In this document: one piece after another, positions 1-64,000 of the stretch
Layout of the letters: each line of letters begins with the position of its first letter
Numbering within the stretch: the first letter of the stretch is position 1
DNA from: Oceanicola sp. 22II-s10i
GTDB lineage: Bacteria > Pseudomonadota > Alphaproteobacteria > Rhodobacterales > Rhodobacteraceae
Reading direction: 5' to 3'
Length of the DNA stretch: 64,000 nucleotides
Assembly (NCBI RefSeq): GCF_002210105.1
Contig: NZ_AQQU01000003.1
Location: 1 to 64,000, forward strand
Program-made: the position numbers and the translations under genes
The notes under the pieces: model-generated
What the model was told of the DNA's origin: nothing
The model's input: only the letters and a program-made list of their open reading frames with translations
The model's database searches: none

Positions 1-252
1 AGAAATCAACCTGCGGACTCTCCGGAAATCCGGAGGAGAGTCGGGTCTCCGGTCATCTGGCTCAGCGGCTGCGCCACGGGCGCTTCTGACGTCGGTGGCC
101 TTGGGGCCTGTCCGCCCGTGATCGAATACAGCCTGGAGTTCCAGGCGCGGGCGGCCGAGGAACTGGCTATGCTGCCTGAGGGCTCGGCGATAGCGGAGAT
201 GCTGGCAGACTACGCGGTGATGCGGGATCAGGCGCGAGGTTGCATTAACTAA
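1..252 (+). CDS. Rz1-like phage lysis lipoprotein, 5' end outside window
   Basis: Frame 1 is open from the first base to a TAA at 250-252 (83 residues visible) with no usable start, so the gene is either cut by the edge or has lost its start. Residues 17-23 read VIWLSGC, a lipobox, followed by a short mature part with CPPVIEYSLEFQARAAEEL and a helical tail ending ARGCIN. This pattern matches outer-membrane spanin (Rz1-like) lipoproteins of alphaproteobacterial prophages, which work with an inner-membrane Rz partner to fuse the membranes at lysis. The partner would be to the left. No other phage gene follows, so this is probably the rim of a prophage or a remnant. Confidence 0.5.
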   Translation, partial: RNQPADSPEIRRRVGSPVIWLSGCATGASDVGGLGACPPVIEYSLEFQARAAEELAMLPEGSAIAEMLADYAVMRDQARGCIN

Positions 253-413
253 CTCGCCGCTTCTCGATCAAATACGCATGTCGAGCATTCTCTCCGGCAA
301 CTCTTCATCGTCGTTTTCTGGCGAGCCAGAGGCTTTCCGACGCAGCAAGTCGCCGCGTATCCCTCTGCCATCTGGCTCTGCCTTCGATGCTAAATAATCA
401 ATCGGACCGCTAC

Positions 414-548
414 TTATTTCTTCTTTTGCTCGCCAAGGTTGGTCAGGGCTTTGCCCTTCGTGAAGTCGGCTGTTGCAACGACCTTTTCCTTCACCTTCTT
501 GGGCTTCTTCGCTTCACGGTTGCCGCGTTGCTTGTCACCTTTGGACAT
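414..548 (-). CDS. 44-residue lysine-rich small protein
   Basis: A short reading frame with a strong ribosome site (AGGAGG, 6 bases before ATG) encodes MSKGDKQRGNREAKKPKK and continues to a C-terminal EQKKK. It is very basic, with the lysines clustered in residues 14-24 and at the end, and has no membrane segment. Tiny proteins of this MSKGDKQRGNREAKKPKK type recur in alphaproteobacteria; their function is not known to me. It lies 108 bases downstream of groEL on the same strand and could be cotranscribed with it. A nucleic-acid-binding role would fit the charge but is only a guess. Confidence 0.7.
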   Translation of the reverse strand: MSKGDKQRGNREAKKPKKVKEKVVATADFTKGKALTNLGEQKKK

Positions 549-656
549 TTCGATTCCTCCTGGTTCTGATTTTTTTTCTGAAGCACTGCTCGGTGTTTGT
601 TTTCATGAACGCCGTGGATTAGTGTCGCGGAGCTCCTGCCCGCGGGACGCCGCCCT

Positions 657-2285
657 TCACATCATTCCACCCATGTCGGACATTTCGCTGTCGGCGCCGG
701 CCTTCTCGAGCTTTTGCGCGACCATCGCTTCGGTCGTGATCAAAAGCCCGGCAATGGACGCGGCGTTTTCGAGTGCGATCCGAACTACTTTCGTCGGATC
801 GATGACACCGGCCTTCAGCATGTCGCCGTATTCTTCGGCCTGTGCGTCGAAACCGAAGCTCCGTTTGTCGTTCTCGATGACCTTGCCAACAACGACCGAT
901 CCGTCGACCCCGGCATTTTCGGCAATCTGGCGCAGCGGTGCCTGGATCGCGCGCCGGACGATCTTGATGCCGGCATTCTGATCGCCATTCTCGCCCTTCA
1001 GCGTCGCCAGCACCTTTCCGGCGTGAACCAGGGCCACGCCGCCGCCGGGCACGACACCTTCCTGAACCGCAGCGCGGGTGGCGTTCAGCGCATCGTCGAC
1101 GCGGTCCTTGCGCTCCTTCACCTCGATCTCGGTTGCCCCGCCGACCCGGATCACGGCGATACCTCCGGCAAGCTTGGCCAGCCGTTCCTGAAGCTTCTCT
1201 TTGTCGTAGTCCGAAGCGGTTTCCTCGATCTGCGCGCGAATCTGCGTGACGCGCGCCGCGATCGCATCCTTGTCGCCAGCACCGTCGATGATCGTCGTGT
1301 CATCTTTGGTGATCGTGACCTTTCTGGCGGACCCGAGCATGTCAATGGTGACGTTCTCCAGCTTGGTGCCCATTTCCACGGAAATCACCTGACCGCCCGT
1401 CAGCACGGCGATGTCTTCCATCATCGCCTTGCGGCGATCCCCGAAGCCCGGTGCCTTGACGGCCGCCACCTTCAATCCGCCGCGCAGCTTGTTGACGACC
1501 AGCGTCGCCAGCGCCTCGCCCTCGATATCCTCGGCCACGATCAGAAGTTGCTTCTCGGCCTGAATCACAGCCTCCAGCAACGGTACCATGGATATGAGAG
1601 CGGTCAGCTTCTTTTCGTGAAGCAGGACGACGCAGTCATCCAGCTCGACGACCATTTTCTGAGCGTTCGTGACGAAATAGGGGCTCAGATAGCCGCGGTC
1701 GAACTGCATGCCTTCGACCACTTCGGTCTCGGTCTCCAACCCTTTGTTTTCCTCGACGGTGATCACGCCTTCCTTGCCGACCTTCGCCATCGCGTCGGCG
1801 ATCTGCCGGCCGATCTCGACTTCTCCATTGGCCGAAATGGCACCGACCTTGGCAATCTCGTCACTGTCGCCCACAGGTCGGGACATGGTCTTGATCTCGG
1901 CCACGACTGCAGCGACGGCTTTGTCGATCCCGCGCTTGAGATCCATCGGGTTCATGCCGGCCGCAACCGACTTCATGCCTTCCCGGACAATCGCATGGGC
2001 GAGTACGGTTGCCGTGGTGGTTCCGTCGCCGGCCTCGTCGTTCGTGCGCTGCGCGACCTCCTTGACCATCTGGGCGCCCATATTCTCGAAATGATCCGAA
2101 AGCTCGATCTCCTTGGCGACGGTCACACCGTCCTTGGTGATGCGCGGCGCACCCCAGGATTTATCGAGAATGACGTTTCGGCCCTTGGGGCCGAGGGTGA
2201 TCTTGACGGCATTTGCCAGCGTGTTGATGCCTTTCAGCATTCGGTCGCGGGCATCGGTACTGAAGCGAACTTCCTTGACGGACAT
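657..2285 (-). CDS. groEL: Chaperonin GroEL (Hsp60)
   Basis: 542 residues, the normal length, forming the tetradecameric barrel that refolds proteins with ATP in the cytosol. The N-terminus ([15 protein letters not shown]), the nucleotide loop [10 protein letters not shown] around residues 87-96, the apical-domain [13 protein letters not shown] and the equatorial VPGGGVALV are all present. The tail is short, ending SDMGGMM rather than a long GGM repeat. It follows groES by 44 bases in the usual groES-groEL operon. I see no CIRCE inverted repeat upstream of the operon, so heat-shock sigma control rather than HrcA is more likely here. Confidence 0.98.
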
Positions 2286-2329
2286 GGTGTGAGTTCCTGA
2301 GACTGAGGTTGATGTGAAAGGTTTCGGAC

Positions 2330-2617
2330 TCAGGCGATCACGCCGAGAATGTCGCTCTCCTTCATGATCAGAAGGTCTTCACCATCGAGCTTGATCTCTG
2401 ACCCGGACCATTTTCCGAACAGGATCCGGTCGCCGGCCTTGACGTCCATCGGGATGCGCTCGCCGTCCTCGCGCCTTCCTCCGGCGCCAACGGAGACAAC
2501 TTCGCCTTCTTGAGGCTTCTCCTTGGCAGTATCTGGAATGATAAGGCCGCCCTTGGTCGTCTCGTCGCCTTCGATACGGCGAACGAGCACCCGGTCATGG
2601 AGGGGAGTGAATGACAT
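2330..2617 (-). CDS. groES: Co-chaperonin GroES
   Basis: 95 residues, the family length. It contains the conserved LHDRVLVRR near residue 6, the mobile-loop region [19 protein letters not shown] (about 16-34) and the [10 protein letters not shown]-terminus. It caps the GroEL ring as a heptameric lid. The start is supported by AAGGAG upstream of ATG. First gene of the groES-groEL pair; a small hairpin (arms GCCGGG at 2655-2660 and CCCGGC at 2668-2673) sits in its leader and may separate it from the upstream gene. Confidence 0.98.
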
Positions 2618-2751
2618 CGATGTGCTCCTTGTCGAGGTTTGGTTGGCGGAACTGGCCGGGTCGAATGCCCGGCTGCATTGTGCGCAGGTCCGCGGTTACC
2701 TATTGTGTCTCCACTTCGAGAATTCGGATCGACACCCCCGCCCCGAGCGGT

Positions 2752-2988
2752 TCACGGCCGTCGAACCGAGTTTCCGCCCGCGATGATCGCGTTGATCATT
2801 TCGGCGACGGCCCGGTGCCTTTCCATTTCGAGTTCGGTGCCAACGGCATTCTCATGGGTCGCCGCGGCGTCGCGAAGAACCCCCACAATCTCGTGCTCCG
2901 GCAGCAACCCGCGATCGTTCAAGGCAAGCAGGAGCGCCTCGCAGATTGACAGGGCGGCCTGGCCTGCATGTTCGCTCGCGGTCGACAT
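2752..2988 (-). CDS. Small helical protein upstream of groES, unknown function
   Basis: 78 residues from the ATG at 2988, which is preceded by AAGGAAGGGA; a longer start at 3009 lacks a ribosome site. The sequence (MSTASEHAGQAALSICEALL, then LNDRGLLPEHEIVGVLRDAA) looks all-helical and soluble, with no cysteine cluster. Similar short proteins with an ICEALLLAL...LLPEHE pattern occur in other alphaproteobacteria, from memory and without an assigned function. It precedes groES on the same strand with a 134-base gap, so cotranscription is possible. Divergent from the Crp/Fnr gene at 3139. Confidence 0.75.
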   Translation of the reverse strand: MSTASEHAGQAALSICEALLLALNDRGLLPEHEIVGVLRDAAATHENAVGTELEMERHRAVAEMINAIIAGGNSVRRP

Positions 2989-3138
2989 CTGGCGTCCCTT
3001 CCTTGGCATCGTGATCCCCGTGGAAGGCGAGTTTCAGATACATCCGTACTTCTCGCAGGAAGTGCTCTATGCTGGACTGATCCAGAGCAGTGTCCGGACC
3101 GATTTCCGCTCCTGGGTCACGGCACGCCGGGAGCCTTC

Positions 3139-3873
3139 ATGACATCAGCCGAACACAGCCCCCTGACACGCAAGCTCTCCGCCTTCGTCGCCCTGTCGGA
3201 GGTCGAGCTGGCCGTGCTTGAACGACTGCATGAGCGTCGTCGCTCATTCGTCGCGGGGCGTGACATGGTGCATCAGGGGCAGTCGGCTCAAGCCGCGTAC
3301 ATTCTGTCGTCGGGTTGGGTCTGTTCCTACAAGCTCCAGGCCGACGGGACGCGGCAGATCGTGGATTTCCAGGTGCCGGGGGATTTTCTGGGATTGCGCA
3401 GCGTCCTGTTGCGCACGTCGGATCACAGCTTCGAACCCATCGTTGACATTGAGGCCGTCGAAGTGCTGGCGAGCGACCTTATCGATGCCTTTGCGCGGAC
3501 GCCGCGCCTCGCGACCGCCATACTCTGGGCAGCGTCAAGGGACGAAGCGATGGTCGTGGAGCATCTGGTCGGGATCGGTCGGCGTGATGCGGACGCCCGA
3601 ATGGCGCATTTCCTGCTCGAACTGGGATCGAGGCTTGCGCTGGTTGGAATAGGCAGCAAGGAAGGATTCGACTGCCCTCTGACGCAATACCACCTCGCCG
3701 ATACGCTGGGGTTGAGCGCGGTCCATGTGAACCGCGTCCTGCGGCAGCTTCGCGAGAGTGGACTGGTCACCTTTCGGGACGGCCGCGTTACGTTTCACGA
3801 CTATGGCGGGCTGGTGGAACTTGCCGAGTTCGATCCGGAATATCTGGACCAGACTGGGCCGCTACTGAAATGA
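3139..3873 (+). CDS. Crp/Fnr-family transcription regulator
   Basis: 244 residues from the ATG at 3139, which has CGGGAG before it; an upstream in-frame extension lacks family similarity. An N-terminal cyclic-nucleotide-binding-type beta barrel (about 20-140; VAGRDMVHQGQ, then VDFQVPGDFLGLRS) is followed by a dimer helix and a winged helix-turn-helix (YHLADTLGLSAVHVNRVLRQ, about 190-210). No N-terminal cysteine cluster of the FNR iron-sulfur type is present, so it is not an oxygen sensor of that class. The ligand is unknown. Divergent from the small gene at 2752-2988 and followed by a hairpin. It may regulate the small-gene cluster that follows. Confidence 0.93.
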   Translation: MTSAEHSPLTRKLSAFVALSEVELAVLERLHERRRSFVAGRDMVHQGQSAQAAYILSSGWVCSYKLQADGTRQIVDFQVPGDFLGLRSVLLRTSDHSFEPIVDIEAVEVLASDLIDAFARTPRLATAILWAASRDEAMVVEHLVGIGRRDADARMAHFLLELGSRLALVGIGSKEGFDCPLTQYHLADTLGLSAVHVNRVLRQLRESGLVTFRDGRVTFHDYGGLVELAEFDPEYLDQTGPLLK

Positions 3874-3875
3874 GA

Positions 3876-3906
3876 GGGCCGCCCTCCCTTGCTCGGCAGG
3901 CGGCCC
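3876..3906 (+). terminator. Hairpin between convergent genes
   Basis: Perfect 8-base arms GGGCCGCC (3876-3883) and GGCGGCCC (3899-3906), with a 15-base loop, start two bases after the regulator stop codon. There is no T-run, so intrinsic termination is only plausible. It could serve both convergent genes. Confidence 0.5.
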
Positions 3907-3931
3907 CAGTGTTCACGTCAGACGCCGGAGG

Positions 3932-4120
3932 TTACGCGAGGGCGTGGGTCGCCGCATCGAGTTCCTTGTTGGTCTCGGCGTCGTTCTTCGCGGTGTTGGC
4001 CTTCTCGGCTGCTTGGTAGTGCTTCAGCGCCGCATCCTTCTTCGGACCAGCGGGCGCCTTGTCCCATGCGGCCTTCACGGAGGTCATCTTTTCGGCGGTC
4101 TTTTTCTGTTCGGGAGTCAT
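3932..4120 (-). CDS. 62-residue soluble helical protein, unknown
   Basis: The ATG at 4120 follows AAAGGA and begins MTPEQKKTAEKMTSVKAAWD; the frame is open further upstream but with atypical sequence. The product is highly charged, alanine- and lysine-rich, probably one or two helices (AALKHYQAAEKANTAKND), and lacks any signal or membrane segment. Such composition resembles small stress or stationary-phase proteins, but I recognise no family. Its leader carries an 11-base perfect inverted repeat (4152-4206) and, further up, one copy of a motif shared with two neighbouring promoters (4280-4293). Confidence 0.7.
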   Translation of the reverse strand: MTPEQKKTAEKMTSVKAAWDKAPAGPKKDAALKHYQAAEKANTAKNDAETNKELDAATHALA

Positions 4121-4151
4121 TGGGATTGTCCTTTCTGGACGCTCCGAGAAT

Positions 4152-4206
4152 AAGAAGCGTGTCGACATGCCGTCCTTTTTGGGATCGGCACGCCCACACG
4201 CTTCTT
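4152..4206. repeat. 11-bp perfect inverted repeat in a leader region
   Basis: Arms AAGAAGCGTGT (4152-4162) and ACACGCTTCTT (4196-4206) are perfect, with an inner TGCCG/CGGCA pair in the 33-base spacer. It lies between the stop of the gene at 4332 and the start of the 62-residue gene at 4120, on their shared sense strand. It could be a terminator or attenuator, an operator, or a leader RNA structure. Confidence 0.6.
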
Positions 4207-4279
4207 GGGTACTCGGAAAAATGCACCACCGAATGTTCGGCGGCACGTCTCACCTAAACGGAGTCGGCGCCCCGCCGCA

Positions 4280-4293
4280 CTGACGCAGGTTAG
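4280..4293 (-). promoter_or_regulatory. Shared 14-base upstream motif, copy A
   Basis: On the minus strand this reads CTAACCTGCGTCAG. It is 160 bases upstream of the 62-residue gene at 3932-4120 and matches copy C at 12 of 14 positions or better. Proposed as a common regulator or sigma-factor site of the small-gene cluster; inferred only from similarity. Confidence 0.3.
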
Positions 4294-4331
4294 CCCCGAC
4301 GCCTGCGGCAGGTCGATTACCTCTGCGCTTG

Positions 4332-4745
4332 TCAAGCCACCGAAGTTTGCTGATGGGAAATCCTCAGCCATCTGTCGTCATCGTTGAGGTAGGTAGAGGC
4401 ACAGAGGGCCTTGTAGATCGGCACATCGGGTTTTTCTGCCGAGACGCGATAGGTGAGAATGGCGATATCACGACACCGGGTGACGCGCCGCTCGGCCATC
4501 GAGATGGACCGCCAGCCGGTTCTCTGTTGAAGATGGGTCCAGATTTGGTCGCCCTGGAGGATCCCGGGCGGATAGGGGAAGACCATGACGGCGTTGGTCG
4601 CAGTCGTTGCCCGCGCGTTGTCGGCGCCACTGGTCCAGAAGTGTTCCTCCATGTGCCAGAGAACGCCCTGTTCGCGAGGCGATAGCGTGCCGGACTTGTG
4701 TGCCGCATGTGCCGGTCTGCCCATGGTTGCCGTTGAGACGGTCAT
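4332..4745 (-). CDS. NTF2-like (DUF4440/SnoaL-type) protein
   Basis: 137 residues starting in an ATGA overlap with the gene upstream, so translation is coupled. The core runs EQGVLWHMEEHFWTSGADNA, then AVMVFPYPPGILQGDQIW and a C-terminal beta stretch ending RISHQQTSVA, the layout of a cone-shaped NTF2-like barrel. Such proteins are small-ligand binders or isomerases; the ligand cannot be read from sequence. No signal peptide. The partner gene upstream encodes a membrane-anchored protein. Confidence 0.8.
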   Translation of the reverse strand: MTVSTATMGRPAHAAHKSGTLSPREQGVLWHMEEHFWTSGADNARATTATNAVMVFPYPPGILQGDQIWTHLQQRTGWRSISMAERRVTRCRDIAILTYRVSAEKPDVPIYKALCASTYLNDDDRWLRISHQQTSVA

Positions 4746-5167
4746 TCGCCTGACCCCGACCCGCCAAGCATGAACATCTGAAACAGCACAAAGACGGTCC
4801 CGAGCACCGCCCAGATCGCTCCGCTTGTGCCCGGCCGGCCGCCGGCCACCGTCGAGGCGGTTCGCTTCAGACTACCTGACGCCCGGTCTTCGGGGAGCAG
4901 CTGGCTCAGGTCTCGTGCGATCCTGCCGTGATCGCTGGCGAGCGCAGGAACGTCCCGAAATCGGGCAAGCAGCGTTCCCAATCGTGCCCGCGCGGCGTCG
5001 CGCCCGAGCGCGACCAGTTCAGCGGTTTCCTTCCATGGATCGAGGCCAAGCCGTGCGAGCGTGGAGAGGACAGTCACGGCATAGCCGTTCCGGTCCTCGC
5101 CGACGGAGGCATGGAGAAACCGATCGAACTCGGGCGGGTGCGGGTTGAGAACATTGGGGTCGGCCAT
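4742..5167 (-). CDS. C-terminally membrane-anchored hypothetical protein
   Basis: 141 residues from the ATG at 5167 (AAAGGA upstream); an ATG five codons earlier lacks a ribosome site. Residues 1-100 are soluble and helical (LNPHPPEFDRFLHASVGEDR, LSTLARLGLDPWKETAEL), then a linker and one membrane segment near 118-136 (IWAVLGTVFVLFQMFML) with a glycine-serine tail. This suggests a tail-anchored inner-membrane protein facing the cytosol. I do not recognise the family. Coupled by ATGA to the NTF2-like gene and divergent from the 5440 operon, with a 272-base regulatory gap. Confidence 0.75.
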   Translation of the reverse strand: MADPNVLNPHPPEFDRFLHASVGEDRNGYAVTVLSTLARLGLDPWKETAELVALGRDAARARLGTLLARFRDVPALASDHGRIARDLSQLLPEDRASGSLKRTASTVAGGRPGTSGAIWAVLGTVFVLFQMFMLGGSGSGE

Positions 5168-5245
5168 CGCCAATCCTTTCAAGGGTTGCAGGAATGCAGA
5201 TCATCCCTGTTTCCCAAAGAATACGCGCAGGTCGGTCTCGCCGCC

Positions 5246-5259
5246 CTTACACAGGTCAG
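5246..5259 (-). promoter_or_regulatory. Shared 14-base upstream motif, copy B
   Basis: On the minus strand this reads CTGACCTGTGTAAG, 11 of 14 matches to copy A. It is 79 bases upstream of the membrane-anchored protein gene that starts at 5167. Weakest of the three copies. Confidence 0.22.
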
Positions 5260-5307
5260 TACGGGCGACTGCCCTCAAGAAAGTCGCAGCCGTTTCGGTG
5301 CCCGGGA

Positions 5308-5321
5308 CTAACATGCGTCAG
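5308..5321 (+). promoter_or_regulatory. Shared 14-base upstream motif, copy C
   Basis: Reads CTAACATGCGTCAG on the plus strand, 118 bases upstream of the 5440 operon. Together with copy B it gives the divergent intergenic region one outward-facing copy per transcription unit, which is the arrangement expected for a promoter or activator element. Confidence 0.3.
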
Positions 5322-5439
5322 CGCCAGGCGAACGATCCCGAGGTACAAGACACTCAATCGTTCGACTGGTCGGTCCCGCACTCCAAGGGGCCGTCAACAG
5401 TGGTGAGCGACGGATCTGCCAACATCGCGGAGACCAGAG

Positions 5440-5754
5440 ATGAACATGCGGTCGACCAGATCGACGGTGACATTTTCGAACCCGTTCGCGTTGCCGGGAT
5501 ACCCAGGCAATTTGCCCCCGGGCGACTACGAGGTTCTTGTTGAGGAAGAACTTCTACAAGGGCTCAGCTTCGAGGCGTATCGCCGGACCGCGACCTACCT
5601 GACGGTGCGCGGAAGGGGCGGTCATGCGGGACGGACAGAGTTACGGGCGATTTCCGACAGCGACCTGAAAGAGGCGCTGAGCCGGGATCGGGCCGCGACT
5701 GAGAAGAACAATCACGGCGAGGCGGCGCCTTCTCCGCAGGAGGACTTGAAATGA
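5440..5754 (+). CDS. Small conserved beta-rich protein, first of a coupled run
   Basis: 104 residues; ATG with GGAGA upstream. The first half, VTFSNPFALPGYPGNLPPGD followed by YEVLVEEELL, shares the pattern F..PF.(L/V)PG(Y/F)...LP.G.YE with the protein at 8779, so the two are paralogues within one cluster. The second half is charged. No signal peptide or membrane segment. The stop codon overlaps the next start (ATGA). Proteins beginning with this LPGY..LPPGDY(E/R) pattern are common near stress genes in Rhizobiales and Rhodobacterales, as I recall; biochemical role unknown. Confidence 0.8.
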   Translation: MNMRSTRSTVTFSNPFALPGYPGNLPPGDYEVLVEEELLQGLSFEAYRRTATYLTVRGRGGHAGRTELRAISDSDLKEALSRDRAATEKNNHGEAAPSPQEDLK

Positions 5755-6137
5755 ATACTCCCGAATGGCTCAAGCCCGGCATCTATGGTGCGGTGATCGG
5801 TGCGGTTTTCGTCGGCGTGGTCGGTTTTACCTGGGGCGGCTGGGTGACCGGCGGAACCGCGCATGACAGGGCAATGGCGATGTCCCAGGACGATGTCGTC
5901 GCTTCCATGGTGCCGGTCTGCCTTGAGATGGCACAGTCTGACCCAGCACGGGCCGAAAAGCTTGAAACGATCCGGGCCGCCTCGACCTATCAGCGGCGCG
6001 ATGCCCTGATGGAGGCGGGCTGGGCGACGGTGCCCGGAACAGATGCTCCGAACCGCGATATCGCGCAGGCCTGCCTCGCAGCCCTTGATGTTGACTCGTT
6101 GCCGGAGCGCCCGGAAAGCGCGGTCGATGAAGGATGA
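5751..6137 (+). CDS. Membrane-anchored conserved hypothetical protein
   Basis: 128 residues. One N-terminal membrane segment (about 12-33, GAVIGAVFVGVVGFTWGGWV) is followed by a glycine-rich turn and a helical domain with two cysteines (VPVCLEMAQSDP and ACLAALDVDSL). The segment is uncleaved in appearance, giving an inner-membrane anchor with the helical domain probably in the periplasm. Translationally coupled on both sides by ATGA overlaps (5751 and 6134). Family function unknown to me. Confidence 0.8.
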   Translation: MNTPEWLKPGIYGAVIGAVFVGVVGFTWGGWVTGGTAHDRAMAMSQDDVVASMVPVCLEMAQSDPARAEKLETIRAASTYQRRDALMEAGWATVPGTDAPNRDIAQACLAALDVDSLPERPESAVDEG

Positions 6138-6607
6138 ACCGCGCCATGCCGATAGCTTCACCCGAGAGCACCGACCTCGAACGGCGTGTGCTGGCTCATG
6201 AACGGATCCTGCAAGCTCTGATCGCCTACATGGCCCGTACCGAGCCGCGTTTCGTGGACCACCTTCGAGAACGCTTCGTCGAGCCGATGAGTATGGCCAG
6301 GCACGAACACGACCACCGCGAAACCGACGACTACGCGGCAGAATTCATTCGCGCCGTGATGCTCCTCGGAGAAGCGCGCGTGCCAAAGGCGAAGGAGCCG
6401 GAAATGACCGACATGAAACCCGTGCCGCCGAAAAGCAGAGGAGCAAAGGATTCTTCGATGGACCGGCCGGCACAGCGCGGTGGGGTTCAGGTTCGCGAAA
6501 GAAACGGCATCTGGGAGGTGCAGGTCGATGGCAAGTTTCGCGGCGACTACCACCAGAAGGAACATGCTCTTGCCGCTGCGGCCTTGCACAAATTGTCGCC
6601 CCGATGA
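6134..6607 (+). CDS. Two-part conserved hypothetical protein
   Basis: 157 residues in an ATGA-linked run. Residues 10-80 form a helical part (ERRVLAHERILQALIAYMAR) and residues 118-157 form a separate short domain (VRERNGIWEVQVDGKFRGDY ending ALHKLSPR) that resembles DUF2188-like small domains. A low-complexity linker (PVPPKSRGAKDSSMDR) joins them. Cytosolic by sequence. Overlaps the following frame by four bases at 6604. No function assigned. Confidence 0.75.
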   Translation: MNRAMPIASPESTDLERRVLAHERILQALIAYMARTEPRFVDHLRERFVEPMSMARHEHDHRETDDYAAEFIRAVMLLGEARVPKAKEPEMTDMKPVPPKSRGAKDSSMDRPAQRGGVQVRERNGIWEVQVDGKFRGDYHQKEHALAAAALHKLSPR

Positions 6608-7590
6608 CCAGCAGCACCCACCCCACAGTCCCGACAGACTTCTCGATCCAGGTGGCTGAGAACGAAGGCATGCCAACGAGACCGAATTCCAGAGCCTCCC
6701 CGTTACCGGCCGCGCCCACTCGACGGCTGACCGGAACGCTCACGCTTGGGCTATCGAGGACTCGCGCGGCCACCGGCGGGCACTGGTCCGCCAAGGAACA
6801 AGTTGCGATGAGACATCCCTTGGCGAGTCTGATCGCGCGGACGGCAGCCATAGCCGGTGTGATCGCCTCTTTCAACTTTCCCGTGCTTGCGCAGGATGGA
6901 ACCGGCCCAATGCCGGAGAACGCCCAGCCGCGCAGCTATGGCGGTGGATGGGTCTGCGACATCGGTTACCGGGTAGAGGGCGCCGAATGCCTGCCTCTCG
7001 ATATCCCCGAGCATGCCTATCCAACCGGGCGCTCCTACGGGACGGGGTGGGAGTGCAACCGAGGGTACGAGGAGGCGGACAGGACGTCCTGCAATCCCAT
7101 CCCGGTGCCCGCCAATGCCTTCCTCCGGTCTTCCGGTTACGATTGGCAATGCGAACGCGGGTTCCGGCAGGAGGACGAGGCATGCGTGCCCATTGTTCTG
7201 CCCGAGCGTGCCTACCTGACGGACGATGCCTCGGGGAGGGGATGGACCTGTGATCGTGGCTATGAGGCCGCTGCAGAGACATGTTCGCCGATTGCCGTGC
7301 CAGAGAACGCGTATCTGACCAACGCAGACTACGGCGCCGCCTGGGCTTGTGAGAGAGGCTTCGTCAGAATCGACGACCGATGCGACGCCGTTGTCGTGCC
7401 ATCGAATGCTTATCTGGACGAGGCATCCTATGGACCGGGCTGGAGCTGCGAGCGCGGATACGAGGTGCTGAATGGCGCCTGCGTCGCCATCGATCTGCCG
7501 GAGAACGCCTATCTCGACCGATCCGGCAACCGGTGGAGCTGCAATCGAGGTTTCCAGCTTTCGGACGGGGCGTGCGTCCTTGGAAGATGA
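6604..7590 (+). CDS. Secreted cysteine-rich seven-repeat protein
   Basis: The frame opens with an ATGA overlap at 6604, but an internal ATG at 6808 (AAGGAA before it) starts a clear signal peptide (HPLASLIARTAAIAGVIASF, cleavage after VLAQ), so the exported form is probably 260 residues from 6808. The mature part is seven 30-33-residue repeats of the form P.NAYL...GxxWxCxRGYxxxxxxC, one disulfide pair each. The first 68 residues of the long form hold a VAENEGMPTRPNS peptide also found at the end of the 8779 protein, so they may be a separate small gene fused in frame. Repeat function unknown; an envelope or secreted binding role is plausible. Confidence 0.8.
   Translation: MTSSTHPTVPTDFSIQVAENEGMPTRPNSRASPLPAAPTRRLTGTLTLGLSRTRAATGGHWSAKEQVAMRHPLASLIARTAAIAGVIASFNFPVLAQDGTGPMPENAQPRSYGGGWVCDIGYRVEGAECLPLDIPEHAYPTGRSYGTGWECNRGYEEADRTSCNPIPVPANAFLRSSGYDWQCERGFRQEDEACVPIVLPERAYLTDDASGRGWTCDRGYEAAAETCSPIAVPENAYLTNADYGAAWACERGFVRIDDRCDAVVVPSNAYLDEASYGPGWSCERGYEVLNGACVAIDLPENAYLDRSGNRWSCNRGFQLSDGACVLGR
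6913..7587 (+). repeat. Seven tandem coding repeats (about 96 bases each)
   Basis: Repeat starts in protein order: PENAQP, PEHAYP, PANAFL, PERAYL, PENAYL, PSNAYL, PENAYL. Each carries W.C and a second C nine to twelve residues later. The DNA copies have diverged, so this is an old duplication, not a recent expansion. Confidence 0.85.
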
Positions 7591-7603
7591 GGGTGACAGA
7601 ACG

Positions 7604-8431
7604 ATGCGCAGCCGCGTGTCCGGCATGCGCGTCAGCATAGGGTGTCGTCTCCGATACAGCTTCCCTCAACCGACGCCGCTGATTGCGCTTCTGAACGTGC
7701 ACTACTCGCGGTTCGGCGATCTGGAGCGTGCCGATTATCTCGTGACCTCGCCGAGCGTGCCCCTCGAAAGCTACCGGGATGGCTTCGGCAACTGGTGCAC
7801 GCGCGTCCTGGCTCCGGCGGGCGACTTCTGCCTGTCGACGGATGGCGTCTTCCGCGACACGGGCCTGCCTGATCCCTACATGCCCGGCGCGCGGCAGCAC
7901 GAGGTTCAGGATCTGCCTTTCGAGACGCTCGTGTTTCTGCAGGGCAGCCGGTATTGCGACACCGACCTTCTGTCGGAGGAGGCGTGGCGCCTATTCGAGA
8001 CCACGGACGCCGGATGGTCACGCGTCCAGGCGATCTGCGATTTCGTGCATGGACATGTCCGCTTCGACTATATGCAGGCAAAGGCGACGCGCACAGCGTC
8101 GCAGACCCTCGCCGAGGGGCAGGGTGTCTGCCGCGACTTTGCCCATCTCGCCATCGCCCTGTGCCGATGCATGAACATTCCGGCCCGCTACTGCACCGGA
8201 TACCTGAGCGACATCGGGGAGCCTCTGCCTCATCCACCCGGCGATTTTGCCGCGTGGATGGAGGTCTTTCTCGCTGGGGAATGGCACATGTTCGACCCGC
8301 GGAACAACAAGCCGAGATATGCGAGAATTCTGATCGCGCGCGGTCGCGATGCTGCCGATGTCCCTCTGACCCAGACATTCGGCCAAAACACGTTGATGGA
8401 ATTCAAGGTCTGGACGTATGAATTGGCCTGA
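7604..8431 (+). CDS. Transglutaminase-like superfamily protein A
   Basis: 275 residues from the ATG at 7604 (GAGGGT upstream). An N-terminal beta domain (GCRLRYSFPQPTPLIALLNV) precedes a transglutaminase/protease core with the cysteine in GQGVCRDFAHLAIALCRC (about 175) and the aspartate in WHMFDPRNNKPR. Where many relatives have HAW, this protein reads DFAAWMEVFL, so the usual histidine is absent from that place. No signal peptide. It sits right after the secreted repeat protein and 1.1 kb before a second transglutaminase-fold gene. Likely a cysteine hydrolase or ligase, or a degenerate one; substrate unknown. Confidence 0.85.
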   Translation: MRSRVSGMRVSIGCRLRYSFPQPTPLIALLNVHYSRFGDLERADYLVTSPSVPLESYRDGFGNWCTRVLAPAGDFCLSTDGVFRDTGLPDPYMPGARQHEVQDLPFETLVFLQGSRYCDTDLLSEEAWRLFETTDAGWSRVQAICDFVHGHVRFDYMQAKATRTASQTLAEGQGVCRDFAHLAIALCRCMNIPARYCTGYLSDIGEPLPHPPGDFAAWMEVFLAGEWHMFDPRNNKPRYARILIARGRDAADVPLTQTFGQNTLMEFKVWTYELA

Positions 8432-8563
8432 CTGACCTCGGCTTCCTTTTCGATGCACCATCGCAATTCGGGTCGCCAGCCCCCATATGTACAGTACCGA
8501 TGCGAGGTATCCCGGTCCGACATGGACGAGGAGCTGGCGTCGGAAAATCAAAGGATCGATGAA

Positions 8564-8701
8564 ATGTCCTTCAAGGACCTGACCGCCAGGGCTGCGGCTG
8601 CGTTAAAGCCCAAGCCTGCGAAAACAGCGACGACCCCTGCCAAGGAGACCGAGCCCAAGGCTTCTGGCAAGGATGCACCCGCGAAACCCAAGACATCTTG
8701 A
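8564..8701 (+). CDS. 45-residue small protein
   Basis: Starts MSFKDLTARAAAALKPKPAK at the ATG at 8564, which has AAAGGA upstream; the frame extends to 8453 but without a better start. An amphipathic N-terminal helix is followed by a lysine-, proline- and threonine-rich disordered tail ending KPKTS. Short proteins opening MSFKDLTA(R/K)AAAALK are familiar in alphaproteobacteria and have no established role. Monocistronic in appearance, upstream of the 8779 gene. Confidence 0.7.
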   Translation: MSFKDLTARAAAALKPKPAKTATTPAKETEPKASGKDAPAKPKTS

Positions 8702-8778
8702 GGGTGTACACCGGTTACGCGCCTCATTCCCGTGAGGGGCGCGGACCGCCCACAGCACCATGGGAAAGGAGCGCGCCA

Positions 8779-9312
8779 ATGGAAGATCTGAGAAGAAAGA
8801 CCGTTGCGGTTTTTTCCCGACCCTTCACCGTTCCGGGCTTTGACGAGATTCTCCCAGCGGGAGAGTACGAGATCGATACGGAAGTGGCTTCGCCCCCTGA
8901 TCAACGGGATCCCGCAGCCTGGAAAGCCTCCGTCCTTGTGAAGCTTCATCCCAGGATATCTCATCCTGGACTTGCACGGACTCTGACTGTCTCCCTTGCC
9001 GACCTCGACCAAGCACGCGCCAGGGACAAGCTGACCGGCAGGGACTTGTCCGACTTTTTCCTTGAAGAAATGCTGGCTGATCCGATGGTACAGCTCGTGA
9101 TGAAGGCCGACGGGGTCTCCGAGGCGCACCTGCGACAACTCTATTCCCGGTCTGGGACGTCCGATCCGAACCTGGCTGCGCCGCCTTCGACGACGACCGC
9201 CCGAGGAGCGCGGGACGAAGAATCGATCCGGATCGCCGAAAACGAAGGCATGCCTACGCGACCGGACTCGCCGCCGCCCTTGCGCACCCGTCTGGCTGCG
9301 GGAAAAACGTGA
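8779..9312 (+). CDS. Conserved hypothetical protein, paralogue of the 5440 product
   Basis: 177 residues from the ATG with a near-ideal AAGGAG. Residues 1-30 (VAVFSRPFTVPGFDEILPAG then EYEIDTE) match the 5440 protein pattern. The middle is helical (LTVSLADLDQARARDKL). The C-terminus is RIAENEGMPTRPDSPP, the same peptide as in the 6604 frame. No signal peptide. The TGA shares one base with the ATG of the zinc-ribbon gene, so expression is coupled. Function unknown. Confidence 0.8.
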   Translation: MEDLRRKTVAVFSRPFTVPGFDEILPAGEYEIDTEVASPPDQRDPAAWKASVLVKLHPRISHPGLARTLTVSLADLDQARARDKLTGRDLSDFFLEEMLADPMVQLVMKADGVSEAHLRQLYSRSGTSDPNLAAPPSTTTARGARDEESIRIAENEGMPTRPDSPPPLRTRLAAGKT

Positions 9313-9521
9313 TGGCGGACAAGGCCCTCGCCGAAGGTGACGTACCGGGCATCGCGACCCCAAGGGCCGTGGGTGATGTTCCGCAAGAACGCCGATGCCT
9401 GCGATGCGAAACCTCGTTCTGGAGCGAGAGCTTCGGAGAACGGATTTGCCGACGCTGCAAGGGGTTGAATGCCTGGCGGAACGCCGCGCCCGTCAGCGCG
9501 GGCGCATCTCGCCGCCGCTGA
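9312..9521 (+). CDS. Small zinc-ribbon-like protein
   Basis: 69 residues from the ATG at 9312, which overlaps the previous stop by one base (TGATG). Two CxxC knuckles ([14 protein letters not shown] and [16 protein letters not shown]) fifteen residues apart make a single four-cysteine zinc ribbon. Basic tail ASRRR. Proteins of this size with paired CxxC often bind nucleic acid or act as adaptors. It is followed directly by the second transglutaminase-like gene. Confidence 0.75.
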
Positions 9522-9568
9522 TCCCGCAGCCGCGCGCCGTCTTCCTCAATCCTGACTGGAATATCATT

Positions 9569-10492
9569 TTGGCCTGCCTCAAGATCGTTCACACCACGAC
9601 CTACAGATACCGTCAAGAGGTCCCTCTTGGACCCCATCGGTTGATGCTACGTCCCCGAGAAACAAGGGAACTGCGACTACTGGCACATGCCCTCTCGATT
9701 TCTCCGACGGCGACGGTGACCTGGGCGCATGACGTGGCCGGCAACGCTGTCGCCACGGCCGTCTTTGACGGCGTGACGGATCATCTGGTGATCGAGAGCC
9801 GTGCCACAGTGGATCTCACCGCGCCTGCATGGCCGGTCTTTGCCATCGCCGCCTCGGCCGCGCAGTACCCTTTTGTCTACGCCGACGACGAATGGACGGA
9901 TCTGGGCGCGTTGACGGTTCCGCAATATCCCGACCCGGACGGTCGGCTTTCCCTATGGGTCGAGGGCTTTGTCATGGCGCGCCCGACCGACACGCTGTCC
10001 TTGCTGAAGGACATCAGCAATGGTGTGTTCACCCAGATTTCCTACCAGAGCCGCGACACTGAAGGCACCCAGGCACCGATCGAGACGCTCGACCGGCGAT
10101 GGGGCTCGTGCCGTGATCTTGCGGTCCTGTTCGCCGAAGCCGCGCGCACACTTGGGCTCGGTTCCCGCATCGTATCCGGCTATCTGTCAGACGCGGAAGA
10201 ATGCCTTTTGGGTTCTGCGGGTTCCGGGTCCACCCATGCCTGGGTCGAGATATTTGTACCCGGTGCCGGATGGATTGCCTTCGATCCCACGAACCGAAGC
10301 TTCGGGTCCCGGAACCTGATACCACTCGCCGTGGCCCGAAACATCGCACAGGTGACCCCGGTGGCAGGCAACTTTGTCGGAACGAACGTCGATTTGCTCT
10401 CAATGGAGGTATTCGTAAGAGTGGACAGTGCTTCGGCACAAGACAACTCGCTACTGGCCCCAAGAGGCGGGGCGGACATCGCGCTCGTCTGA
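9569..10492 (+). CDS. Transglutaminase-like superfamily protein B
   Basis: 307 residues if it starts at the TTG at 9569, the point where family similarity begins ([20 protein letters not shown], the bacterial transglutaminase-like N-terminal domain). An upstream ATG would add unrelated sequence from the zinc-ribbon region. The catalytic core is complete: Cys in [14 protein letters not shown], His in [10 protein letters not shown], Asp in WIAFDPTN. Cytosolic by sequence. Unlike protein A at 7604, this copy retains the full triad. Such proteins are usually cysteine proteases or amide-transfer enzymes of unknown substrate. Confidence 0.88.
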
Positions 10493-10596
10493 TGGCGTTT
10501 CGGTGGGACTGGCTTGCGCCTGCTGGTTTAAACCTATTCATAACAATGCCTTAATGACCGGAGAAGGTTGGATATCAGGCCCATCCCCTCCGCCAC

Positions 10597-10803
10597 TTGC
10601 CCTTGAGAAATGGTTTTCCCGATCCGGCTGCGGCCGGGTTCGATGCCCCGAACAACCGGTTCGTGGCTCCGGTCGCCGGCACATACCTCTTCGGCTTGAC
10701 GCTCATCTACAAGGTCACCGCCAGCACCACGGCGAGGATGCGCGGACGTCTGGTCCTGAACAAGACGACCGAAATCCACGGCTCAATTGGAGAACTCTCC
10801 TAA
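10597..10803 (+). pseudogene. C-terminal fragment of a DUF2793-type phage/GTA spike protein
   Basis: About 65 codons preserve FDAPNNRFVAPVAGTYLFGL and TARMRGRLVLNKTTEIHGS, the C1q/TNF-like jelly-roll end seen in DUF2793 proteins of Rhodobacterales phages and, as far as I recall, gene-transfer-agent spikes. No full-length frame or ribosome site precedes it, and it ends GELS then TAA, earlier than relatives. The rest of the interval 10493-10999 shows nothing I can recognise. I read this as phage debris. Confidence 0.6.
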
Positions 10804-10999
10804 CTTGCTCCATTTATAGTCCGCACTCATGGATCGGCTCAGTACAGGGTTTGGTCATTTCCTGACCGTTCATGATACTCACCCGGAGTGAGCCCTCAAT
10901 TCGAGGATATTTCAGGGTTGGCACGTCAGGTCGTGTATCTGCTTCCGACGTCGCCCACATTCCGGATTTGAACCGCTCAGCCGCATGAAACGCGGTGGC

Positions 11000-11446
11000 T
11001 CATGGCAAGCGACTTGCCCAGCAGACCGCGAAACCCAGGCACAGCCATGGTCCGAACGCGATCTGTGGATCGGACCGGGATCGTGTCACCACGGCCTGCA
11101 GCAGTCCGCCCAATGCGGCGATCAGGAGGACGGCGGGGAGGGCCATCCAGCCCAGCCATGCACCGGCCGCTGCAAACAGTTTCGCGTCGCCCTGACCAAG
11201 ACCCTCTATGCCCCGAATTCTGAAAAAGATTTCGCCTGCCAGCCAGAACATCGAGAACGCCAGGACTGCCCCGGCGACGTGAGGCCATGGCCAGCCGCCG
11301 GTGCCGGCCACCGCAAGAAGCAGGCCCGCCGCGATCAGCGGTAAGGTCAGGATATCCGGTAGTTTTTTCGTCCGAATGTCTATCACCGACAGCGCCGCGA
11401 GGGTGGCAATCAGAGGCACTGTCGCCACGAGTTCCAGCTTGTTCAT
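11000..11446 (-). CDS. gspO: Prepilin peptidase, short A24 form
   Basis: 148 residues, all membrane-embedded, five or so helices. Both catalytic aspartates of the A24 aspartyl peptidase family are visible (VIDIRTKKLPD and GLGQGDAKLF). The N-terminal cysteine-rich methylase domain of full-length GspO/PilD is missing, as in CpaA-like short forms, so pseudopilin N-methylation would need another enzyme. GGAG precedes the ATG. It lies 2 kb from the type II secretion operons and is the obvious processing enzyme for GspG-K. No tad/cpa genes are nearby. Confidence 0.88.
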   Translation of the reverse strand: MNKLELVATVPLIATLAALSVIDIRTKKLPDILTLPLIAAGLLLAVAGTGGWPWPHVAGAVLAFSMFWLAGEIFFRIRGIEGLGQGDAKLFAAAGAWLGWMALPAVLLIAALGGLLQAVVTRSRSDPQIAFGPWLCLGFAVCWASRLP

Positions 11447-11625
11447 CCACGCTCCACTCGTGCCGCTCCGGGTGCTTTTTGAAACTTTTTTGCGCGATTT
11501 GGGAAACTATCACGTCTCCTCACCGTGAATGAAGATAACGCGCGTTTCGGGAACGATCAAAGGCCCTGCATCGCGCGTTCTCCGATCCCCCGATACGCGG
11601 GGCGGAAAAATCCAGGGAGTGATCA

Positions 11626-13185
11626 ATGTCAATTTCATTCAGACACGCGACAACGGGGCTGATGGTCAGCGCCCTCGCGCTTGGTAGCACGGCGGCCTTC
11701 GCGTCGTCGCACCGCGAAGCGCCGGGCATCACCAAGCAGCCCAAGGTCGATGCGACTGATTTCTACATGTTCCGCAGTTACGAGACGGGACGCGAGGGGT
11801 ACGTGACCTTCATCGCGAACTACCAGCCGTTGCAAGGGCCGTATGGCGGCCCCAACTACTTCACCATGGATGCCGATGCGATCTACGAGATCCACATCGA
11901 CAACGACGGCGACGCCGTTGAGGACATCACCTTCAAGTTCGATTTCAAGAACCAGCTCGGCGGCGAAGGCGGCGCGGGCGTCGCTCTGGACATCGGCGAC
12001 GAGAAGGTGGCGATTCCGCTGAAGGCAGCCGGCGACGGCTCCTCGACGCTCTTCGTCAACGAGAACGAGAAGTATGCGCTCGCCATGATCACCGGCGATC
12101 GCCGCTCCGGCAAGGCGGCGCTGGTCAAGCGGACCTCGGGCGAGACGGAATTCGTCAAGCCTCTGGACAACATCGGGACCAAGACCATACCCGACTACGA
12201 CGCCTACGCGAACGACTTCATCTACGACGTGACGATCCCGAACTGTGACATGCCGGGTCGCGTCTTCGCGGGGCAGCGCGCCGAGGCCTTCGCCGTCAAT
12301 CTGGGCGAGATCTTCGACAGCGTGAACTTCGTGCCGCTCGAGGGCGGGATCACGCAGTCTCGCGACAATGACGATCTGGTCGGTAAATTCAACGTCACCT
12401 CGCTGGCGCTGGAAGTCCCGATTGCCTGCGTCACCGGCAGCGGGAACGGCGTGATCGGGGCCTGGACCACGGCAAGCCTCCCGCAGGCAGAGATCGAGGA
12501 TCCGTCGCCCACCTACGAGAAGACGTCGAAATACGGTGGTGCATGGGTGCAGCAGTCCCGGCTGTCCGCGCCGCTGGTCAACGAGGTGGTGATCGGTTTG
12601 CCCGACAAGGATCTGTTCAACGCGGCCGAGCCGACGCAGGACAGCGCCCTGGCTGTCTATGTCACGAACCCGACGCTCCCCGCGCTTCTGGACATCCTGT
12701 TCCGCGACGCGCTTGGCGCAACCAGCAACATCGCGCCGTCCAACCTGCCGCGGAACGACCTGGTCACGGCTTTCCTGACGGGTTTTCCGGGCCTGAACCA
12801 GCAGGCCACGGTCACAGCGTCCGAGATGATGCGCCTGAACACGGCCATTCCGCCCACCCCGCAGGGTGCGCAGAGCAACTTCGGTGTCGTGGGCGAGGAT
12901 CTCGCCGGGTTCCCGAACGGACGCCGTCCGGGTGACGACGTGGTCGATATTGCGCTGCGGGTTGCCATGGGTGCCCTGTGCCACCCGGTGCCGCTTGGTG
13001 CCGAACTGGGTGTCGAAGGTGCAGTCGAGGACACGCCGAGCGACATGATCAACCTCGGCCTCTGCGACCCCGAGGATGCTCCGGTGGGTGACCAGCCCTT
13101 CACCGATGGCGCGCCGATCTCGGCCACCGACGTGATGGCCGTATTCCCCTACCTCAACTCGCCGCTGCCCGGCGCTGGAGGCTGA
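11626..13185 (+). CDS. Exported DUF4331 family protein
   Basis: 519 residues with a signal peptide (TGLMVSALALGSTAAFASS). The mature start SSHREAPGITKQPKVDATDF and GGPNYFTMDADAIYEIHIDN are hallmark DUF4331 sequences. Large, acidic and beta-rich, with a few cysteines late in the chain (ALCHPV, LGLCDP). It is followed after two bases by a lipoprotein gene and a strong terminator, making a two-gene operon. Lying between the prepilin peptidase and the gsp genes, it is a good candidate for type II secretion cargo, though this is inference. Biochemical function unknown. Confidence 0.92.
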   Translation: MSISFRHATTGLMVSALALGSTAAFASSHREAPGITKQPKVDATDFYMFRSYETGREGYVTFIANYQPLQGPYGGPNYFTMDADAIYEIHIDNDGDAVEDITFKFDFKNQLGGEGGAGVALDIGDEKVAIPLKAAGDGSSTLFVNENEKYALAMITGDRRSGKAALVKRTSGETEFVKPLDNIGTKTIPDYDAYANDFIYDVTIPNCDMPGRVFAGQRAEAFAVNLGEIFDSVNFVPLEGGITQSRDNDDLVGKFNVTSLALEVPIACVTGSGNGVIGAWTTASLPQAEIEDPSPTYEKTSKYGGAWVQQSRLSAPLVNEVVIGLPDKDLFNAAEPTQDSALAVYVTNPTLPALLDILFRDALGATSNIAPSNLPRNDLVTAFLTGFPGLNQQATVTASEMMRLNTAIPPTPQGAQSNFGVVGEDLAGFPNGRRPGDDVVDIALRVAMGALCHPVPLGAELGVEGAVEDTPSDMINLGLCDPEDAPVGDQPFTDGAPISATDVMAVFPYLNSPLPGAGG

Positions 13186-13187
13186 AA

Positions 13188-13436
13188 ATGGCTGACACGA
13201 TGACCATTCCGGCAGTCGGACGGCTTTCGGGCCGTACCCGGATCGCAGCCGGCGCGCTCGGAGCCCTGCTCCTGGTCGCGGCCTGCGACGACGGCGGCTC
13301 GGTCTCGGACGGGATCAACTCGCTCGGGTCCGACTTCCTTCGGGTCTTCAATCAAGACCCGAACGCGGAGCCGGTCCAGAACGTCCAGTCGCTGAATCTG
13401 GCGCTCACGCCGATGAAAGAACCGTTCAACCCGTAA
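13188..13436 (+). CDS. Small lipoprotein paired with the DUF4331 protein
   Basis: 82 residues. After a 30-residue basic N-terminus comes a hydrophobic stretch ending LLLVAACDDGGS, a lipobox with cysteine at about 33. Aspartate at +2 would favour the inner membrane by the enterobacterial rule. The mature part is about 50 residues (SDFLRVFNQDPNAEPVQN). Starts two bases after the DUF4331 stop, so the two are cotranscribed and may act together. Confidence 0.8.
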   Translation: MADTMTIPAVGRLSGRTRIAAGALGALLLVAACDDGGSVSDGINSLGSDFLRVFNQDPNAEPVQNVQSLNLALTPMKEPFNP

Positions 13437-13456
13437 GGGGTTCGACACGACATTGG

Positions 13457-13484
13457 AAAGGCCCCCGGTTCCGGGGGCCTTTTT
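13457..13484 (+). terminator. Strong intrinsic terminator
   Basis: AAAGGCCCCCGG (13457-13468) and CCGGGGGCCTTT (from 13471) form a perfect GC stem followed by a T-run. It sits between convergent genes and, thanks to the flanking A and T runs, can end transcripts from both sides (the lipoprotein and gspK). Confidence 0.92.
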
Positions 13485-13508
13485 CCGTGCCGTCGCAGGC
13501 GTTCCGGA

Positions 13509-14429
13509 TTAGTCGGCCTCACCCGCATCACCGGGAACGATCCGGCGGCGCAGGACGCGCACGCTCAGACCGTTCAGCGGATCGGTCCTGAGCAGTCTGG
13601 TTTGCAGCGTCATCGACGCGCCACCCACATCGGCCGTGACGAAGACGTCAAAGACGCCGGATGTGAAACCGCTGTTCTCGGGCCTGATTCCGCCCGCGCC
13701 GGTGATGTCGTCCCGCGTGATCTGCCCGGTCCGGTCGCGCGTCGAGATCAGTCTGAGCGCGATGGACCGGTTGCGCAGCATCGTCTCAAGCAGGAGCGGC
13801 GACACGGTGTTCAGGTTGACGGTTCCCGGCGTGGGCAACGCGGTGACATAGGGCTCCAGCGCCACAATGGTCGCGTCGGGGATGCCGAAGGCCGCGAGGT
13901 CCGACAGGTCCGCCAACGGTCCGGCCCGCCGCACGACCGCCGCCATCCGGCGCGCAAGGTCGGGCGGCTGATCCAGCGCCGCCAGCAGCCGCCCCATCAT
14001 TTCGACGGACCCGATCCCCGGCGAGCCGAGCAGGTTGACGTCGTATTTCGCCTGCACGTCCTCCACCCGGACCGAGAAGCGCCCGGTCGGAAGCTGCACC
14101 TCGTCCTGGATCACCGCCGCCCAGGGTTCACGGAAATGGTCGGTGTCCGGAGCGGTCTGCAGGTCGCGGTACAGCGCGTCGATGACCGATGCCTCGGCTC
14201 CGAGTGCCAGCTGCTGCGTTTCCGCCGCCTCGGCCATACGCGCCACCCGATCGAGCGAGACCTCCTGCCGCGAGAGCATCAGGTAGACGACGGTGGAGGC
14301 GAGCGCGATGATGACAAGCACATTGATCAGGACCACCCCGCTTTCACCATCACGTTTCGTGCGATCCCGCGCGGAGGCCTCGATCGGCGATCTCCGCTCC
14401 GGTGGCAGCAGGCGCAATCGTCGGGTCAT
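13509..14429 (-). CDS. gspK: Type II secretion minor pseudopilin GspK
   Basis: 306 residues. A prepilin-like N-terminus (GESGVVLINVLVIIALASTV) is followed by the large GspK globular domain, including the LADLSDLAAFG and GTVNLNTVSPLLLETML helix-hairpin-helix-like regions. As in other GspK proteins, the residue five after the cleavage site is not glutamate (VVLINV), which fits the tip position of the pseudopilus. Last gene of the leftward operon; its start overlaps gspJ by four bases and the convergent terminator follows. Confidence 0.93.
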   Translation of the reverse strand: MTRRLRLLPPERRSPIEASARDRTKRDGESGVVLINVLVIIALASTVVYLMLSRQEVSLDRVARMAEAAETQQLALGAEASVIDALYRDLQTAPDTDHFREPWAAVIQDEVQLPTGRFSVRVEDVQAKYDVNLLGSPGIGSVEMMGRLLAALDQPPDLARRMAAVVRRAGPLADLSDLAAFGIPDATIVALEPYVTALPTPGTVNLNTVSPLLLETMLRNRSIALRLISTRDRTGQITRDDITGAGGIRPENSGFTSGVFDVFVTADVGGASMTLQTRLLRTDPLNGLSVRVLRRRIVPGDAGEAD

Positions 14430-14965
14430 CGGCGTGCGCCTTCCGGCATGGAAAAGACCCGCACGATCCGGGCCTCTGCCGCGCGGCCTGTCAGCGGCAG
14501 GGTCAGTGTCAGCTCTGTCGCGATGGGCGCCGGATCGTCGGTGGCCCAGGTGTCGCGCCAGCCGCGGCCCTGGTCCATGGCCCGCCAGGACAGGTCCGAC
14601 ACGTTGTCCAGCAGCTGCTGTATCACCTCGCCCTCGCGCCCCGGCAGGGCACGGATCAGGGCCCCGTCCTCCAGTGCATAGCGCAACGGCCGGGGGCCGT
14701 CCCCGCCGCTCTGCATCAGGGTCAGGCTTGCGCCGTTCAGCCCCACGCCCACGGGCTCGGCCTGCAGCATGTCGCGACCCACGACCAGCAGGGCGCGGTC
14801 AATCTCGGCAAGCCGCTCGAGCCGGTCTTCCGTGCCCCGGTTGACCCGGACGACGGTGTCGAGAATGCTCATTCCAGCCAGCCCGATGACCGCGAAGATC
14901 GCCAGCGCGACCAGAACCTCGACCAGCGTCAGACCGCTGTCAGAGCCCCGGCCGGGCGAGATCAT
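14426..14965 (-). CDS. gspJ: Type II secretion minor pseudopilin GspJ
   Basis: 179 residues from the ATG at 14965, which forms an ATGA overlap with the upstream lipoprotein gene. A much longer open frame exists upstream but is a shadow. The prepilin signal SDSG^LTLVEVLVALAIFAVI shows the expected Gly/Leu cleavage and Glu+5. The rest has the GspJ layout (VGRDMLQAEPVGV, LSWRAMDQGRGW). Works with GspI and GspK in the pseudopilus tip. Confidence 0.9.
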   Translation of the reverse strand: MISPGRGSDSGLTLVEVLVALAIFAVIGLAGMSILDTVVRVNRGTEDRLERLAEIDRALLVVGRDMLQAEPVGVGLNGASLTLMQSGGDGPRPLRYALEDGALIRALPGREGEVIQQLLDNVSDLSWRAMDQGRGWRDTWATDDPAPIATELTLTLPLTGRAAEARIVRVFSMPEGARR

Positions 14966-16074
14966 ACCGAGGTAGCCCCGATCAGGCTGAATTCGCCGGA
15001 CCCGACCTCGAGCACCGCAAGGCCGCGCTGGCACTGCCCGTCGGGCAGGAAGCGGTAGGGCCCGAGCACGCCGTTGAACCCGTCGTCGTTCAACAGCCCC
15101 CGGCGGGACATCTGCCCGCGTTGGCCCAGGACGCGAAGCAGTTCGGTGCCGTCGTAGGCAAGGCCCGTGATGATGCCGCCCTCCGACGCGTAGGCCTCTT
15201 CGAATGCCTCCTTGAACGGTGCGAAACGCAGGGGATCCGGCGCGGCGAACCAGGCGCCGCGGAAGGCGCGTTCGCTTTCCAGATCCAGCGCCGACCATTG
15301 AGTGGACCCGATCAACTGCACGCCCTTGCCCGAAAGGGCCTGCGCGAAGGGCCGCAGCGTGGCATCGGCGGCGGGCAGATAAACGGCGTCGGGCATCCCG
15401 CCGCCCGCGTTCAGCGCGTCGACGAGGCCCGCGGCGCTGTCGCGCACCAGCGGCGCCCGCAGGCGGATTCCAAAGGACTGGGCGAGGACGGTCGTCGCGG
15501 CGACGGACTGGCTGCCGTAGGCCCCGGACGGAACCACGATCGCCATGTCGCGCAGGTTGCGCTGCGCGGCGAGGCTCAGCACCGCGCGGGCACTGTGCGT
15601 GGGCGTGACGCCGAAGACCCAGACACCGGAACCGGCCAGGCTTTCGTCGTTCGACAGCGTCACGACCGGCACACTGCGCGGGGCGATCGCGGCGACCGCG
15701 CGGGCCTGGGCCGAGAAGACCGGCCCGACCAGCATCTTCGCGCCCGCGTCCAGCGCGGTGCGCGCGGCAACCACGGCCTGTTCGGGCGTGTCACCGCTGT
15801 CGTGGATGTCGATGCCGATCCCCGGTCCGCCGCCCAGCTTCGCCGCCGCCTGCAGCAGCTCGCCCAGTTGCGCCTGCCGCCCCGACAATGGCAACAGCAG
15901 CGCCGATTTTCCGGGTCCCGCGGCGGACGATCCACCGCCGTCGCCCAGCCCCTCCATCGCGCCGCAGCCCGCCGCCGTGGTGACCAGCGACAGCGCGCCC
16001 AGTCCGCGCAGGACGCGGCGGCGGTCTGGCGGCGCGTGGGCCTCCGTCGCGCGTTCCGTCGGGTTTCTGTCCAT
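14962..16074 (-). CDS. LppC/LpoA-like periplasmic-binding lipoprotein inside the gsp operon
   Basis: 370 residues from the ATG at 16074 (GAAGGGG before it). A twin-arginine-like RRRVLRGLGALSLVTTAAGC leads to a lipobox cysteine near residue 37, then a type 1 periplasmic-binding fold (SALLLPLSGRQAQLG, MLVGPVFSAQARAVAAIAP, GLAYDGTELLRVL). This is the LppC/penicillin-binding-protein-activator branch of the branched-chain amino-acid receptor family. It is coupled to gspJ by ATGA and lies 126 bases after gspF. Its presence in a secretion operon is unusual; it could be a pilotin-like or cell-wall remodelling helper. Confidence 0.85.
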   Translation of the reverse strand: MDRNPTERATEAHAPPDRRRVLRGLGALSLVTTAAGCGAMEGLGDGGGSSAAGPGKSALLLPLSGRQAQLGELLQAAAKLGGGPGIGIDIHDSGDTPEQAVVAARTALDAGAKMLVGPVFSAQARAVAAIAPRSVPVVTLSNDESLAGSGVWVFGVTPTHSARAVLSLAAQRNLRDMAIVVPSGAYGSQSVAATTVLAQSFGIRLRAPLVRDSAAGLVDALNAGGGMPDAVYLPAADATLRPFAQALSGKGVQLIGSTQWSALDLESERAFRGAWFAAPDPLRFAPFKEAFEEAYASEGGIITGLAYDGTELLRVLGQRGQMSRRGLLNDDGFNGVLGPYRFLPDGQCQRGLAVLEVGSGEFSLIGATSV

Positions 16075-16200
16075 GATCCGCCCCTTCTTCCTGTCGTGGC
16101 TGCCGGGGCCTTGCCCGAGTTGTCCGTCCGACTGTCGCATGTGTTTCCCTACCGCGCCACAGCTTGCCTTCGACGCGCAGGGGGGCGGCGCAACCCCGCC

Positions 16201-17436
16201 TCAGCCCGCAAGATTGTTGAGGCTGACGATCGGCATCAGGATCGACAGCACCAGCAGCATCACGATCCCGCCCATCACCAGCAGCACCGCAGGTTCGACC
16301 AGCGCCACCACGGCGGCGACCTTCGCCTTCAGATCCGCCGATTGCTCGGCAGCACTTCGGTCGAGGCTGGCGCCCAGCGTGCCGCCCGCCTCGCCGCTGG
16401 CGATCATCGCGATCAGCATGGGCGGGAAAATCCCCGAAGCGTCGGCCGCCCGCGACAGCGCCGCACCCTCGGTCACACGGCGGGTGACGTCACGCAGCTT
16501 CCCCCGGATATGGAGGTTCGGGACCGTGTCGGCGGCGGCCGACAGCGCGTCGGCCAGCGGCACGCCGCTCTGCACGAGGGTGGCGAGCGTCCCGGTAAAG
16601 CGCGACGCGTTCAGCTTGAGCACGGTGTTGCGGGTCAGCCAGCCCTGCGCCAGCATCCGGTGCCAGACCAGACGCATCGCAGGCCGGCGCAGCGCCAGCG
16701 CCAGCGTCACCCCGCCCGCCGTCAGCACGGCCAGCACCGTCAGCCCCCATGTCGACACCGCGTCCGACAGGGCGATCAGACCGCGCGTCAGCGCCGGAAG
16801 GTCGGCCCCGCGCGACGTGAAGACGCGCACGATGTCGGGCACCACGAAGGTCAGCAGCGCCACGATCACCGCCAGCGACACCAGCGCCAGAAGGGCCGGG
16901 TAGATCAGCGCCAGTTGCAGCGCCTGGCGGTTGCGGCTCTGATCCTCGATATGCACGGCGAGGTGCTCCATGACCTCGGGCAGGCGGCCCGAGGTCTCGC
17001 CCGCCCGGACCGAGGCGCGGTAGTAGTCGCCGAAGGTCGCCGGGTAGTCGTCGAGCGCGGCGGCGAAGCTGCGCCCGTCCATCACCGCGCTGCGCAGGTT
17101 CAGCAGCAGCGAGGCATCGCGGGCCCCGCGCGTCTGGCTGCCGACGATGCGCAGCGCCTCCTCGATCCGGACCTGGGCGCCGATCAGCGTGGCCAGCTGC
17201 CGGGTGACGAGCGTCAGCCGCTTCAGCCCCATCCGGGGCGTGCCGAGCGAGATGTCGCGCGATCCGATCCCGCCCTGCGATGTCCCGGTGGGCTTGCGGC
17301 GCGTCGTCTCGACCGCCAGCGGCAGGAGCTTGCGTTCGCGCAGGATGGCGCGGGCGGCGGATTCCGAAGAGGCCTCGATCACCCCCTTCAGGCGTCGCCC
17401 GCCGGGGTCGACGGCGCGGTAGAACCAGGCGGACAC
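16201..17436 (-). CDS. gspF: Type II secretion inner-membrane platform GspF
   Basis: 411 residues. The N-terminal MSAWFYRAVDPGGRRLKGVI and the two tandem T2SSF helical domains (about 75-195 and 275-400) are present, each followed by membrane segments (LALIYPALLALVSLAVIVAL, VALVEPAVLLVMGGIVML). It anchors the GspE ATPase to the platform. Starts one base after the gspE stop. Confidence 0.97.
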   Translation of the reverse strand: MSAWFYRAVDPGGRRLKGVIEASSESAARAILRERKLLPLAVETTRRKPTGTSQGGIGSRDISLGTPRMGLKRLTLVTRQLATLIGAQVRIEEALRIVGSQTRGARDASLLLNLRSAVMDGRSFAAALDDYPATFGDYYRASVRAGETSGRLPEVMEHLAVHIEDQSRNRQALQLALIYPALLALVSLAVIVALLTFVVPDIVRVFTSRGADLPALTRGLIALSDAVSTWGLTVLAVLTAGGVTLALALRRPAMRLVWHRMLAQGWLTRNTVLKLNASRFTGTLATLVQSGVPLADALSAAADTVPNLHIRGKLRDVTRRVTEGAALSRAADASGIFPPMLIAMIASGEAGGTLGASLDRSAAEQSADLKAKVAAVVALVEPAVLLVMGGIVMLLVLSILMPIVSLNNLAG

Positions 17437-17437
17437 G

Positions 17438-19042
17438 TCAGCGCTCCCCGTCGATCGGTGGGTCGGCCCTGTCGGCGATCTGTTCGTCGCGGACGGCGCG
17501 GATGACCTCTTCGGCGGTGGTCAGGCCCGTCTTCATCCGCGCGATCCCGTCCTGCAGGATTCCGGGGGCGGTGCGGCGGGCGGCGGCGGTCAGTTCCGCC
17601 TCGGACGCGCCGTCGTGGATCAGGCGTTCCATCGTCCGGTCCACCGCGATGATCTCGTAGATCGGCATCCGCCCGCGATAGCCGGTCTGCCCGCAGGCGC
17701 TGCATCCGGCGGCCTTCCAGACCTGCGTCCCCTCGGGCAGGGCGCCCGACAGCAGCCGCACCTCGGCCTCGGTCAGCGCATGCGGCTCGCGGCAGTCGGG
17801 GCAGAGCTTCCGCACCAGCCGCTGCGCGATCAGCCCGCGCACCATCGGCGCCAGCAGGAACCGTTCGACCCCCATGTCGATCAGCCGCGACACCGCGCCG
17901 ACGGCGGTGTTGGTGTGCAAGGTAGACATCACGAGGTGCCCGGTCATCGCCGATTCCACTGCGATCCGGGCGGTTTCGCCATCGCGGATCTCGCCCACCA
18001 TGATGACGTCGGGGTCCTGCCGCAGCAGTGCCCGCAGGCCCCGCGCGAATGTCAGGCCGGTCTTCGCGCTGACCTGCATCTGGCCCACGCCGTCCATCGA
18101 ATATTCGATCGGGTCCTCGACCGTCAGGATGTTGCGCTGGCGGTCGTTGAGGTTGTGCAGCGCGGCATAGAGCGACGTGGTCTTGCCCGAGCCCGTGGGC
18201 CCCGTCACCAGCACCAGCCCCTCGGGGGCCGATATGATGTGCTCGAACACCTCGCGGTCGCGCTCGGACATGCCCAGGTGGTCGATCCCGAGGCGCGTCT
18301 GCCCCCGGTCGAGAAGGCGCAGCACCACCCGTTCGCCGAACTGCGACGGCAGGGTCGAGATCCGCACGTCCAGCTCGTAGCCGCCGACCCGCAACGAGAC
18401 GCGGCCGTCCTGCGGCAGGCGCTTCTCGGCGATGTCGAGCTTGCCCATCACCTTCAGGCGGCTCGCCAGCAGCGGGGCGAGGTCGCGGCTCGGCTCGATC
18501 ACGTCGCGCAGCCGTCCGTCGACGCGGAAGCGGACGACGAGGCGTCGCTCCTCCACCTCGATATGCACGTCGGACGCGCCTTCCTTCACCGCCTCCAGCA
18601 GCAGGGCGTTGATCAGGCGGACGACGGGGGCGTCGTCCTTCTGGTCCAGCAGGTCGTCGACCGAAGCGGCGGTTTCGGCCAGCGCCGACAGGTCCGCGCC
18701 GTCGGTGGCGGCGAATTGCGCGGCTTCGCTGGCGCTGTCGCGGTAGAGCGCGGCGAGGCGGTCCTCGAAGGTGGCGGTGTCGACCCGTTCCCAGGCGATC
18801 AGACGGCCCGCGATGCGCTGCGCCTCGATCAGGGCCGCGACCGGCGCGGTGTCCAGATGACGGCAGATCGGCTCGTCGCCGTCGCCGGTGTCCAGCAGCA
18901 CCCCCTGCGCCTTGGCGAAGCCGTAGCCGAGCCGGACGCGGGCGGCGTCGGGCGCGGGGCGGGTCTCGTCCGGGGCAGGGGCGGCCTCCGCTGCGGTGGC
19001 CTCATCCCGGTGAATGCCGGTGTCGGTCGTCAGGTCGGTCAT
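17438..19042 (-). CDS. gspE: Type II secretion ATPase GspE
   Basis: 534 residues, cytoplasmic hexameric ATPase driving pseudopilus assembly. The Walker A motif GPTGSGKTTS is at residues 281-290, the Asp box LTVEDPIEYSMDGVGQMQV at about 307-324, the Walker B DPDVIMVGEIRDGE at about 343-356 and the His box MSTLHTNTA near 372. The zinc knuckle C414-x2-C417 ... C447-x2-C450 is intact. The N-terminus is acidic and variable. Coupled to gspM upstream by ATGA. Confidence 0.97.
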   Translation of the reverse strand: MTDLTTDTGIHRDEATAAEAAPAPDETRPAPDAARVRLGYGFAKAQGVLLDTGDGDEPICRHLDTAPVAALIEAQRIAGRLIAWERVDTATFEDRLAALYRDSASEAAQFAATDGADLSALAETAASVDDLLDQKDDAPVVRLINALLLEAVKEGASDVHIEVEERRLVVRFRVDGRLRDVIEPSRDLAPLLASRLKVMGKLDIAEKRLPQDGRVSLRVGGYELDVRISTLPSQFGERVVLRLLDRGQTRLGIDHLGMSERDREVFEHIISAPEGLVLVTGPTGSGKTTSLYAALHNLNDRQRNILTVEDPIEYSMDGVGQMQVSAKTGLTFARGLRALLRQDPDVIMVGEIRDGETARIAVESAMTGHLVMSTLHTNTAVGAVSRLIDMGVERFLLAPMVRGLIAQRLVRKLCPDCREPHALTEAEVRLLSGALPEGTQVWKAAGCSACGQTGYRGRMPIYEIIAVDRTMERLIHDGASEAELTAAARRTAPGILQDGIARMKTGLTTAEEVIRAVRDEQIADRADPPIDGER

Positions 19043-19494
19043 TGCAGCGCCTCCACCGTCAGGCGGGCGGTGACCACGCCGGGTTCCGTCAGCCGCTCAA
19101 CATCCAGTGCGACCGCCTTCGCGCCCTCGCGACCTTCCAGCGTGCCGATCCAGGCCAGCAGGTCGTCGAACCGGGCGCGTTCCACCACCACGCGCAGCCG
19201 CGCGCCGTCAGGATCGAGACGCGACAGCGGCACGCCTGCCTCGCCCGCGCTGCGGGTCACGCGCTGTGTCAGCGGGATCGTCGCCCGCGGCTCTGCCCCG
19301 GCGCGGGCGGTCACGCTGACGTCGTCCGCGACCTGCGCCAGCATGACATAACGGGTCAGGTCGGCCTCGAGCGCCGCGCGTTCCTCCTGCATCGGGGCCC
19401 AGGCGAAGCGCCACAGGACCAGCGCGGCGAGGATCAGCCCGCCGCCGATCACCATCACCCGTTCGCGCGGGTTGAGGGCCGAGAGCGCGCTCAT
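19039..19494 (-). CDS. gspM: Type II secretion protein GspM
   Basis: 151 residues. A short cytosolic N-terminus (LNPRERVMV) precedes one membrane helix (IGGGLILAALVLWRFAWAPM, about 16-36), a coiled stretch and a ferredoxin-like periplasmic domain (ARLRVVVERARFDDLLAWIG). Size, topology and position between gspL and gspE identify it. Overlaps both neighbours by four bases. Confidence 0.9.
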   Translation of the reverse strand: MSALSALNPRERVMVIGGGLILAALVLWRFAWAPMQEERAALEADLTRYVMLAQVADDVSVTARAGAEPRATIPLTQRVTRSAGEAGVPLSRLDPDGARLRVVVERARFDDLLAWIGTLEGREGAKAVALDVERLTEPGVVTARLTVEALQ

Positions 19495-20681
19495 TGTCCC
19501 GCCTCCCCGCGCAGGGCGAACTCGGCCCGAGCCGCGCCGTCGCCCGCCGTGGCGGTCCCGACATCGACATCCAGCCCGCCGCTGCGCAGCGCCTCTTCCG
19601 CCGCCTGCAGCTGGCCGAGGTCCGCGGCCTCGATCGACAGGGTCAGCGTGCCGCTGTCCGCCGACCAGACCATCCGCCGCACCTCGACCGGCACGCCGGA
19701 GGCAAGCAGCGCGCCGGACGCGCCATCCAGCCGGGGCAGCAGGCCGGACCCGCCGGGCTGCGCGGAGGCGCGTGTCAGGCTGCGGTAGAGCAGGCGGGGA
19801 TCGTCCATCACGGTCGCCTCGGGGATGCGTTCGGCCAGCAGCCCGGCGGTCACCTCGCGCTGCGTCTCGACGAGGCCGCGCAGGGCTCCCAGATCGGCGC
19901 GGGCGATCCCGAGGTGCAGCAGCCCGACCAGCACCACGCCCGCGACGAGGGCGGTCAGCGGCGCGCGCAGGTTCCGGCGGGTGCGGAAGTCGCCCTGCCT
20001 CAGGTCGATGGCCAGTTCTGCGGGTGAGGGCGGGACGGGCGGCTCGGCGCTCCAGACGAGGTCCGCGGGCAGCGCCGCGCCACGGTTCAGGATCGCCGGT
20101 CGCCCCGCCGCGGCCCAGAGATGTGCCAGCATCCCATTCGACACCGCGAATCCGCTACCGTCCGAGGCGCGGACCAGCACGCGATCGCCGTCGCGCAGGG
20201 TGTTCCAGACGGTCTCTCCCGCCGATCCCGGTTCGGGCGCGGGCAACGCGAAGGTTTCCGGCAGCAGCGCTTGGCCGGGATGCGCTTCGGACAGCGCCCG
20301 CATCCGGTCGCGAGCGACGACCACTGCGAGGGCCCAGCCCTCGGTCAGATCGCGCCCGAGTGCGATGTGCGTATCCTCGAGCGGTCCGGCGAGGAATTCT
20401 TCGGTCGCGTAGGGCAGCGCGGCACGTTTCTGTCGCTCGGATCGCAGCGGTAGCGGAACGGCGATGAGCCCGATGTCTTCCGCCGGAACGATGGCCGTGG
20501 CGCGGGCCTGACGGGCTGACATTGTCTTGCGCAGGATCTCCACAGTGACGGGATCGCGCAGCTCACCCACGTCGTTCGCGCCGTCGTGGGGAGCGGGATC
20601 GCTGCGATCGAGGGGGGGCGCCATACCGTCAGCAGCCGCCGGGGCGGTGGATGACTTTCGGATAACCCAAGATAAAGACAA
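19491..20681 (-). CDS. gspL: Type II secretion protein GspL
   Basis: 396 residues if the TTG at 20681 is used (AAAGAG upstream); an ATG at 20624 is an alternative with a poor ribosome site. The cytosolic actin-like half binds GspE (IVPAEDIGLIAVPLPLRSER, LPYATEEFLAGPLEDTHIAL), one membrane helix lies near 240-260 (APLTALVAGVVLVGLLHLGI), and a periplasmic domain follows. First gene of the leftward gsp operon, divergent from gspG across about 106 bases that must hold both promoters. Confidence 0.9.
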   Translation of the reverse strand: MSLSWVIRKSSTAPAAADGMAPPLDRSDPAPHDGANDVGELRDPVTVEILRKTMSARQARATAIVPAEDIGLIAVPLPLRSERQKRAALPYATEEFLAGPLEDTHIALGRDLTEGWALAVVVARDRMRALSEAHPGQALLPETFALPAPEPGSAGETVWNTLRDGDRVLVRASDGSGFAVSNGMLAHLWAAAGRPAILNRGAALPADLVWSAEPPVPPSPAELAIDLRQGDFRTRRNLRAPLTALVAGVVLVGLLHLGIARADLGALRGLVETQREVTAGLLAERIPEATVMDDPRLLYRSLTRASAQPGGSGLLPRLDGASGALLASGVPVEVRRMVWSADSGTLTLSIEAADLGQLQAAEEALRSGGLDVDVGTATAGDGAARAEFALRGEAGQ

Positions 20682-20787
20682 GGCTTTTTCTCTTTACAGT
20701 GGCTGCGTGCGTGGTATGGTTCCCTCAGCTTCGATCAGTGCATTTCACATCCACAGAAAAGCACGTAGGTCGAAGGATAAAAGTTTC

Positions 20788-21312
20788 ATGCTCAAGCTGC
20801 TTGGCTGTCAGGCGAAATTTCTCCGGGCCGCGGGTCCGGTTTCTGGAGGTGCGCGACGTGCCCGCGGGGCAGGGCGCGCGCCCGACGCGGGGGTCACGCT
20901 GATCGAGATGATGGTCGTCCTGGTCATCATTGCCGTAGTCGCGGCGATGATCGTGCCGAACGTCATCGGCCGCCCCGACGATGCGCGGGTGACGGTCGCG
21001 CAGACCGACTTGCGCTCGATCTCGGGCGCGCTGGAGCTCTACTATCTGGACAACCGGACCTATCCGACGACCGCGCAGGGGCTGGCTGCGCTGGTGGATC
21101 GGCCCGCCTCGGCCCCGGTGCCGCAGAACTGGGCTGCGGGTGGGTATCTCGACACTCTGCCGCAGGACCCCTGGGGGAACGAATACATCTACCGTTCGCC
21201 CGGACAGGGTGGCGCGTTCGACCTGGTCAGCCTGGGCGCCGACGGGCGGCCCGGCGGCGACGGCGTGAACGGCGACATCCCGCTGGGTGACCAGCGCAGC
21301 GCCAAGAACTGA
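20788..21312 (+). CDS. gspG: Type II secretion major pseudopilin GspG
   Basis: 174 residues from the ATG at 20788 (AAGGA upstream). The leader is long, 35 residues and rich in Arg/Gly; cleavage is at DAG^VTLIEMMVVLVIIAVVAA with Glu+5. The mature domain carries the GspG signatures AQTDLRSISGALELYYLDN, YPTTAQGLAAL, LPQDPWGNEYIYRSPG and a calcium-loop-like LVSLGADGRPGGDGVNGDI. It polymerises into the pseudopilus. First of the rightward gspGHICD operon. Confidence 0.95.
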   Translation: MLKLLGCQAKFLRAAGPVSGGARRARGAGRAPDAGVTLIEMMVVLVIIAVVAAMIVPNVIGRPDDARVTVAQTDLRSISGALELYYLDNRTYPTTAQGLAALVDRPASAPVPQNWAAGGYLDTLPQDPWGNEYIYRSPGQGGAFDLVSLGADGRPGGDGVNGDIPLGDQRSAKN

Positions 21313-21313
21313 G

Positions 21314-21811
21314 ATGACCGTTTCGGCCACCACGATATCCCGCCACAAAGACGCCGGTGTGACACTTGTCGAGGTGCTGGTAATTCTGGCTATCCTGTCC
21401 GTGGTGACAGGCATGGCGGCACTTGCGTTGCCGTCCGGTCCGCGCCCCGCGACCCTGCGTCAGCAGGCCGATCTGCTTGCCGCCCGGCTGGACATCGCGG
21501 CCGAGGAAAGCCTTGTCTCGGGCCGCGCCGCACGGCTGGAATGGGACACCGGCGGGTATCGTTTCACGGCACGCGAAGGTGGAGAATGGGCGCCGCACCG
21601 CAACCCGAACCTTGCCGGGCCGCACCGCCTCGAGGGAATGGCCCTGCGCCGCGCAACCGGCGGACAAACCGGGGCATTGATCCTGCGACCGGACCTCGGC
21701 CCACCGGACGGCGCGGTGGCCGCGCTGGACCTACGTGCGGTTGAGGCGCGAAACAATTATCGCGTAACGGTGCTGTTCGACGGCGCCTCGGCTAGGGTGG
21801 ACGCGCGATGA
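21314..21811 (+). CDS. gspH: Type II secretion minor pseudopilin GspH
   Basis: 165 residues from the ATG at 21314, one base after the gspG stop. Prepilin site HKDAG^VTLVEVLVILAILS with Glu+5, then the GspH-type domain (LRQQADLLAARLDIAAEES, ARLEWDTGGYRF). Overlaps gspI by four bases at its end. Confidence 0.92.
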   Translation: MTVSATTISRHKDAGVTLVEVLVILAILSVVTGMAALALPSGPRPATLRQQADLLAARLDIAAEESLVSGRAARLEWDTGGYRFTAREGGEWAPHRNPNLAGPHRLEGMALRRATGGQTGALILRPDLGPPDGAVAALDLRAVEARNNYRVTVLFDGASARVDAR

Positions 21812-22188
21812 CCGGACCCGACCGCGAACCCGAAGCGGGATTCACCCTGATCGAGACGCTGGTGGCGATGGCCGTGCTGGCGGTGGCGGGTGTCACATTG
21901 CTGACGGCCACCGAGCGCCACGCCGCCCGGACCACCGCGCTGGAGGACCGGATCGCCGCCCGCTGGGTTGCGCAGAACGCCATGGCCGTCGCCGAACTCA
22001 AGATTCAGATGCAGCCGCAATGGCAGCGGATGCTGGATCGCGACTGGCAGGTCTCGGCCCGGCGCGGCGCCCTCGCGGACAGCGGGCTGGACCGGGTGAC
22101 GATCCTCGTCGCGCCGCCAGGCGCGGATCCCGAGGACACGATCCTGCGCCTGACCGGTTACCTGCCTGCGAGCGGGGGGCAGCCATGA
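21808..22188 (+). CDS. gspI: Type II secretion minor pseudopilin GspI
   Basis: 126 residues. Prepilin site PEAG^FTLIETLVAMAVLAVA with Glu+5. The mature region contains ARWVAQNAMAVAELKIQ and WQVSARRGALADSGLDRVTI, the usual GspI features. Initiates pseudopilus tip assembly with GspJ and GspK. ATGA overlaps on both sides. Confidence 0.93.
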   Translation: MTGPDREPEAGFTLIETLVAMAVLAVAGVTLLTATERHAARTTALEDRIAARWVAQNAMAVAELKIQMQPQWQRMLDRDWQVSARRGALADSGLDRVTILVAPPGADPEDTILRLTGYLPASGGQP

Positions 22189-23087
22189 GCCGGGCGCTGA
22201 TCTGGATTGTTGTGGTGACCGCGCTTGCGGCCCTGTCGGCGACGTTGTTCCGCCCCGCCGAACGGCTGGCGCGGCATCTGGCCGGGCAGGTCACGGTCGC
22301 CGGAATGGACCTCGACCGACCGGTGTCGCAGGATAGAACGCAGGCCGAAACCGACGTCTCCAATATCCTCGCATTCGCGCCGTTCGGCGATCCCGCCATG
22401 CCCGAGTCCGAAGCGCCCGACACACCGACCGGTCGAGTGCTGGACCTGGCGCTGCGCGGCGTGCTGGCGGCGCAGGATCAGGCGTCCTCGCGGGCGCTGA
22501 TCCTGGTCTCGGGCAAGGGCGGTTTCTACCGCGTCGGGGACAACCTGGCGCGCGATGCGGTCCTGACGGCCATCAACCCCGAAACCGTCGAGGTCGAGGT
22601 GGACGGGACGGCACAGACCTACGGCTTCGACGGCATTCTGCGGGATGACGAGCCTGTCGCGTCCGCCTCGGCGACCGGAGACGCGGACGAGACGGCGTCG
22701 ACCACCGGATCGCCCCTCGACCGGTTCAACGCATCGGTCACGGCTGGGCGCGGCTCGCTCGACCTGCGCGAGGCGCCGCCGCCGGAAACCACTCAGGAAT
22801 ATATCGCCATGTGGCGTCAGCGCATCATCGACAGCCCGAACGAGGTGCTGGAGACGATCGGCTTGGTCGCAGGGGCGGATGGCTATACGATCAGGGAAGA
22901 TCCGAATACAGGCGTCATTCTGGCAGGGCTTCGGCCCGGCGACGTGGTGACGAGGGTCAACGGACAATCAGTGGGCGACCCCGAGCAGGACACCGCGTTC
23001 TACGACGAAGTGGCGGCTTCGGGTCATGCCAGGCTGGAAGTCGTGAGGGGCGATGAGAAGATCCTCATGTCGTTCCCGCTTCGGTAG
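22185..23087 (+). CDS. gspC: Type II secretion inner-membrane protein GspC
   Basis: 300 residues from the ATGA overlap with gspI. An N-terminal membrane helix (LIWIVVVTALAALSATLF) is followed by the homology-region domain (RVLDLALRGVLAAQDQASSR, then GGFYRVGDNLARDAVLTAIN) and a C-terminal PDZ-like domain (GVILAGLRPGDVVTRVNGQS). It links the platform to the GspD secretin. The order G-H-I-C-D is unusual, since gspC normally begins gsp operons. Confidence 0.92.
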   Translation: MSRALIWIVVVTALAALSATLFRPAERLARHLAGQVTVAGMDLDRPVSQDRTQAETDVSNILAFAPFGDPAMPESEAPDTPTGRVLDLALRGVLAAQDQASSRALILVSGKGGFYRVGDNLARDAVLTAINPETVEVEVDGTAQTYGFDGILRDDEPVASASATGDADETASTTGSPLDRFNASVTAGRGSLDLREAPPPETTQEYIAMWRQRIIDSPNEVLETIGLVAGADGYTIREDPNTGVILAGLRPGDVVTRVNGQSVGDPEQDTAFYDEVAASGHARLEVVRGDEKILMSFPLR

Positions 23088-23097
23088 AAGGGCGGAG

Positions 23098-25038
23098 ATG
23101 CCGTACATTATCCAGAGATGGCTGCGCCTGATCTGCATGGCGCTGGCGGTCCTTTCGGGGCCGCAGACTGTCCTGGGGCAACCCCTGACGGAAACCGGCG
23201 AATACACGATCAACCTGCGGAGCGCCGACATCTCGGTGCTGGCCGAACAGGTATCCGAGATCACGGGCCGGACGCTGGTGATCGACCCCGGCCTGTCCGG
23301 CAATGTCTCGGTCATCTCGTCAGAACCGCTGACCGAGGCGGGGGTCTGGGCGTTGTTCCAGTCGATCCTTCGGGTGCGCGGCTTCGTGGCCGTGGAAAGC
23401 GGAGTCGTCTGGGAAATCGTGACCGAGGCCGACGCGCGGTCCAAGGGCATGACGCTCGACAGCGCTCTGGCCGGGTCGCAGGATGTGGTGACAAAGCTGC
23501 TGCCGCTGGACCGCCTGCCGTCGGCCGAGGCGGTTCGCGTCCTGCGCCCGCTGGTTGCGCAGGAAGGGTATATCGAGGCGCTGAACGACCCGAACGCGAT
23601 CATCATCACCGACACCCAGGCCAACGTGAACCGCATCGTCGAGATCGCGCGCACCTTCGACAGCGGGACAATCCTGCGGACCGAGGTCATCCGCTTCACC
23701 TATGCCGACGCCGCCGCCGTGCTTGAGGCGCTGAACCAGGTGCTGGGGACCTCGGGCACCGGGGCGCGGTTGTCGGTCGATCCGGCGTCGAACATCCTTC
23801 TGGTGCGCGGCACCGAGTCCGACATCGACCAGATCCGCAGCCTCGCCCGCAGCATGGACGTGGCGCCGCGCACCAATCCTCAGGACGCCAGCCGGACGCA
23901 TATCTACAAGCTGCTTTATGCCGACGCCGAGGTGGTGGCCGAGATCGTGACGGCCACGCTTCAGGGCGGCACCGACATCACCAACCCCGTCGCGGCCTCC
24001 GTCGCCGAGGGCGAGGACAGCGCCGCGCCGCCCGCGCCCGTGGGCCCCGCGCCCGAGGTGTCCGTGCAGGCCTCCACCGCGACAAACTCGGTCATCGTGC
24101 GCGGCAACGCCCGACAGATCGACGAAGTGGTACAGATCATCCGCGCGCTGGATCAGCCCCGCGCCCAGGTGATGATCGAGGCCGCTATCGTCGAGGTTTC
24201 GGGCGACGTCGCCGAACGCCTGGGCGTCCAGCTGGGGATAGGGCCGGAACAGCCGTCCAGGGGCATCGCGGCGACGTCCTTTTCCGAAGGCGGCGCAGGC
24301 CTGGGGGCGGTCCTCGCCGCGCTCGGGGTGCCGCAGGGCTCGGCCCTGACCTCGGGGCTGACTGTGGCGGGCACGGCCGACAATTTCGGCATCCTCGTCC
24401 AGGCTCTGTCGCAATCGACGAATGCCAACCTGCTGTCCACGCCGTCTATCACCACGATGGACAACAAGGCCGCCACCATCGTCGTCGGCCAGAACGTGCC
24501 CTTCCGAACGGGCAGTTTCGGGACAGACGGGAACACGGTCCAGCCCTTCACCACCATCGAACGCCGCGACGTCGGCATCACCATGCAGGTGTTGCCGCGC
24601 GTGACATCGAACGGGATCGTCCGGCTGGACATCTCGCAGGAGGTGTCGTCGCTGGTGAACACCACGGTCCAGGGGGCTGCCGATCTGATCACCAATCGCA
24701 GGGTGATCGAGACGACCGTGCAGGCCCGCGACGGCGGCACCGTAGTTCTGGGCGGGCTGATTACCGACGACCAGCAGAACACGAAATCCAAGGTGCCGGT
24801 TCTGGGCGACGTGCCGCTGATCGGGGGGCTGTTCCGCGCGAATAACAACTCGAATACCCGCCGGACGCTCTTCGTGTTCATGCGCCCGACCGTGATCGAC
24901 AGCGCGCACAAGGCCCAGGCGGTGGCCGACCGCCAGTTCCGCAAGCTGCGCGCCGCCGATGCGGCCGAACCGCCGCGGAACCTGTTGAAGGAGCGCAAGG
25001 TCCAGAAGCTGCCGCTCGAGATCAACGGGCTTTACTAG
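23098..25038 (+). CDS. gspD: Type II secretion outer-membrane secretin GspD
   Basis: 646 residues from the ATG at 23098 (AAGGGCGGAG before it); an earlier ATG inside gspC has no ribosome site. Signal peptide ICMALAVLSGPQTVLGQ, then N0-N3 domains (INLRSADISVLAEQVSEITG; ALNDPNAIIITDTQANVNRI; the repeated VQASTATNSVIVRGNARQID), and the secretin core (NLLSTPSITTMDNKAATIVV, VVLGGLITDDQQNTKSKVPV, LFVFMRPTVI). Forms the outer-membrane channel. No gspS pilotin gene is seen; the LppC-like lipoprotein might replace it. Confidence 0.96.
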   Translation: MPYIIQRWLRLICMALAVLSGPQTVLGQPLTETGEYTINLRSADISVLAEQVSEITGRTLVIDPGLSGNVSVISSEPLTEAGVWALFQSILRVRGFVAVESGVVWEIVTEADARSKGMTLDSALAGSQDVVTKLLPLDRLPSAEAVRVLRPLVAQEGYIEALNDPNAIIITDTQANVNRIVEIARTFDSGTILRTEVIRFTYADAAAVLEALNQVLGTSGTGARLSVDPASNILLVRGTESDIDQIRSLARSMDVAPRTNPQDASRTHIYKLLYADAEVVAEIVTATLQGGTDITNPVAASVAEGEDSAAPPAPVGPAPEVSVQASTATNSVIVRGNARQIDEVVQIIRALDQPRAQVMIEAAIVEVSGDVAERLGVQLGIGPEQPSRGIAATSFSEGGAGLGAVLAALGVPQGSALTSGLTVAGTADNFGILVQALSQSTNANLLSTPSITTMDNKAATIVVGQNVPFRTGSFGTDGNTVQPFTTIERRDVGITMQVLPRVTSNGIVRLDISQEVSSLVNTTVQGAADLITNRRVIETTVQARDGGTVVLGGLITDDQQNTKSKVPVLGDVPLIGGLFRANNNSNTRRTLFVFMRPTVIDSAHKAQAVADRQFRKLRAADAAEPPRNLLKERKVQKLPLEINGLY

Positions 25039-25110
25039 CCTGCGCCGAAACTCTTGCCCGCTGCCGGACGTGACTGGGGGGACGGCCAACAGGGCAAGAG
25101 AGGAACGACA

Positions 25111-25950
25111 GTGAACCTGAAACCTGCGACATCCGGCGCAAAGGCGGCCCTTGCCGCGATTGTCGGCGCGGTGCTGATCTGGGCCGCGCCCGCCTCGGCC
25201 CACGAGTTCTGGCTGGAGGCCGAGGACTGGACGGTCGAACCGGGCGGGACCATCCGTCTCGATATGCGCAACGGGGTCGAGATGAAGGGCCCGACTTTCC
25301 CATGGGACGCGCGGCGCGTCGCTCGGGCCGATCTGGTCGCGCCCTCGGGCACCACGCCCTATGAGGGGCGGATCGGCGACATGCCGGCCGTCCGGATCGA
25401 GGACGCGCAGTCCGGGCTGAACGTGATGATCTTCGAAAGCAAGGTCACGAGTCTGACCTATGACCGGTTCGAGTTGTTCCGGAAATTCACCGAGGAAAAG
25501 GCGCTGGACGACGCGCTTCGCACGCATCTGGACGAAAGGCTGCCGCAGAACGGATTGCGCGAGATCTACACCCGGCACACGAAGGCCCTGATCGCGGTCG
25601 GCGACGGCGCGGGCGAGGACGCGGATCGCGGTCTGGACCACGAACTGGTGGCGCTGACGAATCCCTATACCCTGGCGCCGGGCGAGCCGATGCGGGTTCG
25701 CCTGCTCCGGGACGGCGCGCCGGTGCCCGATGTCCGCATCACCGTCTTCCGGCGCGACGATGCGGACGAGGTGACCGTCGCGCCGTATCAAACCGATGGC
25801 GAGGGGCGCATCGCCTTTCCGCTGGAGGCCGGGTCGGACTACCTGGTCGACAATGTCTACCTGCGTCGCACGACCCGCCAGGAACTGCTCGAGCACACCG
25901 CGATCTGGGCGTCCTCGTGGGCGGCCCTCACCTTCGGGGTGGACGGCTGA
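25111..25950 (+). CDS. Exported DUF4198 family protein
   Basis: 279 residues from a GTG at 25111 with AGAGGA upstream. Signal peptide (AALAAIVGAVLIWAAPASA) followed by HEFWLEAEDWTVEPGGTI, the typical DUF4198 start with histidine as first mature residue, and a C-terminal Ig-like part (VRLLRDGAPVPDVRITVF, YQTDGEGRIAFPLEAGSDY). Members are periplasmic and often accompany nickel or cobalt uptake; an N-terminal His as a metal ligand is suggestive. It follows gspD by 72 bases on the same strand and may belong to the operon or be cargo. Confidence 0.88.
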   Translation: MNLKPATSGAKAALAAIVGAVLIWAAPASAHEFWLEAEDWTVEPGGTIRLDMRNGVEMKGPTFPWDARRVARADLVAPSGTTPYEGRIGDMPAVRIEDAQSGLNVMIFESKVTSLTYDRFELFRKFTEEKALDDALRTHLDERLPQNGLREIYTRHTKALIAVGDGAGEDADRGLDHELVALTNPYTLAPGEPMRVRLLRDGAPVPDVRITVFRRDDADEVTVAPYQTDGEGRIAFPLEAGSDYLVDNVYLRRTTRQELLEHTAIWASSWAALTFGVDG

Positions 25951-26252
25951 CGGATACGAAAGCGGCTGTCGAATTTGGGCGACCGATGAAGCCCCCGCGA
26001 CTTGTGTCGATGCACCGGCAGATGCCGGAATGTTTGACCGACTTCCCAAAGCACACCGCGGTCATGGGTTCTTTACGTGCTGCCCGAGGGCGCTTGCCAG
26101 TCCGCAGAGTTACGATCCTCAGTGTTTTGAGAAGGTGCGACGTGGGGCCCATCGTCTCAGCCGGTCGATCTGTGAAACCAACGACTGCGCGGACCTGATG
26201 AATAGCTTGCAAGGTTATTTGACCAAAGACCGCCGACAGATTGCATCGCCGC
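25951..26252. other. 302-base non-coding gap
   Basis: Between the convergent DUF4198 and Lrp-type genes. Several short frames are open but none has a ribosome site or recognisable family. I see no strong hairpin with a T-run and no RNA gene. Confidence 0.5.
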
Positions 26253-26720
26253 CTATGGCCGGCCCCTCTGGGAGGTCTTGACCCGCCGCAGGGATACGGA
26301 ACTTTCGATGTTGGACACGCCTGTCACCTTGGTCAGTTTGCCGGTCAGGAAGGCTTCGAACGAGGCGAGGTCGGGCGTGACCACTCTAAGCAGATAGTCC
26401 CGGTTGCCGGTCATCAACCAGCAATCGGAGACTTCGGGAAAGTTGTCTATCGCCTTTTCGAACTCCACGAGCGCCTGATCGACCTGGCGACTGAGCTGAA
26501 CCGAGACGAAAACCGAGAAGTCGTAGCCCAGGGCCGCTTCGTCGATGATCGCGGCGTAGGAGCTGATGATGCCCCTTGTCTCCAGCTGCCGGATGCGGCG
26601 TGACACCGGTGTGGGTGACAGTCCGACAGTCTGGCTTATCTCTTGCAGGGACATGCGACCGTCTTTCGACAGAAGGTCGAGGATTCGCCAGTCGATCGGA
26701 TCGAGATTAGCCAGACTCAT
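26253..26720 (-). CDS. Lrp/AsnC-family regulator
   Basis: 155 residues from the ATG at 26720 (GGCGGA before it). The helix-turn-helix is LQEISQTVGLSPTPVSRRIR (about 30-49), followed by an RAM-type effector domain (YDFSVFVSVQLSRQVDQALV, VSDCWLMTGNRDYLLRVV). Lrp-type proteins sense amino acids or related metabolites. Divergent from the E1 gene at 26836 with a 115-base gap, so it probably controls that gene, as MdeR does for MdeB in Pseudomonas. Confidence 0.93.
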   Translation of the reverse strand: MSLANLDPIDWRILDLLSKDGRMSLQEISQTVGLSPTPVSRRIRQLETRGIISSYAAIIDEAALGYDFSVFVSVQLSRQVDQALVEFEKAIDNFPEVSDCWLMTGNRDYLLRVVTPDLASFEAFLTGKLTKVTGVSNIESSVSLRRVKTSQRGRP

Positions 26721-26835
26721 CGTGATTTCCGCCATTCTGTAGTTGGAATCACCAATACACGGTCATCAGGGTGGCGAAAACGCAAACTTCGAACCCCGCG
26801 TGTCTGGTAACCTGCTCCGGATACAGGAGAACACG

Positions 26836-29208
26836 ATGTCCAAGTCCCATCTGCGAACCATTGAACAGCGGCTGCTCTGGCTGTCGCACTGGATGATTCA
26901 CAACGCCAACCACGTCCGGCCCAAGGTCGACGGAATCAAGGTGGGCGGACACCAGGCCTCCTCCGCGTCGATGGTTTCGATGATGACGGCGCTCTATTTC
27001 TCGGCGCTGCGCCCCGAGGACCGGGTGGCGGTGAAACCGCATGCCTCGCCCATCTTTCACGCGATGCAGTACCTGATGGGCAACCAGACGCGCGAGAAGA
27101 TGGAGAACTTCCGCGGTTTCGGCGGTGTGCAATCCTATCCCAGCCGGACCAAGGATATCGACGACGTGGATTTCTCGACCGGTTCGGTCGGGCTCGGCGT
27201 CGCCATAACCTCCTTTGCCTCGATCATCCAGGACTACGTGACCGCCAAGGACTGGGGAAAAGAGGTCCGTTCGGGGCGGATGATCGCGCTCATGGGCGAT
27301 GCCGAACTGGACGAGGGGAACGTCTACGAATGTCTGCAGGAAGGCTGGAAGCATGACCTGCGCAACGCGTGGTGGATCATCGACTACAACCGGCAGTCGC
27401 TGGATGGCGTCGTGCGCGAGGGCCTGTGGGAACGGATCGAGAAGATCTTCGGCGCCTTCGGATGGGATGTCGTCCGGATCAAGTACGGGGCACTGCAGCG
27501 GGCCGCCTTCGAGGAGCCGGGCGGGGATCGCCTGCGGGACTGGATCGACGCCTGCCCGAACGATCTCTATTCCGCGCTGACGTTCCAGGGCGGAGCCATC
27601 TGGCGTGAACACCTGATGGAGGACCTGGGCGACCAGGGCGACGTGACGGCCCTGATCGAACGCCGCAGTGACGCGGAACTGGCCGAGCTGATGGAAAACC
27701 TCGGCGGGAACTGCGTTCAGACGATGGCCGACACCTTTGCCGGTATCGACCACGACCGCCCCACCTGTTTCCTCGCCTACACGATCAAGGGCTGGGGCAC
27801 GCCGATTGCCGGGCACAAGGACAACCATGGCGGGCTGATGACCAAGGGCCAGATGGCCGAGTGGCAGAAGCACATGGGCGTGCCGGAAGGTGCCGAATGG
27901 GAACCCATGGCGACGGTCGAGGATCCCGACGCCCTCTCGGCGTTCCTGCGCGACGTGCCGTTCTTCGCGGCCGGCCCGCGCAGGCATGAGGATGCGCGCC
28001 TGGCGGTCCCCGAGATCGCGATGCCCGTGGATCGGGACATCGCCACCCAGATGGCGTTCGGGAAAATCCTCGACGACCTTGCGAAGGGCGGGTCCGAGCT
28101 GGCGCAGAGGATTGTGACGACCTCGCCTGACGTGACGGGGACGACCGGGCTGGGACCATGGGTCAACCGGCGCGGCCTGTTCGCGCGCCGCGAACAGAAG
28201 GACACCTTCCGCGACCGAAAGATCCCGTCGACCGCGAAATGGGACTTCTCGCCCGAGGGGCAGCATATCGAACTGGGCATCGCCGAGATGAACCTGTTCC
28301 TGCTGCTCGGTGCGGCGGGCCTGTCGCATTCGCTGTTCGGAAAACGGCTGATACCGGTCGGCACCGTCTACGATCCCTTCGTGAACCGGGGCCTCGATGC
28401 GCTGAACTACGCCTGCTACCAGGATGCGCGTTTCCTGATCGCCGGGACGCCTTCGGGGGTGACCCTTGCGCCCGAGGGCGGTGCGCACCAGTCCGTCGGC
28501 ACCCCGCTCATCGGGATGAGCCAGGACGGCCTCGCGGCATTCGAGCCCGCCTTCGTCGACGAGCTTGCCGTCATCATGGAGTGGGCCTTCGACTACCTGC
28601 AGCGCGACGGGGCAGGGGATCCGGATGAACGCACGTGGCTGCGTGATGAAACCGGCGGGTCCGTCTACCTGCGGCTCAGCACGAACCCGATCGAACAGCC
28701 GGGCAAGCGGCACGACGACGCGTTCCGCCAGGGCGCCATCGACGGGGCATACTGGCTGCGCAAGCCGGGACCGAACTGCGAGGTCGTGATCGCCTACCAG
28801 GGCGCGGTCGCCCCCGAGGCGATCCGGGCCGCCGGCATGATCGGTCAGGGCCGGCGCGATGTCGGCGTCCTTGCGGTCACCTCCGCCGACCGTCTGAACG
28901 CGGGCTGGACGGCGGCACAACGCGCCCGTGCGCGCGGGCAGGGGCAGGCTCAGGCGCATGTGGAACGGCTCTTTGCCGAGGTGCCCCGGTCGGCCAGCCT
29001 TGTCACAGTGATCGACGGACATCCCGCCACGCTGGCGTGGCTGGGATCGGTGCAGGGCCATCGGACCGTGCCGCTCGGGGTGGAGCATTTCGGGCAGACC
29101 GGGACGATCGGAGACCTGTATCGCCACTACGGGATCGACGCACGCAGCATCGTGGAAAAGGTGCAGGGTCTGACGGTCGGCCGGTCCATTCCCGTGTACC
29201 AGTCCTAG
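26836..29208 (+). CDS. Homodimeric-type 2-oxoacid dehydrogenase E1 / transketolase-like enzyme
   Basis: 790 residues from the ATG with CAGGAG. It aligns with the AceE/MdeB class: HASPIFHAMQYLMGNQ, the thiamine-diphosphate loop MGDAELDEGNVYECLQEG (about 156-173), FLAYTIKGWGTPIAGHKDNH, GQHIELGIAEMNLFLLLGAA and PEGGAHQSVGTPLIGMSQDG. It is about 100 residues shorter than AceE. The cell also has a heterodimeric PDH (pdhA at 63524), so this is unlikely to be the main pyruvate dehydrogenase; a branched or 2-oxobutyrate substrate is possible. No E2/E3 or methionine gamma-lyase gene adjoins it. Confidence 0.87.
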   Translation: MSKSHLRTIEQRLLWLSHWMIHNANHVRPKVDGIKVGGHQASSASMVSMMTALYFSALRPEDRVAVKPHASPIFHAMQYLMGNQTREKMENFRGFGGVQSYPSRTKDIDDVDFSTGSVGLGVAITSFASIIQDYVTAKDWGKEVRSGRMIALMGDAELDEGNVYECLQEGWKHDLRNAWWIIDYNRQSLDGVVREGLWERIEKIFGAFGWDVVRIKYGALQRAAFEEPGGDRLRDWIDACPNDLYSALTFQGGAIWREHLMEDLGDQGDVTALIERRSDAELAELMENLGGNCVQTMADTFAGIDHDRPTCFLAYTIKGWGTPIAGHKDNHGGLMTKGQMAEWQKHMGVPEGAEWEPMATVEDPDALSAFLRDVPFFAAGPRRHEDARLAVPEIAMPVDRDIATQMAFGKILDDLAKGGSELAQRIVTTSPDVTGTTGLGPWVNRRGLFARREQKDTFRDRKIPSTAKWDFSPEGQHIELGIAEMNLFLLLGAAGLSHSLFGKRLIPVGTVYDPFVNRGLDALNYACYQDARFLIAGTPSGVTLAPEGGAHQSVGTPLIGMSQDGLAAFEPAFVDELAVIMEWAFDYLQRDGAGDPDERTWLRDETGGSVYLRLSTNPIEQPGKRHDDAFRQGAIDGAYWLRKPGPNCEVVIAYQGAVAPEAIRAAGMIGQGRRDVGVLAVTSADRLNAGWTAAQRARARGQGQAQAHVERLFAEVPRSASLVTVIDGHPATLAWLGSVQGHRTVPLGVEHFGQTGTIGDLYRHYGIDARSIVEKVQGLTVGRSIPVYQS

Positions 29209-29235
29209 GACCCGCGCCATTTGGCCAGTGTGATC

Positions 29236-29262
29236 AGGGGCGCCGGTTCTATTGGCGCCCCT
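29236..29262 (+). terminator. Hairpin after the E1 gene
   Basis: Arms AGGGGCGCC (29236-29244) and GGCGCCCCT (29254-29262) with a 9-base loop, 28 bases past the E1 stop. No long T-run follows. Confidence 0.65.
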
Positions 29263-29347
29263 GTCTGCATGTCACCTCAACCGAGCGGCGCCTCGTGACA
29301 TCGGAGCGGCCAACAGCCCCGGACCAATGCGCGGCGTTGACAAAGGA

Positions 29348-29373
29348 ACGGGGGCGGCAAGCGCCACCCCCGT
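29348..29373 (-). terminator. Hairpin ending the catabolic operon
   Basis: Arms ACGGGGG (29348-29354) and CCCCCGT (29367-29373), 31 bases beyond the stop of the flavoprotein gene on the minus strand; extra pairing inside (GGC/GCC). No clear T-run on the minus strand. Confidence 0.55.
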
Positions 29374-29403
29374 ACATCCGAGGCGTTCCGAGGGAAACGA
29401 CCG

Positions 29404-31347
29404 TCAGATCCTGCGGCCGATTTCGTGGCCCTGGTACATGACCTGAAGCAGGTCCCGCGGGGCCAGCGCGTCACCGATGACCGAGGTCGCATATCCCTCG
29501 GTGATCGCGGCGAGCGGGTTGTCGCGCGGCAGGCCAGGGCTGGACACGCAAACCGTATCGACGGACCGGATCCAGCGGTCTTCGTCCGAGCCGTCGGTGA
29601 ACCGCACATCCGTGCCGTTCCATTCAAGGATCCGCGCCAGTGTGTAGAACTTGACGCCCGCCTTCTTGAGCCGGTCGACGATCAGCATCTGGCTGTAGGA
29701 ATTGATTTCCCAGAACAGGCCCGCACCTGGCGACAGCACGCTGACGTCGTGACCGGCGGTCGCGAGCGTCTCGGCGGCCGACGCGGCGCGCCATGCGCCT
29801 TCGAAGTCCAGCAGGACCACGCGCTGCCCCGCATCGGCGGGCCGCCCGATCAGGTGCGCGGCATCCAGCACCGGGGCATCCAGCGAAATTTCAGTGGTCG
29901 GCGCGGCGCCGGTCGCGATCACGATATGGTCCGGCGCCAGGCTCTCGACCATTGCGCGGTCGGCCGTCACGCCGGTCCTGATCTGGACGCCGATGCGATC
30001 CAGCTGACGACGCTCGTAATCGACCAGCTTGCGCAGATCGGACCGGCCGGTGCCGCGTGCGCCCACCCGGAGGGCCCCGCCGATATCGCTGTCCTGTTCC
30101 CAGACATGCACGTCATGTCCCCGTGTGGCCGCGACGCGCGCGGCTTCCAGCCCAGCCGGACCGGCCCCGATGACAAGGACCTTCCGCCGGACCGCAGCGG
30201 TGCCGTAGTCGTCATCCGGCCATGACTTTTCCCGTCCCGAGGTGGGGTTCATCATGCAGCTGAGGGCCAGTCCCCGGTTCAGCTCGCCGATGCAGTAATT
30301 GCAGCTCACGCAGGGGCGAATTTCGTCGACACGGCCTTCCTGCGCTTTCCGCATGATCTGCGGGTCCGCGATATGCGCGCGTGTCATGCCGATCATCGAG
30401 ATCTTCGTCTCCGCCAGCACACGCTCGGCGATGTCGATGCTGGTCATCCGGCCGAGGCCCATGACCGGCACATCGGGGAACCGTTCCGCGACGGCGGTCG
30501 GAAGGTGCACGAACGGCGCATCGCCGTAGTTCATGTCGGCGACATGGTAGCCGATGCTGGGCGAGGTGTATTCGGCATGGGACACGTTGATGAAATCCAG
30601 ACGCGGGACCGCCCGGCGCGTGATCTCGACCATGTCCAGCGTTGCGTCCAGCCCCATGCCGCCGGGCACGAAGTCGTCGGCGCTGATCCGGATCCCGACG
30701 GCGAAGCCGGGGCCGACGGCCTCCTCCACGGCGGTCACGAGCTCGATCCCGAGGCGTGTGCGGTTCTCGAGCGATCCGCCGTATTCATCCGTCCGTTCGT
30801 TGCTGTTGAGCGACAGGAACTGGTGGACGAGGTGGCCATGGCCGAAATGCACCTCGATCCCGTCGAACCCGGCCCGTTCCAGCAGCAGCGCGCAGCGGAC
30901 GTAGTAGTCGGTCAGCTCCGCGATATCGCGTTTCTCCATCGCGTGCGGGACCCGGCCGAGCGCGTTCCAGCGTGTGGCAGAGGGGGCCCAGGCCACGCTG
31001 CCGGTGACGAGGTTGTCGTTGTGGCGGCCGGTATGCACAAGCTGCCCCATGATCCTTGTGCCGTGTTCGTGCACGGCCTCGGCGATGGCGCGGAAGGCGT
31101 CCTCGGACTCTTCCTTGTAGCCCACGATGCAGTTGGGCCGGCCGATGCTGGTCGGATGAACCCGGATGCCTTCCGTGATGATCAGGCCGACGCCGCCCTT
31201 GGCGCGTGCCCGGTGGAAGTCGACATGCCGCTGTGTCGGCATGAAATCGTGTCCGAAGTTCGTCGTGTGCGCAGACACGAAGATCCGGTTCTTCAGGTCC
31301 AGTGGCCCCAGCCGGACCTGCTGGAAGCATCTCTCAAAGTCAGCCAT
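29404..31347 (-). CDS. Old-Yellow-Enzyme-type Fe-S flavoprotein (2,4-dienoyl-CoA reductase/TMADH family)
   Basis: 647 residues. An N-terminal FMN TIM barrel (RLGPLDLKNRIFVSAHTTNF; YYVRCALLLERAGFDGIEVH) is followed by a four-cysteine cluster C346-x2-C349-x2-C352-x11-C364 for a 4Fe-4S centre, and a C-terminal FAD/NAD-binding part with VLVIGAGPAGLEAARVAATRG. This matches NADH:flavin oxidoreductases that reduce activated C=C bonds or demethylate amines. Last gene of the eight-gene leftward operon; overlaps osmC by 8 bases. In context it may reduce an unsaturated dicarboxylate or imide intermediate, which is inference. Confidence 0.92.
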   Translation of the reverse strand: MADFERCFQQVRLGPLDLKNRIFVSAHTTNFGHDFMPTQRHVDFHRARAKGGVGLIITEGIRVHPTSIGRPNCIVGYKEESEDAFRAIAEAVHEHGTRIMGQLVHTGRHNDNLVTGSVAWAPSATRWNALGRVPHAMEKRDIAELTDYYVRCALLLERAGFDGIEVHFGHGHLVHQFLSLNSNERTDEYGGSLENRTRLGIELVTAVEEAVGPGFAVGIRISADDFVPGGMGLDATLDMVEITRRAVPRLDFINVSHAEYTSPSIGYHVADMNYGDAPFVHLPTAVAERFPDVPVMGLGRMTSIDIAERVLAETKISMIGMTRAHIADPQIMRKAQEGRVDEIRPCVSCNYCIGELNRGLALSCMMNPTSGREKSWPDDDYGTAAVRRKVLVIGAGPAGLEAARVAATRGHDVHVWEQDSDIGGALRVGARGTGRSDLRKLVDYERRQLDRIGVQIRTGVTADRAMVESLAPDHIVIATGAAPTTEISLDAPVLDAAHLIGRPADAGQRVVLLDFEGAWRAASAAETLATAGHDVSVLSPGAGLFWEINSYSQMLIVDRLKKAGVKFYTLARILEWNGTDVRFTDGSDEDRWIRSVDTVCVSSPGLPRDNPLAAITEGYATSVIGDALAPRDLLQVMYQGHEIGRRI

Positions 31348-31747
31348 GGCTGCCCACCCCGACGGAAACGGTCGCCATCCCGTTTGCGAAGACCTTCGAG
31401 ACGGGGCAGCGGATATGCGCCTTGTCGGCCACGTCCTTCAGCGTCGCCGGATCACCGGACGTCGCCATGACGGTGAGCGTCGCCTTCGTGATCTCGTAGA
31501 CCCCGTCATTCACGGACAGGACGACCTCCACGTGGAATTCGGGATCGGTCGGCACCCCGGCAAGGTTGGCCTCATAGGCATAGGCCCCACCATAGCAGGC
31601 GGCCCAGGCCCCGGCCAAAAGTTCTTCGGGTGTCACGCCGGGCGTGGTCACGCCGGGGGGAATGACCTTGCTGTCGATGCTGCCGGTTTCGGTCCAGACG
31701 CGGCCTTTCCGGCCCCCGGTGGCGCGTGCGGTCGACGGATATTCCAT
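31340..31747 (-). CDS. OsmC/Ohr-family protein
   Basis: 135 residues from the ATG at 31747 (GAAGGGA upstream); an ATG further up lacks a ribosome site. Two redox-type cysteines are conserved (ELLAGAWAACYGGAYAYEAN and AHIRCPVSKVFANG), as in thiol peroxidases that reduce organic hydroperoxides in the cytosol. The order and overlap with the flavoprotein gene suggest it protects against, or uses, peroxides produced in this pathway. OsmC-fold proteins in catabolic operons can also act as thioester hydrolases. Confidence 0.88.
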   Translation of the reverse strand: MEYPSTARATGGRKGRVWTETGSIDSKVIPPGVTTPGVTPEELLAGAWAACYGGAYAYEANLAGVPTDPEFHVEVVLSVNDGVYEITKATLTVMATSGDPATLKDVADKAHIRCPVSKVFANGMATVSVGVGSHG

Positions 31748-31811
31748 TTCCAGGTCCCTTCTGTCTTCGGTGGGTGAGTGGCGGTGCGCGGTGCGCATCA
31801 TGCGAGGTTCT

Positions 31812-33197
31812 TCAGTAGGTCGGTGCCGGTTCCCGGCTGGAGAGCAGCGCGTGCGATCCCGAGACGAGGGAAACGACCGGTTGCAGCCCGTCGGTCTCCG
31901 GCAATGTCAGGATCCGGCGCCAGGCCGCTTCCGGCTCCGCAAGATACGGGCGGGTCAGGGCCAGGAACTTGCGCTCCAGATCGGCGGTGGTCATCGGGTT
32001 CGCGATGCTGCCCGTGGCGTTCTCGATGACGATCTCGCGCTCGGTCCCGTCGCTCAGCACGATCGCCGCGCGGCAGGATTGCTTGAGCATGGCGTCGTCC
32101 ACCACCAGCGTGACCTTGCGCCGGGCCGCGATGCTGTCGGGGCGGTTGGCCAGCTCGGTCGAGAATTCCGCCAGCCCGCCGTCACCTTCCAGCAGGCCGG
32201 CCGCGAAGCAGTGATAGGCGGAGAACTTGGATTGCGTCCCGTCCTTCGGCTCCTTGACCCCCATGACGGCCGGGACCGTATGGTTCACGCGGATCGTGAC
32301 CGACGCGAGGTCGTCGACGGTCAGCCCATCGTGCCTCAGCTGGCGTCCGACGTCGATGATCGGGTGACTGACGATCCCGCAGGCGTATGGCTTGAAGGCA
32401 TTTGCGTCCAGCTCCCACCCGGACCCGAGGCCATCGGCCACCGTTGCCCAGGACAGCGTCCCGGCGAATTCCGCTCCGACCCCATCGTCCGCCGCGCGCG
32501 GATCGACATCGGACAGCATCCCATCCCCGGCCATCTGCACGAGACGCAGCATATCCGCCGCCGCCTTTCCGGGATGCAGGGGCTTGGCCATCGAGCCGAG
32601 CTGTTCGGTATGCCCGGCGAGAGTCTTGAGCGCCATGGCGACGACTCGTGCGAGGTCATCCTGCGACAGTCCCGCCAGAAGCCCGCCCGCCAGCGCGCCG
32701 CCGATCCGACCGGCGGTCGAGGTCAGGTGCCATCCGCGATCGAAATGCGAGGACCCAAGGGACAGGCCGACGCGCGAAGCGATCTCGACCCCTGCGGCGA
32801 CGGCGGTGGCGAAATCCCTGCCGGACCTGCCGTTCAGGACGGCGACCGACAGGGCGACCGGCACGATGGGTGCGCCCGGATGCAGAACGGTGCTAAGATG
32901 GGTGTCGTCGAAATCCTCGACATGCATCGCGGTCCCGTGGACGAGGCAGGCGGAAACCGGGTCCAGCCGGGCCGCCCGGCCCAGCACCGGCAGGGTGCGT
33001 TCCTCGTCGGCGAAGGTGCCATGCGTTTCGAGCGTCTTCAGGATGATCGACACGGTTTCCGTATTGGTCCCGGCCACGCCGAGGCCGAGGGAATTGCCGA
33101 TTGTGTGCAGCGCGGCCATGCGCGTCGTTTCCGGCAGGTCATCCCATGCAAGGGAGGTGGCCCATTTCACCACGGTGGAAAAAGTCGTCTCAGACAT
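31812..33197 (-). CDS. MmgE/PrpD family protein, full length
   Basis: 461 residues from the ATG at 33197, which lies inside the end of the upstream gene (8-base overlap). The helical core (ATRMAALHTIGNSLGLGVAG-type region, HVEDFDDTHLSTVLHPGAPI, GWHLTSTAGRIGGALAGGLL) and the small lid domain (KFSAYHCFAAGLLEGDGGLA) are complete. Known members include 2-methylcitrate dehydratase, cis-aconitate decarboxylase and iminodisuccinate epimerase. It follows a half-length paralogue. The exact reaction cannot be told; lyase or epimerase chemistry on a substituted dicarboxylate fits the neighbours. Confidence 0.9.
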   Translation of the reverse strand: MSETTFSTVVKWATSLAWDDLPETTRMAALHTIGNSLGLGVAGTNTETVSIILKTLETHGTFADEERTLPVLGRAARLDPVSACLVHGTAMHVEDFDDTHLSTVLHPGAPIVPVALSVAVLNGRSGRDFATAVAAGVEIASRVGLSLGSSHFDRGWHLTSTAGRIGGALAGGLLAGLSQDDLARVVAMALKTLAGHTEQLGSMAKPLHPGKAAADMLRLVQMAGDGMLSDVDPRAADDGVGAEFAGTLSWATVADGLGSGWELDANAFKPYACGIVSHPIIDVGRQLRHDGLTVDDLASVTIRVNHTVPAVMGVKEPKDGTQSKFSAYHCFAAGLLEGDGGLAEFSTELANRPDSIAARRKVTLVVDDAMLKQSCRAAIVLSDGTEREIVIENATGSIANPMTTADLERKFLALTRPYLAEPEAAWRRILTLPETDGLQPVVSLVSGSHALLSSREPAPTY

Positions 33198-33999
33198 GCG
33201 CGTGCTCCCGTTCGAATGAGGCGGCCAGTTCGGGATGCAGATCGCGGAGCCTCCCGGTTGCGGTGGTCGCGGCCCCGGAGCGGGCGGCAGGGGACAACAC
33301 GGTTCCGGGCCGCAGGGCGAGGCCTGCCGTGATCGCAGCGGACTCGCCGCCGCCCAGTGACGCCCGCCAGCCGCGCGCACCTTCGAGGCCCTTGGGCGAG
33401 GCGGTGAAACCCTCGTGGGCAAGGCAAGCGGCGAGGGTGCCGTTGGCGCAGCACAATGCGACCATGAGGGGCATGGCTGCGCCCGTCCGATCCGGGCGCC
33501 GGGTGGCCAGTGTCATGCTCGACGCAATGCCGAAGGCGTTGCTCAGCCTCGTCGCGTCGGTGCCGAGCAGGAAGGCGACGCCGATCGCCATCGACATGGG
33601 AAGGACGTGACCGGGTTCCTCCACGGAGGTTGCCGGGACAACCTCTGCCAGCTGATCGGCGGCATGGGTCGCGATGTCGAGGGCGGCGATCACCTGATCC
33701 ATGGCTTTGTCATGGGCGAGCCCGACGGCGATCAGCGTGGCCGCATGCCCGATCTCGAACGCGGCACGCCGGGTGTCAGTGTCACGAACTGCTGCGGGAA
33801 CGCCCTGCATGGCGCGCGTCACGACGTGCTGCACCCGGTAGAGGTCCGACGGGTCATGGTAGCCGGTCGTCCCGTTGCCGATGGCTTGCGCTGCTGCGGA
33901 AAGACTTGTGCGCGCCTCGCGCGATCGCACCTCGTCCAGCGGTTTCGAAAACCGCTCAATCAATCCGGCGACGAAATCAGCCTGTTTCATCGAATTCAT
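33190..33999 (-). CDS. MmgE/PrpD family protein, short paralogue
   Basis: 269 residues from the ATG at 33999, which has GGAGGAG. Only the helical part of the family is present (DLYRVQHVVTRAMQGVPAAV; EEPGHVLPMSMAIGVAFLLG; AFGIASSMTLATRRPDRTGA); the lid domain is missing, yet the gene is intact with a good ribosome site and overlaps the full-length copy. It may form a heterodimer with that copy or serve as a regulator-like inactive subunit. A genuine truncation cannot be excluded, but no frameshift is seen. Confidence 0.85.
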   Translation of the reverse strand: MNSMKQADFVAGLIERFSKPLDEVRSREARTSLSAAAQAIGNGTTGYHDPSDLYRVQHVVTRAMQGVPAAVRDTDTRRAAFEIGHAATLIAVGLAHDKAMDQVIAALDIATHAADQLAEVVPATSVEEPGHVLPMSMAIGVAFLLGTDATRLSNAFGIASSMTLATRRPDRTGAAMPLMVALCCANGTLAACLAHEGFTASPKGLEGARGWRASLGGGESAAITAGLALRPGTVLSPAARSGAATTATGRLRDLHPELAASFEREHAHV

Positions 34000-34177
34000 T
34001 CTGCTCCTCCAGTTGGTATTTCGGACAACACCCTCGGCGCGGCTTTCGCGCGGCGTGTCCCTCGGGGTTTGACGACCCCGTGGCCGGGTGATCTGGCACA
34101 GGGCAGCGACCCTTGCCGCAGTCGTGCGCCCGGCATCGCGACACACAGGCCACGGACTGGCGGCAGGACGGGCGCGG

Positions 34178-35014
34178 TTACCATTCCGCCGTCGCCTTCA
34201 TCCCGACCGGCCCGCCGACACTGGCGGTCCAGAGCTCGGCCCGATCCCCGTCGGGTGTCGCGTTCAGCGTGAAATCGGCGGTGTCGAAGACCGGCGAAAG
34301 GCTGCGGAAGCTGAAGCGGCGGGGTGCGGAGCCGCGCAGTTCCTCGGCCAGTCGTATCAGCATGGTCGCCTGCATCGGACCCTGCACGATCAGGCCGGGG
34401 TAGTGTTCCTCCTCCCGGACGTAGGGCAGGTCGTAGTGGATGCGGTGCGAATTGAAGGTGACGGCGGAATACCGAAACAGCTGCGTCGCCGACGGCCGGA
34501 CCGTGCTCACATGCGCGCCCTGCGGGGCGGCGTCCTCTCCGCGCTGGCGGGCCGCGTTGGCGGGGGCCGTGGCGTCGCGGTAGACGATGTGCTGGACCTC
34601 GGTGATCCGGGTCTCACCCGCGACGGCCCAGTCATGTCCGACCGTGACGAAGCACAGCCTGCCCGAGCGGCCTTCCTTGACCTCGACGTTCTGGATGGTC
34701 GAAGTCCGTTCGACCAGATCGCCGACGCGTATCGGCGCGTGAAAGTCGAGACTGGCCGCGGCCCACATCCGGCGGGGCAGGGGGACCGGGGGCAGGAAGC
34801 CACCCCGCGCCGGATGACCGTCTTCGCCAAGGCCAGACGTCGGAACGATGGGCTGGGCGATACAGTAATGCGCGAGCAGGGGCGCGGGGGCGCCCGTGGC
34901 GGGTGCGGTGGCATCGTCGAACGTTGCATTGAACTGGGCGGCCAGATGCCCCGACATTTCGCCGGTCATCCGTTCCTGCCGCCCGATCCATGTCCTGAGA
35001 TGTGAAATGTCCAT
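34178..35014 (-). CDS. Hot-dog CoA hydratase (mesaconyl-C4/itaconyl-CoA hydratase-like)
   Basis: 278 residues. The N-terminal FAS1-like dehydratase hot dog (LRTWIGRQERMTGEMSGHLA; RRMWAAASLDFHAPIRVGD) and the C-terminal hot dog with FRYSAVTFNSHRIHYDLPYV match the mesaconyl-C4-CoA / itaconyl-CoA hydratase group. The following YPGLIVQGPMQATMLIRLAE has Gln where many relatives have His (VHGP). Such enzymes hydrate branched C5 CoA esters to citramalyl- or malyl-type CoA, which a CitE-like lyase (one is encoded at 44016) can cleave. Fourth gene of the operon. Confidence 0.87.
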   Translation of the reverse strand: MDISHLRTWIGRQERMTGEMSGHLAAQFNATFDDATAPATGAPAPLLAHYCIAQPIVPTSGLGEDGHPARGGFLPPVPLPRRMWAAASLDFHAPIRVGDLVERTSTIQNVEVKEGRSGRLCFVTVGHDWAVAGETRITEVQHIVYRDATAPANAARQRGEDAAPQGAHVSTVRPSATQLFRYSAVTFNSHRIHYDLPYVREEEHYPGLIVQGPMQATMLIRLAEELRGSAPRRFSFRSLSPVFDTADFTLNATPDGDRAELWTASVGGPVGMKATAEW

Positions 35015-35122
35015 GTGGTGCGTGCTCCGGTACCGGATTGGCGGGTGGCGCGGCCGCGTCTTGCCCGACGGGACCGCTGACAGGGGTGTTCGCGGTCCGA
35101 ACGATGTCGGACACGCGGTCTT

Positions 35123-36535
35123 TCAGGCGGGATCGAACGCCTTCGGCATCGCGCCTGCGATTGTCTCGTACGCCGCCGCCGCACGGATCAGGGCGGGCTC
35201 ATCGCATGGACGCGCGGCGAGCTGGATCGAGATGGGCAGCCCGTTGGACGCGAGACCGGACATCAGGGAGATCGCGGGCGCACCTGTCACGTTGAACGGC
35301 GTCCGGGCCTGCCGCGCATAAGTCCGGGCGGTGCCTGCCGGATCGTCGAAGCGTCCGGCCGGGTCCATCGAGGAGGCGCACAGGATGATGTCGTACTCGG
35401 CAAAGCACCGCGCCATCTGCTGCACCAGTTCCGTGCGGCGCATCTGCGCGCGCACGAGGTCCGCCGCGCCGACGAATGCGCCGACAAGCAGGCTCTCGCG
35501 CTGCGCCGCGCCATAGTCCTGCGGCTGATCCTTCAGGAAGTCCTGGTGAATCGCATAGGCGTCCGAATGCAGGATCACCCGGTTCACGGCGAAATATTCA
35601 TCCGCCGCAGCCAGTTGGTAGTCGTCCACGCGGGCGCCGGCGTTCGAGAAGAGTTCGGCCGCGCGATCCAGTCCCGCTGCAACCTCGGGGTCCGCGATCA
35701 CGTCCTGTTCGTGGAAATGGCGGACATAGGCGATGCGCAGACCCTCAGCGTCGGACGTGCCACCGGACAGGGTCGTCCAAGGCATCGTGACGCTCGACGG
35801 GTCGGCGGCGCTCGGATGCGCCAGAGCCTCGAGCGCGATCGCCGCGTCGCGGGTCGAGCGGGTCAGCAACCCGACCGTGTCGAGGCTGGGCGAGAGCGGG
35901 AACACCCCCTCGCGCGAAATGGCACCGTAGGTCGGTTTCAGCCCCACGATCCCGCAAGCGCTGGCGGGATGACGTGCCGAACCGCCGGTATCCGTTCCGA
36001 TGCCGAGGGGAAACATGCCCGCCGCGACCCCGGCCCCTGACCCCGAGGACGATCCGCCGGGGTGATGGTCGACGTTCCACGGGTTGCGGGCAGGCGGCGC
36101 CGGCAGGTCGAGCGAGGGCAGACCATTCGCGAATTCGTGCGTGGCCACCTTGCCGAGGATGATCGCGCCCTGTTCCCGCAGCGTCCGTGTGACGGATGCG
36201 TCGCTGGTGACGGGGTGATCCGGCATGATCCGGGATCCGCATCGTGTCGGCATGCCCGCGACGTCGATGATGTCCTTGATGCCGACCGGGATGCCATCCA
36301 GCCGGCCGCGCGGCGTGCCGGCGCGATAGGCGCGGTCCGAGGCGGCGGCCATGTCACGTGCGCCGCTGACATCGAGGTGGACGAACACCGAGAGGCGGCC
36401 GTCGGTCTCCTCGATGCGGCGCAGGCAGCTTTCCAGAACCTCGGTGGGCAGGAAGTCACCGGCGGCATAGCCGTCGAGCAGGGCCTCGATGCCCAAGGTC
36501 CAGAGCTCGGTGGAGGGCGAGGTCCGCGCGCTCAT
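35123..36535 (-). CDS. Amidase-signature family hydrolase
   Basis: 470 residues from the ATG at 36535 (ATGA overlap with the 58-residue gene). The Ser-cisSer-Lys triad is present: Lys87 in GIPVGIKDIIDVAGMPT, cis-Ser in PGGSSSGSGAG (about 160-169) and Ser186 in TDTGGSARHPAS. Substrate-binding and C-terminal regions are complete. It hydrolyses an amide to acid and ammonia in the cytosol. Coming after a CE4/imidase-like gene, it would suit the second step, opening a half-amide from a cyclic imide or ureide. The small coupled partner recalls GatC/AtzG subunits of related amidases. Confidence 0.92.
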   Translation of the reverse strand: MSARTSPSTELWTLGIEALLDGYAAGDFLPTEVLESCLRRIEETDGRLSVFVHLDVSGARDMAAASDRAYRAGTPRGRLDGIPVGIKDIIDVAGMPTRCGSRIMPDHPVTSDASVTRTLREQGAIILGKVATHEFANGLPSLDLPAPPARNPWNVDHHPGGSSSGSGAGVAAGMFPLGIGTDTGGSARHPASACGIVGLKPTYGAISREGVFPLSPSLDTVGLLTRSTRDAAIALEALAHPSAADPSSVTMPWTTLSGGTSDAEGLRIAYVRHFHEQDVIADPEVAAGLDRAAELFSNAGARVDDYQLAAADEYFAVNRVILHSDAYAIHQDFLKDQPQDYGAAQRESLLVGAFVGAADLVRAQMRRTELVQQMARCFAEYDIILCASSMDPAGRFDDPAGTARTYARQARTPFNVTGAPAISLMSGLASNGLPISIQLAARPCDEPALIRAAAAYETIAGAMPKAFDPA

Positions 36536-36708
36536 TTCATCACCGTCATCGGGGGCCACGGCTCGCCGAAGCGACCGCCCTCGAGCCTGATCCTGGAACC
36601 GGCATCGCCGGCGCGCCTGGCCGCCGCGATGACGCTCTGCGGATCGGTTTCCACCGCGCGGTCCAGACCGAGACGCCGCGCGACCTGCAGGACATCCTCG
36701 TCTGTCAT
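36532..36708 (-). CDS. 58-residue coupled small protein between CE4 and amidase genes
   Basis: Begins MTDEDVLQVARRLGLDRAVE and ends GRFGEPWPPMTVMK. Both ends are ATGA overlaps: its start with the deacetylase stop, its stop with the amidase start. That arrangement, together with a protein-like composition (a charged N-terminal helix, then a Gly/Pro tail), supports a real gene. By analogy with GatC and AtzG, small subunits of amidase-signature enzymes, it may stabilise or gate the amidase; sequence similarity to those is not evident to me, so this is inference. Confidence 0.7.
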   Translation of the reverse strand: MTDEDVLQVARRLGLDRAVETDPQSVIAAARRAGDAGSRIRLEGGRFGEPWPPMTVMK

Positions 36709-37604
36709 TTGACGCTCGCGAGTGTCCTGCCCTGCGGGGCCGGGACAGCGTTTTCAAACCAGTCGATCAGCTGCCTGCCCTGAACGAAGGCCACGTCGTC
36801 ATGGCTCATGAGCAGGTCCAGCATGTCGCAGAATTCGCCGAAGCGATGCGGCACGCCCATCAGGTGCGGGTGAAGCCCGAGGGACAGCACCTTCGGACCG
36901 GTCTCGGGTTCGGCATCGAAACATTCGAGCGTCTTCTTCAGCCGCTTGGCGAATTCGCCCGTTGCGAAGTTCGCGATCACGTAGAGCGGGCTGTCGTTGA
37001 GTTCGAGGTTGTACGGCATGTTGATCATCGGGCCGTTGCGGGTGTCCATCCAGCACGGCTGATCGTCCAGGACCCAGTCGAGGATATAGCGGATGCCGAG
37101 TTCGGACAGGTAATCCGGGGTGTCGTAACTTTCGCCCAGGCCCGGCCCGAGCCAGCCGAGAACCTGTTCGCCCGAGAATTTGGACAGCTTATCCAATGCG
37201 GCGGCGATCACGGCACGTTCGTCGTCTTCGGTCTGGACCGCCTTCTGGTACATCCCGTGGCCGATGAATTCCCAGCCGAGGTCGCGGACCCGTGTCGCGA
37301 TGCTTTCATAGACCTCGACGACGTCGGCGTTGATGCTGCAGCCTGCCGTCAGCCCGCGGGATTCTATCGCTTTGAACATCCGGGGCATCCCCACGCGCAG
37401 ACCGTATTCCGCCCATGCGAAGTTCGGCACGTCGGGGACACTCTTCTGGCCCTGCGGGGGCGTGCTGATGCCGCGCGGCATCGGATGATCGAACCGCCAG
37501 TGCTCAAGGTTCACCACCAGATGCACCAGGATGCGCTTCCCTTCGAACAGTGGCAGGGCAGGGGCGTCGGTGGAAGCTCGGAAGGGAATTCTCGGGTTAG
37601 ACAA
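36705..37604 (-). CDS. Polysaccharide-deacetylase-fold hydrolase (PuuE/cyclic-imidase-like)
   Basis: 299 residues from a TTG at 37604 with GGAG upstream. It belongs to the NodB/CE4 fold but of the PuuE subtype: GISTPPQGQKSVPDVPNFAW, GLRVGMPRMFKAIESRGL, INADVVEVYESIATRVRDLG, WEFIGHGMYQKAV and LSLGLHPHLMGVPHR. That subtype includes allantoinase PuuE and bacterial cyclic imide hydrolase rather than sugar deacetylases. No signal peptide, so it acts in the cytosol. First gene of the leftward operon, opposite LysR. A ring-opening amidohydrolase is the likeliest role. Confidence 0.85.
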   Translation of the reverse strand: MSNPRIPFRASTDAPALPLFEGKRILVHLVVNLEHWRFDHPMPRGISTPPQGQKSVPDVPNFAWAEYGLRVGMPRMFKAIESRGLTAGCSINADVVEVYESIATRVRDLGWEFIGHGMYQKAVQTEDDERAVIAAALDKLSKFSGEQVLGWLGPGLGESYDTPDYLSELGIRYILDWVLDDQPCWMDTRNGPMINMPYNLELNDSPLYVIANFATGEFAKRLKKTLECFDAEPETGPKVLSLGLHPHLMGVPHRFGEFCDMLDLLMSHDDVAFVQGRQLIDWFENAVPAPQGRTLASVK

Positions 37605-37766
37605 GTGGTTCTCCGTTACTCAGATCGGCCCCCGAAGCGAAGCCATCGCGCACCCCGCGCGATGGCGCGGCGTGCTCAAAGGTTGTGCGCGCTAGTGCCC
37701 GCAACGAAAAAAGTTCGACAATGTCGGCGCTGAGCAAGGGCAGCCTCTGGACTTGATAGATCCCTG

Positions 37767-37785
37767 GAGTATTGCGAAAATACTC
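37767..37785. promoter_or_regulatory. LysR-type operator (perfect T-N11-A dyad)
   Basis: GAGTATT-GCGAA-AATACTC, a perfect 7-base inverted repeat with T at 37770 and A at 37782 exactly 11 bases apart. It lies between the divergent deacetylase (start 37604) and lysR (start 37894) genes, 109 bases from the lysR start: the classic position for LysR autoregulation and activation of the divergent operon. Confidence 0.8.
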
Positions 37786-37893
37786 GCCTCTGCTCTTCCG
37801 CGACTTCTCGACCTCCGTTGTGTAGCAGGCGAAAGCGGCGCTGAAACAGACTTCGTTCGCACTATCAGCTATGCCGTCCAGAGGGGTCGTCAC

Positions 37894-38820
37894 TTGGAAC
37901 TCAAGCAACTCACCTACTTCTGCGAGGTCGCGGCGGCGGGAAGCTTTTCCAAGGCCGCCGTGCAGCTTTCCATCGTTCAGCCCGCGCTGAGCCGCCAGAT
38001 TTCGCGGCTGGAGGAAGAGGTCGGGGTCAAGCTGTTCTACCGGAACGGACGCGGAGTCGAACCGACCCCCGAAGGCCTGCAGTTGCTGGACACGGCGCAC
38101 AGGGTCCTGGGCGACCTTCAACAGCTCCAGGCGTCGCTGGCCGGGACGCAGAAGGAGGTGATGGGCCGGGTGTCGCTGGCGATGCCGCCATCCGTCGACG
38201 GCCTGATCGGCGCCGCCGTGGTCGAACGGGTCCGGACCGAACTGCCGCGCGTGCAGCTTCACATCAGCGAAGGCTTTTCCGGTCATGTCGCCGAATGGCT
38301 GATGACGGGGCGCGTCGATCTCGGCGTCGTTCATCAGGCGGGCGCCCAGCCCTCGATGCAGGCCGAGGTCATCATCGACGAACCCCTGCACCTGGTCGGC
38401 CGCCCCTCCGAAGAATACGGGCTGGTCGCGGAGCAGGGCGGAACCTTTCCCGTCTCGGGGCTTGCAAGGCTGCCCCTGCTGCAGCACGGAGAGAACCACG
38501 GTTTGCGCAGGCTGACCGACCGGATGATGTCCGAGGCGGGGCTGTCCTTCAAAGCGGATATCGAAGTCGACGCGATCGCCACCATCCGAAAGCTTCTCAG
38601 GGTGGGCAAATACTACGGCGTCCTGCCCGTGGGCTATATGGAGTATGAACTGTCCCGCGGTGACGTTTTCGCCTGGCGGCTGGTCGAGCCCGGTGCAAAG
38701 AACGTGATGACCCTGGCGATGTCCCCGAACCGTCCGTTCACCGTCGCGGTGGAAGGTGTGCGCAAGATCATACTGGCGGAAGCCAGGCGCGTTCAGAAAG
38801 CCGGCGTCGCGATCACCTGA
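37894..38820 (+). CDS. LysR-family transcription regulator
   Basis: 308 residues from a TTG at 37894 with GAGGGG upstream; the start gives the standard N-terminus LELKQLTYFCEVAAAGSFSK. Helix-turn-helix AAVQLSIVQPALSRQISRLE (about 21-40), linker helix, and an effector domain of the CbbR/CatM-like fold (VDLGVVHQAGAQPSMQAEVI; GVLPVGYMEYELSRGDVFAW). It presumably senses a pathway intermediate and drives both the leftward catabolic operon and the rightward transport operon. Confidence 0.95.
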   Translation: MELKQLTYFCEVAAAGSFSKAAVQLSIVQPALSRQISRLEEEVGVKLFYRNGRGVEPTPEGLQLLDTAHRVLGDLQQLQASLAGTQKEVMGRVSLAMPPSVDGLIGAAVVERVRTELPRVQLHISEGFSGHVAEWLMTGRVDLGVVHQAGAQPSMQAEVIIDEPLHLVGRPSEEYGLVAEQGGTFPVSGLARLPLLQHGENHGLRRLTDRMMSEAGLSFKADIEVDAIATIRKLLRVGKYYGVLPVGYMEYELSRGDVFAWRLVEPGAKNVMTLAMSPNRPFTVAVEGVRKIILAEARRVQKAGVAIT

Positions 38821-38941
38821 AGCGAAGGCCGCGACAGACAGGCACCTACGGGGAGGCGGAGCCAGCACGCCCCGGCATAGCTGCTAATTTCTTTGCAACA
38901 TAGATGGGGCCGTACTTCATGCGGTAGGTTCGTGGAATGCT

Positions 38942-39838
38942 ATGTCCCAGGCAAGATACATGACATCCGCCCATGAGAACCTACTGAGCGTAAACGCATA
39001 CTTGGCACCCGCCGAGCAAGACCCTTCCAGCTTTGCCAAACAGGCGGCGCGTGCAGGGTTCGGCGGGGTCGGCTGGACCCAGGCGATGCTGCAGGCGGTC
39101 GGCGCGAGCGAGCTCAGGAAGATCTCGGATGGCGAGGGTCTTGTCGTGACCTCTCTCAACAGCGCTGGCTACTTCACCTGGCCGGACGCCGCGCGACAGC
39201 AGCAGCAGGACCGCGTAAACCTCCAGCTGATCGACGATGCGGCGGTGCTCGGTGCCCGCCAGCTCGTTGTGATAACCGGCGGGATCGACGGCGGTTTGGA
39301 TGCCGCGCCCTCCCGGCAGAGCATGCGCGATGCGCGGGCGCGCGTGGAGATCGGGTTGACGGCCCTCGACCGGCGCGCGGCCGCCTCGGACGTCCGGCTG
39401 GGGCTGGAGCCGATACACCCGGCCGATCATCTGCGGAAGGGGTGCATCAACTCGATAGATGATGCCCTGAGCCTGTGCCGCGCGCTCAAGGTCACGGATC
39501 TGGTCATCGACACGTTCCACTCGGCCTGGGACCGTGCGCTGCTTGACCTTCGGTCGATCGCGGGCGATCGCCTCGGCTGCATCCAGGTCTGCAACTGGTT
39601 CGAACCTTCGCCCGAGGCAAAGCCGTCACGGTGTCTGCCCGACGATGGCCGTCTGGACCTGGCGGCGATTACCGGCGGGCTGCTCTCGGGTGGATACGCC
39701 GGCCCCATCGAGTTCGAGATGTTCGACATTCACCGTCGGGGCCGATCGGTGGAGTCGCTGCTCGATGCAGCACATCGCCAGATCTCGGCGCTTCTTGAAC
39801 AATCAGACACGACGGAGGCTGCACGTGCCGGCGCCTAG
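38942..39838 (+). CDS. Sugar-phosphate isomerase/epimerase-like TIM barrel
   Basis: 298 residues; ATG at 38942, with an ATG six codons later as an alternative. The AP-endonuclease-2 type barrel is recognisable: SFAKQAARAGFGGVGWTQAM, VVTSLNSAGYFTW, VVITGGIDGGL, RLGLEPIHPADHLRKGCINS, LVIDTFHSAWD, IEFEMFDIHRRG, with metal-binding Glu, Asp, His and Glu residues in the expected strands. Relatives isomerise or epimerise hydroxy acids and sugars. Overlaps the first permease gene by 14 bases, so it belongs to the transport operon. Confidence 0.85.
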   Translation: MSQARYMTSAHENLLSVNAYLAPAEQDPSSFAKQAARAGFGGVGWTQAMLQAVGASELRKISDGEGLVVTSLNSAGYFTWPDAARQQQQDRVNLQLIDDAAVLGARQLVVITGGIDGGLDAAPSRQSMRDARARVEIGLTALDRRAAASDVRLGLEPIHPADHLRKGCINSIDDALSLCRALKVTDLVIDTFHSAWDRALLDLRSIAGDRLGCIQVCNWFEPSPEAKPSRCLPDDGRLDLAAITGGLLSGGYAGPIEFEMFDIHRRGRSVESLLDAAHRQISALLEQSDTTEAARAGA

Positions 39839-40715
39839 AACCCCAAAGCCGTTTCCCGGAATCCGCCCTTTCGGCAATCCGTTGCTGCTCATGGCGCCTG
39901 GCCTTGTCTTCCTGCTCTGCATCGGGCTCGCCCCGGTCATCCTGACGGTCGTGCTGTCCTTCTGGAGGTCCTCGATTTTCGGGACGACCCCCGACTTCCA
40001 GTTCGGCAATTACGCGCGGATACTGGCGGAGCCGGTCTACTGGCAGCTGCTCGTCCATACGCTCAGGGTGGCGCTCGTGACGACGCTCGCCTGCCTCGTC
40101 ATCGGCTATCCGCTGGCATGGTTCCTGTCGACCCGGCCGAACCGGACCAAGGTGATCTGGCTTATCGCGATCTTCGTCCCGTTCTGGATCAGCTACGTCG
40201 TCCGCACGTTCGCATGGCTGCCGATCCTCGGGGTCAACGGCCTCATCAACTCGACACTGATCCGGATCGGGGTGATAGACGCGCCGCTCGACTGGCTGCT
40301 CTACACCTCCGGAACGACCTACCTCGGGCTGGTCTACGTCTACATCCTGTTCATGACATTGCCGATCTACCTGTCGCTGCAACGGCTGGATCCGCTGGTC
40401 ATCTCGGCGGCGGCCGACCTGGGGGCGCGGCCCAGTTCCATCCTGCGCCGGGTCATCCTGCCGCTCACGCTGCCCGGTGTCCTGTCCGGTTCGCTCATGG
40501 TCTTCCTGCTGTCGATCTCGGCCTACGTGACGCCCCGTCTGCTGGGCGGTCCGTCCGGGGTGATGTTCGGCACAATCGTCGCCGACCAGTTCCTGACCTC
40601 GAACAACTGGGCCTTCGGCGCCGCGCTCGCCACCAGCCTCATGCTGGTGATCATCCTGGTGCTTTCCCTCATGGCCATGATCCCGCCGGTTCGTCGCGCC
40701 ATGCTGAGCAATTGA
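39825..40715 (+). CDS. ABC transporter permease (PotB type)
   Basis: 296 residues from a GTG with GGAGG, inside the end of the isomerase gene. Six membrane helices (LLLMAPGLVFLLCIGLAPVI; VALVTTLACLVIGYPLAWFL; LIAIFVPFWISYVVRTFAWL) and the EAA-like loop LVISAAADLGARPSSILRRV (about 190-209), which contacts the ATPase. The organisation of the set (permease-permease-receptor-ATPase) is that of polyamine/opine/phosphonate-type importers. Confidence 0.95.
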   Translation: MPAPRTPKPFPGIRPFGNPLLLMAPGLVFLLCIGLAPVILTVVLSFWRSSIFGTTPDFQFGNYARILAEPVYWQLLVHTLRVALVTTLACLVIGYPLAWFLSTRPNRTKVIWLIAIFVPFWISYVVRTFAWLPILGVNGLINSTLIRIGVIDAPLDWLLYTSGTTYLGLVYVYILFMTLPIYLSLQRLDPLVISAAADLGARPSSILRRVILPLTLPGVLSGSLMVFLLSISAYVTPRLLGGPSGVMFGTIVADQFLTSNNWAFGAALATSLMLVIILVLSLMAMIPPVRRAMLSN

Positions 40716-40722
40716 GGCTGCC

Positions 40723-41565
40723 ATGTCCGTCACAGATACACATTCCGGTCGTCAGGCCATGAGCGAGGCGAGCCCCCGGATCCGGGTCCCCTACGCCAAC
40801 CTGAAGCGGCTGCTGACCGTCTACGTCGCCGTCCTGCTCTTCGTTCTCTACCTGCCGCTCGGCGTGGTGGCGCTGCTGTCCTTCTCCGAGACCGGGTCCA
40901 TCAGCTTTCCGATGGGCGAGCCGACGGTCCGCTGGTACGGCGAGGTCGCGACGAACAACACCCTGCTGGCGTCTCTCGGGCGCAGTCTGCTGATCGGGTC
41001 GCTGTCGGCCACCATCGCGACGCTGATCGCCCTGTTGCTGGGCCTTGCCTTCCGGCACGACACCAAGCTGAAGCCCTACGCGCTCGGCCTCATATTGCTT
41101 CCCCTGCTTCTGCCTGGCGTTGTCGGCGGCGCGGTGCTGTTCGTCTTCTTCGGCCTGCTCGGCGTCAAGAACGGGCTCTGGACGACCGTCCTGCCGGCGC
41201 ACATCGTCTATGTCCTGCCGTTCGCCTTCCTCACGCTGTCGCCGCGCCTCAAGGGTTTCAACCGGACGATTGAGGAAGCCGCGGTGGATCTCGGCGCGCG
41301 GCCCGCGATGGTCTTCACCCGCGTGGTGTGGCCGATCGTCAAGCCGGCGGTCTTCGCCACCTCGCTCTTCGCCTTCACGCTCTCCTTCGACGAATTCATT
41401 CGCACGCTCTTCGTGACCGGCTTCGACCGGACCGTGCCGGTGCTCTTCTGGGTCACCGTGACCGAGCAGGGTGCGCCTTATCTTCCGGCGATGGCAGTCA
41501 TCATCATGCTGATCTCGATCGCTGCCTCCGCCGTCGCCTTCCTGCTGGACAGCAAGAAGAAATGA
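40723..41565 (+). CDS. ABC transporter permease (PotC type)
   Basis: 280 residues. Six membrane helices (YVAVLLFVLYLPLGVVALLS; LGLILLPLLLPGVVGGAVLF; AVIIMLISIAASAVAFLL) and the EAA loop NRTIEEAAVDLGARPAMVFT. Second permease of the heterodimer, starting seven bases after the first. Together with the receptor and ATPase genes it makes a complete importer. Confidence 0.95.
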   Translation: MSVTDTHSGRQAMSEASPRIRVPYANLKRLLTVYVAVLLFVLYLPLGVVALLSFSETGSISFPMGEPTVRWYGEVATNNTLLASLGRSLLIGSLSATIATLIALLLGLAFRHDTKLKPYALGLILLPLLLPGVVGGAVLFVFFGLLGVKNGLWTTVLPAHIVYVLPFAFLTLSPRLKGFNRTIEEAAVDLGARPAMVFTRVVWPIVKPAVFATSLFAFTLSFDEFIRTLFVTGFDRTVPVLFWVTVTEQGAPYLPAMAVIIMLISIAASAVAFLLDSKKK

Positions 41566-41609
41566 CCACGCTGAACCAAGTATCCCCACTCAAAGTGAAA
41601 GGTAATGCC

Positions 41610-42692
41610 ATGAAGTCCTTCAACCTAGATCGTCGCCAGTTCCTCGCCGGGTCGGCAGGGCTCGTGGCAACCTCCATGGCCGCGCCCGCCGGGGTCCTGG
41701 CGCAGAGCCAGTCGATATCTGCACTGATGCCCGGCGTGCTGCTGCCGGAGAGCCTTCGCGGCCCGGCCGAAGCCGCGACCGGGGCAGCGATCGAGAACCT
41801 GCCCTACGTGTCACCGACCGACACGGTCGCAAAGCTCCTCGCGCCGGGGGCGCAGGGCCGGTACGACCTGATCAACAACATGATGAACTTCGTGACCGAG
41901 CCCCTGATGGCCGCCGATGCCCTGCAACCGCTCGACCTGTCCAAGGTCCCGAACTGGGATCAGCTGTCGCCCTACTGGCAGTCCCAGGCGGTGATGAAGG
42001 ATGGCGAAGTCTACATGATCCCCTGCATGTGGGCCTACGACAGCGTGCTCTACAACAAGGACTTCATCCCCGAGGATGACGAAGTCACCCAGAGCTGGGG
42101 TGTCATGTTCGACGACCGCTACGCCGGCCGGATCGCGCCGCGCGACGACGCCTACCAGATGATCACCCTGACGGCGCTTCACCTCGGCGTCGAGGAGCCC
42201 GCCACGATGTCCCGGTCGGACATCAAGGAAATCCAGGCCTTCCTGATTTCGAAGAAGGCCAATTTCCGGACGCTCTGGAGCAGCTTCGGCGAAGCCGTCA
42301 ACCTGATGTCGAGCCAGGAAGTCTGGGCCATGGTCGGCTGGATGCCGATGCGGCTTGCGCTGCAGAAGCAGGGCATGAACGTCACCAACAACTGGCCGTC
42401 GGAAGGTCTGATGACGTTCCAGAACGGGCTCTTCATCCCCAAGGGGTCGCAGAAGACCGACCTCGCACACGCGGCCGCCAACTTCTTCATCTCGCAGGAA
42501 TATGCCAGCGAACTGGCCAAGCTGATGGATTACGGCGTCACGAACGAGGCCGTGATCAACGGGTTCTCGCAGGAAACCATCGACCGCGTCGGCTATGATA
42601 TCTTCGACCGTGGTGTCAAAACCTATCCCTACACCTGGCCGGCCGAGATGGATGCATGGATCGAAGCCTGGAACAGCTTCAAAGTCGCATGA
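41610..42692 (+). CDS. ABC transporter substrate-binding protein
   Basis: 360 residues from the ATG at 41610 (AAAGG upstream). A Tat-type signal (LDRRQFLAGSAGLVATSMAA, cleavage after VLA) precedes a type 2 periplasmic-binding fold of the spermidine/putrescine class (ESLRGPAEAATGAAIENLPY; IPCMWAYDSVLYNKDFIPED; NFFISQEYASELAKLMDYGV). Tat export is uncommon but known for receptors. The ligand may be a cation or a neutral imide or amide; not predictable. Confidence 0.93.
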   Translation: MKSFNLDRRQFLAGSAGLVATSMAAPAGVLAQSQSISALMPGVLLPESLRGPAEAATGAAIENLPYVSPTDTVAKLLAPGAQGRYDLINNMMNFVTEPLMAADALQPLDLSKVPNWDQLSPYWQSQAVMKDGEVYMIPCMWAYDSVLYNKDFIPEDDEVTQSWGVMFDDRYAGRIAPRDDAYQMITLTALHLGVEEPATMSRSDIKEIQAFLISKKANFRTLWSSFGEAVNLMSSQEVWAMVGWMPMRLALQKQGMNVTNNWPSEGLMTFQNGLFIPKGSQKTDLAHAAANFFISQEYASELAKLMDYGVTNEAVINGFSQETIDRVGYDIFDRGVKTYPYTWPAEMDAWIEAWNSFKVA

Positions 42693-43834
42693 CAATGTTT
42701 GACCAAGCACAGACCGAAGTCATGAACGACGCCAAGGGGGCTTCCGTGCAAACGGAGGCCTACCTCGAGATCCGCGATGTCGCCAAGCTGTTCGGCGACA
42801 CCGTCGCGCTTGAACGTGTGAACCTCACCATCCGAAAGGGCGAGTTCTTTTCGCTCCTCGGCCCGTCCGGTTGCGGCAAGACTACGTTGATGCGGATGAT
42901 CGGCGGCTTCGAAGCGCCGTCATCCGGTGATATCCGCATCGACGGGTCCAGCGTGGTGCATCTCGCGCCGCATTCGCGGCCGACGAACATGGTGTTCCAG
43001 AGCCTGGCCCTGTTCCCGCACCTCAATGTGCGCGAGAACATCGCGTTCGGACTGCGGATCGCGGGCCTGTCGAAGAAGGAGATGCGCGACAAGATCGCGT
43101 CCGTGCTGTCCGTGATCCGTCTCGAAGACTTTGCGGACCGCGAAGTCTCGGCCCTGTCGGGCGGACAACAGCAGCGGGTCGCCATCGCGCGGGCGCTGGT
43201 GAACGAACCCAAGGTGCTCCTGCTCGACGAACCGCTGTCGGCACTGGATTCGAAGTTGCGGGAGGAGATGCAGGAGGAACTTCGGCGCATCCAGAAGCAC
43301 GTCGGGTCGACCTTCGTTTTCGTCACGCACGACCAGGCCGAGGCCATGTCGATGTCCGACCGCATCGCCGTCATCAATGACGGGCGTCTGCAGCAGATCG
43401 GGACCCCCGAGGAGCTCTATGCCAAGCCCCGAAACCGGTTTGTCGCGCACTTCATCGGCAACTCGACCCTGTTCGACGGCGTGGTGGAAAACGGGACCGC
43501 TGGGCCCGTCCTCCGGTCGGGCGATCTCGAACTCTCGTGCATGCCGCCTGAAGGCGTATCCATGCCGTTCAAGGCGACCGGTGCGCTCAGGTTCGAATCC
43601 GTGTCGGTGTTGCCCGAAGCCGCTGGAAAAGGACGTCTCGCGACAGTCATCTCGCGCAAGTTCCACGGCGCGTTCACGCGGGTCAGGTGCGACATGGACG
43701 GGTGCGAGGTCGCGGCCGACGTGAAGCCGACCGGGATGGCCATCGAGCCGGGAAGCAAGGTTCGGCTGGCCTGGGAACCTGACGCTCTGCGTATTCTTCC
43801 GACTGTCAACACGATCCCGGACAGCAATCGCTGA
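42689..43834 (+). CDS. ABC transporter ATP-binding protein (PotA type)
   Basis: 381 residues; its ATG overlaps the receptor stop (ATGA), with another ATG two codons on. Walker A GPSGCGKTT (about 69-77), signature LSGGQQQRVAIARAL, Walker B VLLLDEPLSALD and the H-loop FVTHDQAEAMSMSDRI are intact. A C-terminal TOBE-like domain follows (RFESVSVLPEAAGKGRLATV; RKFHGAFTRVRCDMDG). It powers the importer. Confidence 0.96.
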   Translation: MTMFDQAQTEVMNDAKGASVQTEAYLEIRDVAKLFGDTVALERVNLTIRKGEFFSLLGPSGCGKTTLMRMIGGFEAPSSGDIRIDGSSVVHLAPHSRPTNMVFQSLALFPHLNVRENIAFGLRIAGLSKKEMRDKIASVLSVIRLEDFADREVSALSGGQQQRVAIARALVNEPKVLLLDEPLSALDSKLREEMQEELRRIQKHVGSTFVFVTHDQAEAMSMSDRIAVINDGRLQQIGTPEELYAKPRNRFVAHFIGNSTLFDGVVENGTAGPVLRSGDLELSCMPPEGVSMPFKATGALRFESVSVLPEAAGKGRLATVISRKFHGAFTRVRCDMDGCEVAADVKPTGMAIEPGSKVRLAWEPDALRILPTVNTIPDSNR

Positions 43835-44015
43835 TCCGTTCTGGCGATCGGCACGCGCGGGCCATCTGGTCTTCGCGGCTGAGAGGCAACACACACCTCG
43901 GGCCGGTCAGCGCGCAGGAAGCACGCGCGCTGTCTCGCAACGCGCTGCGCCATGAGCGCTCCGACGATGGAGTCCGCCTTCGCGTGGTGCAATCGGCTTT
44001 GGAGACCCGTGCAGC

Positions 44016-44849
44016 ATGAACGTGACCAAGACGCCCAGATCCTGGCTCTTCGTCCCCGGCCATTCGCGCCGGATGATGGACAAGGCGCTTGGCTCCGGCG
44101 CCGACGTTTTGATCCTGGATCTCGAGGATGCCGTGGCACCGGAGGCCAAGGCAGATGCCCGCGCCACCGTTGCGGAATTCCTCCAAGAGGTCCCGACCGT
44201 GCCCTGCTATGTCCGGGTCAACGCGTTGACCTCCGGCATGACCGGTGCGGATCTGAAAGCAATCGGGTCCCATGCCGCCGGGTTCGTTGTGCCCAAATGC
44301 GAAAGTACTGGTGATCTGGACAGGTTCGCGGATCACACGGGCGGCGCTCCGGTGCTCGCCATTGCCCCCGAGACGGTCCGCGCCGTGCGGGCGCTGTTGA
44401 CGCAGGACTGGTCTCATCCGACGCTGACGGGCCTTGCCTGGGGCGCAGAGGATCTGGCGGCTGACCTGGGCGCTGTCACCAAGCGGGGGCCCGACGGCAG
44501 ATACCTGTCCCCGTTTGCCATGGCGCGGGATGCCATGCTCTTCGCCGCGAAGGCAGCCGGCGTGGCAGCCGTCGACACCGTCTATGTCGATACCGCAGAC
44601 ACCGACGGGCTTCTGGCCGAAGCAACCGCGTCAGAAAGCATCGGCTTTACCGCCAAGATGGCCATCCACCCACGTCAGGTGCCGCCGATCCACGCGGCTT
44701 TCACACCGTCACCCGCCCGTGTCGACTGGGCCCTGAAGGTCGTCGCGGCGCTTCGGGACGCCGGGGGAGGCGTCGCGGTCGTCGAAGGACAAATGGTGGA
44801 CCGACCGCATCTGCGACAGGCCGAGGCGATCCTGGCGCGCGGTCACTGA
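44016..44849 (+). CDS. CitE/HpcH-family CoA lyase-like protein
   Basis: 277 residues. A TIM-barrel lyase of the citrate-lyase-beta/malyl-CoA/citramalyl-CoA lyase group: PRSWLFVPGHSRRMMDKALG, ADVLILDLEDAVAPEAKADA (metal-binding Glu/Asp), GFVVPKCEST, LAWGAEDLAADLGAVTKRGP and AIHPRQVPPIHAAFTPS are present. In this locus it would cleave the CoA ester made by the hydratase at 34178 to acetyl-CoA or glyoxylate/pyruvate units. It lies 181 bases after the ATPase gene on the same strand. Confidence 0.9.
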   Translation: MNVTKTPRSWLFVPGHSRRMMDKALGSGADVLILDLEDAVAPEAKADARATVAEFLQEVPTVPCYVRVNALTSGMTGADLKAIGSHAAGFVVPKCESTGDLDRFADHTGGAPVLAIAPETVRAVRALLTQDWSHPTLTGLAWGAEDLAADLGAVTKRGPDGRYLSPFAMARDAMLFAAKAAGVAAVDTVYVDTADTDGLLAEATASESIGFTAKMAIHPRQVPPIHAAFTPSPARVDWALKVVAALRDAGGGVAVVEGQMVDRPHLRQAEAILARGH

Positions 44850-45158
44850 AGCCGGTGGTCGTCTGGAGGGTGGGTGCGAAGGCCGGGTATCTGGTCCGTC
44901 CGCTCCGCCATCAATCCCTTTGCAAATACCGACAAGCGCCAGACGCGACGCAGAAACAGTCGTGGGTTCAAAGGTCTTTGCCAGGACCATGCGAACTTCT
45001 CAGCCTGCGCGCCAAGCCCGTTCCGGGCTGGTCCTGCTGCTGACAGTCGCGGGTCGTCCGGTGCCGGAAGACGGCGACGGATAGGCCGCGGGATGGGGGG
45101 ACGCTTGCCGCGTGTTCGACCCTGGTTGCCTTGAACTCACGATCAGGGCTTGAGTGCC
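44850..45158. other. 309-base non-coding gap
   Basis: Between the lyase gene and the antitoxin-like frame, both on the plus strand. No convincing gene, RNA or terminator was found. Composition is as in neighbouring genes. Confidence 0.45.
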
Positions 45159-45671
45159 ATGCCTCGGGCCACCGCCATGACCGTGCGCGTCAGCGGCGCG
45201 CTGAACGAGGTCGTCGCGACCCATGTCGGCGAAGAGGGCGCCTTAGAGAATGTCAGCGCGTACATCCGGGACCTGATCCGCCGCGACAGGGACCGCGTGG
45301 AGCGTGAGGCGTGCGATCGCCTGAAGGCAGAGCCTGACCGCGCCTTCGCTGCGCCCGAGGTCAGCGACAGGCCTGTGACCGCCGCGGAGGTGAGCGCCCG
45401 CAATCGGGCCAGACCACATGGCGGCCCTGGGCAGGGCGGCGGGGTCCGTCCGTCCCGACGAGAACCTCCGGTTCACACGCGATGTCCGGGCGAGGCACAG
45501 GCCGGGGCCTTTCGTTCCGCCGGGCCTATTCCGTGCCGCAGACCATCGGCCGATCCGCGTCCGACACCCAGTCGATCAGCGACCCGTCATAGAGCGACGC
45601 ATCGGTCCGGCCAATCAGGTGCAGGGCAAAGTTGGTGCCGCTGGCTGCGATCCCGCCGCCGCAGTAATTGA
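45159..45671 (+). pseudogene. Orphan ParD-like antitoxin with aberrant C-terminal extension
   Basis: The first 85 codons (TMTVRVSGALNEVVATHVGE; NVSAYIRDLIRRDRDRVERE; VTAAEVSARNR) match ribbon-helix-helix antitoxins of the ParD/RHH type, which bind DNA and neutralise a RelE/ParE toxin. Normally the frame stops near VIARN and the toxin begins; here it runs on about 85 codons with low-quality Arg/Pro-rich sequence into the convergent sulfurtransferase gene, and no toxin is seen. A lost stop or frameshift with toxin deletion is likely. Confidence 0.6.
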
Positions 45672-46383
45672 TGATACGCGGGGCGCTCAGCACGCCCGCC
45701 GCCTCGAAGATCGCGCGCAGCTCTTCAGGCGGACGCAGCTTCGAGGACCCCGGTTGCAGCAGGTCCCGGACCGGCACGCTGACACTGCCGGGAATGCGGC
45801 CAGGGCGCCCGTAATGCGCGCCGCCGGTGCCCGTGAACTGTTCGGCCGACAGCGCGTTCAGCAGCACCGTGCCGTCATCCTCCATGGCCGCCGCAACCTC
45901 CTCGGCCCCGACGCGCAGTTCGGACCGCGGACGGGCGGTGAAGGTGCCGGGGCAGGGGGGGCCGGGATCTGCATCGGTCAGGGGCAGGGCCGCCGCTTCC
46001 CACGCTTCCTGCCCACCGTCCAGAAGACGCACGTCACGCGCACCGGAGGCCGCAAGAACCCACCAGCAGCGCATGACGGGCACAGGGTGGCCCCGGCCAT
46101 AGAGCACGATGGTGTCGTCGTCATCGACACCGTTTGCGCGCATCAGTTTCTCGACCGCTGCGGCGGGGGGCAGGCCGTAGGGGATCGTGCCCTCGGGCGC
46201 CGACAGATCCTCCCACATGCACAGGTGGCGCGCGCCGGGGATGTGCGCGACCTCCCAGCCGGGACGCCCGCTGATGATGCGCGACCGGCCGACGGGCTGG
46301 GGCTCCATCACGGTGGTGCAGTCGAAGATCCGGACCTTCGGGTCGTCGAGGTGGTCGTTCAGCCATTCGGGTGTGCAGAGCAT
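45526..46383 (-). CDS. Sulfurtransferase (thiosulfate/3-mercaptopyruvate type)
   Basis: 285 residues from the ATG at 46383 (GGGAGGA upstream). Two rhodanese domains: an inactive N-terminal one (VRIFDCTTVMEPQPVGRSRI; GWEVAHIPGARHL) and a C-terminal one with the catalytic cysteine in IINYCGGGIAASGTNFALHL. The loop CGGGIA has six residues as usual. It transfers sulfane sulfur to thiols or cyanide in the cytosol. Follows the GMC gene by 13 bases, so they are cotranscribed. Confidence 0.93.
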   Translation of the reverse strand: MLCTPEWLNDHLDDPKVRIFDCTTVMEPQPVGRSRIISGRPGWEVAHIPGARHLCMWEDLSAPEGTIPYGLPPAAAVEKLMRANGVDDDDTIVLYGRGHPVPVMRCWWVLAASGARDVRLLDGGQEAWEAAALPLTDADPGPPCPGTFTARPRSELRVGAEEVAAAMEDDGTVLLNALSAEQFTGTGGAHYGRPGRIPGSVSVPVRDLLQPGSSKLRPPEELRAIFEAAGVLSAPRIINYCGGGIAASGTNFALHLIGRTDASLYDGSLIDWVSDADRPMVCGTE

Positions 46384-46396
46384 CGCCAGTCCTCCC

Positions 46397-47914
46397 TCAT
46401 CGTGCGGCCAGGAACCGCGCCGCGACATTCTCGGCCCAGGCCCCGATGCTGAGCGTCGGCGGCGCGGCTGTCGGGCGCGGGAAGGCTGCCGCGTCGACCA
46501 CGTAAAGCCCCGGCACGCCATGCACTTCGCCATTGGCCCCGACGACGCCGCCTTCTTCGGGGCGGCCCACGCAGGCCCCGCCCATCGGGTGGACAGTGGC
46601 GGGTGTCTTGCCGGCGTAGATCTTGCGCCCGGACCGGCGCGCCATTTCCTGCATGACCTCGTAGATCTGCGCGTAGATCGGGCTGTTCTTCGGATCGAAC
46701 CGGATGCGGAACCGCCGCCCCTCCGAGGTCGCGACACCGTCCATCGCATCCTCGCCCATGCCGCTGACGACCATCCCGCGCTTCAGCCGCTCGCGCAGGA
46801 AACGCGGGAAGGGATAGGCGTTGACGCTGGGCATGTTGTTGCGCCCGATGCCGACCTGCGGAAAGGCGTCGTCGCGCATCTTGATGGCGCCCTTGCTGGG
46901 CGTGCCCTCGGAATAATCGCGGTCCGCGTCGTTCAGGTCCCAGAATCCCCGGATGTCGCCGTTGCCGCTGAAGCGCTTGCCCAGCCCCGGCATCCCCTTG
47001 AGCCCGCCATAGCGGTCACGGCTTTCCAGCAGCAGACGCAGGGTGTTCAGCGTCCCCGCGCCGACAAAGACGTGATCCGCCTCGATGGCCTTGCGGCCCC
47101 CGCCGTCGTGGTCGGTGTAGTCGATGCGGAACCGTTTGCCGCCCTCGGGCAGCGCGGTGATCGAGATCACCTCGCACATCGCCCTGACCTCCAGACCCTG
47201 CCGCATGGCCGGGCCGAGATAGATGAAGTCCATCGTCGACTTGGACCCCGACGGCGCGCCGAGAAAGCCATGATCCCCGGTCGCATAGTCGGTTTCCCAG
47301 CGGTCGATCCCGGCCTCGGTCTTTACCAGTCTGGGGTTCTTCGGATCCTCGGGGAACCGGAACCCGACGCGCACCTCGTCCTTGGGGATCGCGGGCGCGA
47401 AGTCGGGATGGTTGGAGTAGATCTCGACCGCGCCATGCGGCGGCGCATTGTTCGGGCCCGGCCGGGCAGAACCGACGCGGGCGAGGAAGGATGCGTAATG
47501 CGGGGCCATCGCCGCCTCGTCCAGATCGTCGCACAGCCCGTCCCAGTAATCGGGACGCGCCGGACGGCGGTGCAATGCGGAATAGACGTGGCTGCCACCG
47601 CCCACGCCCGAGGAACAGACCACCTCCATCCCGCGCGAGAAATAGACCTCGAACAGGCCCCGGCGGTTCACCCGCGTGCGTCCCCACGGCAGCCATGGGT
47701 GATAGACCGACCGGACAGCGCGCGCGAACAGGCGCATGCCACGCGGCAGCGGCGTGCGATCCGCGATGCCCATCGACCGGACCGGCACCGTGTCCCACCA
47801 CGGGCCGCGTTCCAGAACCGTTACCTTGACCCCGCCCTCGGCCAGCCGCGCGGCGGTCACGGACCCGCCGAAGCCGCTGCCGATCACGACCGCTTCGGTC
47901 GTCTCAGCCTGCAT
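46397..47914 (-). CDS. GMC-family oxidoreductase
   Basis: 505 residues. FAD-binding GSGFGGSVTAARLAEGG at 11-27, the flavin site CSSGVGGGSHVYSALHRRP near 98-117, a substrate domain, and the C-terminal HPMGGACVGRPEEGGVV ... GLYVVDAAAFPRPTAAPPTL typical of the cholesterol-oxidase-like branch. No signal peptide. It oxidises an alcohol, probably of a lipid or terpenoid; substrate unknown. Between the monooxygenase-like and sulfurtransferase genes on one strand. Confidence 0.9.
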   Translation of the reverse strand: MQAETTEAVVIGSGFGGSVTAARLAEGGVKVTVLERGPWWDTVPVRSMGIADRTPLPRGMRLFARAVRSVYHPWLPWGRTRVNRRGLFEVYFSRGMEVVCSSGVGGGSHVYSALHRRPARPDYWDGLCDDLDEAAMAPHYASFLARVGSARPGPNNAPPHGAVEIYSNHPDFAPAIPKDEVRVGFRFPEDPKNPRLVKTEAGIDRWETDYATGDHGFLGAPSGSKSTMDFIYLGPAMRQGLEVRAMCEVISITALPEGGKRFRIDYTDHDGGGRKAIEADHVFVGAGTLNTLRLLLESRDRYGGLKGMPGLGKRFSGNGDIRGFWDLNDADRDYSEGTPSKGAIKMRDDAFPQVGIGRNNMPSVNAYPFPRFLRERLKRGMVVSGMGEDAMDGVATSEGRRFRIRFDPKNSPIYAQIYEVMQEMARRSGRKIYAGKTPATVHPMGGACVGRPEEGGVVGANGEVHGVPGLYVVDAAAFPRPTAAPPTLSIGAWAENVAARFLAAR

Positions 47915-48013
47915 GTGGTTCCTCCCCCGGTCCCGCGTGCTGACTCCCGCGCGGGTTGCTGGTCGTTCACGCGGGCGCCCCGCCGTGTCCGGCCGGACGC
48001 CGCTGGCGTCATT

Positions 48014-48352
48014 TCACTCGGCTGCGGTATCCGTCCGCGCCTCGGGCACGCCATGCACCCGGACCTCGTCGGCATCGTTGTCGACCACGACGTAATTCTC
48101 GTAATAGGTCAGCATCGGACGCGCGCCGAACTTCTTTTCCATGTTGTCGGCCCAGTTCTCGTCATACCAGGCCTCTGCCGCTTCGCGGGACTCCCACAGG
48201 TAGACGCCGCCACCCCCGGCCTCGCCGTTCAGGTAGTATTTCCGCTTGAGCCCCGGCATCCCGGTGAAGGTGGGGGCCGAGCCGCGCGCCGCCTTGATGG
48301 CATCCGCCTCGCTGCGCTGGATGCCCGGAATCTGGACGAGTGCGATAATCAT
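48014..48352 (-). CDS. Dimeric alpha-beta-barrel monooxygenase-like protein
   Basis: 112 residues from the ATG at 48352 with GGGAGGA. The ferredoxin-like fold of YdhR/antibiotic-biosynthesis monooxygenases is visible: MIIALVQIPGIQR, GMPGLKRKYYLNGEAGGGGV, YLWESREAAEAWYDENWADN. No cofactor is required in this group. It precedes the GMC oxidoreductase by 99 bases and may belong to that operon. Confidence 0.8.
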   Translation of the reverse strand: MIIALVQIPGIQRSEADAIKAARGSAPTFTGMPGLKRKYYLNGEAGGGGVYLWESREAAEAWYDENWADNMEKKFGARPMLTYYENYVVVDNDADEVRVHGVPEARTDTAAE

Positions 48353-48439
48353 GGTGATGTCCTCCCTATGCGGGGAGTGTCCGCGTCCCGCGCCCGGAGA
48401 GTCAACGACATTCCGGCCCCGCTCCATGCGTGAACCGGG

Positions 48440-49744
48440 CTAGCGGGCGATCACCAGGTCGGCCCTCAGTCCGCCGAGCGTCTTGCTGACCCCCAGGCGG
48501 AGGACCCCGCCATGCGCCCGCGCCACATCGGCGGCGATCGACAGGCCCAGCCCGACGCCGCCGCCCTTGTTCCTGTTGCGCGCCGGATCGAGCCGCTGGA
48601 ACGGCCGCATCGCCGCCTCGCGGTCCTTCTCGGCGATGCCCGGCCCGTCGTCCTCGACACTGATCCTGAGGCTCTTTTCGCCCAGCACGACCGAGACCTC
48701 GGCCCGTGTCCCGTGCCGCACCGCGTTACCGATCAGGTTCTCGACCGCGCGCCGGACGGCGGGCGTCCTCAGGTCCATCACTCCCGCGCCCTGCACCTCG
48801 CCCAGGCTCACCTCGGCCCCGCCGCGCCGGGCGTCCGCCACGATCTCGCGCACCAGCTGGACGGGCTCCGCCGGTTCCGGCGCATCCTCGGCGCTGCCGC
48901 GGGCGAAGGAGAGGAAGCCCTCGATCATCTCCTGCATCTCGGCCACGTCACGCTCCAGCGGCTCGCGGTCCTCGTCGTCCAGCAGCGACAGGCCCAGCCT
49001 GAGCCGCGTCAGGGGTGTCCGCAGGTCGTGGCTGACCCCGGACAGCATCAGCGTCCGCTGTTCGACATAGCGTTCGATCCGGTGCCGCATGTCGACGAAT
49101 GCCTGCCCCGCCGCCCGGACCTCGGTCGCGCCGCCCGGCTTGTAGGGCAGGTTCCGCCCCCGTCCGAAGGCCGCCGACACCTCGGCCAGCCGGGTGATCG
49201 GACGCAGCTGGTTGCGCAGGTAGACATAGGCGATCGCCGTCATCAGGCCGCCGAAGAACACCATGTTCACCAGCAGCTGGTGCGGGTTCGAGGCCGAGAC
49301 CCGCTCCCGGTCGAAGATCAGCTCGATCGGTCCCTCGGGCGTGTCGATGTAGAGGTAGACGTTCCGCTCCACCTCCAGCACCACGCGGCGCAGGCCGGGA
49401 TGGAACGACTTGAGCCGTTCCGTCACGATGCCGCCGGAAAAGTCGTACCAGACCCGGTCGTCGGCGGGCGGGATCTCTGCCTCGGTGATCGCCCGTGCCT
49501 GCATCCCCAGCGGTTCGGTCAGGCCGATCGGCGGCACGCCGCCCGGACCCGGCGTGGCCGCCAGCAGCAGATCGAGCTCGCGGCTAACCGCGGTGGTCAT
49601 CTGATCCGTCACATCCTCGAAATGTCGTTGGATAAAGACGATGGACACGACAAGCTGGATCACGACCACCGGCAGGATGAGCGTGAGCGTGGCGCGGCCG
49701 ATCAGGCCCCGTGGCACATATCGTTTGAGCCAGCCGAAGAACAT
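48440..49744 (-). CDS. EnvZ-like sensor histidine kinase
   Basis: 434 residues. Membrane helices at about 15-38 (LIGRATLTLILPVVVIQLVV) and 158-178 flank a periplasmic sensor of some 120 residues; then a HAMP domain (LRPITRLAEVSAAFG), the phospho-acceptor box LSGVSHDLRTPLTRLRLGLS with His near 241, N box ENLIGNAVRHG and G boxes VEDDGPGI and GGGVGLGLSI. It phosphorylates an OmpR-type regulator, but no response-regulator gene adjoins it. Osmotic or envelope sensing is likely by similarity. Confidence 0.93.
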   Translation of the reverse strand: MFFGWLKRYVPRGLIGRATLTLILPVVVIQLVVSIVFIQRHFEDVTDQMTTAVSRELDLLLAATPGPGGVPPIGLTEPLGMQARAITEAEIPPADDRVWYDFSGGIVTERLKSFHPGLRRVVLEVERNVYLYIDTPEGPIELIFDRERVSASNPHQLLVNMVFFGGLMTAIAYVYLRNQLRPITRLAEVSAAFGRGRNLPYKPGGATEVRAAGQAFVDMRHRIERYVEQRTLMLSGVSHDLRTPLTRLRLGLSLLDDEDREPLERDVAEMQEMIEGFLSFARGSAEDAPEPAEPVQLVREIVADARRGGAEVSLGEVQGAGVMDLRTPAVRRAVENLIGNAVRHGTRAEVSVVLGEKSLRISVEDDGPGIAEKDREAAMRPFQRLDPARNRNKGGGVGLGLSIAADVARAHGGVLRLGVSKTLGGLRADLVIAR

Positions 49745-49786
49745 GCGCTAGACCCTATGCGCGCGCCCAGACGGAAGGAAGAGACC

Positions 49787-50704
49787 ATGCAGGCCCCCGA
49801 CGATTTCAACCCCGAACCGGGCATCGCCGAAACCGTTGCGCCGGGCGTGCGTCGCATTCTCTGCGGCAACCCGTCGGCCTTCACCTATCGCGGCACCAAC
49901 ACCTACCTGCTGGGCAAAGGCCCCGGCATCGCCGTGATCGACCCCGGCCCGCGCAACGCGGCGCATCTGGCGGCGATCCTGGATGCCATCGAGCCCGGCC
50001 AGCACGTCAGCCACATCCTCGTCACGCACAGCCACAACGACCACTCACCGCTGGCCGACGAGCTGAAGGCCGCCACCGGCGCACCGATCCTCGCCTATGG
50101 CGATTCCTCCGCCGGCCAGTCCGAGGTGATGCAACGCCTCGCCCGCGCGGGCACGCTCGGCGGGGGCGAGGGCGCTGATCCGGACTTCGCCCCCGACCGC
50201 CTGATCGCCGACGGCGAGACGGTCACGGGCGACGGCTGGGCGGTGACGACCCACTGGACGCCGGGACATTTCGGCAACCACGCGGTCTTCGACATGGACG
50301 GGTTGGTCTTTGCCGGCGATCTGGTGATGGGCTGGTCGACCTCCATCGTCTCGCCGCCGGACGGCGACCTGACCGATTTCATGGCCTCCTGCGACAAGCT
50401 CCGCGCCCTTGCGCCGCACCGCCTGTTGCCCGGCCACGGCGCCCCGGTCGAGGACCCGATGGCCCGCATCGACTGGCTGATCGCGCACCGCCGCGCGCGC
50501 GAGGCCGCGATACTCGAGGCGCTTGAGGCCGGACCGGCCGACGCGCGAACCCTTGCGGAACGCGTTTATACCGACGTCGCCCCCGCACTGATCCCCGCCG
50601 CCGCCCGCAACGTCCTTGCGCATCTCATTGATCTGATGGTGAAATCTCGCGTCGAGCCTCAGGGGGAGCTGACCGCGGCCACGGTCTTTGCCCTCCGGGG
50701 CTGA
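49787..50704 (+). CDS. Metallo-beta-lactamase-fold hydrolase, LACTB2/glyoxalase-II-like
   Basis: 305 residues from the ATG at 49787 with GGAAGGAAGAG; a far longer open frame upstream is a shadow of the kinase gene. The metal motif is THSHNDHSPL (about 83-92), followed by HWTPGHFGNHAVF, VFAGDLVMGWS and LLPGHGAPV. A C-terminal winged-helix part (EALEAGPADARTLAERVYTD) is typical of the LACTB2 group, which includes nucleases and thioesterases. Divergent from the kinase. Confidence 0.9.
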   Translation: MQAPDDFNPEPGIAETVAPGVRRILCGNPSAFTYRGTNTYLLGKGPGIAVIDPGPRNAAHLAAILDAIEPGQHVSHILVTHSHNDHSPLADELKAATGAPILAYGDSSAGQSEVMQRLARAGTLGGGEGADPDFAPDRLIADGETVTGDGWAVTTHWTPGHFGNHAVFDMDGLVFAGDLVMGWSTSIVSPPDGDLTDFMASCDKLRALAPHRLLPGHGAPVEDPMARIDWLIAHRRAREAAILEALEAGPADARTLAERVYTDVAPALIPAAARNVLAHLIDLMVKSRVEPQGELTAATVFALRG

Positions 50705-50742
50705 CCCCGGAAATTTTCCCGAACTTTCCCGCGGTTTCTCCC

Positions 50743-50770
50743 TTGCCGCCCCGGAATCAGATTGTTATAG
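50743..50770 (+). promoter_or_regulatory. Likely sigma-70 promoter of tRNA-Asn
   Basis: TTGCCG (50743-50748), a 16-base spacer and TTATAG (50765-50770) end 12 bases before the mature tRNA. The match to the consensus is fair. Confidence 0.55.
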
Positions 50771-50782
50771 ACCGCGCTGTGT

Positions 50783-50857
50783 TCCGGCGTAGCTCAGCGG
50801 TAGAGCAGTTGACTGTTAATCAATTGGTCGTAGGTTCGATCCCTACCGCCGGAGCCA
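50783..50857 (+). tRNA. tRNA-Asn (GTT)
   Basis: A complete cloverleaf: acceptor TCCGGCG pairs with CGCCGGA, anticodon GTT at 50815-50817 in loop CTGTTAA, T-loop GGTTCGATCC, and an encoded CCA end at 50855-50857. Confidence 0.97.
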
Positions 50858-51184
50858 AAATCCCCATTCAGCTCGTTACTGAATGACCCCTCGACGAGGG
50901 TCTTCGGCGTTCAGTTTGCGCCCTGAATGGCCTGACGGCATTGGGTCGTGCCACGTCTTCCGCGCGCGCTCTGCATAACCATCTCCCGAAGCCATGCCGG
51001 TCCGGAGCGTATTGCGGCGGTGTCCTGTGAACAGGGCGATGTAACGCGTTGGCCGGTCACGCAATCGCCCTCGACCACATCGCACATGCCAGACACGCGA
51101 AAGGCGGCGGCAATCTCCTTGCGGAGCTGATGCCTGCGTGGTGCGTCGGCCTTGTCCCGGGCAACACCGGATGGTCTGGCGTCT
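50858..51184 (-). pseudogene. Possible tyrosine-integrase relic between two tRNA genes
   Basis: This 327-base interval has no intact gene. On the minus strand, interrupted frames contain RRHQLRKEIAAAFRVSGM, and, after a frame change, TRYIALFTGHRRNTLR followed by GDGYAERARKTWHD. The latter resembles the YIAL(A)LFTGQRRGDLLR helix of phage integrases. The segment lies between tRNA-Asn and a second tRNA, a common integration site. Similarity is short, so confidence is low. Confidence 0.3.
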
Positions 51185-51260
51185 TGGTAGGCCCGGAGGG
51201 ATTTGAACCCCCAACCAAAGCGTTATGAGCGCTCTGCTCTAACCGTTGAGCTACAGGCCC
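51185..51260 (-). tRNA. tRNA with CAT anticodon (Ile2 or elongator Met)
   Basis: Minus-strand cloverleaf: acceptor GGGCCTG pairs with CGGGCCT through two G-U pairs, D arm GCTCAACGGTTAGAGC, anticodon loop CTCATAA, T arm GGTTCAAATCC, encoded CCA. The stem GCGCT/ACGC and the body resemble alphaproteobacterial tRNA-Ile2 (lysidine-modified) more than initiator Met; which elongator form it is cannot be settled by eye. Confidence 0.93.
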
Positions 51261-51344
51261 GCCATGTCCCTGCTTTATGGGAAACCTCTCTGGACGGTCA
51301 AGGCGGGCGGCACGTAACCTGCGCCGCAAAAGGGAGACAGGGAC

Positions 51345-52199
51345 ATGACCAGCACAGCCCCGGTGACGAAACAGGTCGGCGATTTCCGCATCACCGCGCT
51401 GCAGGACGGCGCGATGATGGGCAACATCGGCCTGATGCCGGATTTCGACGAGGCCAAGGCGCAGGCCTATTGCGACCGGATGGGGGTGGAGTTCACGCGC
51501 AAGCGGATGACCTCGGTCAACTGCTTCGTGATCGAGGGGCCGGGCGGGACCGTTCTGGTCGACACCGGCTCGCCGCCCGATTTCAACAAGGACGCGGGCA
51601 AGTTCCCCGAAGCATTCGCGGCTGCCGGGTTCAAGCCCGAGGACATCGACACGCTGGTCCTGACGCACCTGCATGTCGATCACTGGGGCAACATGCTGCG
51701 CCGCGAGGATGGTGAGCCCTTCTTTCCCAGGGCCGAGGTGGTGGTCACGAAATCCGACTACGACTTCAACCACGACGACGCGATCTTTGCCGGGCTGAAC
51801 GAGGCGCGGCAGACCGCCGTGACCCGTGCCCGTGCCTGCTGCGCGCCCTACACGGGGCGGATGCGGCTGGTGGCGGACGATGCCGAGATCATGCCGGGCC
51901 TGACCTATGTCACAATGCCGGGCCATACGCCGGGCCATTCCGGGGTGCTGATCGAGAGCGGGGGCGAGGTGCTGTTCATCTTCGCCGACCTCGCGCATGC
52001 GTGGTTCTGGCAGGCGCCGTTCCCGGACTGGTCCGTGCTCTACGACCTCGACCAGAAGCAGGCGGCGGCCTCGCGCCGCAAGGCGCTGGCGCGGATCGTC
52101 GAGAACGGCTGGCCCTGCGCGGGCATGCACACGCCGTTCCCCGGCTGGTGCCGTGTCGAGCCGGATGGCGACGCTTGGCGCATCATCCCGGAAATCTGA
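51345..52199 (+). CDS. Metallo-beta-lactamase-fold hydrolase, lactonase-like
   Basis: 284 residues with AAGGGAGACAGGGAC before the ATG. Core MBL motifs: IEGPGGTVLVDTGSPPDF, TLVLTHLHVDHWGNMLRRED, VTMPGHTPGHSGVLIESGGE, FIFADLAHAWFWQAPFPDW. The HLHVDHWG motif and overall layout resemble AHL-lactonase or alkylsulfatase-like quorum-quenching relatives. No signal peptide. Stands alone between the tRNA and purM. Confidence 0.9.
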   Translation: MTSTAPVTKQVGDFRITALQDGAMMGNIGLMPDFDEAKAQAYCDRMGVEFTRKRMTSVNCFVIEGPGGTVLVDTGSPPDFNKDAGKFPEAFAAAGFKPEDIDTLVLTHLHVDHWGNMLRREDGEPFFPRAEVVVTKSDYDFNHDDAIFAGLNEARQTAVTRARACCAPYTGRMRLVADDAEIMPGLTYVTMPGHTPGHSGVLIESGGEVLFIFADLAHAWFWQAPFPDWSVLYDLDQKQAAASRRKALARIVENGWPCAGMHTPFPGWCRVEPDGDAWRIIPEI

Positions 52200-52285
52200 G
52201 CGCCGGAGGCCGCAGACCCCGCGCCGCCGGTGGACTCGCGGCCTGATCCGATCTATCGGAGGCGCGACACCACCGGAGGGCGGGA

Positions 52286-53341
52286 ATGAGCGGCACGGGC
52301 ACGGGCAAAAACGGCATCACCTATGCGGATGCGGGCGTGGATATCGACGCGGGCAACGCCCTTGTCGAGCGGATCAAGCCCGCCGCGAAACGCACCAACC
52401 GTCCCGGCACGATGTCCGGTCTCGGCGGCTTCGGCGCGCTGTTCGACCTCAAGGGGGCGGGCTACACCGATCCGATCCTCGTCGCCGCGACCGACGGCGT
52501 TGGCACCAAGCTGCGCATCGCCATCGACACCGGCCTCGTGGACGGCGTGGGCATCGACCTTGTCGCAATGTGCGTCAATGACCTGGTCTGCCAGGGTGCC
52601 GAGCCGCTGTTCTTCCTCGACTACTTCGCCACCGGCAAGCTGTCGGTCGACCACGCCGCGCGTGTGATCGAGGGCATCGCCGAGGGCTGCGTCCGCTCCG
52701 GCTGCGCGCTGATCGGCGGCGAGACGGCGGAAATGCCGGGCATGTATCCCGAGGGCGATTTCGACCTCGCCGGTTTTGCGGTCGGCGCGATGGAACGCGG
52801 CAGCGACCTGCCGCAGGGCGTCGCCTCGGGCGACGTGCTGCTCGGCATCGCGTCGAACGGCGTGCATTCCAACGGCTACAGCCTCGTCCGCAGGCTGGTC
52901 GAACGCTCCGGCCTCGGCTGGGATGCGGCCTGCCCATGGGGCGAGGGGACGCTGGGCGAGGCGCTGCTGGCGCCGACGACGCTCTACGTCAAAGGGGCCA
53001 TCGCGGCGGTCAAGGACGACTGCGTCAACGCGCTGGCGCACATCACCGGCGGCGGCCTGACCGAGAACCTGCCGCGCGTCCTGCCCGACGGGCTGGGGGC
53101 CGAGATCGACCTCGGCGCATGGCCGCTGCCGCCGATCTTCGGCTGGCTGGCCGAGCAGGGCGGCATCGACGAACGCGAACTGCTCAAGACCTTCAACTGC
53201 GGCATCGGCATGATCGCCGTGGTTCCCGCGGACAAGGTCGCCGCCGCCCGCGCGCATTTCGAGGCGGCGGGTCACGACGTGGCCGAGATCGGCCGGATCG
53301 CCGAAGGGCAGGGGGTCAGCTACCGGGGCGCGCTTCTTTGA
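52286..53341 (+). CDS. purM: Phosphoribosylformylglycinamidine cyclo-ligase (AIR synthetase)
   Basis: 351 residues with GGAGGGCGGGA upstream. It catalyses the ATP-dependent closure of FGAM to AIR in purine synthesis. Hallmarks: [78 protein letters not shown] and [15 protein letters not shown]. Overlaps purN by four bases (TTGA), so the two steps are coupled. Confidence 0.98.
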
Positions 53342-53928
53342 AGCGTGTCGCCATCCTCGTCTCGGGCGGCGGGTCGAACATGGTCAAGCTGGTCGAAAGC
53401 ATGACCGGCGACCACCCCGCGCGTCCCGTTCTCGTCCTGTCGAACGACCCGGACGCGGCCGGTCTGGTCCGCGCCCGCGACATGGGTGTCGCCACCGCCG
53501 CCGTCAGCCACAAGCCGTTCAAGGGCGATCGCCCGGCCTTCGAGGCGGCGCTGTCGGAACCGCTTGAGGCGGCCCGGCCCGACATCGTCTGCCTCGCCGG
53601 TTTCATGCGGGTGCTGACCGAAGGCTTCGTCCGCCGCTGGCAGGGCCGGATGCTGAACATCCATCCCTCGCTGCTGCCGAAGTATCGCGGTCTGCACACC
53701 CACGCCCGCGCGATTGAGGCGGGCGAGACCGAGGCCGGCTGCACCGTCCATGAGGTGACGGCGGAACTGGACGACGGCCCGATCCTCGGACAGGCCCGTG
53801 TGCCGGTCCTGCCGGGCGACACGCCCGCCGCTTTGGCCGCCCGCGTTCTGGCGCAGGAACATCAACTCTACCCCGCCGTGCTGCGCCGATTCGCCTCCGG
53901 CGACCGCACGCCGCTTTACCTTCCCTAA
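53338..53928 (+). CDS. purN: Phosphoribosylglycinamide formyltransferase
   Basis: 196 residues from a TTG inside the purM stop (TTGA), giving the proper N-terminus [20 protein letters not shown]. It uses 10-formyl-THF to formylate GAR. Catalytic features: [20 protein letters not shown] (Asn, His), [20 protein letters not shown] (Asp). The frame extends upstream but only as a purM shadow. Confidence 0.97.
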
Positions 53929-54021
53929 GGTCCGCCTGCCGCAATCCTTCCCAAGCGAAGGAGTTTACGCTATGACGCCCGGACGCCGGGCGGGGACCGG
54001 CGACAACGATAACGGGTCCAT

Positions 54022-55179
54022 ATGAAGACTTTGACGACGACCGAGGAACTGGCAGCCTATTGCGCATCGGCAAAAGGGCAGCCCTATGTAACGGTCGATA
54101 CGGAGTTCCTGCGCGAACGGACGTATTATTCCCAGCTCTGCCTCGTTCAGCTGGCCCTGCCGGGCAAGGATGACAGCAACGCCGTTCTGGTCGATCCGCT
54201 GGCCGAGGGCATGTCGCTGGAACCGCTGCACGAGCTTTTCCGCGATACCTCCATCGTCAAGGTCTTCCACGCCGCGCGGCAGGATCTGGAGATTTTCCAG
54301 GTCGACGCGGGCGTGATCCCAGAACCGCTCTTCGACACGCAGGTCGCGGCGATGGTCTGCGGCTTCGGGGAACAGGTGGGCTACGAGACGCTGGTCAAGA
54401 AGATCGCCCGCCAGCAGCTCGACAAGTCCTCGCGCTTCACCGACTGGTCGCGCCGCCCGCTGACCGACGCCCAGAAGAAATACGCGCTGGCCGATGTCAC
54501 GCACCTGCGCCAGATCTACGAATTCCTCGACAAGCAGATCAAGTCGGCCGGTCGCGAGAAGTGGGTGGCCGAGGAGATGCAGATCCTCACCGATCCCGAA
54601 ACCTACATCGTCCACCCCGAGGATGCGTGGGAACGGGTCCGCACCCGCACGAATTCCGGCCGGTTTCTGGCGGTGCTGCGGGAACTTGCGCGCTTTCGTG
54701 AAAGCTATGCGCAAAGCCGCAACATCCCGCGCAACCGGGTCTACAAGGACGACGCGCTGGTCGAGCTGGCCTCGACCAAGCCGACCAGCCTGAACGACCT
54801 CGGCCGGTCCCGCCTGCTGCTGCGCGAGGCGCGCAAGGGCGACATCGCCGACGGCATCCTCGCCGCCGTCAAGGCCGGGAACGACTGCCCGCCCGAGGAC
54901 TTCCCAAAGGTCGACACCAGCCGCGACAAGATGCAGGTGAACCCGGCCCTGGCCGACCTGCTGCGCGTCCTTCTGAAGGCGAAAAGCGATGCCTCCGGCG
55001 TCGCTGCGCGGCTGATCGCGCCGACCTCGGATCTCGACGCGATTGCTGCGGGCTACCGCGACGTGCCCGCGCTGTCGGGCTGGCGGCACGAGGTCTTCGG
55101 CGCGGATGCGCTGCGGCTCTGCAAGGGCGAGGTCGGGCTGGCGGCCCGTGGCGCCCAGGTGGAAATCTTCGAACTCTGA
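54022..55179 (+). CDS. rnd: Ribonuclease D
   Basis: 385 residues. The DEDD 3'-5' exonuclease domain is complete: YVTVDTEFLRERTYYSQLCL (first Asp/Glu), FHAARQDLEIFQVDAGVIPE (second Asp), DAQKKYALADVTHLRQIYEF (Tyr and Asp). An HRDC domain follows (ALDELASTK region, residues 210-290). It trims tRNA precursors. Stands alone. Confidence 0.96.
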   Translation: MKTLTTTEELAAYCASAKGQPYVTVDTEFLRERTYYSQLCLVQLALPGKDDSNAVLVDPLAEGMSLEPLHELFRDTSIVKVFHAARQDLEIFQVDAGVIPEPLFDTQVAAMVCGFGEQVGYETLVKKIARQQLDKSSRFTDWSRRPLTDAQKKYALADVTHLRQIYEFLDKQIKSAGREKWVAEEMQILTDPETYIVHPEDAWERVRTRTNSGRFLAVLRELARFRESYAQSRNIPRNRVYKDDALVELASTKPTSLNDLGRSRLLLREARKGDIADGILAAVKAGNDCPPEDFPKVDTSRDKMQVNPALADLLRVLLKAKSDASGVAARLIAPTSDLDAIAAGYRDVPALSGWRHEVFGADALRLCKGEVGLAARGAQVEIFEL

Positions 55180-55203
55180 CGGTCGCGCGGGCGGCCTTCC
55201 GGC

Positions 55204-55701
55204 TCAGCGCCGGACGGTCATCACGTTGCGCACGCCCGCGACGCGGATGGTCCGCACCTCGCGCAGCACCTCGTCCGACACGTAATGCGCGGCGGTGATC
55301 CGGCGGGTCTGCACCGGGCCCACGACGGCAAAGCGCCGCGCGGTCTTGCGAGCCTTCAGCGTATAGGCCAGCACCCCGTCGACCGCCTCGTCGCCTTCGG
55401 TGTCCGGATCGACCTTCACCTCGTAGGCGCCCTGGTAGTCGGCCACGCCCTCGACGCGGATGATCGCGCCGCCGGGGATACGCTCCACGGTCAGGCCGGT
55501 GATCTGGTCCACCGGCGTGCCGGCATAGACACGCGGCTGGCGGCGCAGCGAAAAGCCCGACGACTCGGGGATCAGCGGGTTCGCATCCGCGCGCGGCGTC
55601 GACCGGGCCCCGCCGAACCAGTTCATCGGATTCAGCCGCGACCCGCCGCATCCGGCCAGAAGCGTGGAAGAGATCAGCAGCAGGGCGATGGTCTTGCGCA
55701 T
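55204..55701 (-). CDS. Conserved lipoprotein
   Basis: 165 residues from the ATG at 55701. Signal peptide MRKTIALLLISSTLLAGCGG with lipobox LLAGC, cysteine at 19. The mature part (LNPMNWFGGARS; PVDQITGLTVERIPGGAIIR; YQGAYEVKV; VLREVRTIRVAGVRNVMTVR) is a small beta domain known in Rhodobacterales as a family of unknown role. It is divergent from sufE and convergent with rnd. Confidence 0.85.
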   Translation of the reverse strand: MRKTIALLLISSTLLAGCGGSRLNPMNWFGGARSTPRADANPLIPESSGFSLRRQPRVYAGTPVDQITGLTVERIPGGAIIRVEGVADYQGAYEVKVDPDTEGDEAVDGVLAYTLKARKTARRFAVVGPVQTRRITAAHYVSDEVLREVRTIRVAGVRNVMTVRR

Positions 55702-55846
55702 TCGTGGCCGGCCTTTGCGTCGCGTGGTCCCCATGGGGTTAACCGATCGGCACGGCGTTGAAAAGCGGCAAGGCGCCCCATTTGCCACTCCCCTCTGGAC
55801 CTCGGCCCCCGGTGCGCATACCTCGGGGCGGAACAGGGGGATGCGC

Positions 55847-56257
55847 ATGGCACAGGACGCCTTCGAAGACATCGTCGCGGATTTCGAGTTCCTCGAGGAC
55901 TGGGAAGACCGCTATCGCCACGTGATCGAACTGGGCAAGGCCATGCCGCCGCTCGACGACGCGCTGAAATCGCCCGCGACCAAGGTCGACGGCTGCGCCA
56001 GCCAGGTCTGGCTGCATCCCAGGATCGAGGGCGGCACCTTCACCTTCGACGGCGACAGCGACGCGCTGATCGTTCGCGGCCTCATCGCCGTCCTGCGCGC
56101 GCTCTACAACGATCTGCCGGTGGCCGAGGTCCCCAAGGTGGATGCCGGTGGCCAACTCGCCCGCCTCTCGCTGCAGGATCACCTCTCCGCACAGCGCTCC
56201 AACGGCCTGCGCGCGATGATCGCCCGTATCCGCGAAACCGCCGCCGCAGCAGCCTGA
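55847..56257 (+). CDS. sufE: SufE-family cysteine desulfurase activator
   Basis: 136 residues from the ATG at 55847. It accepts sulfur from SufS for iron-sulfur cluster assembly. The sulfur-accepting cysteine is in KSPATKVDGCASQVWLHPRI (about 50), with the fold-defining FEFLEDWEDRYRHVIELGKA and LIAVLRALYNDLPVAEVPKV. The suf operon itself is not in the window. Confidence 0.95.
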   Translation: MAQDAFEDIVADFEFLEDWEDRYRHVIELGKAMPPLDDALKSPATKVDGCASQVWLHPRIEGGTFTFDGDSDALIVRGLIAVLRALYNDLPVAEVPKVDAGGQLARLSLQDHLSAQRSNGLRAMIARIRETAAAAA

Positions 56258-56278
56258 CGCCCAATTCCGGGCGCGGAT

Positions 56279-56383
56279 CCCCTGCTTCTTCTGGTTCCAA
56301 ATACTTCGGGGGAGTCGCGGCCTTCAGGCCGCGGCGGGGGCAGAGCCCCCACTTGGGCGCGGGGCGCGCCAGCCCCGCGCAAC
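56279..56383 (+). repeat. Structured intergenic repeat, copy 1
   Basis: Begins CCCCTGCTTCTTCTGG, then AAATACTTCGGGGGAGTC, a hairpin (GCGGCC-TTCA-GGCCGC), GGGGGCAGAGCCCCC and a GCGCGGGGC hairpin. It starts 22 bases after the sufE stop, between convergent genes. A matching inverted copy lies at 61525. It may serve as a transcription end or RNA processing element. Confidence 0.8.
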
Positions 56384-56426
56384 CCCGCCCGGCAACATCA
56401 CCCGGACGGGACACCGCGCACCTGCG

Positions 56427-56981
56427 TCACTCCGTGACGGTGACGCTTTCCATCCGGTCCGGCTCGCCCACGACCTGGCCGTTCCCGCCCTGGCCGCGCT
56501 TGATCGCGTCGATCACGTCCATGCCTTCCGTCACGCGCCCGACGACCGTGTACTGGCCGTTCAGATGCGGGGCGGGGGCGAACATGATGAAGAACTGCGA
56601 ATTGGCGCTGTCGGGATCCTGCGAGCGCGCCATGCCGACCGTGCCGCGCTCGAACGGCACGTCCGAGAATTCGGCCTTCAGGTCCGTCTCGGACGATCCG
56701 CCCATCCCGGCGCGGCGCATGTCGCCGCCCTGTTTCGCGAACTCCACATCGCCGGTCTGGGCCATGAAGCCCTCGATCACGCGGTGGAAATAGACGCCGT
56801 CATAGGCCCCCGCCTCGGCCAGCGCCTTCAGCCGCGCCGCATGCGCGGGCGCGACATCCTCGGCCAGCTCGATATGGACGGTGCCGTTCGCCTCGCCCCG
56901 GATCTCGATGTCGAGACCGGCGGCAAGGGCGGGCAGGGCGGGCAGCCCTGCCAGAACCAGTGCAAGCGCGACCTTACGCAT
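56427..56981 (-). CDS. ppiA: Periplasmic peptidyl-prolyl isomerase (cyclophilin)
   Basis: 184 residues with a signal peptide (KVALALVLAGLPALPALA). Cyclophilin core: YFHRVIEGFMAQTGDVEF, ERGTVGMARSQDPDSANSQF, FIMFAPAPHLNGQYTVVGRV. It accelerates proline isomerisation in exported proteins. Overlaps the cytosolic paralogue by 8 bases, so a tandem pair from one transcript supplies both compartments. Confidence 0.94.
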   Translation of the reverse strand: MRKVALALVLAGLPALPALAAGLDIEIRGEANGTVHIELAEDVAPAHAARLKALAEAGAYDGVYFHRVIEGFMAQTGDVEFAKQGGDMRRAGMGGSSETDLKAEFSDVPFERGTVGMARSQDPDSANSQFFIMFAPAPHLNGQYTVVGRVTEGMDVIDAIKRGQGGNGQVVGEPDRMESVTVTE

Positions 56982-57480
56982 CTGCCGCCACCTTGACCGA
57001 GATCATCCGGTCCGGGCTCATCGGCGGCTCGCCGCGGACGATCTTGTCCACGTGCTCCATGCCCGACACGACGCGGCCATAGACCGTGTACTGCCCGTTC
57101 AGGAAGTGGTTGTCCTTGAAGTTGATGAAGAACTGCGAGTTGGCCGAGTTCGGGTTCTGCGACCGGGCCGCGCCCAGCGTCCCGCGGTCATGCGGCAGGC
57201 GCGAGAATTCGGCCGGCAGGTCCGGCAGATCCGACCCGCCCGTGCCCGCGCGTCGGATGTTGAAGTCGTTTTCCATGTTGGCGAACTGCACGTCGCCGGT
57301 CTGGGCCATGAAGCCGTCGATCACCCGGTGAAAGGCCACGTTGTCATAGGCGCCCGAGCGCGCCAGTTCCTTCATCCGCTCGCTGTGCTGGGGTGCCACG
57401 TCGGGCAGCAGCTCGATGACGACGGTGCCGTCCTTCAGCTCCATCAGGATGGTGTTCTCGGGGTCCTTGTAATCGGCCAT
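56974..57480 (-). CDS. ppiB: Cytosolic peptidyl-prolyl isomerase (cyclophilin)
   Basis: 168 residues without signal peptide. Core motifs: FHRVIDGFMAQTGDVQFANM, HDRGTLGAARSQNPNSANSQ, FFINFKDNHFLNGQYTVYGR. First gene of the tandem cyclophilin pair; divergent from pgk. Confidence 0.95.
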   Translation of the reverse strand: MADYKDPENTILMELKDGTVVIELLPDVAPQHSERMKELARSGAYDNVAFHRVIDGFMAQTGDVQFANMENDFNIRRAGTGGSDLPDLPAEFSRLPHDRGTLGAARSQNPNSANSQFFINFKDNHFLNGQYTVYGRVVSGMEHVDKIVRGEPPMSPDRMISVKVAADA

Positions 57481-57633
57481 CGCGGCGCTCCTTTGACGTA
57501 TGGAAACACACTATAAACGAGTGTTTGCGCTACCCCTAAGGCCTGCGGCCCATTTTGCCAAGGTGCCCCTGTTGACCCTTCCGCGATCACCCGCCATGAA
57601 GCGCGCGGACATTGGGCTTCAAGGGATTGGAAC

Positions 57634-58818
57634 ATGGGCTGGAAGACGCTGGACGAGATGGATCTCGCGGGCAAACGGGTTCTCTGCCGCGTGGATATCA
57701 ACGTCCCGGTGGACAAGGGCAAAGTCACTGACGACACCCGCATCCGGCGCATCGTTCCGACCGTGCTCGACATCCTCGCCAGGGGCGGCAAGCCCGTCCT
57801 GATCGCCCATTTCGACCGCCCCAAGGGCAAGGTCGTGCCGGAAATGAGCCTGCGGGTCACGCTGCCCGCCCTGCGCGCCGCGCTTGGCCGGTCCGTGACC
57901 TTCGTCGAAACCCTTGAAGCGCTCGAGGCCGGGACCGAGGAACAGGGCGAGGCCGATGTCCTGCTGCTGGAAAACATCCGCTTCCATCCCGGCGAGGAAA
58001 AGAACGATCCCGACTTCTGTGCCCGTCTGGCCGGGCTCGGCGACATCTACTGCAACGATGCCTTTTCCGCCGCGCACCGTGCCCATGCCTCGACCGAGGG
58101 CGTCGCGCGTCTGCTGCCCTCCTGCGCGGGCCGTCTGATGCAGGCGGAACTCGAGGCGCTCGAGGCCGCGCTCGGCACGCCGAAACGGCCGGTGGTGGCA
58201 GTGGTCGGCGGGGCCAAGGTGTCGACCAAGCTCGACCTGCTGGGCAACCTCGTCGAAAAGGTCGACCACCTCGTGATCGGCGGCGGCATGGCCAACACTT
58301 TTCTCGCCGCGCGGGGCATCGACGTCGGCAAGTCGCTGTGTGAACACGAAATGACCGAGACGGCCGAGCAGATCCGCCTCAAGGCGCTGGATCTGGGCTG
58401 CAACATCGTCCTTCCCTCGGACGTGGTGGTCGCGCGCGAGTTCAAGGCCGGGGCCGAGAACGAGACGGTTCCGGCGACGGAATGCCCCGACGACGCGATG
58501 ATCCTCGATGCCGGGCCCGAGGCCGTGAAACGGATCGAGGACCTGTTCGCGGGCGCCGCCACGGTGATCTGGAACGGCCCCCTCGGCGCGTTCGAGATCG
58601 AGCCCTTCGACACCGCCACCAACGCGGCGGCCCGTGCGGCGGCCCTGCTGACCAAGGCGGGCAAGCTGATCTCGGTCGCGGGCGGCGGCGACACGGTCGC
58701 GGCGCTGAACAAGGCCGGCGCGGCCGAGGCGTTCACCTATGTCTCGACGGCGGGCGGGGCCTTCCTCGAATGGATGGAAGGCAAGACCCTGCCGGGCGTC
58801 GCCGCGCTCGAGGGCTGA
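57634..58818 (+). CDS. pgk: Phosphoglycerate kinase
   Basis: 394 residues, normal length, with AAGGGATTGGAAC before the ATG. It converts 1,3-bisphosphoglycerate and ADP to 3-phosphoglycerate and ATP. Motifs: [105 protein letters not shown]. Confidence 0.98.
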
Positions 58819-58892
58819 TCGCCGGACTTGATCCGGACGGCCCTCAGGGTGTTTGATGAACGCATTCCTCCAGCGAAAGGGATGCTTTCATC

Positions 58893-60500
58893 ATGCGATT
58901 TTACCCGACCATTACCGCCGCGCTGACTGCGGCCTTCATTATTTCCCCCGCCGCGCAGGTGCAGGCGCAGGATGGTCCCAGCCTGTGGGACATCATCAAG
59001 CCGGAACGGCTGATCGAACGCGCGGTCCAGACCGGGATCATGGCGCTTCGGACCCAGATGGACGTGGTCTATGGCGACATGACCGTATCGCCCATGACCG
59101 GCGAACTGCGGCTGAGCGACGTGACGCTCTATCCGCCCGTGCCATGGCAGACCAAGGAATTCTGCACCGTCACGCTCGACCGGCTGACCTTGCGCTCCGC
59201 CGCGCTGGACGAGGTCGACCGGATGCGTTTCGTGGGTCTCGCCTCCGGCGTGTCGGTGTCGCCCGACTGTCTCGACCTGCCGGTTCGGGCGATGGCCGGG
59301 GGGATCGGGCTGGTCGGAACGATCCGGGTGCCCACGGTGACGGTGGATCTGGATTACGATGTGCCCTCGGGCGGGGCGTTCGTGCATATGCGGGCGATGA
59401 TCGACGGCTTTGCCGCGGCCGACCTGACCGCCGATTTCGACTACCTCTGGTTCGAGGATGACGAACCCCGCGATCCGATCCCGGTGGCCTACCTGAAATC
59501 CGCGGCGCTCGGGCTGGAAAACCTCGGGGGCTGGGACAGCGTCAAGGGCTTCCTGCCGCCGCCGCTGCTCGATCCCCAGACGGCCGGGCAGGCGGCCGTG
59601 CAGTTCCTGCAGTCCGCAATGATCGGCCTGACCGTCGACGCGCCGGAATGGGCGGACACGCAGACCGCCGTCCTGAACTCGGTCTCGACGACCTGGGCGG
59701 CCTTCCTCGCGGACCCGCGGGCGATATATCTGGACACCGGTTTCGATCCGGCGGAACCCGTCTACCTCGATCTTGAGACTTATGACGACGAAGGACCGGG
59801 CCGCGCGCTGATCGACCTGCAGCCCCGACTGGGGCTGCGCCCGATGCAATCGGCGCCGGCACTCTTGCCGGCGGCCCTCGTTGGGCAGGCGATGAACGAT
59901 GCCTCGACCCTCTCCGAGGCCGACCGCCGCAAGCTGGGCCTCGCGTTCCTCACCGGCACGGGCGTGCCGCGTCACGTCGCCTTTGGCACGTCGCTCCTGA
60001 CGCCGCTGGCGGACAAGGGCGATGGCGAGGCGGCGCTGGCACTGGCCAGGAGCACGGCGGGCACGGATGACGAACAGGCCTACAAGCTGGCGATGATCGC
60101 CGGGGCCACCCGGACCAAGGGCGCGGTCGCCGTGCTGGACGATATCGAGGCCCGGCTGGGGTTCGAGGACATCCTGCGCATCCAGTTCGACATGGTGGGC
60201 AAGGTCGATCACCCGGTCGAGCCCCTGCAGACCGTGGCGGGCATCCGCGAACAGGCGGTGGCGCGGGCGACGGGCGAGGGGGTGCTGCGATCCTACAGCA
60301 TAGCCGCGCTGTGGTCCGGGCTGGGGGCCGCGCTCGGCGATGCGGAAAGCGCGCTGATGCTGGAGCTCATGGACGAACGCGCGCGGCTGGCCGGACCCGA
60401 GGCGCAGGCACTGTGGCGCAAGACGTCGGACGAGGCCGCGGTTCTGGGGCTGCGGGCCTGGTCGCAGATGGACCTGCCCGGTCGATATACCCCGCAATAA
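58893..60500 (+). CDS. Periplasmic conserved hypothetical protein
   Basis: 535 residues; ATG with AAAGGGA. Signal peptide ITAALTAAFIISPAAQVQAQ, then a beta-rich N-terminal half (DMTVSPMTGELRLSDVTLYP; VRAMAGGIGLVGTIRVPTVT) and a helical C-terminal half with SEL1-like character (FLTGTGVPRHVAFGTSLLTP; AALALARSTAGTDDEQAYKL). Probably an envelope protein restricted to Rhodobacterales; function unknown. Between pgk and the aldolase, ended by a terminator. Confidence 0.85.
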   Translation: MRFYPTITAALTAAFIISPAAQVQAQDGPSLWDIIKPERLIERAVQTGIMALRTQMDVVYGDMTVSPMTGELRLSDVTLYPPVPWQTKEFCTVTLDRLTLRSAALDEVDRMRFVGLASGVSVSPDCLDLPVRAMAGGIGLVGTIRVPTVTVDLDYDVPSGGAFVHMRAMIDGFAAADLTADFDYLWFEDDEPRDPIPVAYLKSAALGLENLGGWDSVKGFLPPPLLDPQTAGQAAVQFLQSAMIGLTVDAPEWADTQTAVLNSVSTTWAAFLADPRAIYLDTGFDPAEPVYLDLETYDDEGPGRALIDLQPRLGLRPMQSAPALLPAALVGQAMNDASTLSEADRRKLGLAFLTGTGVPRHVAFGTSLLTPLADKGDGEAALALARSTAGTDDEQAYKLAMIAGATRTKGAVAVLDDIEARLGFEDILRIQFDMVGKVDHPVEPLQTVAGIREQAVARATGEGVLRSYSIAALWSGLGAALGDAESALMLELMDERARLAGPEAQALWRKTSDEAAVLGLRAWSQMDLPGRYTPQ

Positions 60501-60567
60501 CGGGGGGCATCGCGTTAGCGCCACCAGAATTGCATCCCCGTCGCCCGTCGCCTAGAACCGGCGCGGG

Positions 60568-60599
60568 CGGGCGCGCAGGCTCCGTGCGCCCGGATTTTT
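60568..60599 (+). terminator. Intrinsic terminator
   Basis: CGGGCGC (60568-60574) and GCGCCCG (60586-60592) with an 11-base loop, followed by GATTTTT. It closes the 58893 gene before the aldolase. Confidence 0.75.
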
Positions 60600-60623
60600 C
60601 ACAGGGATTCAGGCGAAAAGATC

Positions 60624-61517
60624 ATGGCGAACGCGAAACAGGCAGACCAGATGCGCAACGGCGGCGGCTTTGTCGCCGCCCTCGACCAGAGCGGCGGCTC
60701 CACCCCCAAGGCGCTGAAGCTCTACGGGATCGAGGAAAGCGCCTATTCCTCGGATGCCGAGATGTACGGCCTGATCCACGAGATGCGGACCCGGATCATC
60801 AAGTCGCCTGCCTTCACCGGCGAGAAGGTGCTGGGCGCGATCCTGTTCGAACGCACGATGGACGGCGAGATCGACGGGATCCCGGTCGCGGAATACCTGT
60901 GGGACAAGCGCGGCGTCGTGCCGTTCCTGAAGGTCGACAAGGGGCTGGCCGACGATGCGGGCGGCGTGCAGGTGATGAAGGCGATGCCCGATCTCGATGC
61001 GCTGCTGGAAAAGGCCGTGTCCAAGGGGATTTTCGGCACCAAGATGCGGTCGGTGATCAACGCGGCCACCAAGGACGGTATCGCGCAGGTCGTGGCCCAG
61101 CAGTTCGAGGTCGGCAAGCAGATCCTCGGCCACGGGCTGGTGCCGATCATCGAGCCTGAGGTGACGATCTCGATCGCCGACAAGGCCGAAGCCGAGGACA
61201 TCCTGCGCGACGCCATCGCGGCGGAACTGGACCGGCTGGCGCCCGACCAGGACGTGATGCTGAAACTGACGCTGCCCGAAACGGCGAACCATTATGCCTC
61301 GCTGATCGCGCATCCCCGCGTGCTGCGCGTCGTGGCCCTGTCGGGCGGGTATTCGCGCGAGGAGGCGAACCGCCGCCTGTCCGAGAACGCGGGCATGATC
61401 GCGTCCTTCAGCCGCGCGCTTACCGAGGGGCTGTCGGCGCAGCAGTCGGACACGGATTTCGACGCGACGCTGGCGCAGACAATCGACGAGATCCACCAGG
61501 CGTCGATCGCGGGCTGA
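60624..61517 (+). CDS. fda: Class I fructose-bisphosphate aldolase
   Basis: 297 residues. Schiff-base type aldolase, metal independent. Motifs: [82 protein letters not shown] (Glu), [18 protein letters not shown] (catalytic Lys), [18 protein letters not shown]. Completes triose/hexose interconversion near pgk. Followed by the second structured repeat. Confidence 0.95.
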
Positions 61518-61524
61518 TGCGCGG

Positions 61525-61626
61525 TTGCGCGGGGCCGGGGGCCCCGCGCCGAAGAGGGGGCTCTGCCCCCGCCGGCCCGTTCCGGGCCGACTCCCCCGAA
61601 GTATTTCTGACCAGAAGAAGCAGGGG
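61525..61626 (-). repeat. Structured intergenic repeat, copy 2 (inverted)
   Basis: Read on the minus strand it gives CCCCTGCTTCTTCTGG, AAATACTTCGGGGGAGTC, a hairpin (CGGCCCG-GAA-CGGGCCG), GGGGGCAGAGCCCCC and GCGCGGGGCC. Outside the hairpin arms it matches copy 1 almost throughout, and the arms differ in a compensatory way. Starts 8 bases after the aldolase stop. Confidence 0.8.
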
Positions 61627-61762
61627 CGGCTGCGCGGTTTCGTTGCGGGGGCGCATCTGTGGCACAGTGGGCCGGTGAATTTGCGGTGAGGGGGATTCCC
61701 TTTGCGAATCAGCTGTGTCATGGTGCCGTCATCGCCCGAAGAAGGCGGTGAATGAGGCAGTA

Positions 61763-62062
61763 ATGACCGTCAGCAGTCGTCCCGCCATCGGAGCGGTGGT
61801 TTTCTTTGTCGTGGCTTTCGCGCTCGGGCTCTATTTCACCTTTGCCGCCGTGCAGGGGGATTACGGGCTGTTCCGCCGCGCCGAGATCCAGGCCGAGAAG
61901 CAGGAGCTGTCGCGCCAGCTGAGCCTTCTGCAGGCCGAGGTCGCGCGGCTGGAGAACCTGACGCGGCGCATGTCCGACGATTACCTCGACCTCGACCTGC
62001 TGGACGAACAGGCGCGCGAGGTGCTGGGCATGACGCGCACGGACGAGATCGTCATCCGCTAG
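61763..62062 (+). CDS. ftsB: Septum formation initiator FtsB/DivIC family
   Basis: 99 residues from the ATG at 61763. One N-terminal membrane helix (AIGAVVFFVVAFALGLYFTF), then a coiled coil (RRAEIQAEKQELSRQLSLLQ, AEVARLENLTRR) and a short C-terminal part (LLDEQAREVLGMTRTDEIVI). It bridges FtsQ and FtsL in the divisome. In Rhodobacterales it often precedes pdhA, as here (two other genes intervene). Confidence 0.93.
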   Translation: MTVSSRPAIGAVVFFVVAFALGLYFTFAAVQGDYGLFRRAEIQAEKQELSRQLSLLQAEVARLENLTRRMSDDYLDLDLLDEQAREVLGMTRTDEIVIR

Positions 62063-62119
62063 ACACGCGAAAGGGGCCGCCCGTGCGGACGACCCCATCC
62101 CGGAGAAGCTCGGGGTGTA

Positions 62120-62689
62120 TCAGCCAGCCTGGCCGGCCGGCAGGAGCACGCGGTCGATCACGTGGACCACGCCGTTCGACTGGTCGACATCCGCCGTGGT
62201 GACGGTGGCGATGCGGCCGTTTTCGTCCTTCAGCTTCAGTTCGCTGCCTTCCATGTAGGCCTCGAGGTTGCAGCCGCCCACGGTCGGCACGACATGCATC
62301 CCGCCGTCGTCCGAGATCATGCCCGCGATATCGGTCGAGAAGGCCTCGGTCGCGACCACGTGGCAGGTCAGGATCTGGCGCAGCTGGTCAACGTTGCCTT
62401 CCTCCATCAGCGCGTTCAGCGAGGTTTCGGAGATCATGCCGAAGGCGCTGTCGGTCGGGGCGAAGACGGTGAACGGCCCGTCGCCCATCAGGGTTTCGGC
62501 CAGGCCCGCGGCCTTCACCGCGGCGACCAGCGTGCTGAGGTTCGGCGCATTGGATGCGTTCTCGGCGATGGTCATGTCTTCCATCATCGGCGCGCCGCCG
62601 ACGGTCGGATTGGCGGCGAGCGCCGCCGTTGCGGCCAGTGCCCCGGTTGCGGTGATGGCGGCTGCTTTGAAAAAGCGCGAAATGGTCAT
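62120..62689 (-). CDS. Exported fasciclin (FAS1) domain protein
   Basis: 189 residues from the ATG at 62689 with a perfect AGGAGG. Signal peptide (AAAITATGALAATAALAA), then one FAS1 domain: NLSTLVAAVKAAGLAETLMG, GPFTVFAPTDSAF, LNALMEEGN, LRQILTCHVV and, at the end, ADVDQSNGVVHVIDRVLLP. Single-domain periplasmic fasciclins often mediate adhesion or stress response. Convergent with ftsB. Confidence 0.93.
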   Translation of the reverse strand: MTISRFFKAAAITATGALAATAALAANPTVGGAPMMEDMTIAENASNAPNLSTLVAAVKAAGLAETLMGDGPFTVFAPTDSAFGMISETSLNALMEEGNVDQLRQILTCHVVATEAFSTDIAGMISDDGGMHVVPTVGGCNLEAYMEGSELKLKDENGRIATVTTADVDQSNGVVHVIDRVLLPAGQAG

Positions 62690-62925
62690 GGATACCTCCT
62701 GTTTGTCTGCTGAGGATCTCGTCCTCGGATGCCCCAAACTACGGCGGCTTCGCGGCGGCAGTTTCGAAGTTCACGAATTCGTCATCGGGCGCCCTGCAAG
62801 CTCGCCGAGGCGAGCGAATGCGGTTCCGCTTGCCAGGTGCAGGCGTCGATGCGCTAATCGATGCGTGGACCTGCAGAACCGGGTGACAGCGCCCGTGACC
62901 TCTGCATCTTGGGGAGGGAGGGGCC

Positions 62926-63396
62926 ATGAAGACCGATCACGATCATCTGCGTCACGCCGTCGAGATTGCGCGGCAGAGCCGGGCAGGCGGCAACCACCCG
63001 TTCGGCGCGCTGCTTGTCGGACCGGAGGGCGAAGTGCTGCTGACGTCCGGCAATACATATGCCACCGACCGCGGCACAGGTCATGCGGAGGCGAATGTCG
63101 CGCAGGCGGCGGCCCGGGCGTTCGAGCCGGATTTCCTGGAAGGTTGTACGCTGGTCACTTCGGTCGAGCCCTGCTGCATGTGCGCCGGGGCGGCCTACTG
63201 GGCCGGCATCGGTGCGGTTGTCTACGGTATGAGCGAGAAGCGACTGGCCGAACTGACGGGCGACAATCCAGAGAACCTGACGCTCGACCTGAGTTGCAGG
63301 CAGGTGTTCGCGGCGGGGCGACGTCCCGTGGCTGTGCGCGGGCCGTTCCCGGAACTCGAGGCCGAAATTGCCGAAGGTCACAAGGGCTTCTGGTGA
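62926..63396 (+). CDS. Nucleoside deaminase (CMP/dCMP deaminase fold)
   Basis: 156 residues with GGAGGGAGGGGCC before the ATG. Zinc ligands His and Cys-Cys: TGHAEANVAQAAARAF and TSVEPCCMCAGAAYWAGIGA; catalytic Glu in HAE. N-terminus DHLRHAVEIARQSRAGGNHP matches guanine-deaminase-like and nucleoside deaminases rather than TadA. Acts on a free base or nucleoside in the cytosol. Confidence 0.92.
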   Translation: MKTDHDHLRHAVEIARQSRAGGNHPFGALLVGPEGEVLLTSGNTYATDRGTGHAEANVAQAAARAFEPDFLEGCTLVTSVEPCCMCAGAAYWAGIGAVVYGMSEKRLAELTGDNPENLTLDLSCRQVFAAGRRPVAVRGPFPELEAEIAEGHKGFW

Positions 63397-63487
63397 TCCT
63401 CAGGTCGGTTTCACGGCCATGCATTGCCGGATCGCCGCGTGCGTCAAATTCGCTCTCGCATGCCGTGACGGAATGTTGTAGCAATTA

Positions 63488-63501
63488 GTTTAACGCTAAA
63501 C
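63488..63501. promoter_or_regulatory. Inverted repeat upstream of pdhA
   Basis: GTTTA-ACGC-TAAAC, 23 bases before the pdhA start. A candidate operator or part of the promoter; the regulator is unknown. Confidence 0.4.
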
Positions 63502-63523
63502 CATCTTCGGGAGGAGCGCGCTT

Positions 63524-64000
63524 ATGGCGACCCGCAAGAGCACGGCCAAGCCCAACGTCTCGGCCGACGACCTCAAGGCATATTACCGCGACATGCTGCT
63601 GATCCGGCGCTTCGAAGAGAAGGCGGGCCAGCTATACGGCATGGGGCTGATCGGCGGCTTCTGCCACCTCTACATCGGCCAGGAGGCCGTCGTCGTCGGG
63701 CTGGAAGCGGCGGCGAGCGAGGGCGACAAGCGGATCACCTCCTACCGTGACCATGGTCACATGCTGGCCTGCGGGATGGACCCGAACGGCGTGATGGCCG
63801 AGCTGACCGGGCGCGAGGGCGGCTATTCCAAGGGCAAGGGCGGCTCGATGCACATGTTCAGCCGCGAGAAGCATTTCTACGGCGGTCACGGCATCGTCGG
63901 CGCGCAGGTGCCGCTCGGCGCCGGGCTGGCCTTCGCGGACAAGTACCTTGAGAACGACCGCGTGACCTTCGCCTATTTCGGTGACGGGGCCGCGAACCAG
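63524..64000 (+). CDS. pdhA: Pyruvate dehydrogenase E1 alpha subunit, 3' end outside window
   Basis: 159 codons visible, open to the right edge. The ATG has GGGAGGAG. Typical E1-alpha sequence: [100 protein letters not shown] and the start of the thiamine-diphosphate motif GDGAANQ at the very end. pdhB and the E2 gene should follow. Confidence 0.96.

Follow-up and report, generated by a model that had tools for sequence, protein, structure and literature searches.

Opening of a small cyclic imide probably linked to methylsuccinate/itaconate-type enzymes in a gene cluster of Oceanicola sp. 22II-s10i

PMC12290011 covers how the enzymes Ict, Mcd and Msi work and reviews Ich and Ccl; all five make up the itaconate/methylsuccinate cluster of Pseudomonas/Cupriavidus (Ict-Mcd-Msi-Ich-Ccl). 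A PuuE-related cyclic imidase followed by an amidase (HxnM/HxnN) is known from a fungus (PMC9304392), where these two act in sequence with an alkene reductase in the nicotinate cluster HxnT/W/M/N. PuuE itself is described as non-metal-dependent (PMC10967932). A published link from imides to methylsuccinate was not found in the open-access (PMC) literature, which does not imply its absence from print.

Here, a window of 64,000 nucleotides (the whole stretch of DNA analysed) from Oceanicola sp. 22II-s10i was investigated. It harbors a cluster which, judged by its sequence relations, probably opens a small cyclic imide and passes a branched acid to enzymes of the methylsuccinate/itaconate type. 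As in the Pseudomonas/Cupriavidus cluster (PMC12290011), a hydratase, a CitE-like lyase and a long PrpD protein are present, being homologues of Ich, Ccl and Msi, and some related loci have linked Mcd- and Ict-type genes, which the window's genome carries in trans. In contrast to that cluster, only Ich-, Ccl- and PrpD-type genes of the methylsuccinate set are present in the window cluster, which lacks a dehydrogenase and, as the first-pass annotation had already reported, a CoA-transferase; the five genes Ict, Mcd, Msi, Ich and Ccl do not occur together in the window. Further differences are the additional candidate imide opener, amidase, old-yellow-enzyme (OYE)-type flavoprotein and importer, a PrpD protein without the catalytic Tyr, and identities of 31-45% to the P. 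aeruginosa proteins. According to PMC9304392, the end product of the fungal pathway is 2-hydroxyglutarate and not a CoA ester, unlike what is proposed for the window, and the comparison made there for HxnM is with HpPgdA and a P. putida imidase, whereas the window protein is nearest to PuuE among solved structures.

All catabolic genes named in the first-pass annotation were found between positions 29404 and 44849, arranged in two divergent units as it had stated. Its list omitted a LysR-type regulator gene between both units (~37885-38820, plus strand, start codon approximate; PF00126, PF03466), to which an ORF at 37597-38868 on the minus strand is antisense. Genes 41-49% identical to this LysR gene adjoin PuuE in the related loci L055-L061. 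From 5' to 3', the minus strand encodes the PuuE-like hydrolase, an amidase, a MaoC hydratase, a short and a long PrpD protein, an OsmC-like protein and the flavoprotein. On the plus strand, an AP_endonuc_2/sugar-isomerase-like TIM barrel (38942-39838; PF01261, 8.6e-24; matching the solved structures PDB 3qc0/3ju2 at ~2e-26), a whole PotABCD-type ABC importer (39825-43834) and the CitE-like lyase gene were identified. The importer consists of permease 1 (39825-40715), permease 2 (40723-41565), a PotD-like binding protein (41610-42692), recognised by PotD/PotF profile matches below cut-off, and an ATPase (42689-43834). Permeases and ATPase were recognised, with no profile, from their translations and from ordered tblastn matches in L040, L043 and L044, where the importer homologue adjoins PuuE.

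The candidate imide ring opener is a PuuE-like hydrolase with a NodB-fold (36705-37604, minus strand), characterized by profile, predicted fold and tree. Its sole NCBIfam match was allantoinase PuuE (TIGR03212) with 88.9 bits, and the curated cut-off of 424.6 was not reached. The predicted model (pLDDT 85.6) was closest to the solved fold of PuuE (3cl6; TM 0.80, E 1.2e-17), on which it superposes as a PuuE/NodB fold, and the 25% identity in this structural match makes PuuE a distant sequence homologue. In the tree, the protein falls into a clade (support 100/100) separate from the allantoinase-like proteins, with a long branch between them; its gene neighbours also differ from those of PuuE, as presumably does its substrate. 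An HxxxH metal motif marks CE4 metal-dependent deacetylases. This motif is absent from the PuuE-like protein, in which the second position is Gln120, a residue invariant in 40 of 40 aligned sequences.

The next gene on the minus strand codes for an amidase-signature enzyme (35123-36535; PF01425, 330 bits, 3.4e-98), a candidate half-amide hydrolase, which keeps K87 and two Ser-containing motifs and has relatives of 51-55% identity near PuuE in L055-L061. It is followed by a MaoC/FAS1-DH hydratase of the itaconyl-CoA/mesaconyl-C4-CoA hydratase type (34178-35014, minus strand), which matched PDB 8huc/8khg (E ~3e-64) and is 57% identical to an Antarctobacter Ich-type protein and 45% to P. aeruginosa Ich; full-length homology and the retained FN(S/A/G)HRIHYD motif argue for its membership of the Ich family. 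The CitE-like lyase (HpcH/HpaI; 44016-44849, plus strand) is a candidate citramalyl-CoA-type lyase. It is 38% identical to P. aeruginosa Ccl and keeps the Arg and acidic positions in an alignment judged by eye, and it scored 178.5 bits with the RipC/Ccl model (NF038242), below the cut-off of 375, which was also reached by no gene in 14 control genomes.

Two MmgE/PrpD proteins had been annotated, of which the long one (31812-33197, minus strand) is intact, whereas the short one (33190-33999, minus strand; 269 aa) is a degenerate half-protein, either partner or relic. The latter matches PF03972 only, at profile positions 99-240 of 244, i.e. part of the N-terminal domain, and retains no catalytic position out of seven, with the caveat that such divergence makes the alignment uncertain. 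Beyond its own copy, a single weak match was detected among 385 genomes of the class, and a role as conserved partner was dropped on this count. For the long PrpD protein, the closest solved structure by sequence was iminodisuccinate epimerase (1.3e-32), and a substituted 1,4-dicarboxylate is proposed as its substrate. At the positions that define (S)-(R)-methylsuccinate isomerase (Msi; H88, E91, H102, Y148, H152, K202, K266) it carries H, D, H, F, H, K and K, so that neither the long nor the short PrpD protein qualifies as Msi. Because the catalytic Tyr148 (Msi numbering) is changed to Phe, no two-base racemisation is expected of it.

The remaining minus-strand genes encode an OsmC/Ohr-like protein (31340-31801; PF02566, 5.3e-13) with two cysteines, Cys69 and Cys132, and a putatively peripheral role, and the Fe-S OYE-type flavoprotein (29404-31347; PF00724 and Pyr_redox), a proposed ene-reductase for maleimide or enoyl-CoA. 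The flavoprotein carries a CxxCxxC...C motif, reached 555.8 bits with TIGR03997 (cut-off 793) and matched PDB 6qkg (NCR), 2,4-dienoyl-CoA reductase and histamine and trimethylamine dehydrogenases among solved structures.

Gene content, family relations and recurring linkage can be read directly from the sequences. Eighty loci of the PuuE clade were fetched, and counts were made on the 54 of at least 14 kb; 51 loci with more distant PuuE-like genes served as controls (52 in the comparison of acyl-CoA dehydrogenase identities). Linkage recurs in Alphaproteobacteria and Burkholderiales. An amidase was near PuuE in 45/54 clade loci vs 5/51 controls and a CaiB CoA-transferase in 42/54 vs 1/51, more than chance would give. 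SDR (47/54), ECH (35/54), acyl-CoA dehydrogenase (25/54) and MaoC (6/54) genes lay near PuuE in the clade and in 0/51 controls, and PrpD genes in 15/54 and 2/51, respectively. In 32 of all 80 loci the acyl-CoA dehydrogenase shares 55% identity or more (66-75%) with the characterised methylsuccinyl-C4-CoA dehydrogenase, a level that none of the 52 controls reached (best 35%). Where a dehydrogenase is linked (38 loci), its identity to the characterised methylsuccinyl-CoA dehydrogenase is 66-82% in 35 loci and 58-59% in the other three. In the window's own family, L041, L042 and L054 harbor homologues of Ict (64-65%), Mcd (81-82%), Ich (45-48%) and Ccl (45-46%) beside PuuE. CaiB of the main group is only 31-36% identical to Ict, and at the limit used an amidase was absent from all five family loci L040-L044. 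Among the 80 loci, a single one has an OsmC homologue and none a homologue of the OYE or the TIM-barrel protein; the OYE was dropped as a conserved cluster part, having no match there at 1e-40. A split OYE homologue lies ~10 kb from the PuuE gene of L130, and a search for OYE in plasmids gave one distant match.

The CoA-transferase gap is filled by CaiB in related loci and in trans by an Ict-type gene. Mcd-, Ict- and Ich-type genes are located on another contig of the same genome, where the transferase gene, which shares 68% identity with an Ict-type gene of a roseobacter, is set between the Mcd- and Ich-type genes. For the SDR of the related loci, the same genome gave no match at 1e-30. Within the window's order, an Mcd-type gene was present in 7/7 genomes with the PuuE clade vs 74/292 overall (p = 5e-5), although six of these seven have it in the PuuE locus itself.

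Our preferred reading, plausible if just short of an even chance, is that the LysR regulator controls a cluster for the catabolism of a small cyclic imide, most likely a succinimide or maleimide with 2-alkyl or 2,3-dialkyl substitution, and that this cluster feeds an Ich/Ccl-type route. The importer would take up the imide and, if the compound is a maleimide, the flavoprotein would reduce the ring C=C. The PuuE-like hydrolase would then convert the imide to a half-amide, from which the amidase would free ammonia, leaving a branched dicarboxylate with a C4 backbone (methylsuccinate, citraconate or a closely similar acid). After adjustment of this acid by the intact PrpD protein, a CoA-transferase encoded elsewhere in the genome may form the unsaturated CoA ester; a saturated acid would additionally need a methylsuccinyl-CoA dehydrogenase, likewise encoded elsewhere. 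The MaoC/Ich-type hydratase would yield a citramalyl-CoA-type ester, which the CitE-like lyase would cleave to a 2-oxoacid and an acyl-CoA. We infer the substrate, the sequence in which the enzymes act, what the OYE reduces and how PrpD, OsmC and the TIM barrel contribute. The route put forward by the first-pass annotation, from ring opening and deamidation to CoA-ester hydration and C-C cleavage, is supported in part for an alkyl-substituted C4-dicarboxylate: loci of the same clade often carry amidase, CaiB and Mcd-type genes, and Ich-, Ccl-, Ict- or PrpD-type genes are present in some, but the sampled nearest relatives mostly do without Mcd and Ich, and CitE-like genes are not enriched near the PuuE clade (2/54 long loci vs 2/51 controls).

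These last points would also suit two independent neighbours, a module that scavenges nitrogen from imides/amides (PuuE, amidase, importer) and an itaconate/mesaconate-type module (MaoC, PrpD, CitE), an arrangement that we regard as rather unlikely. L055-L059 and L061 combine PuuE, amidase, LysR, importer and SDR with no match for CaiB, ECH, MaoC or CitE; L057 additionally has a PrpD gene and L061 a distant acyl-CoA dehydrogenase. At the limits used, 5/6 sampled genomes of the nearest PuuE relatives (L056-L061) lack an Mcd-type and 4/6 an Ich-type gene, so that the ring-opening half can evidently do without the lower part of the pathway. Against independence, MaoC and both PrpD genes of the window follow the amidase on one strand with gaps below 200 bases, and further PuuE subclades again show Mcd-type genes linked to PuuE.

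It is unlikely that a six-membered imide (glutarimide or piperidinedione from a (hydroxy)pyridine) is opened and its product enters a glutarate-like path, comparable to fungal nicotinate degradation, for which HxnT (alkene reductase), HxnW (dehydrogenase), HxnM and HxnN form such a set in A. nidulans (PMC9304392). A flavin hydroxylase with similarity to PnpA (4.7e-65) and 6-hydroxy-3-succinoylpyridine 3-monooxygenase HspB (1.6e-59), which would fit a pyridine-type substrate, occurs in 17/54 clade loci, as does an AMDase/EutA-like gene (17/54). Moreover, among NCBIfam models the Azospirillum CaiB scores highest with succinate-glutarate CoA-transferase (336 bits, cut-off 750), and glutaryl-CoA dehydrogenase (216 bits, cut-off 470) ranks second for the L102 dehydrogenase. 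However, none of the five family loci carries the hydroxylase, which was likewise not seen in the window, and the linked dehydrogenases resemble methylsuccinyl-CoA dehydrogenase to the degree given above. A variant allantoin/hydantoin pathway with the PuuE-like enzyme as allantoinase is highly improbable and was dropped: the predicted fold is closest to that of PuuE, but the TIGR03212 score, the tree position and the gene neighbours speak against it, among them CoA-ester enzymes, for which, to our knowledge, allantoin breakdown has no place.

If the cluster does open alkyl-substituted succinimides or maleimides, the imide-opening module, being tightly linked to such enzymes, would offer them a second source of substrates. 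A clade whose members are annotated as 'polysaccharide deacetylase' in plasmid records would gain a function, and a way in which bacteria use maleimides would be suggested. One study names maleimides among chlorophyll and haem degradation products (PMC7318184). It is a doubtful, speculative extension that bacteria take in maleimides and related lactams through the PuuE-clade module when chlorophyll, bilins and haem decay, and that these compounds (methylmaleimide, ethylmethylmaleimide, haematinic acid) supply methylsuccinate-type acids in the environment, a role that would have gone unrecognised.

Against the preferred reading, this kind of MaoC also occurs apart from such clusters: among eight plasmid neighbourhoods examined, L192 has MaoC alone and L239 a different acyl-CoA gene set. 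Two of 12 PrpD plasmid neighbourhoods were examined, and both were mixed in content and uninformative.

The cluster lies on a 373,541-base contig of a 5.1-Mb genome in 39 contigs and comprises two units. On the minus strand, the PuuE-like gene (from 37604) comes first and the OYE-type gene (to 29404) last; the plus-strand unit begins with LysR (about 37885) and ends with the CitE-like gene (44849). The gene families named in the first-pass annotation were borne out by profile searches. The PuuE-like protein had no Pfam match at 0.001, and its single NCBIfam match was allantoinase PuuE, sub-threshold. The hydratase, described earlier as of mesaconyl/itaconyl type, retains this predicted assignment through its similarity to a solved itaconyl-CoA hydratase (about 3e-64); its closest plasmid matches came from Paracoccus and roseobacters, which points to a source in the Rhodobacterales. 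The CitE-like lyase matched RipC under the cut-off, and the flavoprotein resembled the NCR/2,4-dienoyl-CoA reductase/histamine dehydrogenase group, the 'NCR' of 6qkg presumably being 2-naphthoyl-CoA reductase.

To find related loci, eight PuuE-like proteins were aligned and the alignment was used for a single scan of the genome_contigs collection. This yielded 475 stretches, of which 398 were relatives, and the best 80 of the 398 were retained. By record title they belong to Alphaproteobacteria and Burkholderiales; many are MAGs from similar habitats, so that the set is not a full sample and its members are not independent of one another. The prevailing order, judged by eye, was LysR, amidase, CaiB CoA-transferase, enoyl-CoA hydratase, SsuA/TauA-like ABC importer, PuuE and SDR, followed in some loci by acyl-CoA dehydrogenase and then MaoC (CitE being rare) or ECH and PrpD. 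A publicly annotated Azospirillum plasmid record has the same order as the commonest loci, and a Variovorax record shows a variant with PrpD and without SDR.

As controls, loci around more distant PuuE-like genes were used (12 at 36-42% identity, 20 at 29-37% and 20 allantoinase-like). When loci of at least 14 kb (54/80 clade, 51/52 control) were counted with a single threshold per marker, most markers being taken from the clade or the window and thus biased towards the clade, amidase was found near PuuE in 45/54 clade versus 5/51 control loci, CaiB in 42 versus 1, SDR in 47 versus 0, ECH in 35 versus 0, ACAD in 25 versus 0, PrpD in 15 versus 2, MaoC in 6 versus 0 and CitE in 2 versus 2. The C-C lyase is therefore no regular member of the PuuE module, and the Ich-type hydratase is only an occasional one.

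Because of this marker bias, the key marker was rerun with an outside reference, a P. aeruginosa record carrying the cluster characterised in PMC12290011, whose genes were equated with PA0878-PA0883 via order and annotation, following the Fig. 1 legend of that paper. A gene 66-75% identical to the P. aeruginosa dehydrogenase Mcd was present in 32/80 loci (30 of them at 70-75%); with six further loci of the window's own family, the count of loci with an Mcd-type gene is 38/89. None of the 52 control loci had an Mcd-type gene (best match 35%), and other acyl-CoA dehydrogenases reached about 30% to the reference. The C-terminal segment ETRLYQVAPISTNLI is common to three Mcd-type references and the protein of locus L102. 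Within the family, Mcd identity was 81-82% in L041, L042 and L054, which also adjoin homologues of Ict (64-65%), Ich (45-48%) and Ccl (45-46%), and 58-59% in L040, L043 and L044. No Mcd match was found in the window, L035 or L036; the window matched Ich (44%), Ccl (38%) and Msi (30%), and also lacked an Ict match. As CaiB of the other loci is only 31-36% identical to the transferase Ict, the acid it handles may differ.

The family loci L040-L044 were tallied separately (n=5; L054, which a contig end truncates, was omitted) and contained CaiB, ACAD and MaoC in 5/5, PrpD in 4/5, ECH and SDR in 3/5 and CitE in 2/5. Amidase was found in 0/5 at the marker threshold, which speaks against a fixed PuuE-amidase pair. 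In a tree of 86 PuuE-like proteins (34 clade proteins sampled from the fetched loci, and 12, 20 and 20 controls) the clade was recovered as a single branch (support 100/100). The window protein grouped with those of the 'Rhizobiales' and Martelella loci L055, L056, L058 and L059, and that of the Roseomonas locus L060 was sister to this group.

The absence of a CoA-transferase from the cluster, noted in the first-pass annotation as a gap, could be made good by an Ict-type gene on contig C1, where an Mcd-Ict-Ich set lies at about 337-340 kb (66%, 68% and 52% to Antarctobacter genes). Contigs C6 and C10 carry Mcd-type genes at 76%. These lie at the contig starts (C6:1-1528, C10:1-1529) and are near-identical (95%) with different genes downstream; paralogous lower-pathway clusters are therefore present in the source genome.

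An Mcd-type gene occurs in 74/292 genomes of the window's order and in 7/7 of those with the PuuE clade, recognised by identity (p = 5e-5); as it lies within the same locus in 6 of these 7, the association is largely the same evidence as linkage. Among 25 genomes queried from the 80-locus set Mcd was present in 19; in L075 and L107 it lies within the PuuE locus, so that it is located elsewhere in the genome for 17/23. Mcd was absent from the other six, namely a 1.9-Mb draft (L118) and five genomes of Martelella or 'Rhizobiales' (L056-L059, L061), and an Ich-type gene was detected at 1e-20 in 2/6 genomes of L056-L061. The module may therefore first have served nitrogen release alone, with the lower route of the window added later. 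Four plasmid records from roseobacter, Variovorax and Paraburkholderia hosts (L189, L190, L237, L238) carry transferase, Ich-type hydratase and lyase genes with ETF-type genes, and three of them a dehydrogenase in the Mcd position; in L190 a shortened transferase gene lies beside a transposase and the dehydrogenase is not in view.

A five-membered imide is favoured as substrate, because known MmgE/PrpD substrates are described as sharing a 1,4-dicarboxylate backbone (PMC12290011) and because the substrates of Mcd, Ich and Ccl are methylsuccinyl-, mesaconyl-/itaconyl- and citramalyl-CoA, respectively. The OYE YqjM is reported to convert 2-methylmaleimide to (R)-2-methylsuccinimide (PMC9825001), and the characterised Ict to prefer (R)-methylsuccinate (PMC12290011). 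By analogy the stereochemistry would fit, although YqjM and the flavoprotein of the window fall into different OYE groups. With an unsaturated acid the Mcd step would be unnecessary, with which its lack in the window cluster would agree. The long PrpD has Phe in place of the isomerase Tyr, which would make a one-base reaction more likely than racemisation. A chlorophyll/haem degradation scheme in PMC7318184 names methyl-, methylethyl- and methylvinylmaleimide and haematinic acid; for the occurrence of maleimides and haematinic acid in senescent leaves and lake sediments it cites other work, and maleimides were not detected in the study itself. We propose such chlorophyll- or haem-derived maleimides as a possible source of the substrate.

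Several loci (L072, L073, L087, L090, L093, L101, L117, L121 and others) have three further genes near the PuuE module, encoding a PnpA/HspB-like flavin hydroxylase, a Bug-type binding protein and an AMDase/EutA-like protein; the hydroxylase and the AMDase-like gene are each present in 17/54 loci. These versions may thus include a hydroxylation step or an alkylmaleate isomerase. Next to the cluster (26253-29208), an Lrp-family regulator is divergent from an AceE-like homodimeric 2-oxoacid dehydrogenase E1 (TIGR00759, 177 bits, cut-off 860), an arrangement resembling that of 2-oxobutyrate dehydrogenase and Lrp in methionine degradation. As the cluster is predicted to release a 2-oxoacid, the position of such a dehydrogenase next to it may be more than coincidence. 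Type II secretion genes lie at about 17438-25038, with GspD and GspL above their cut-offs and GspE slightly below.
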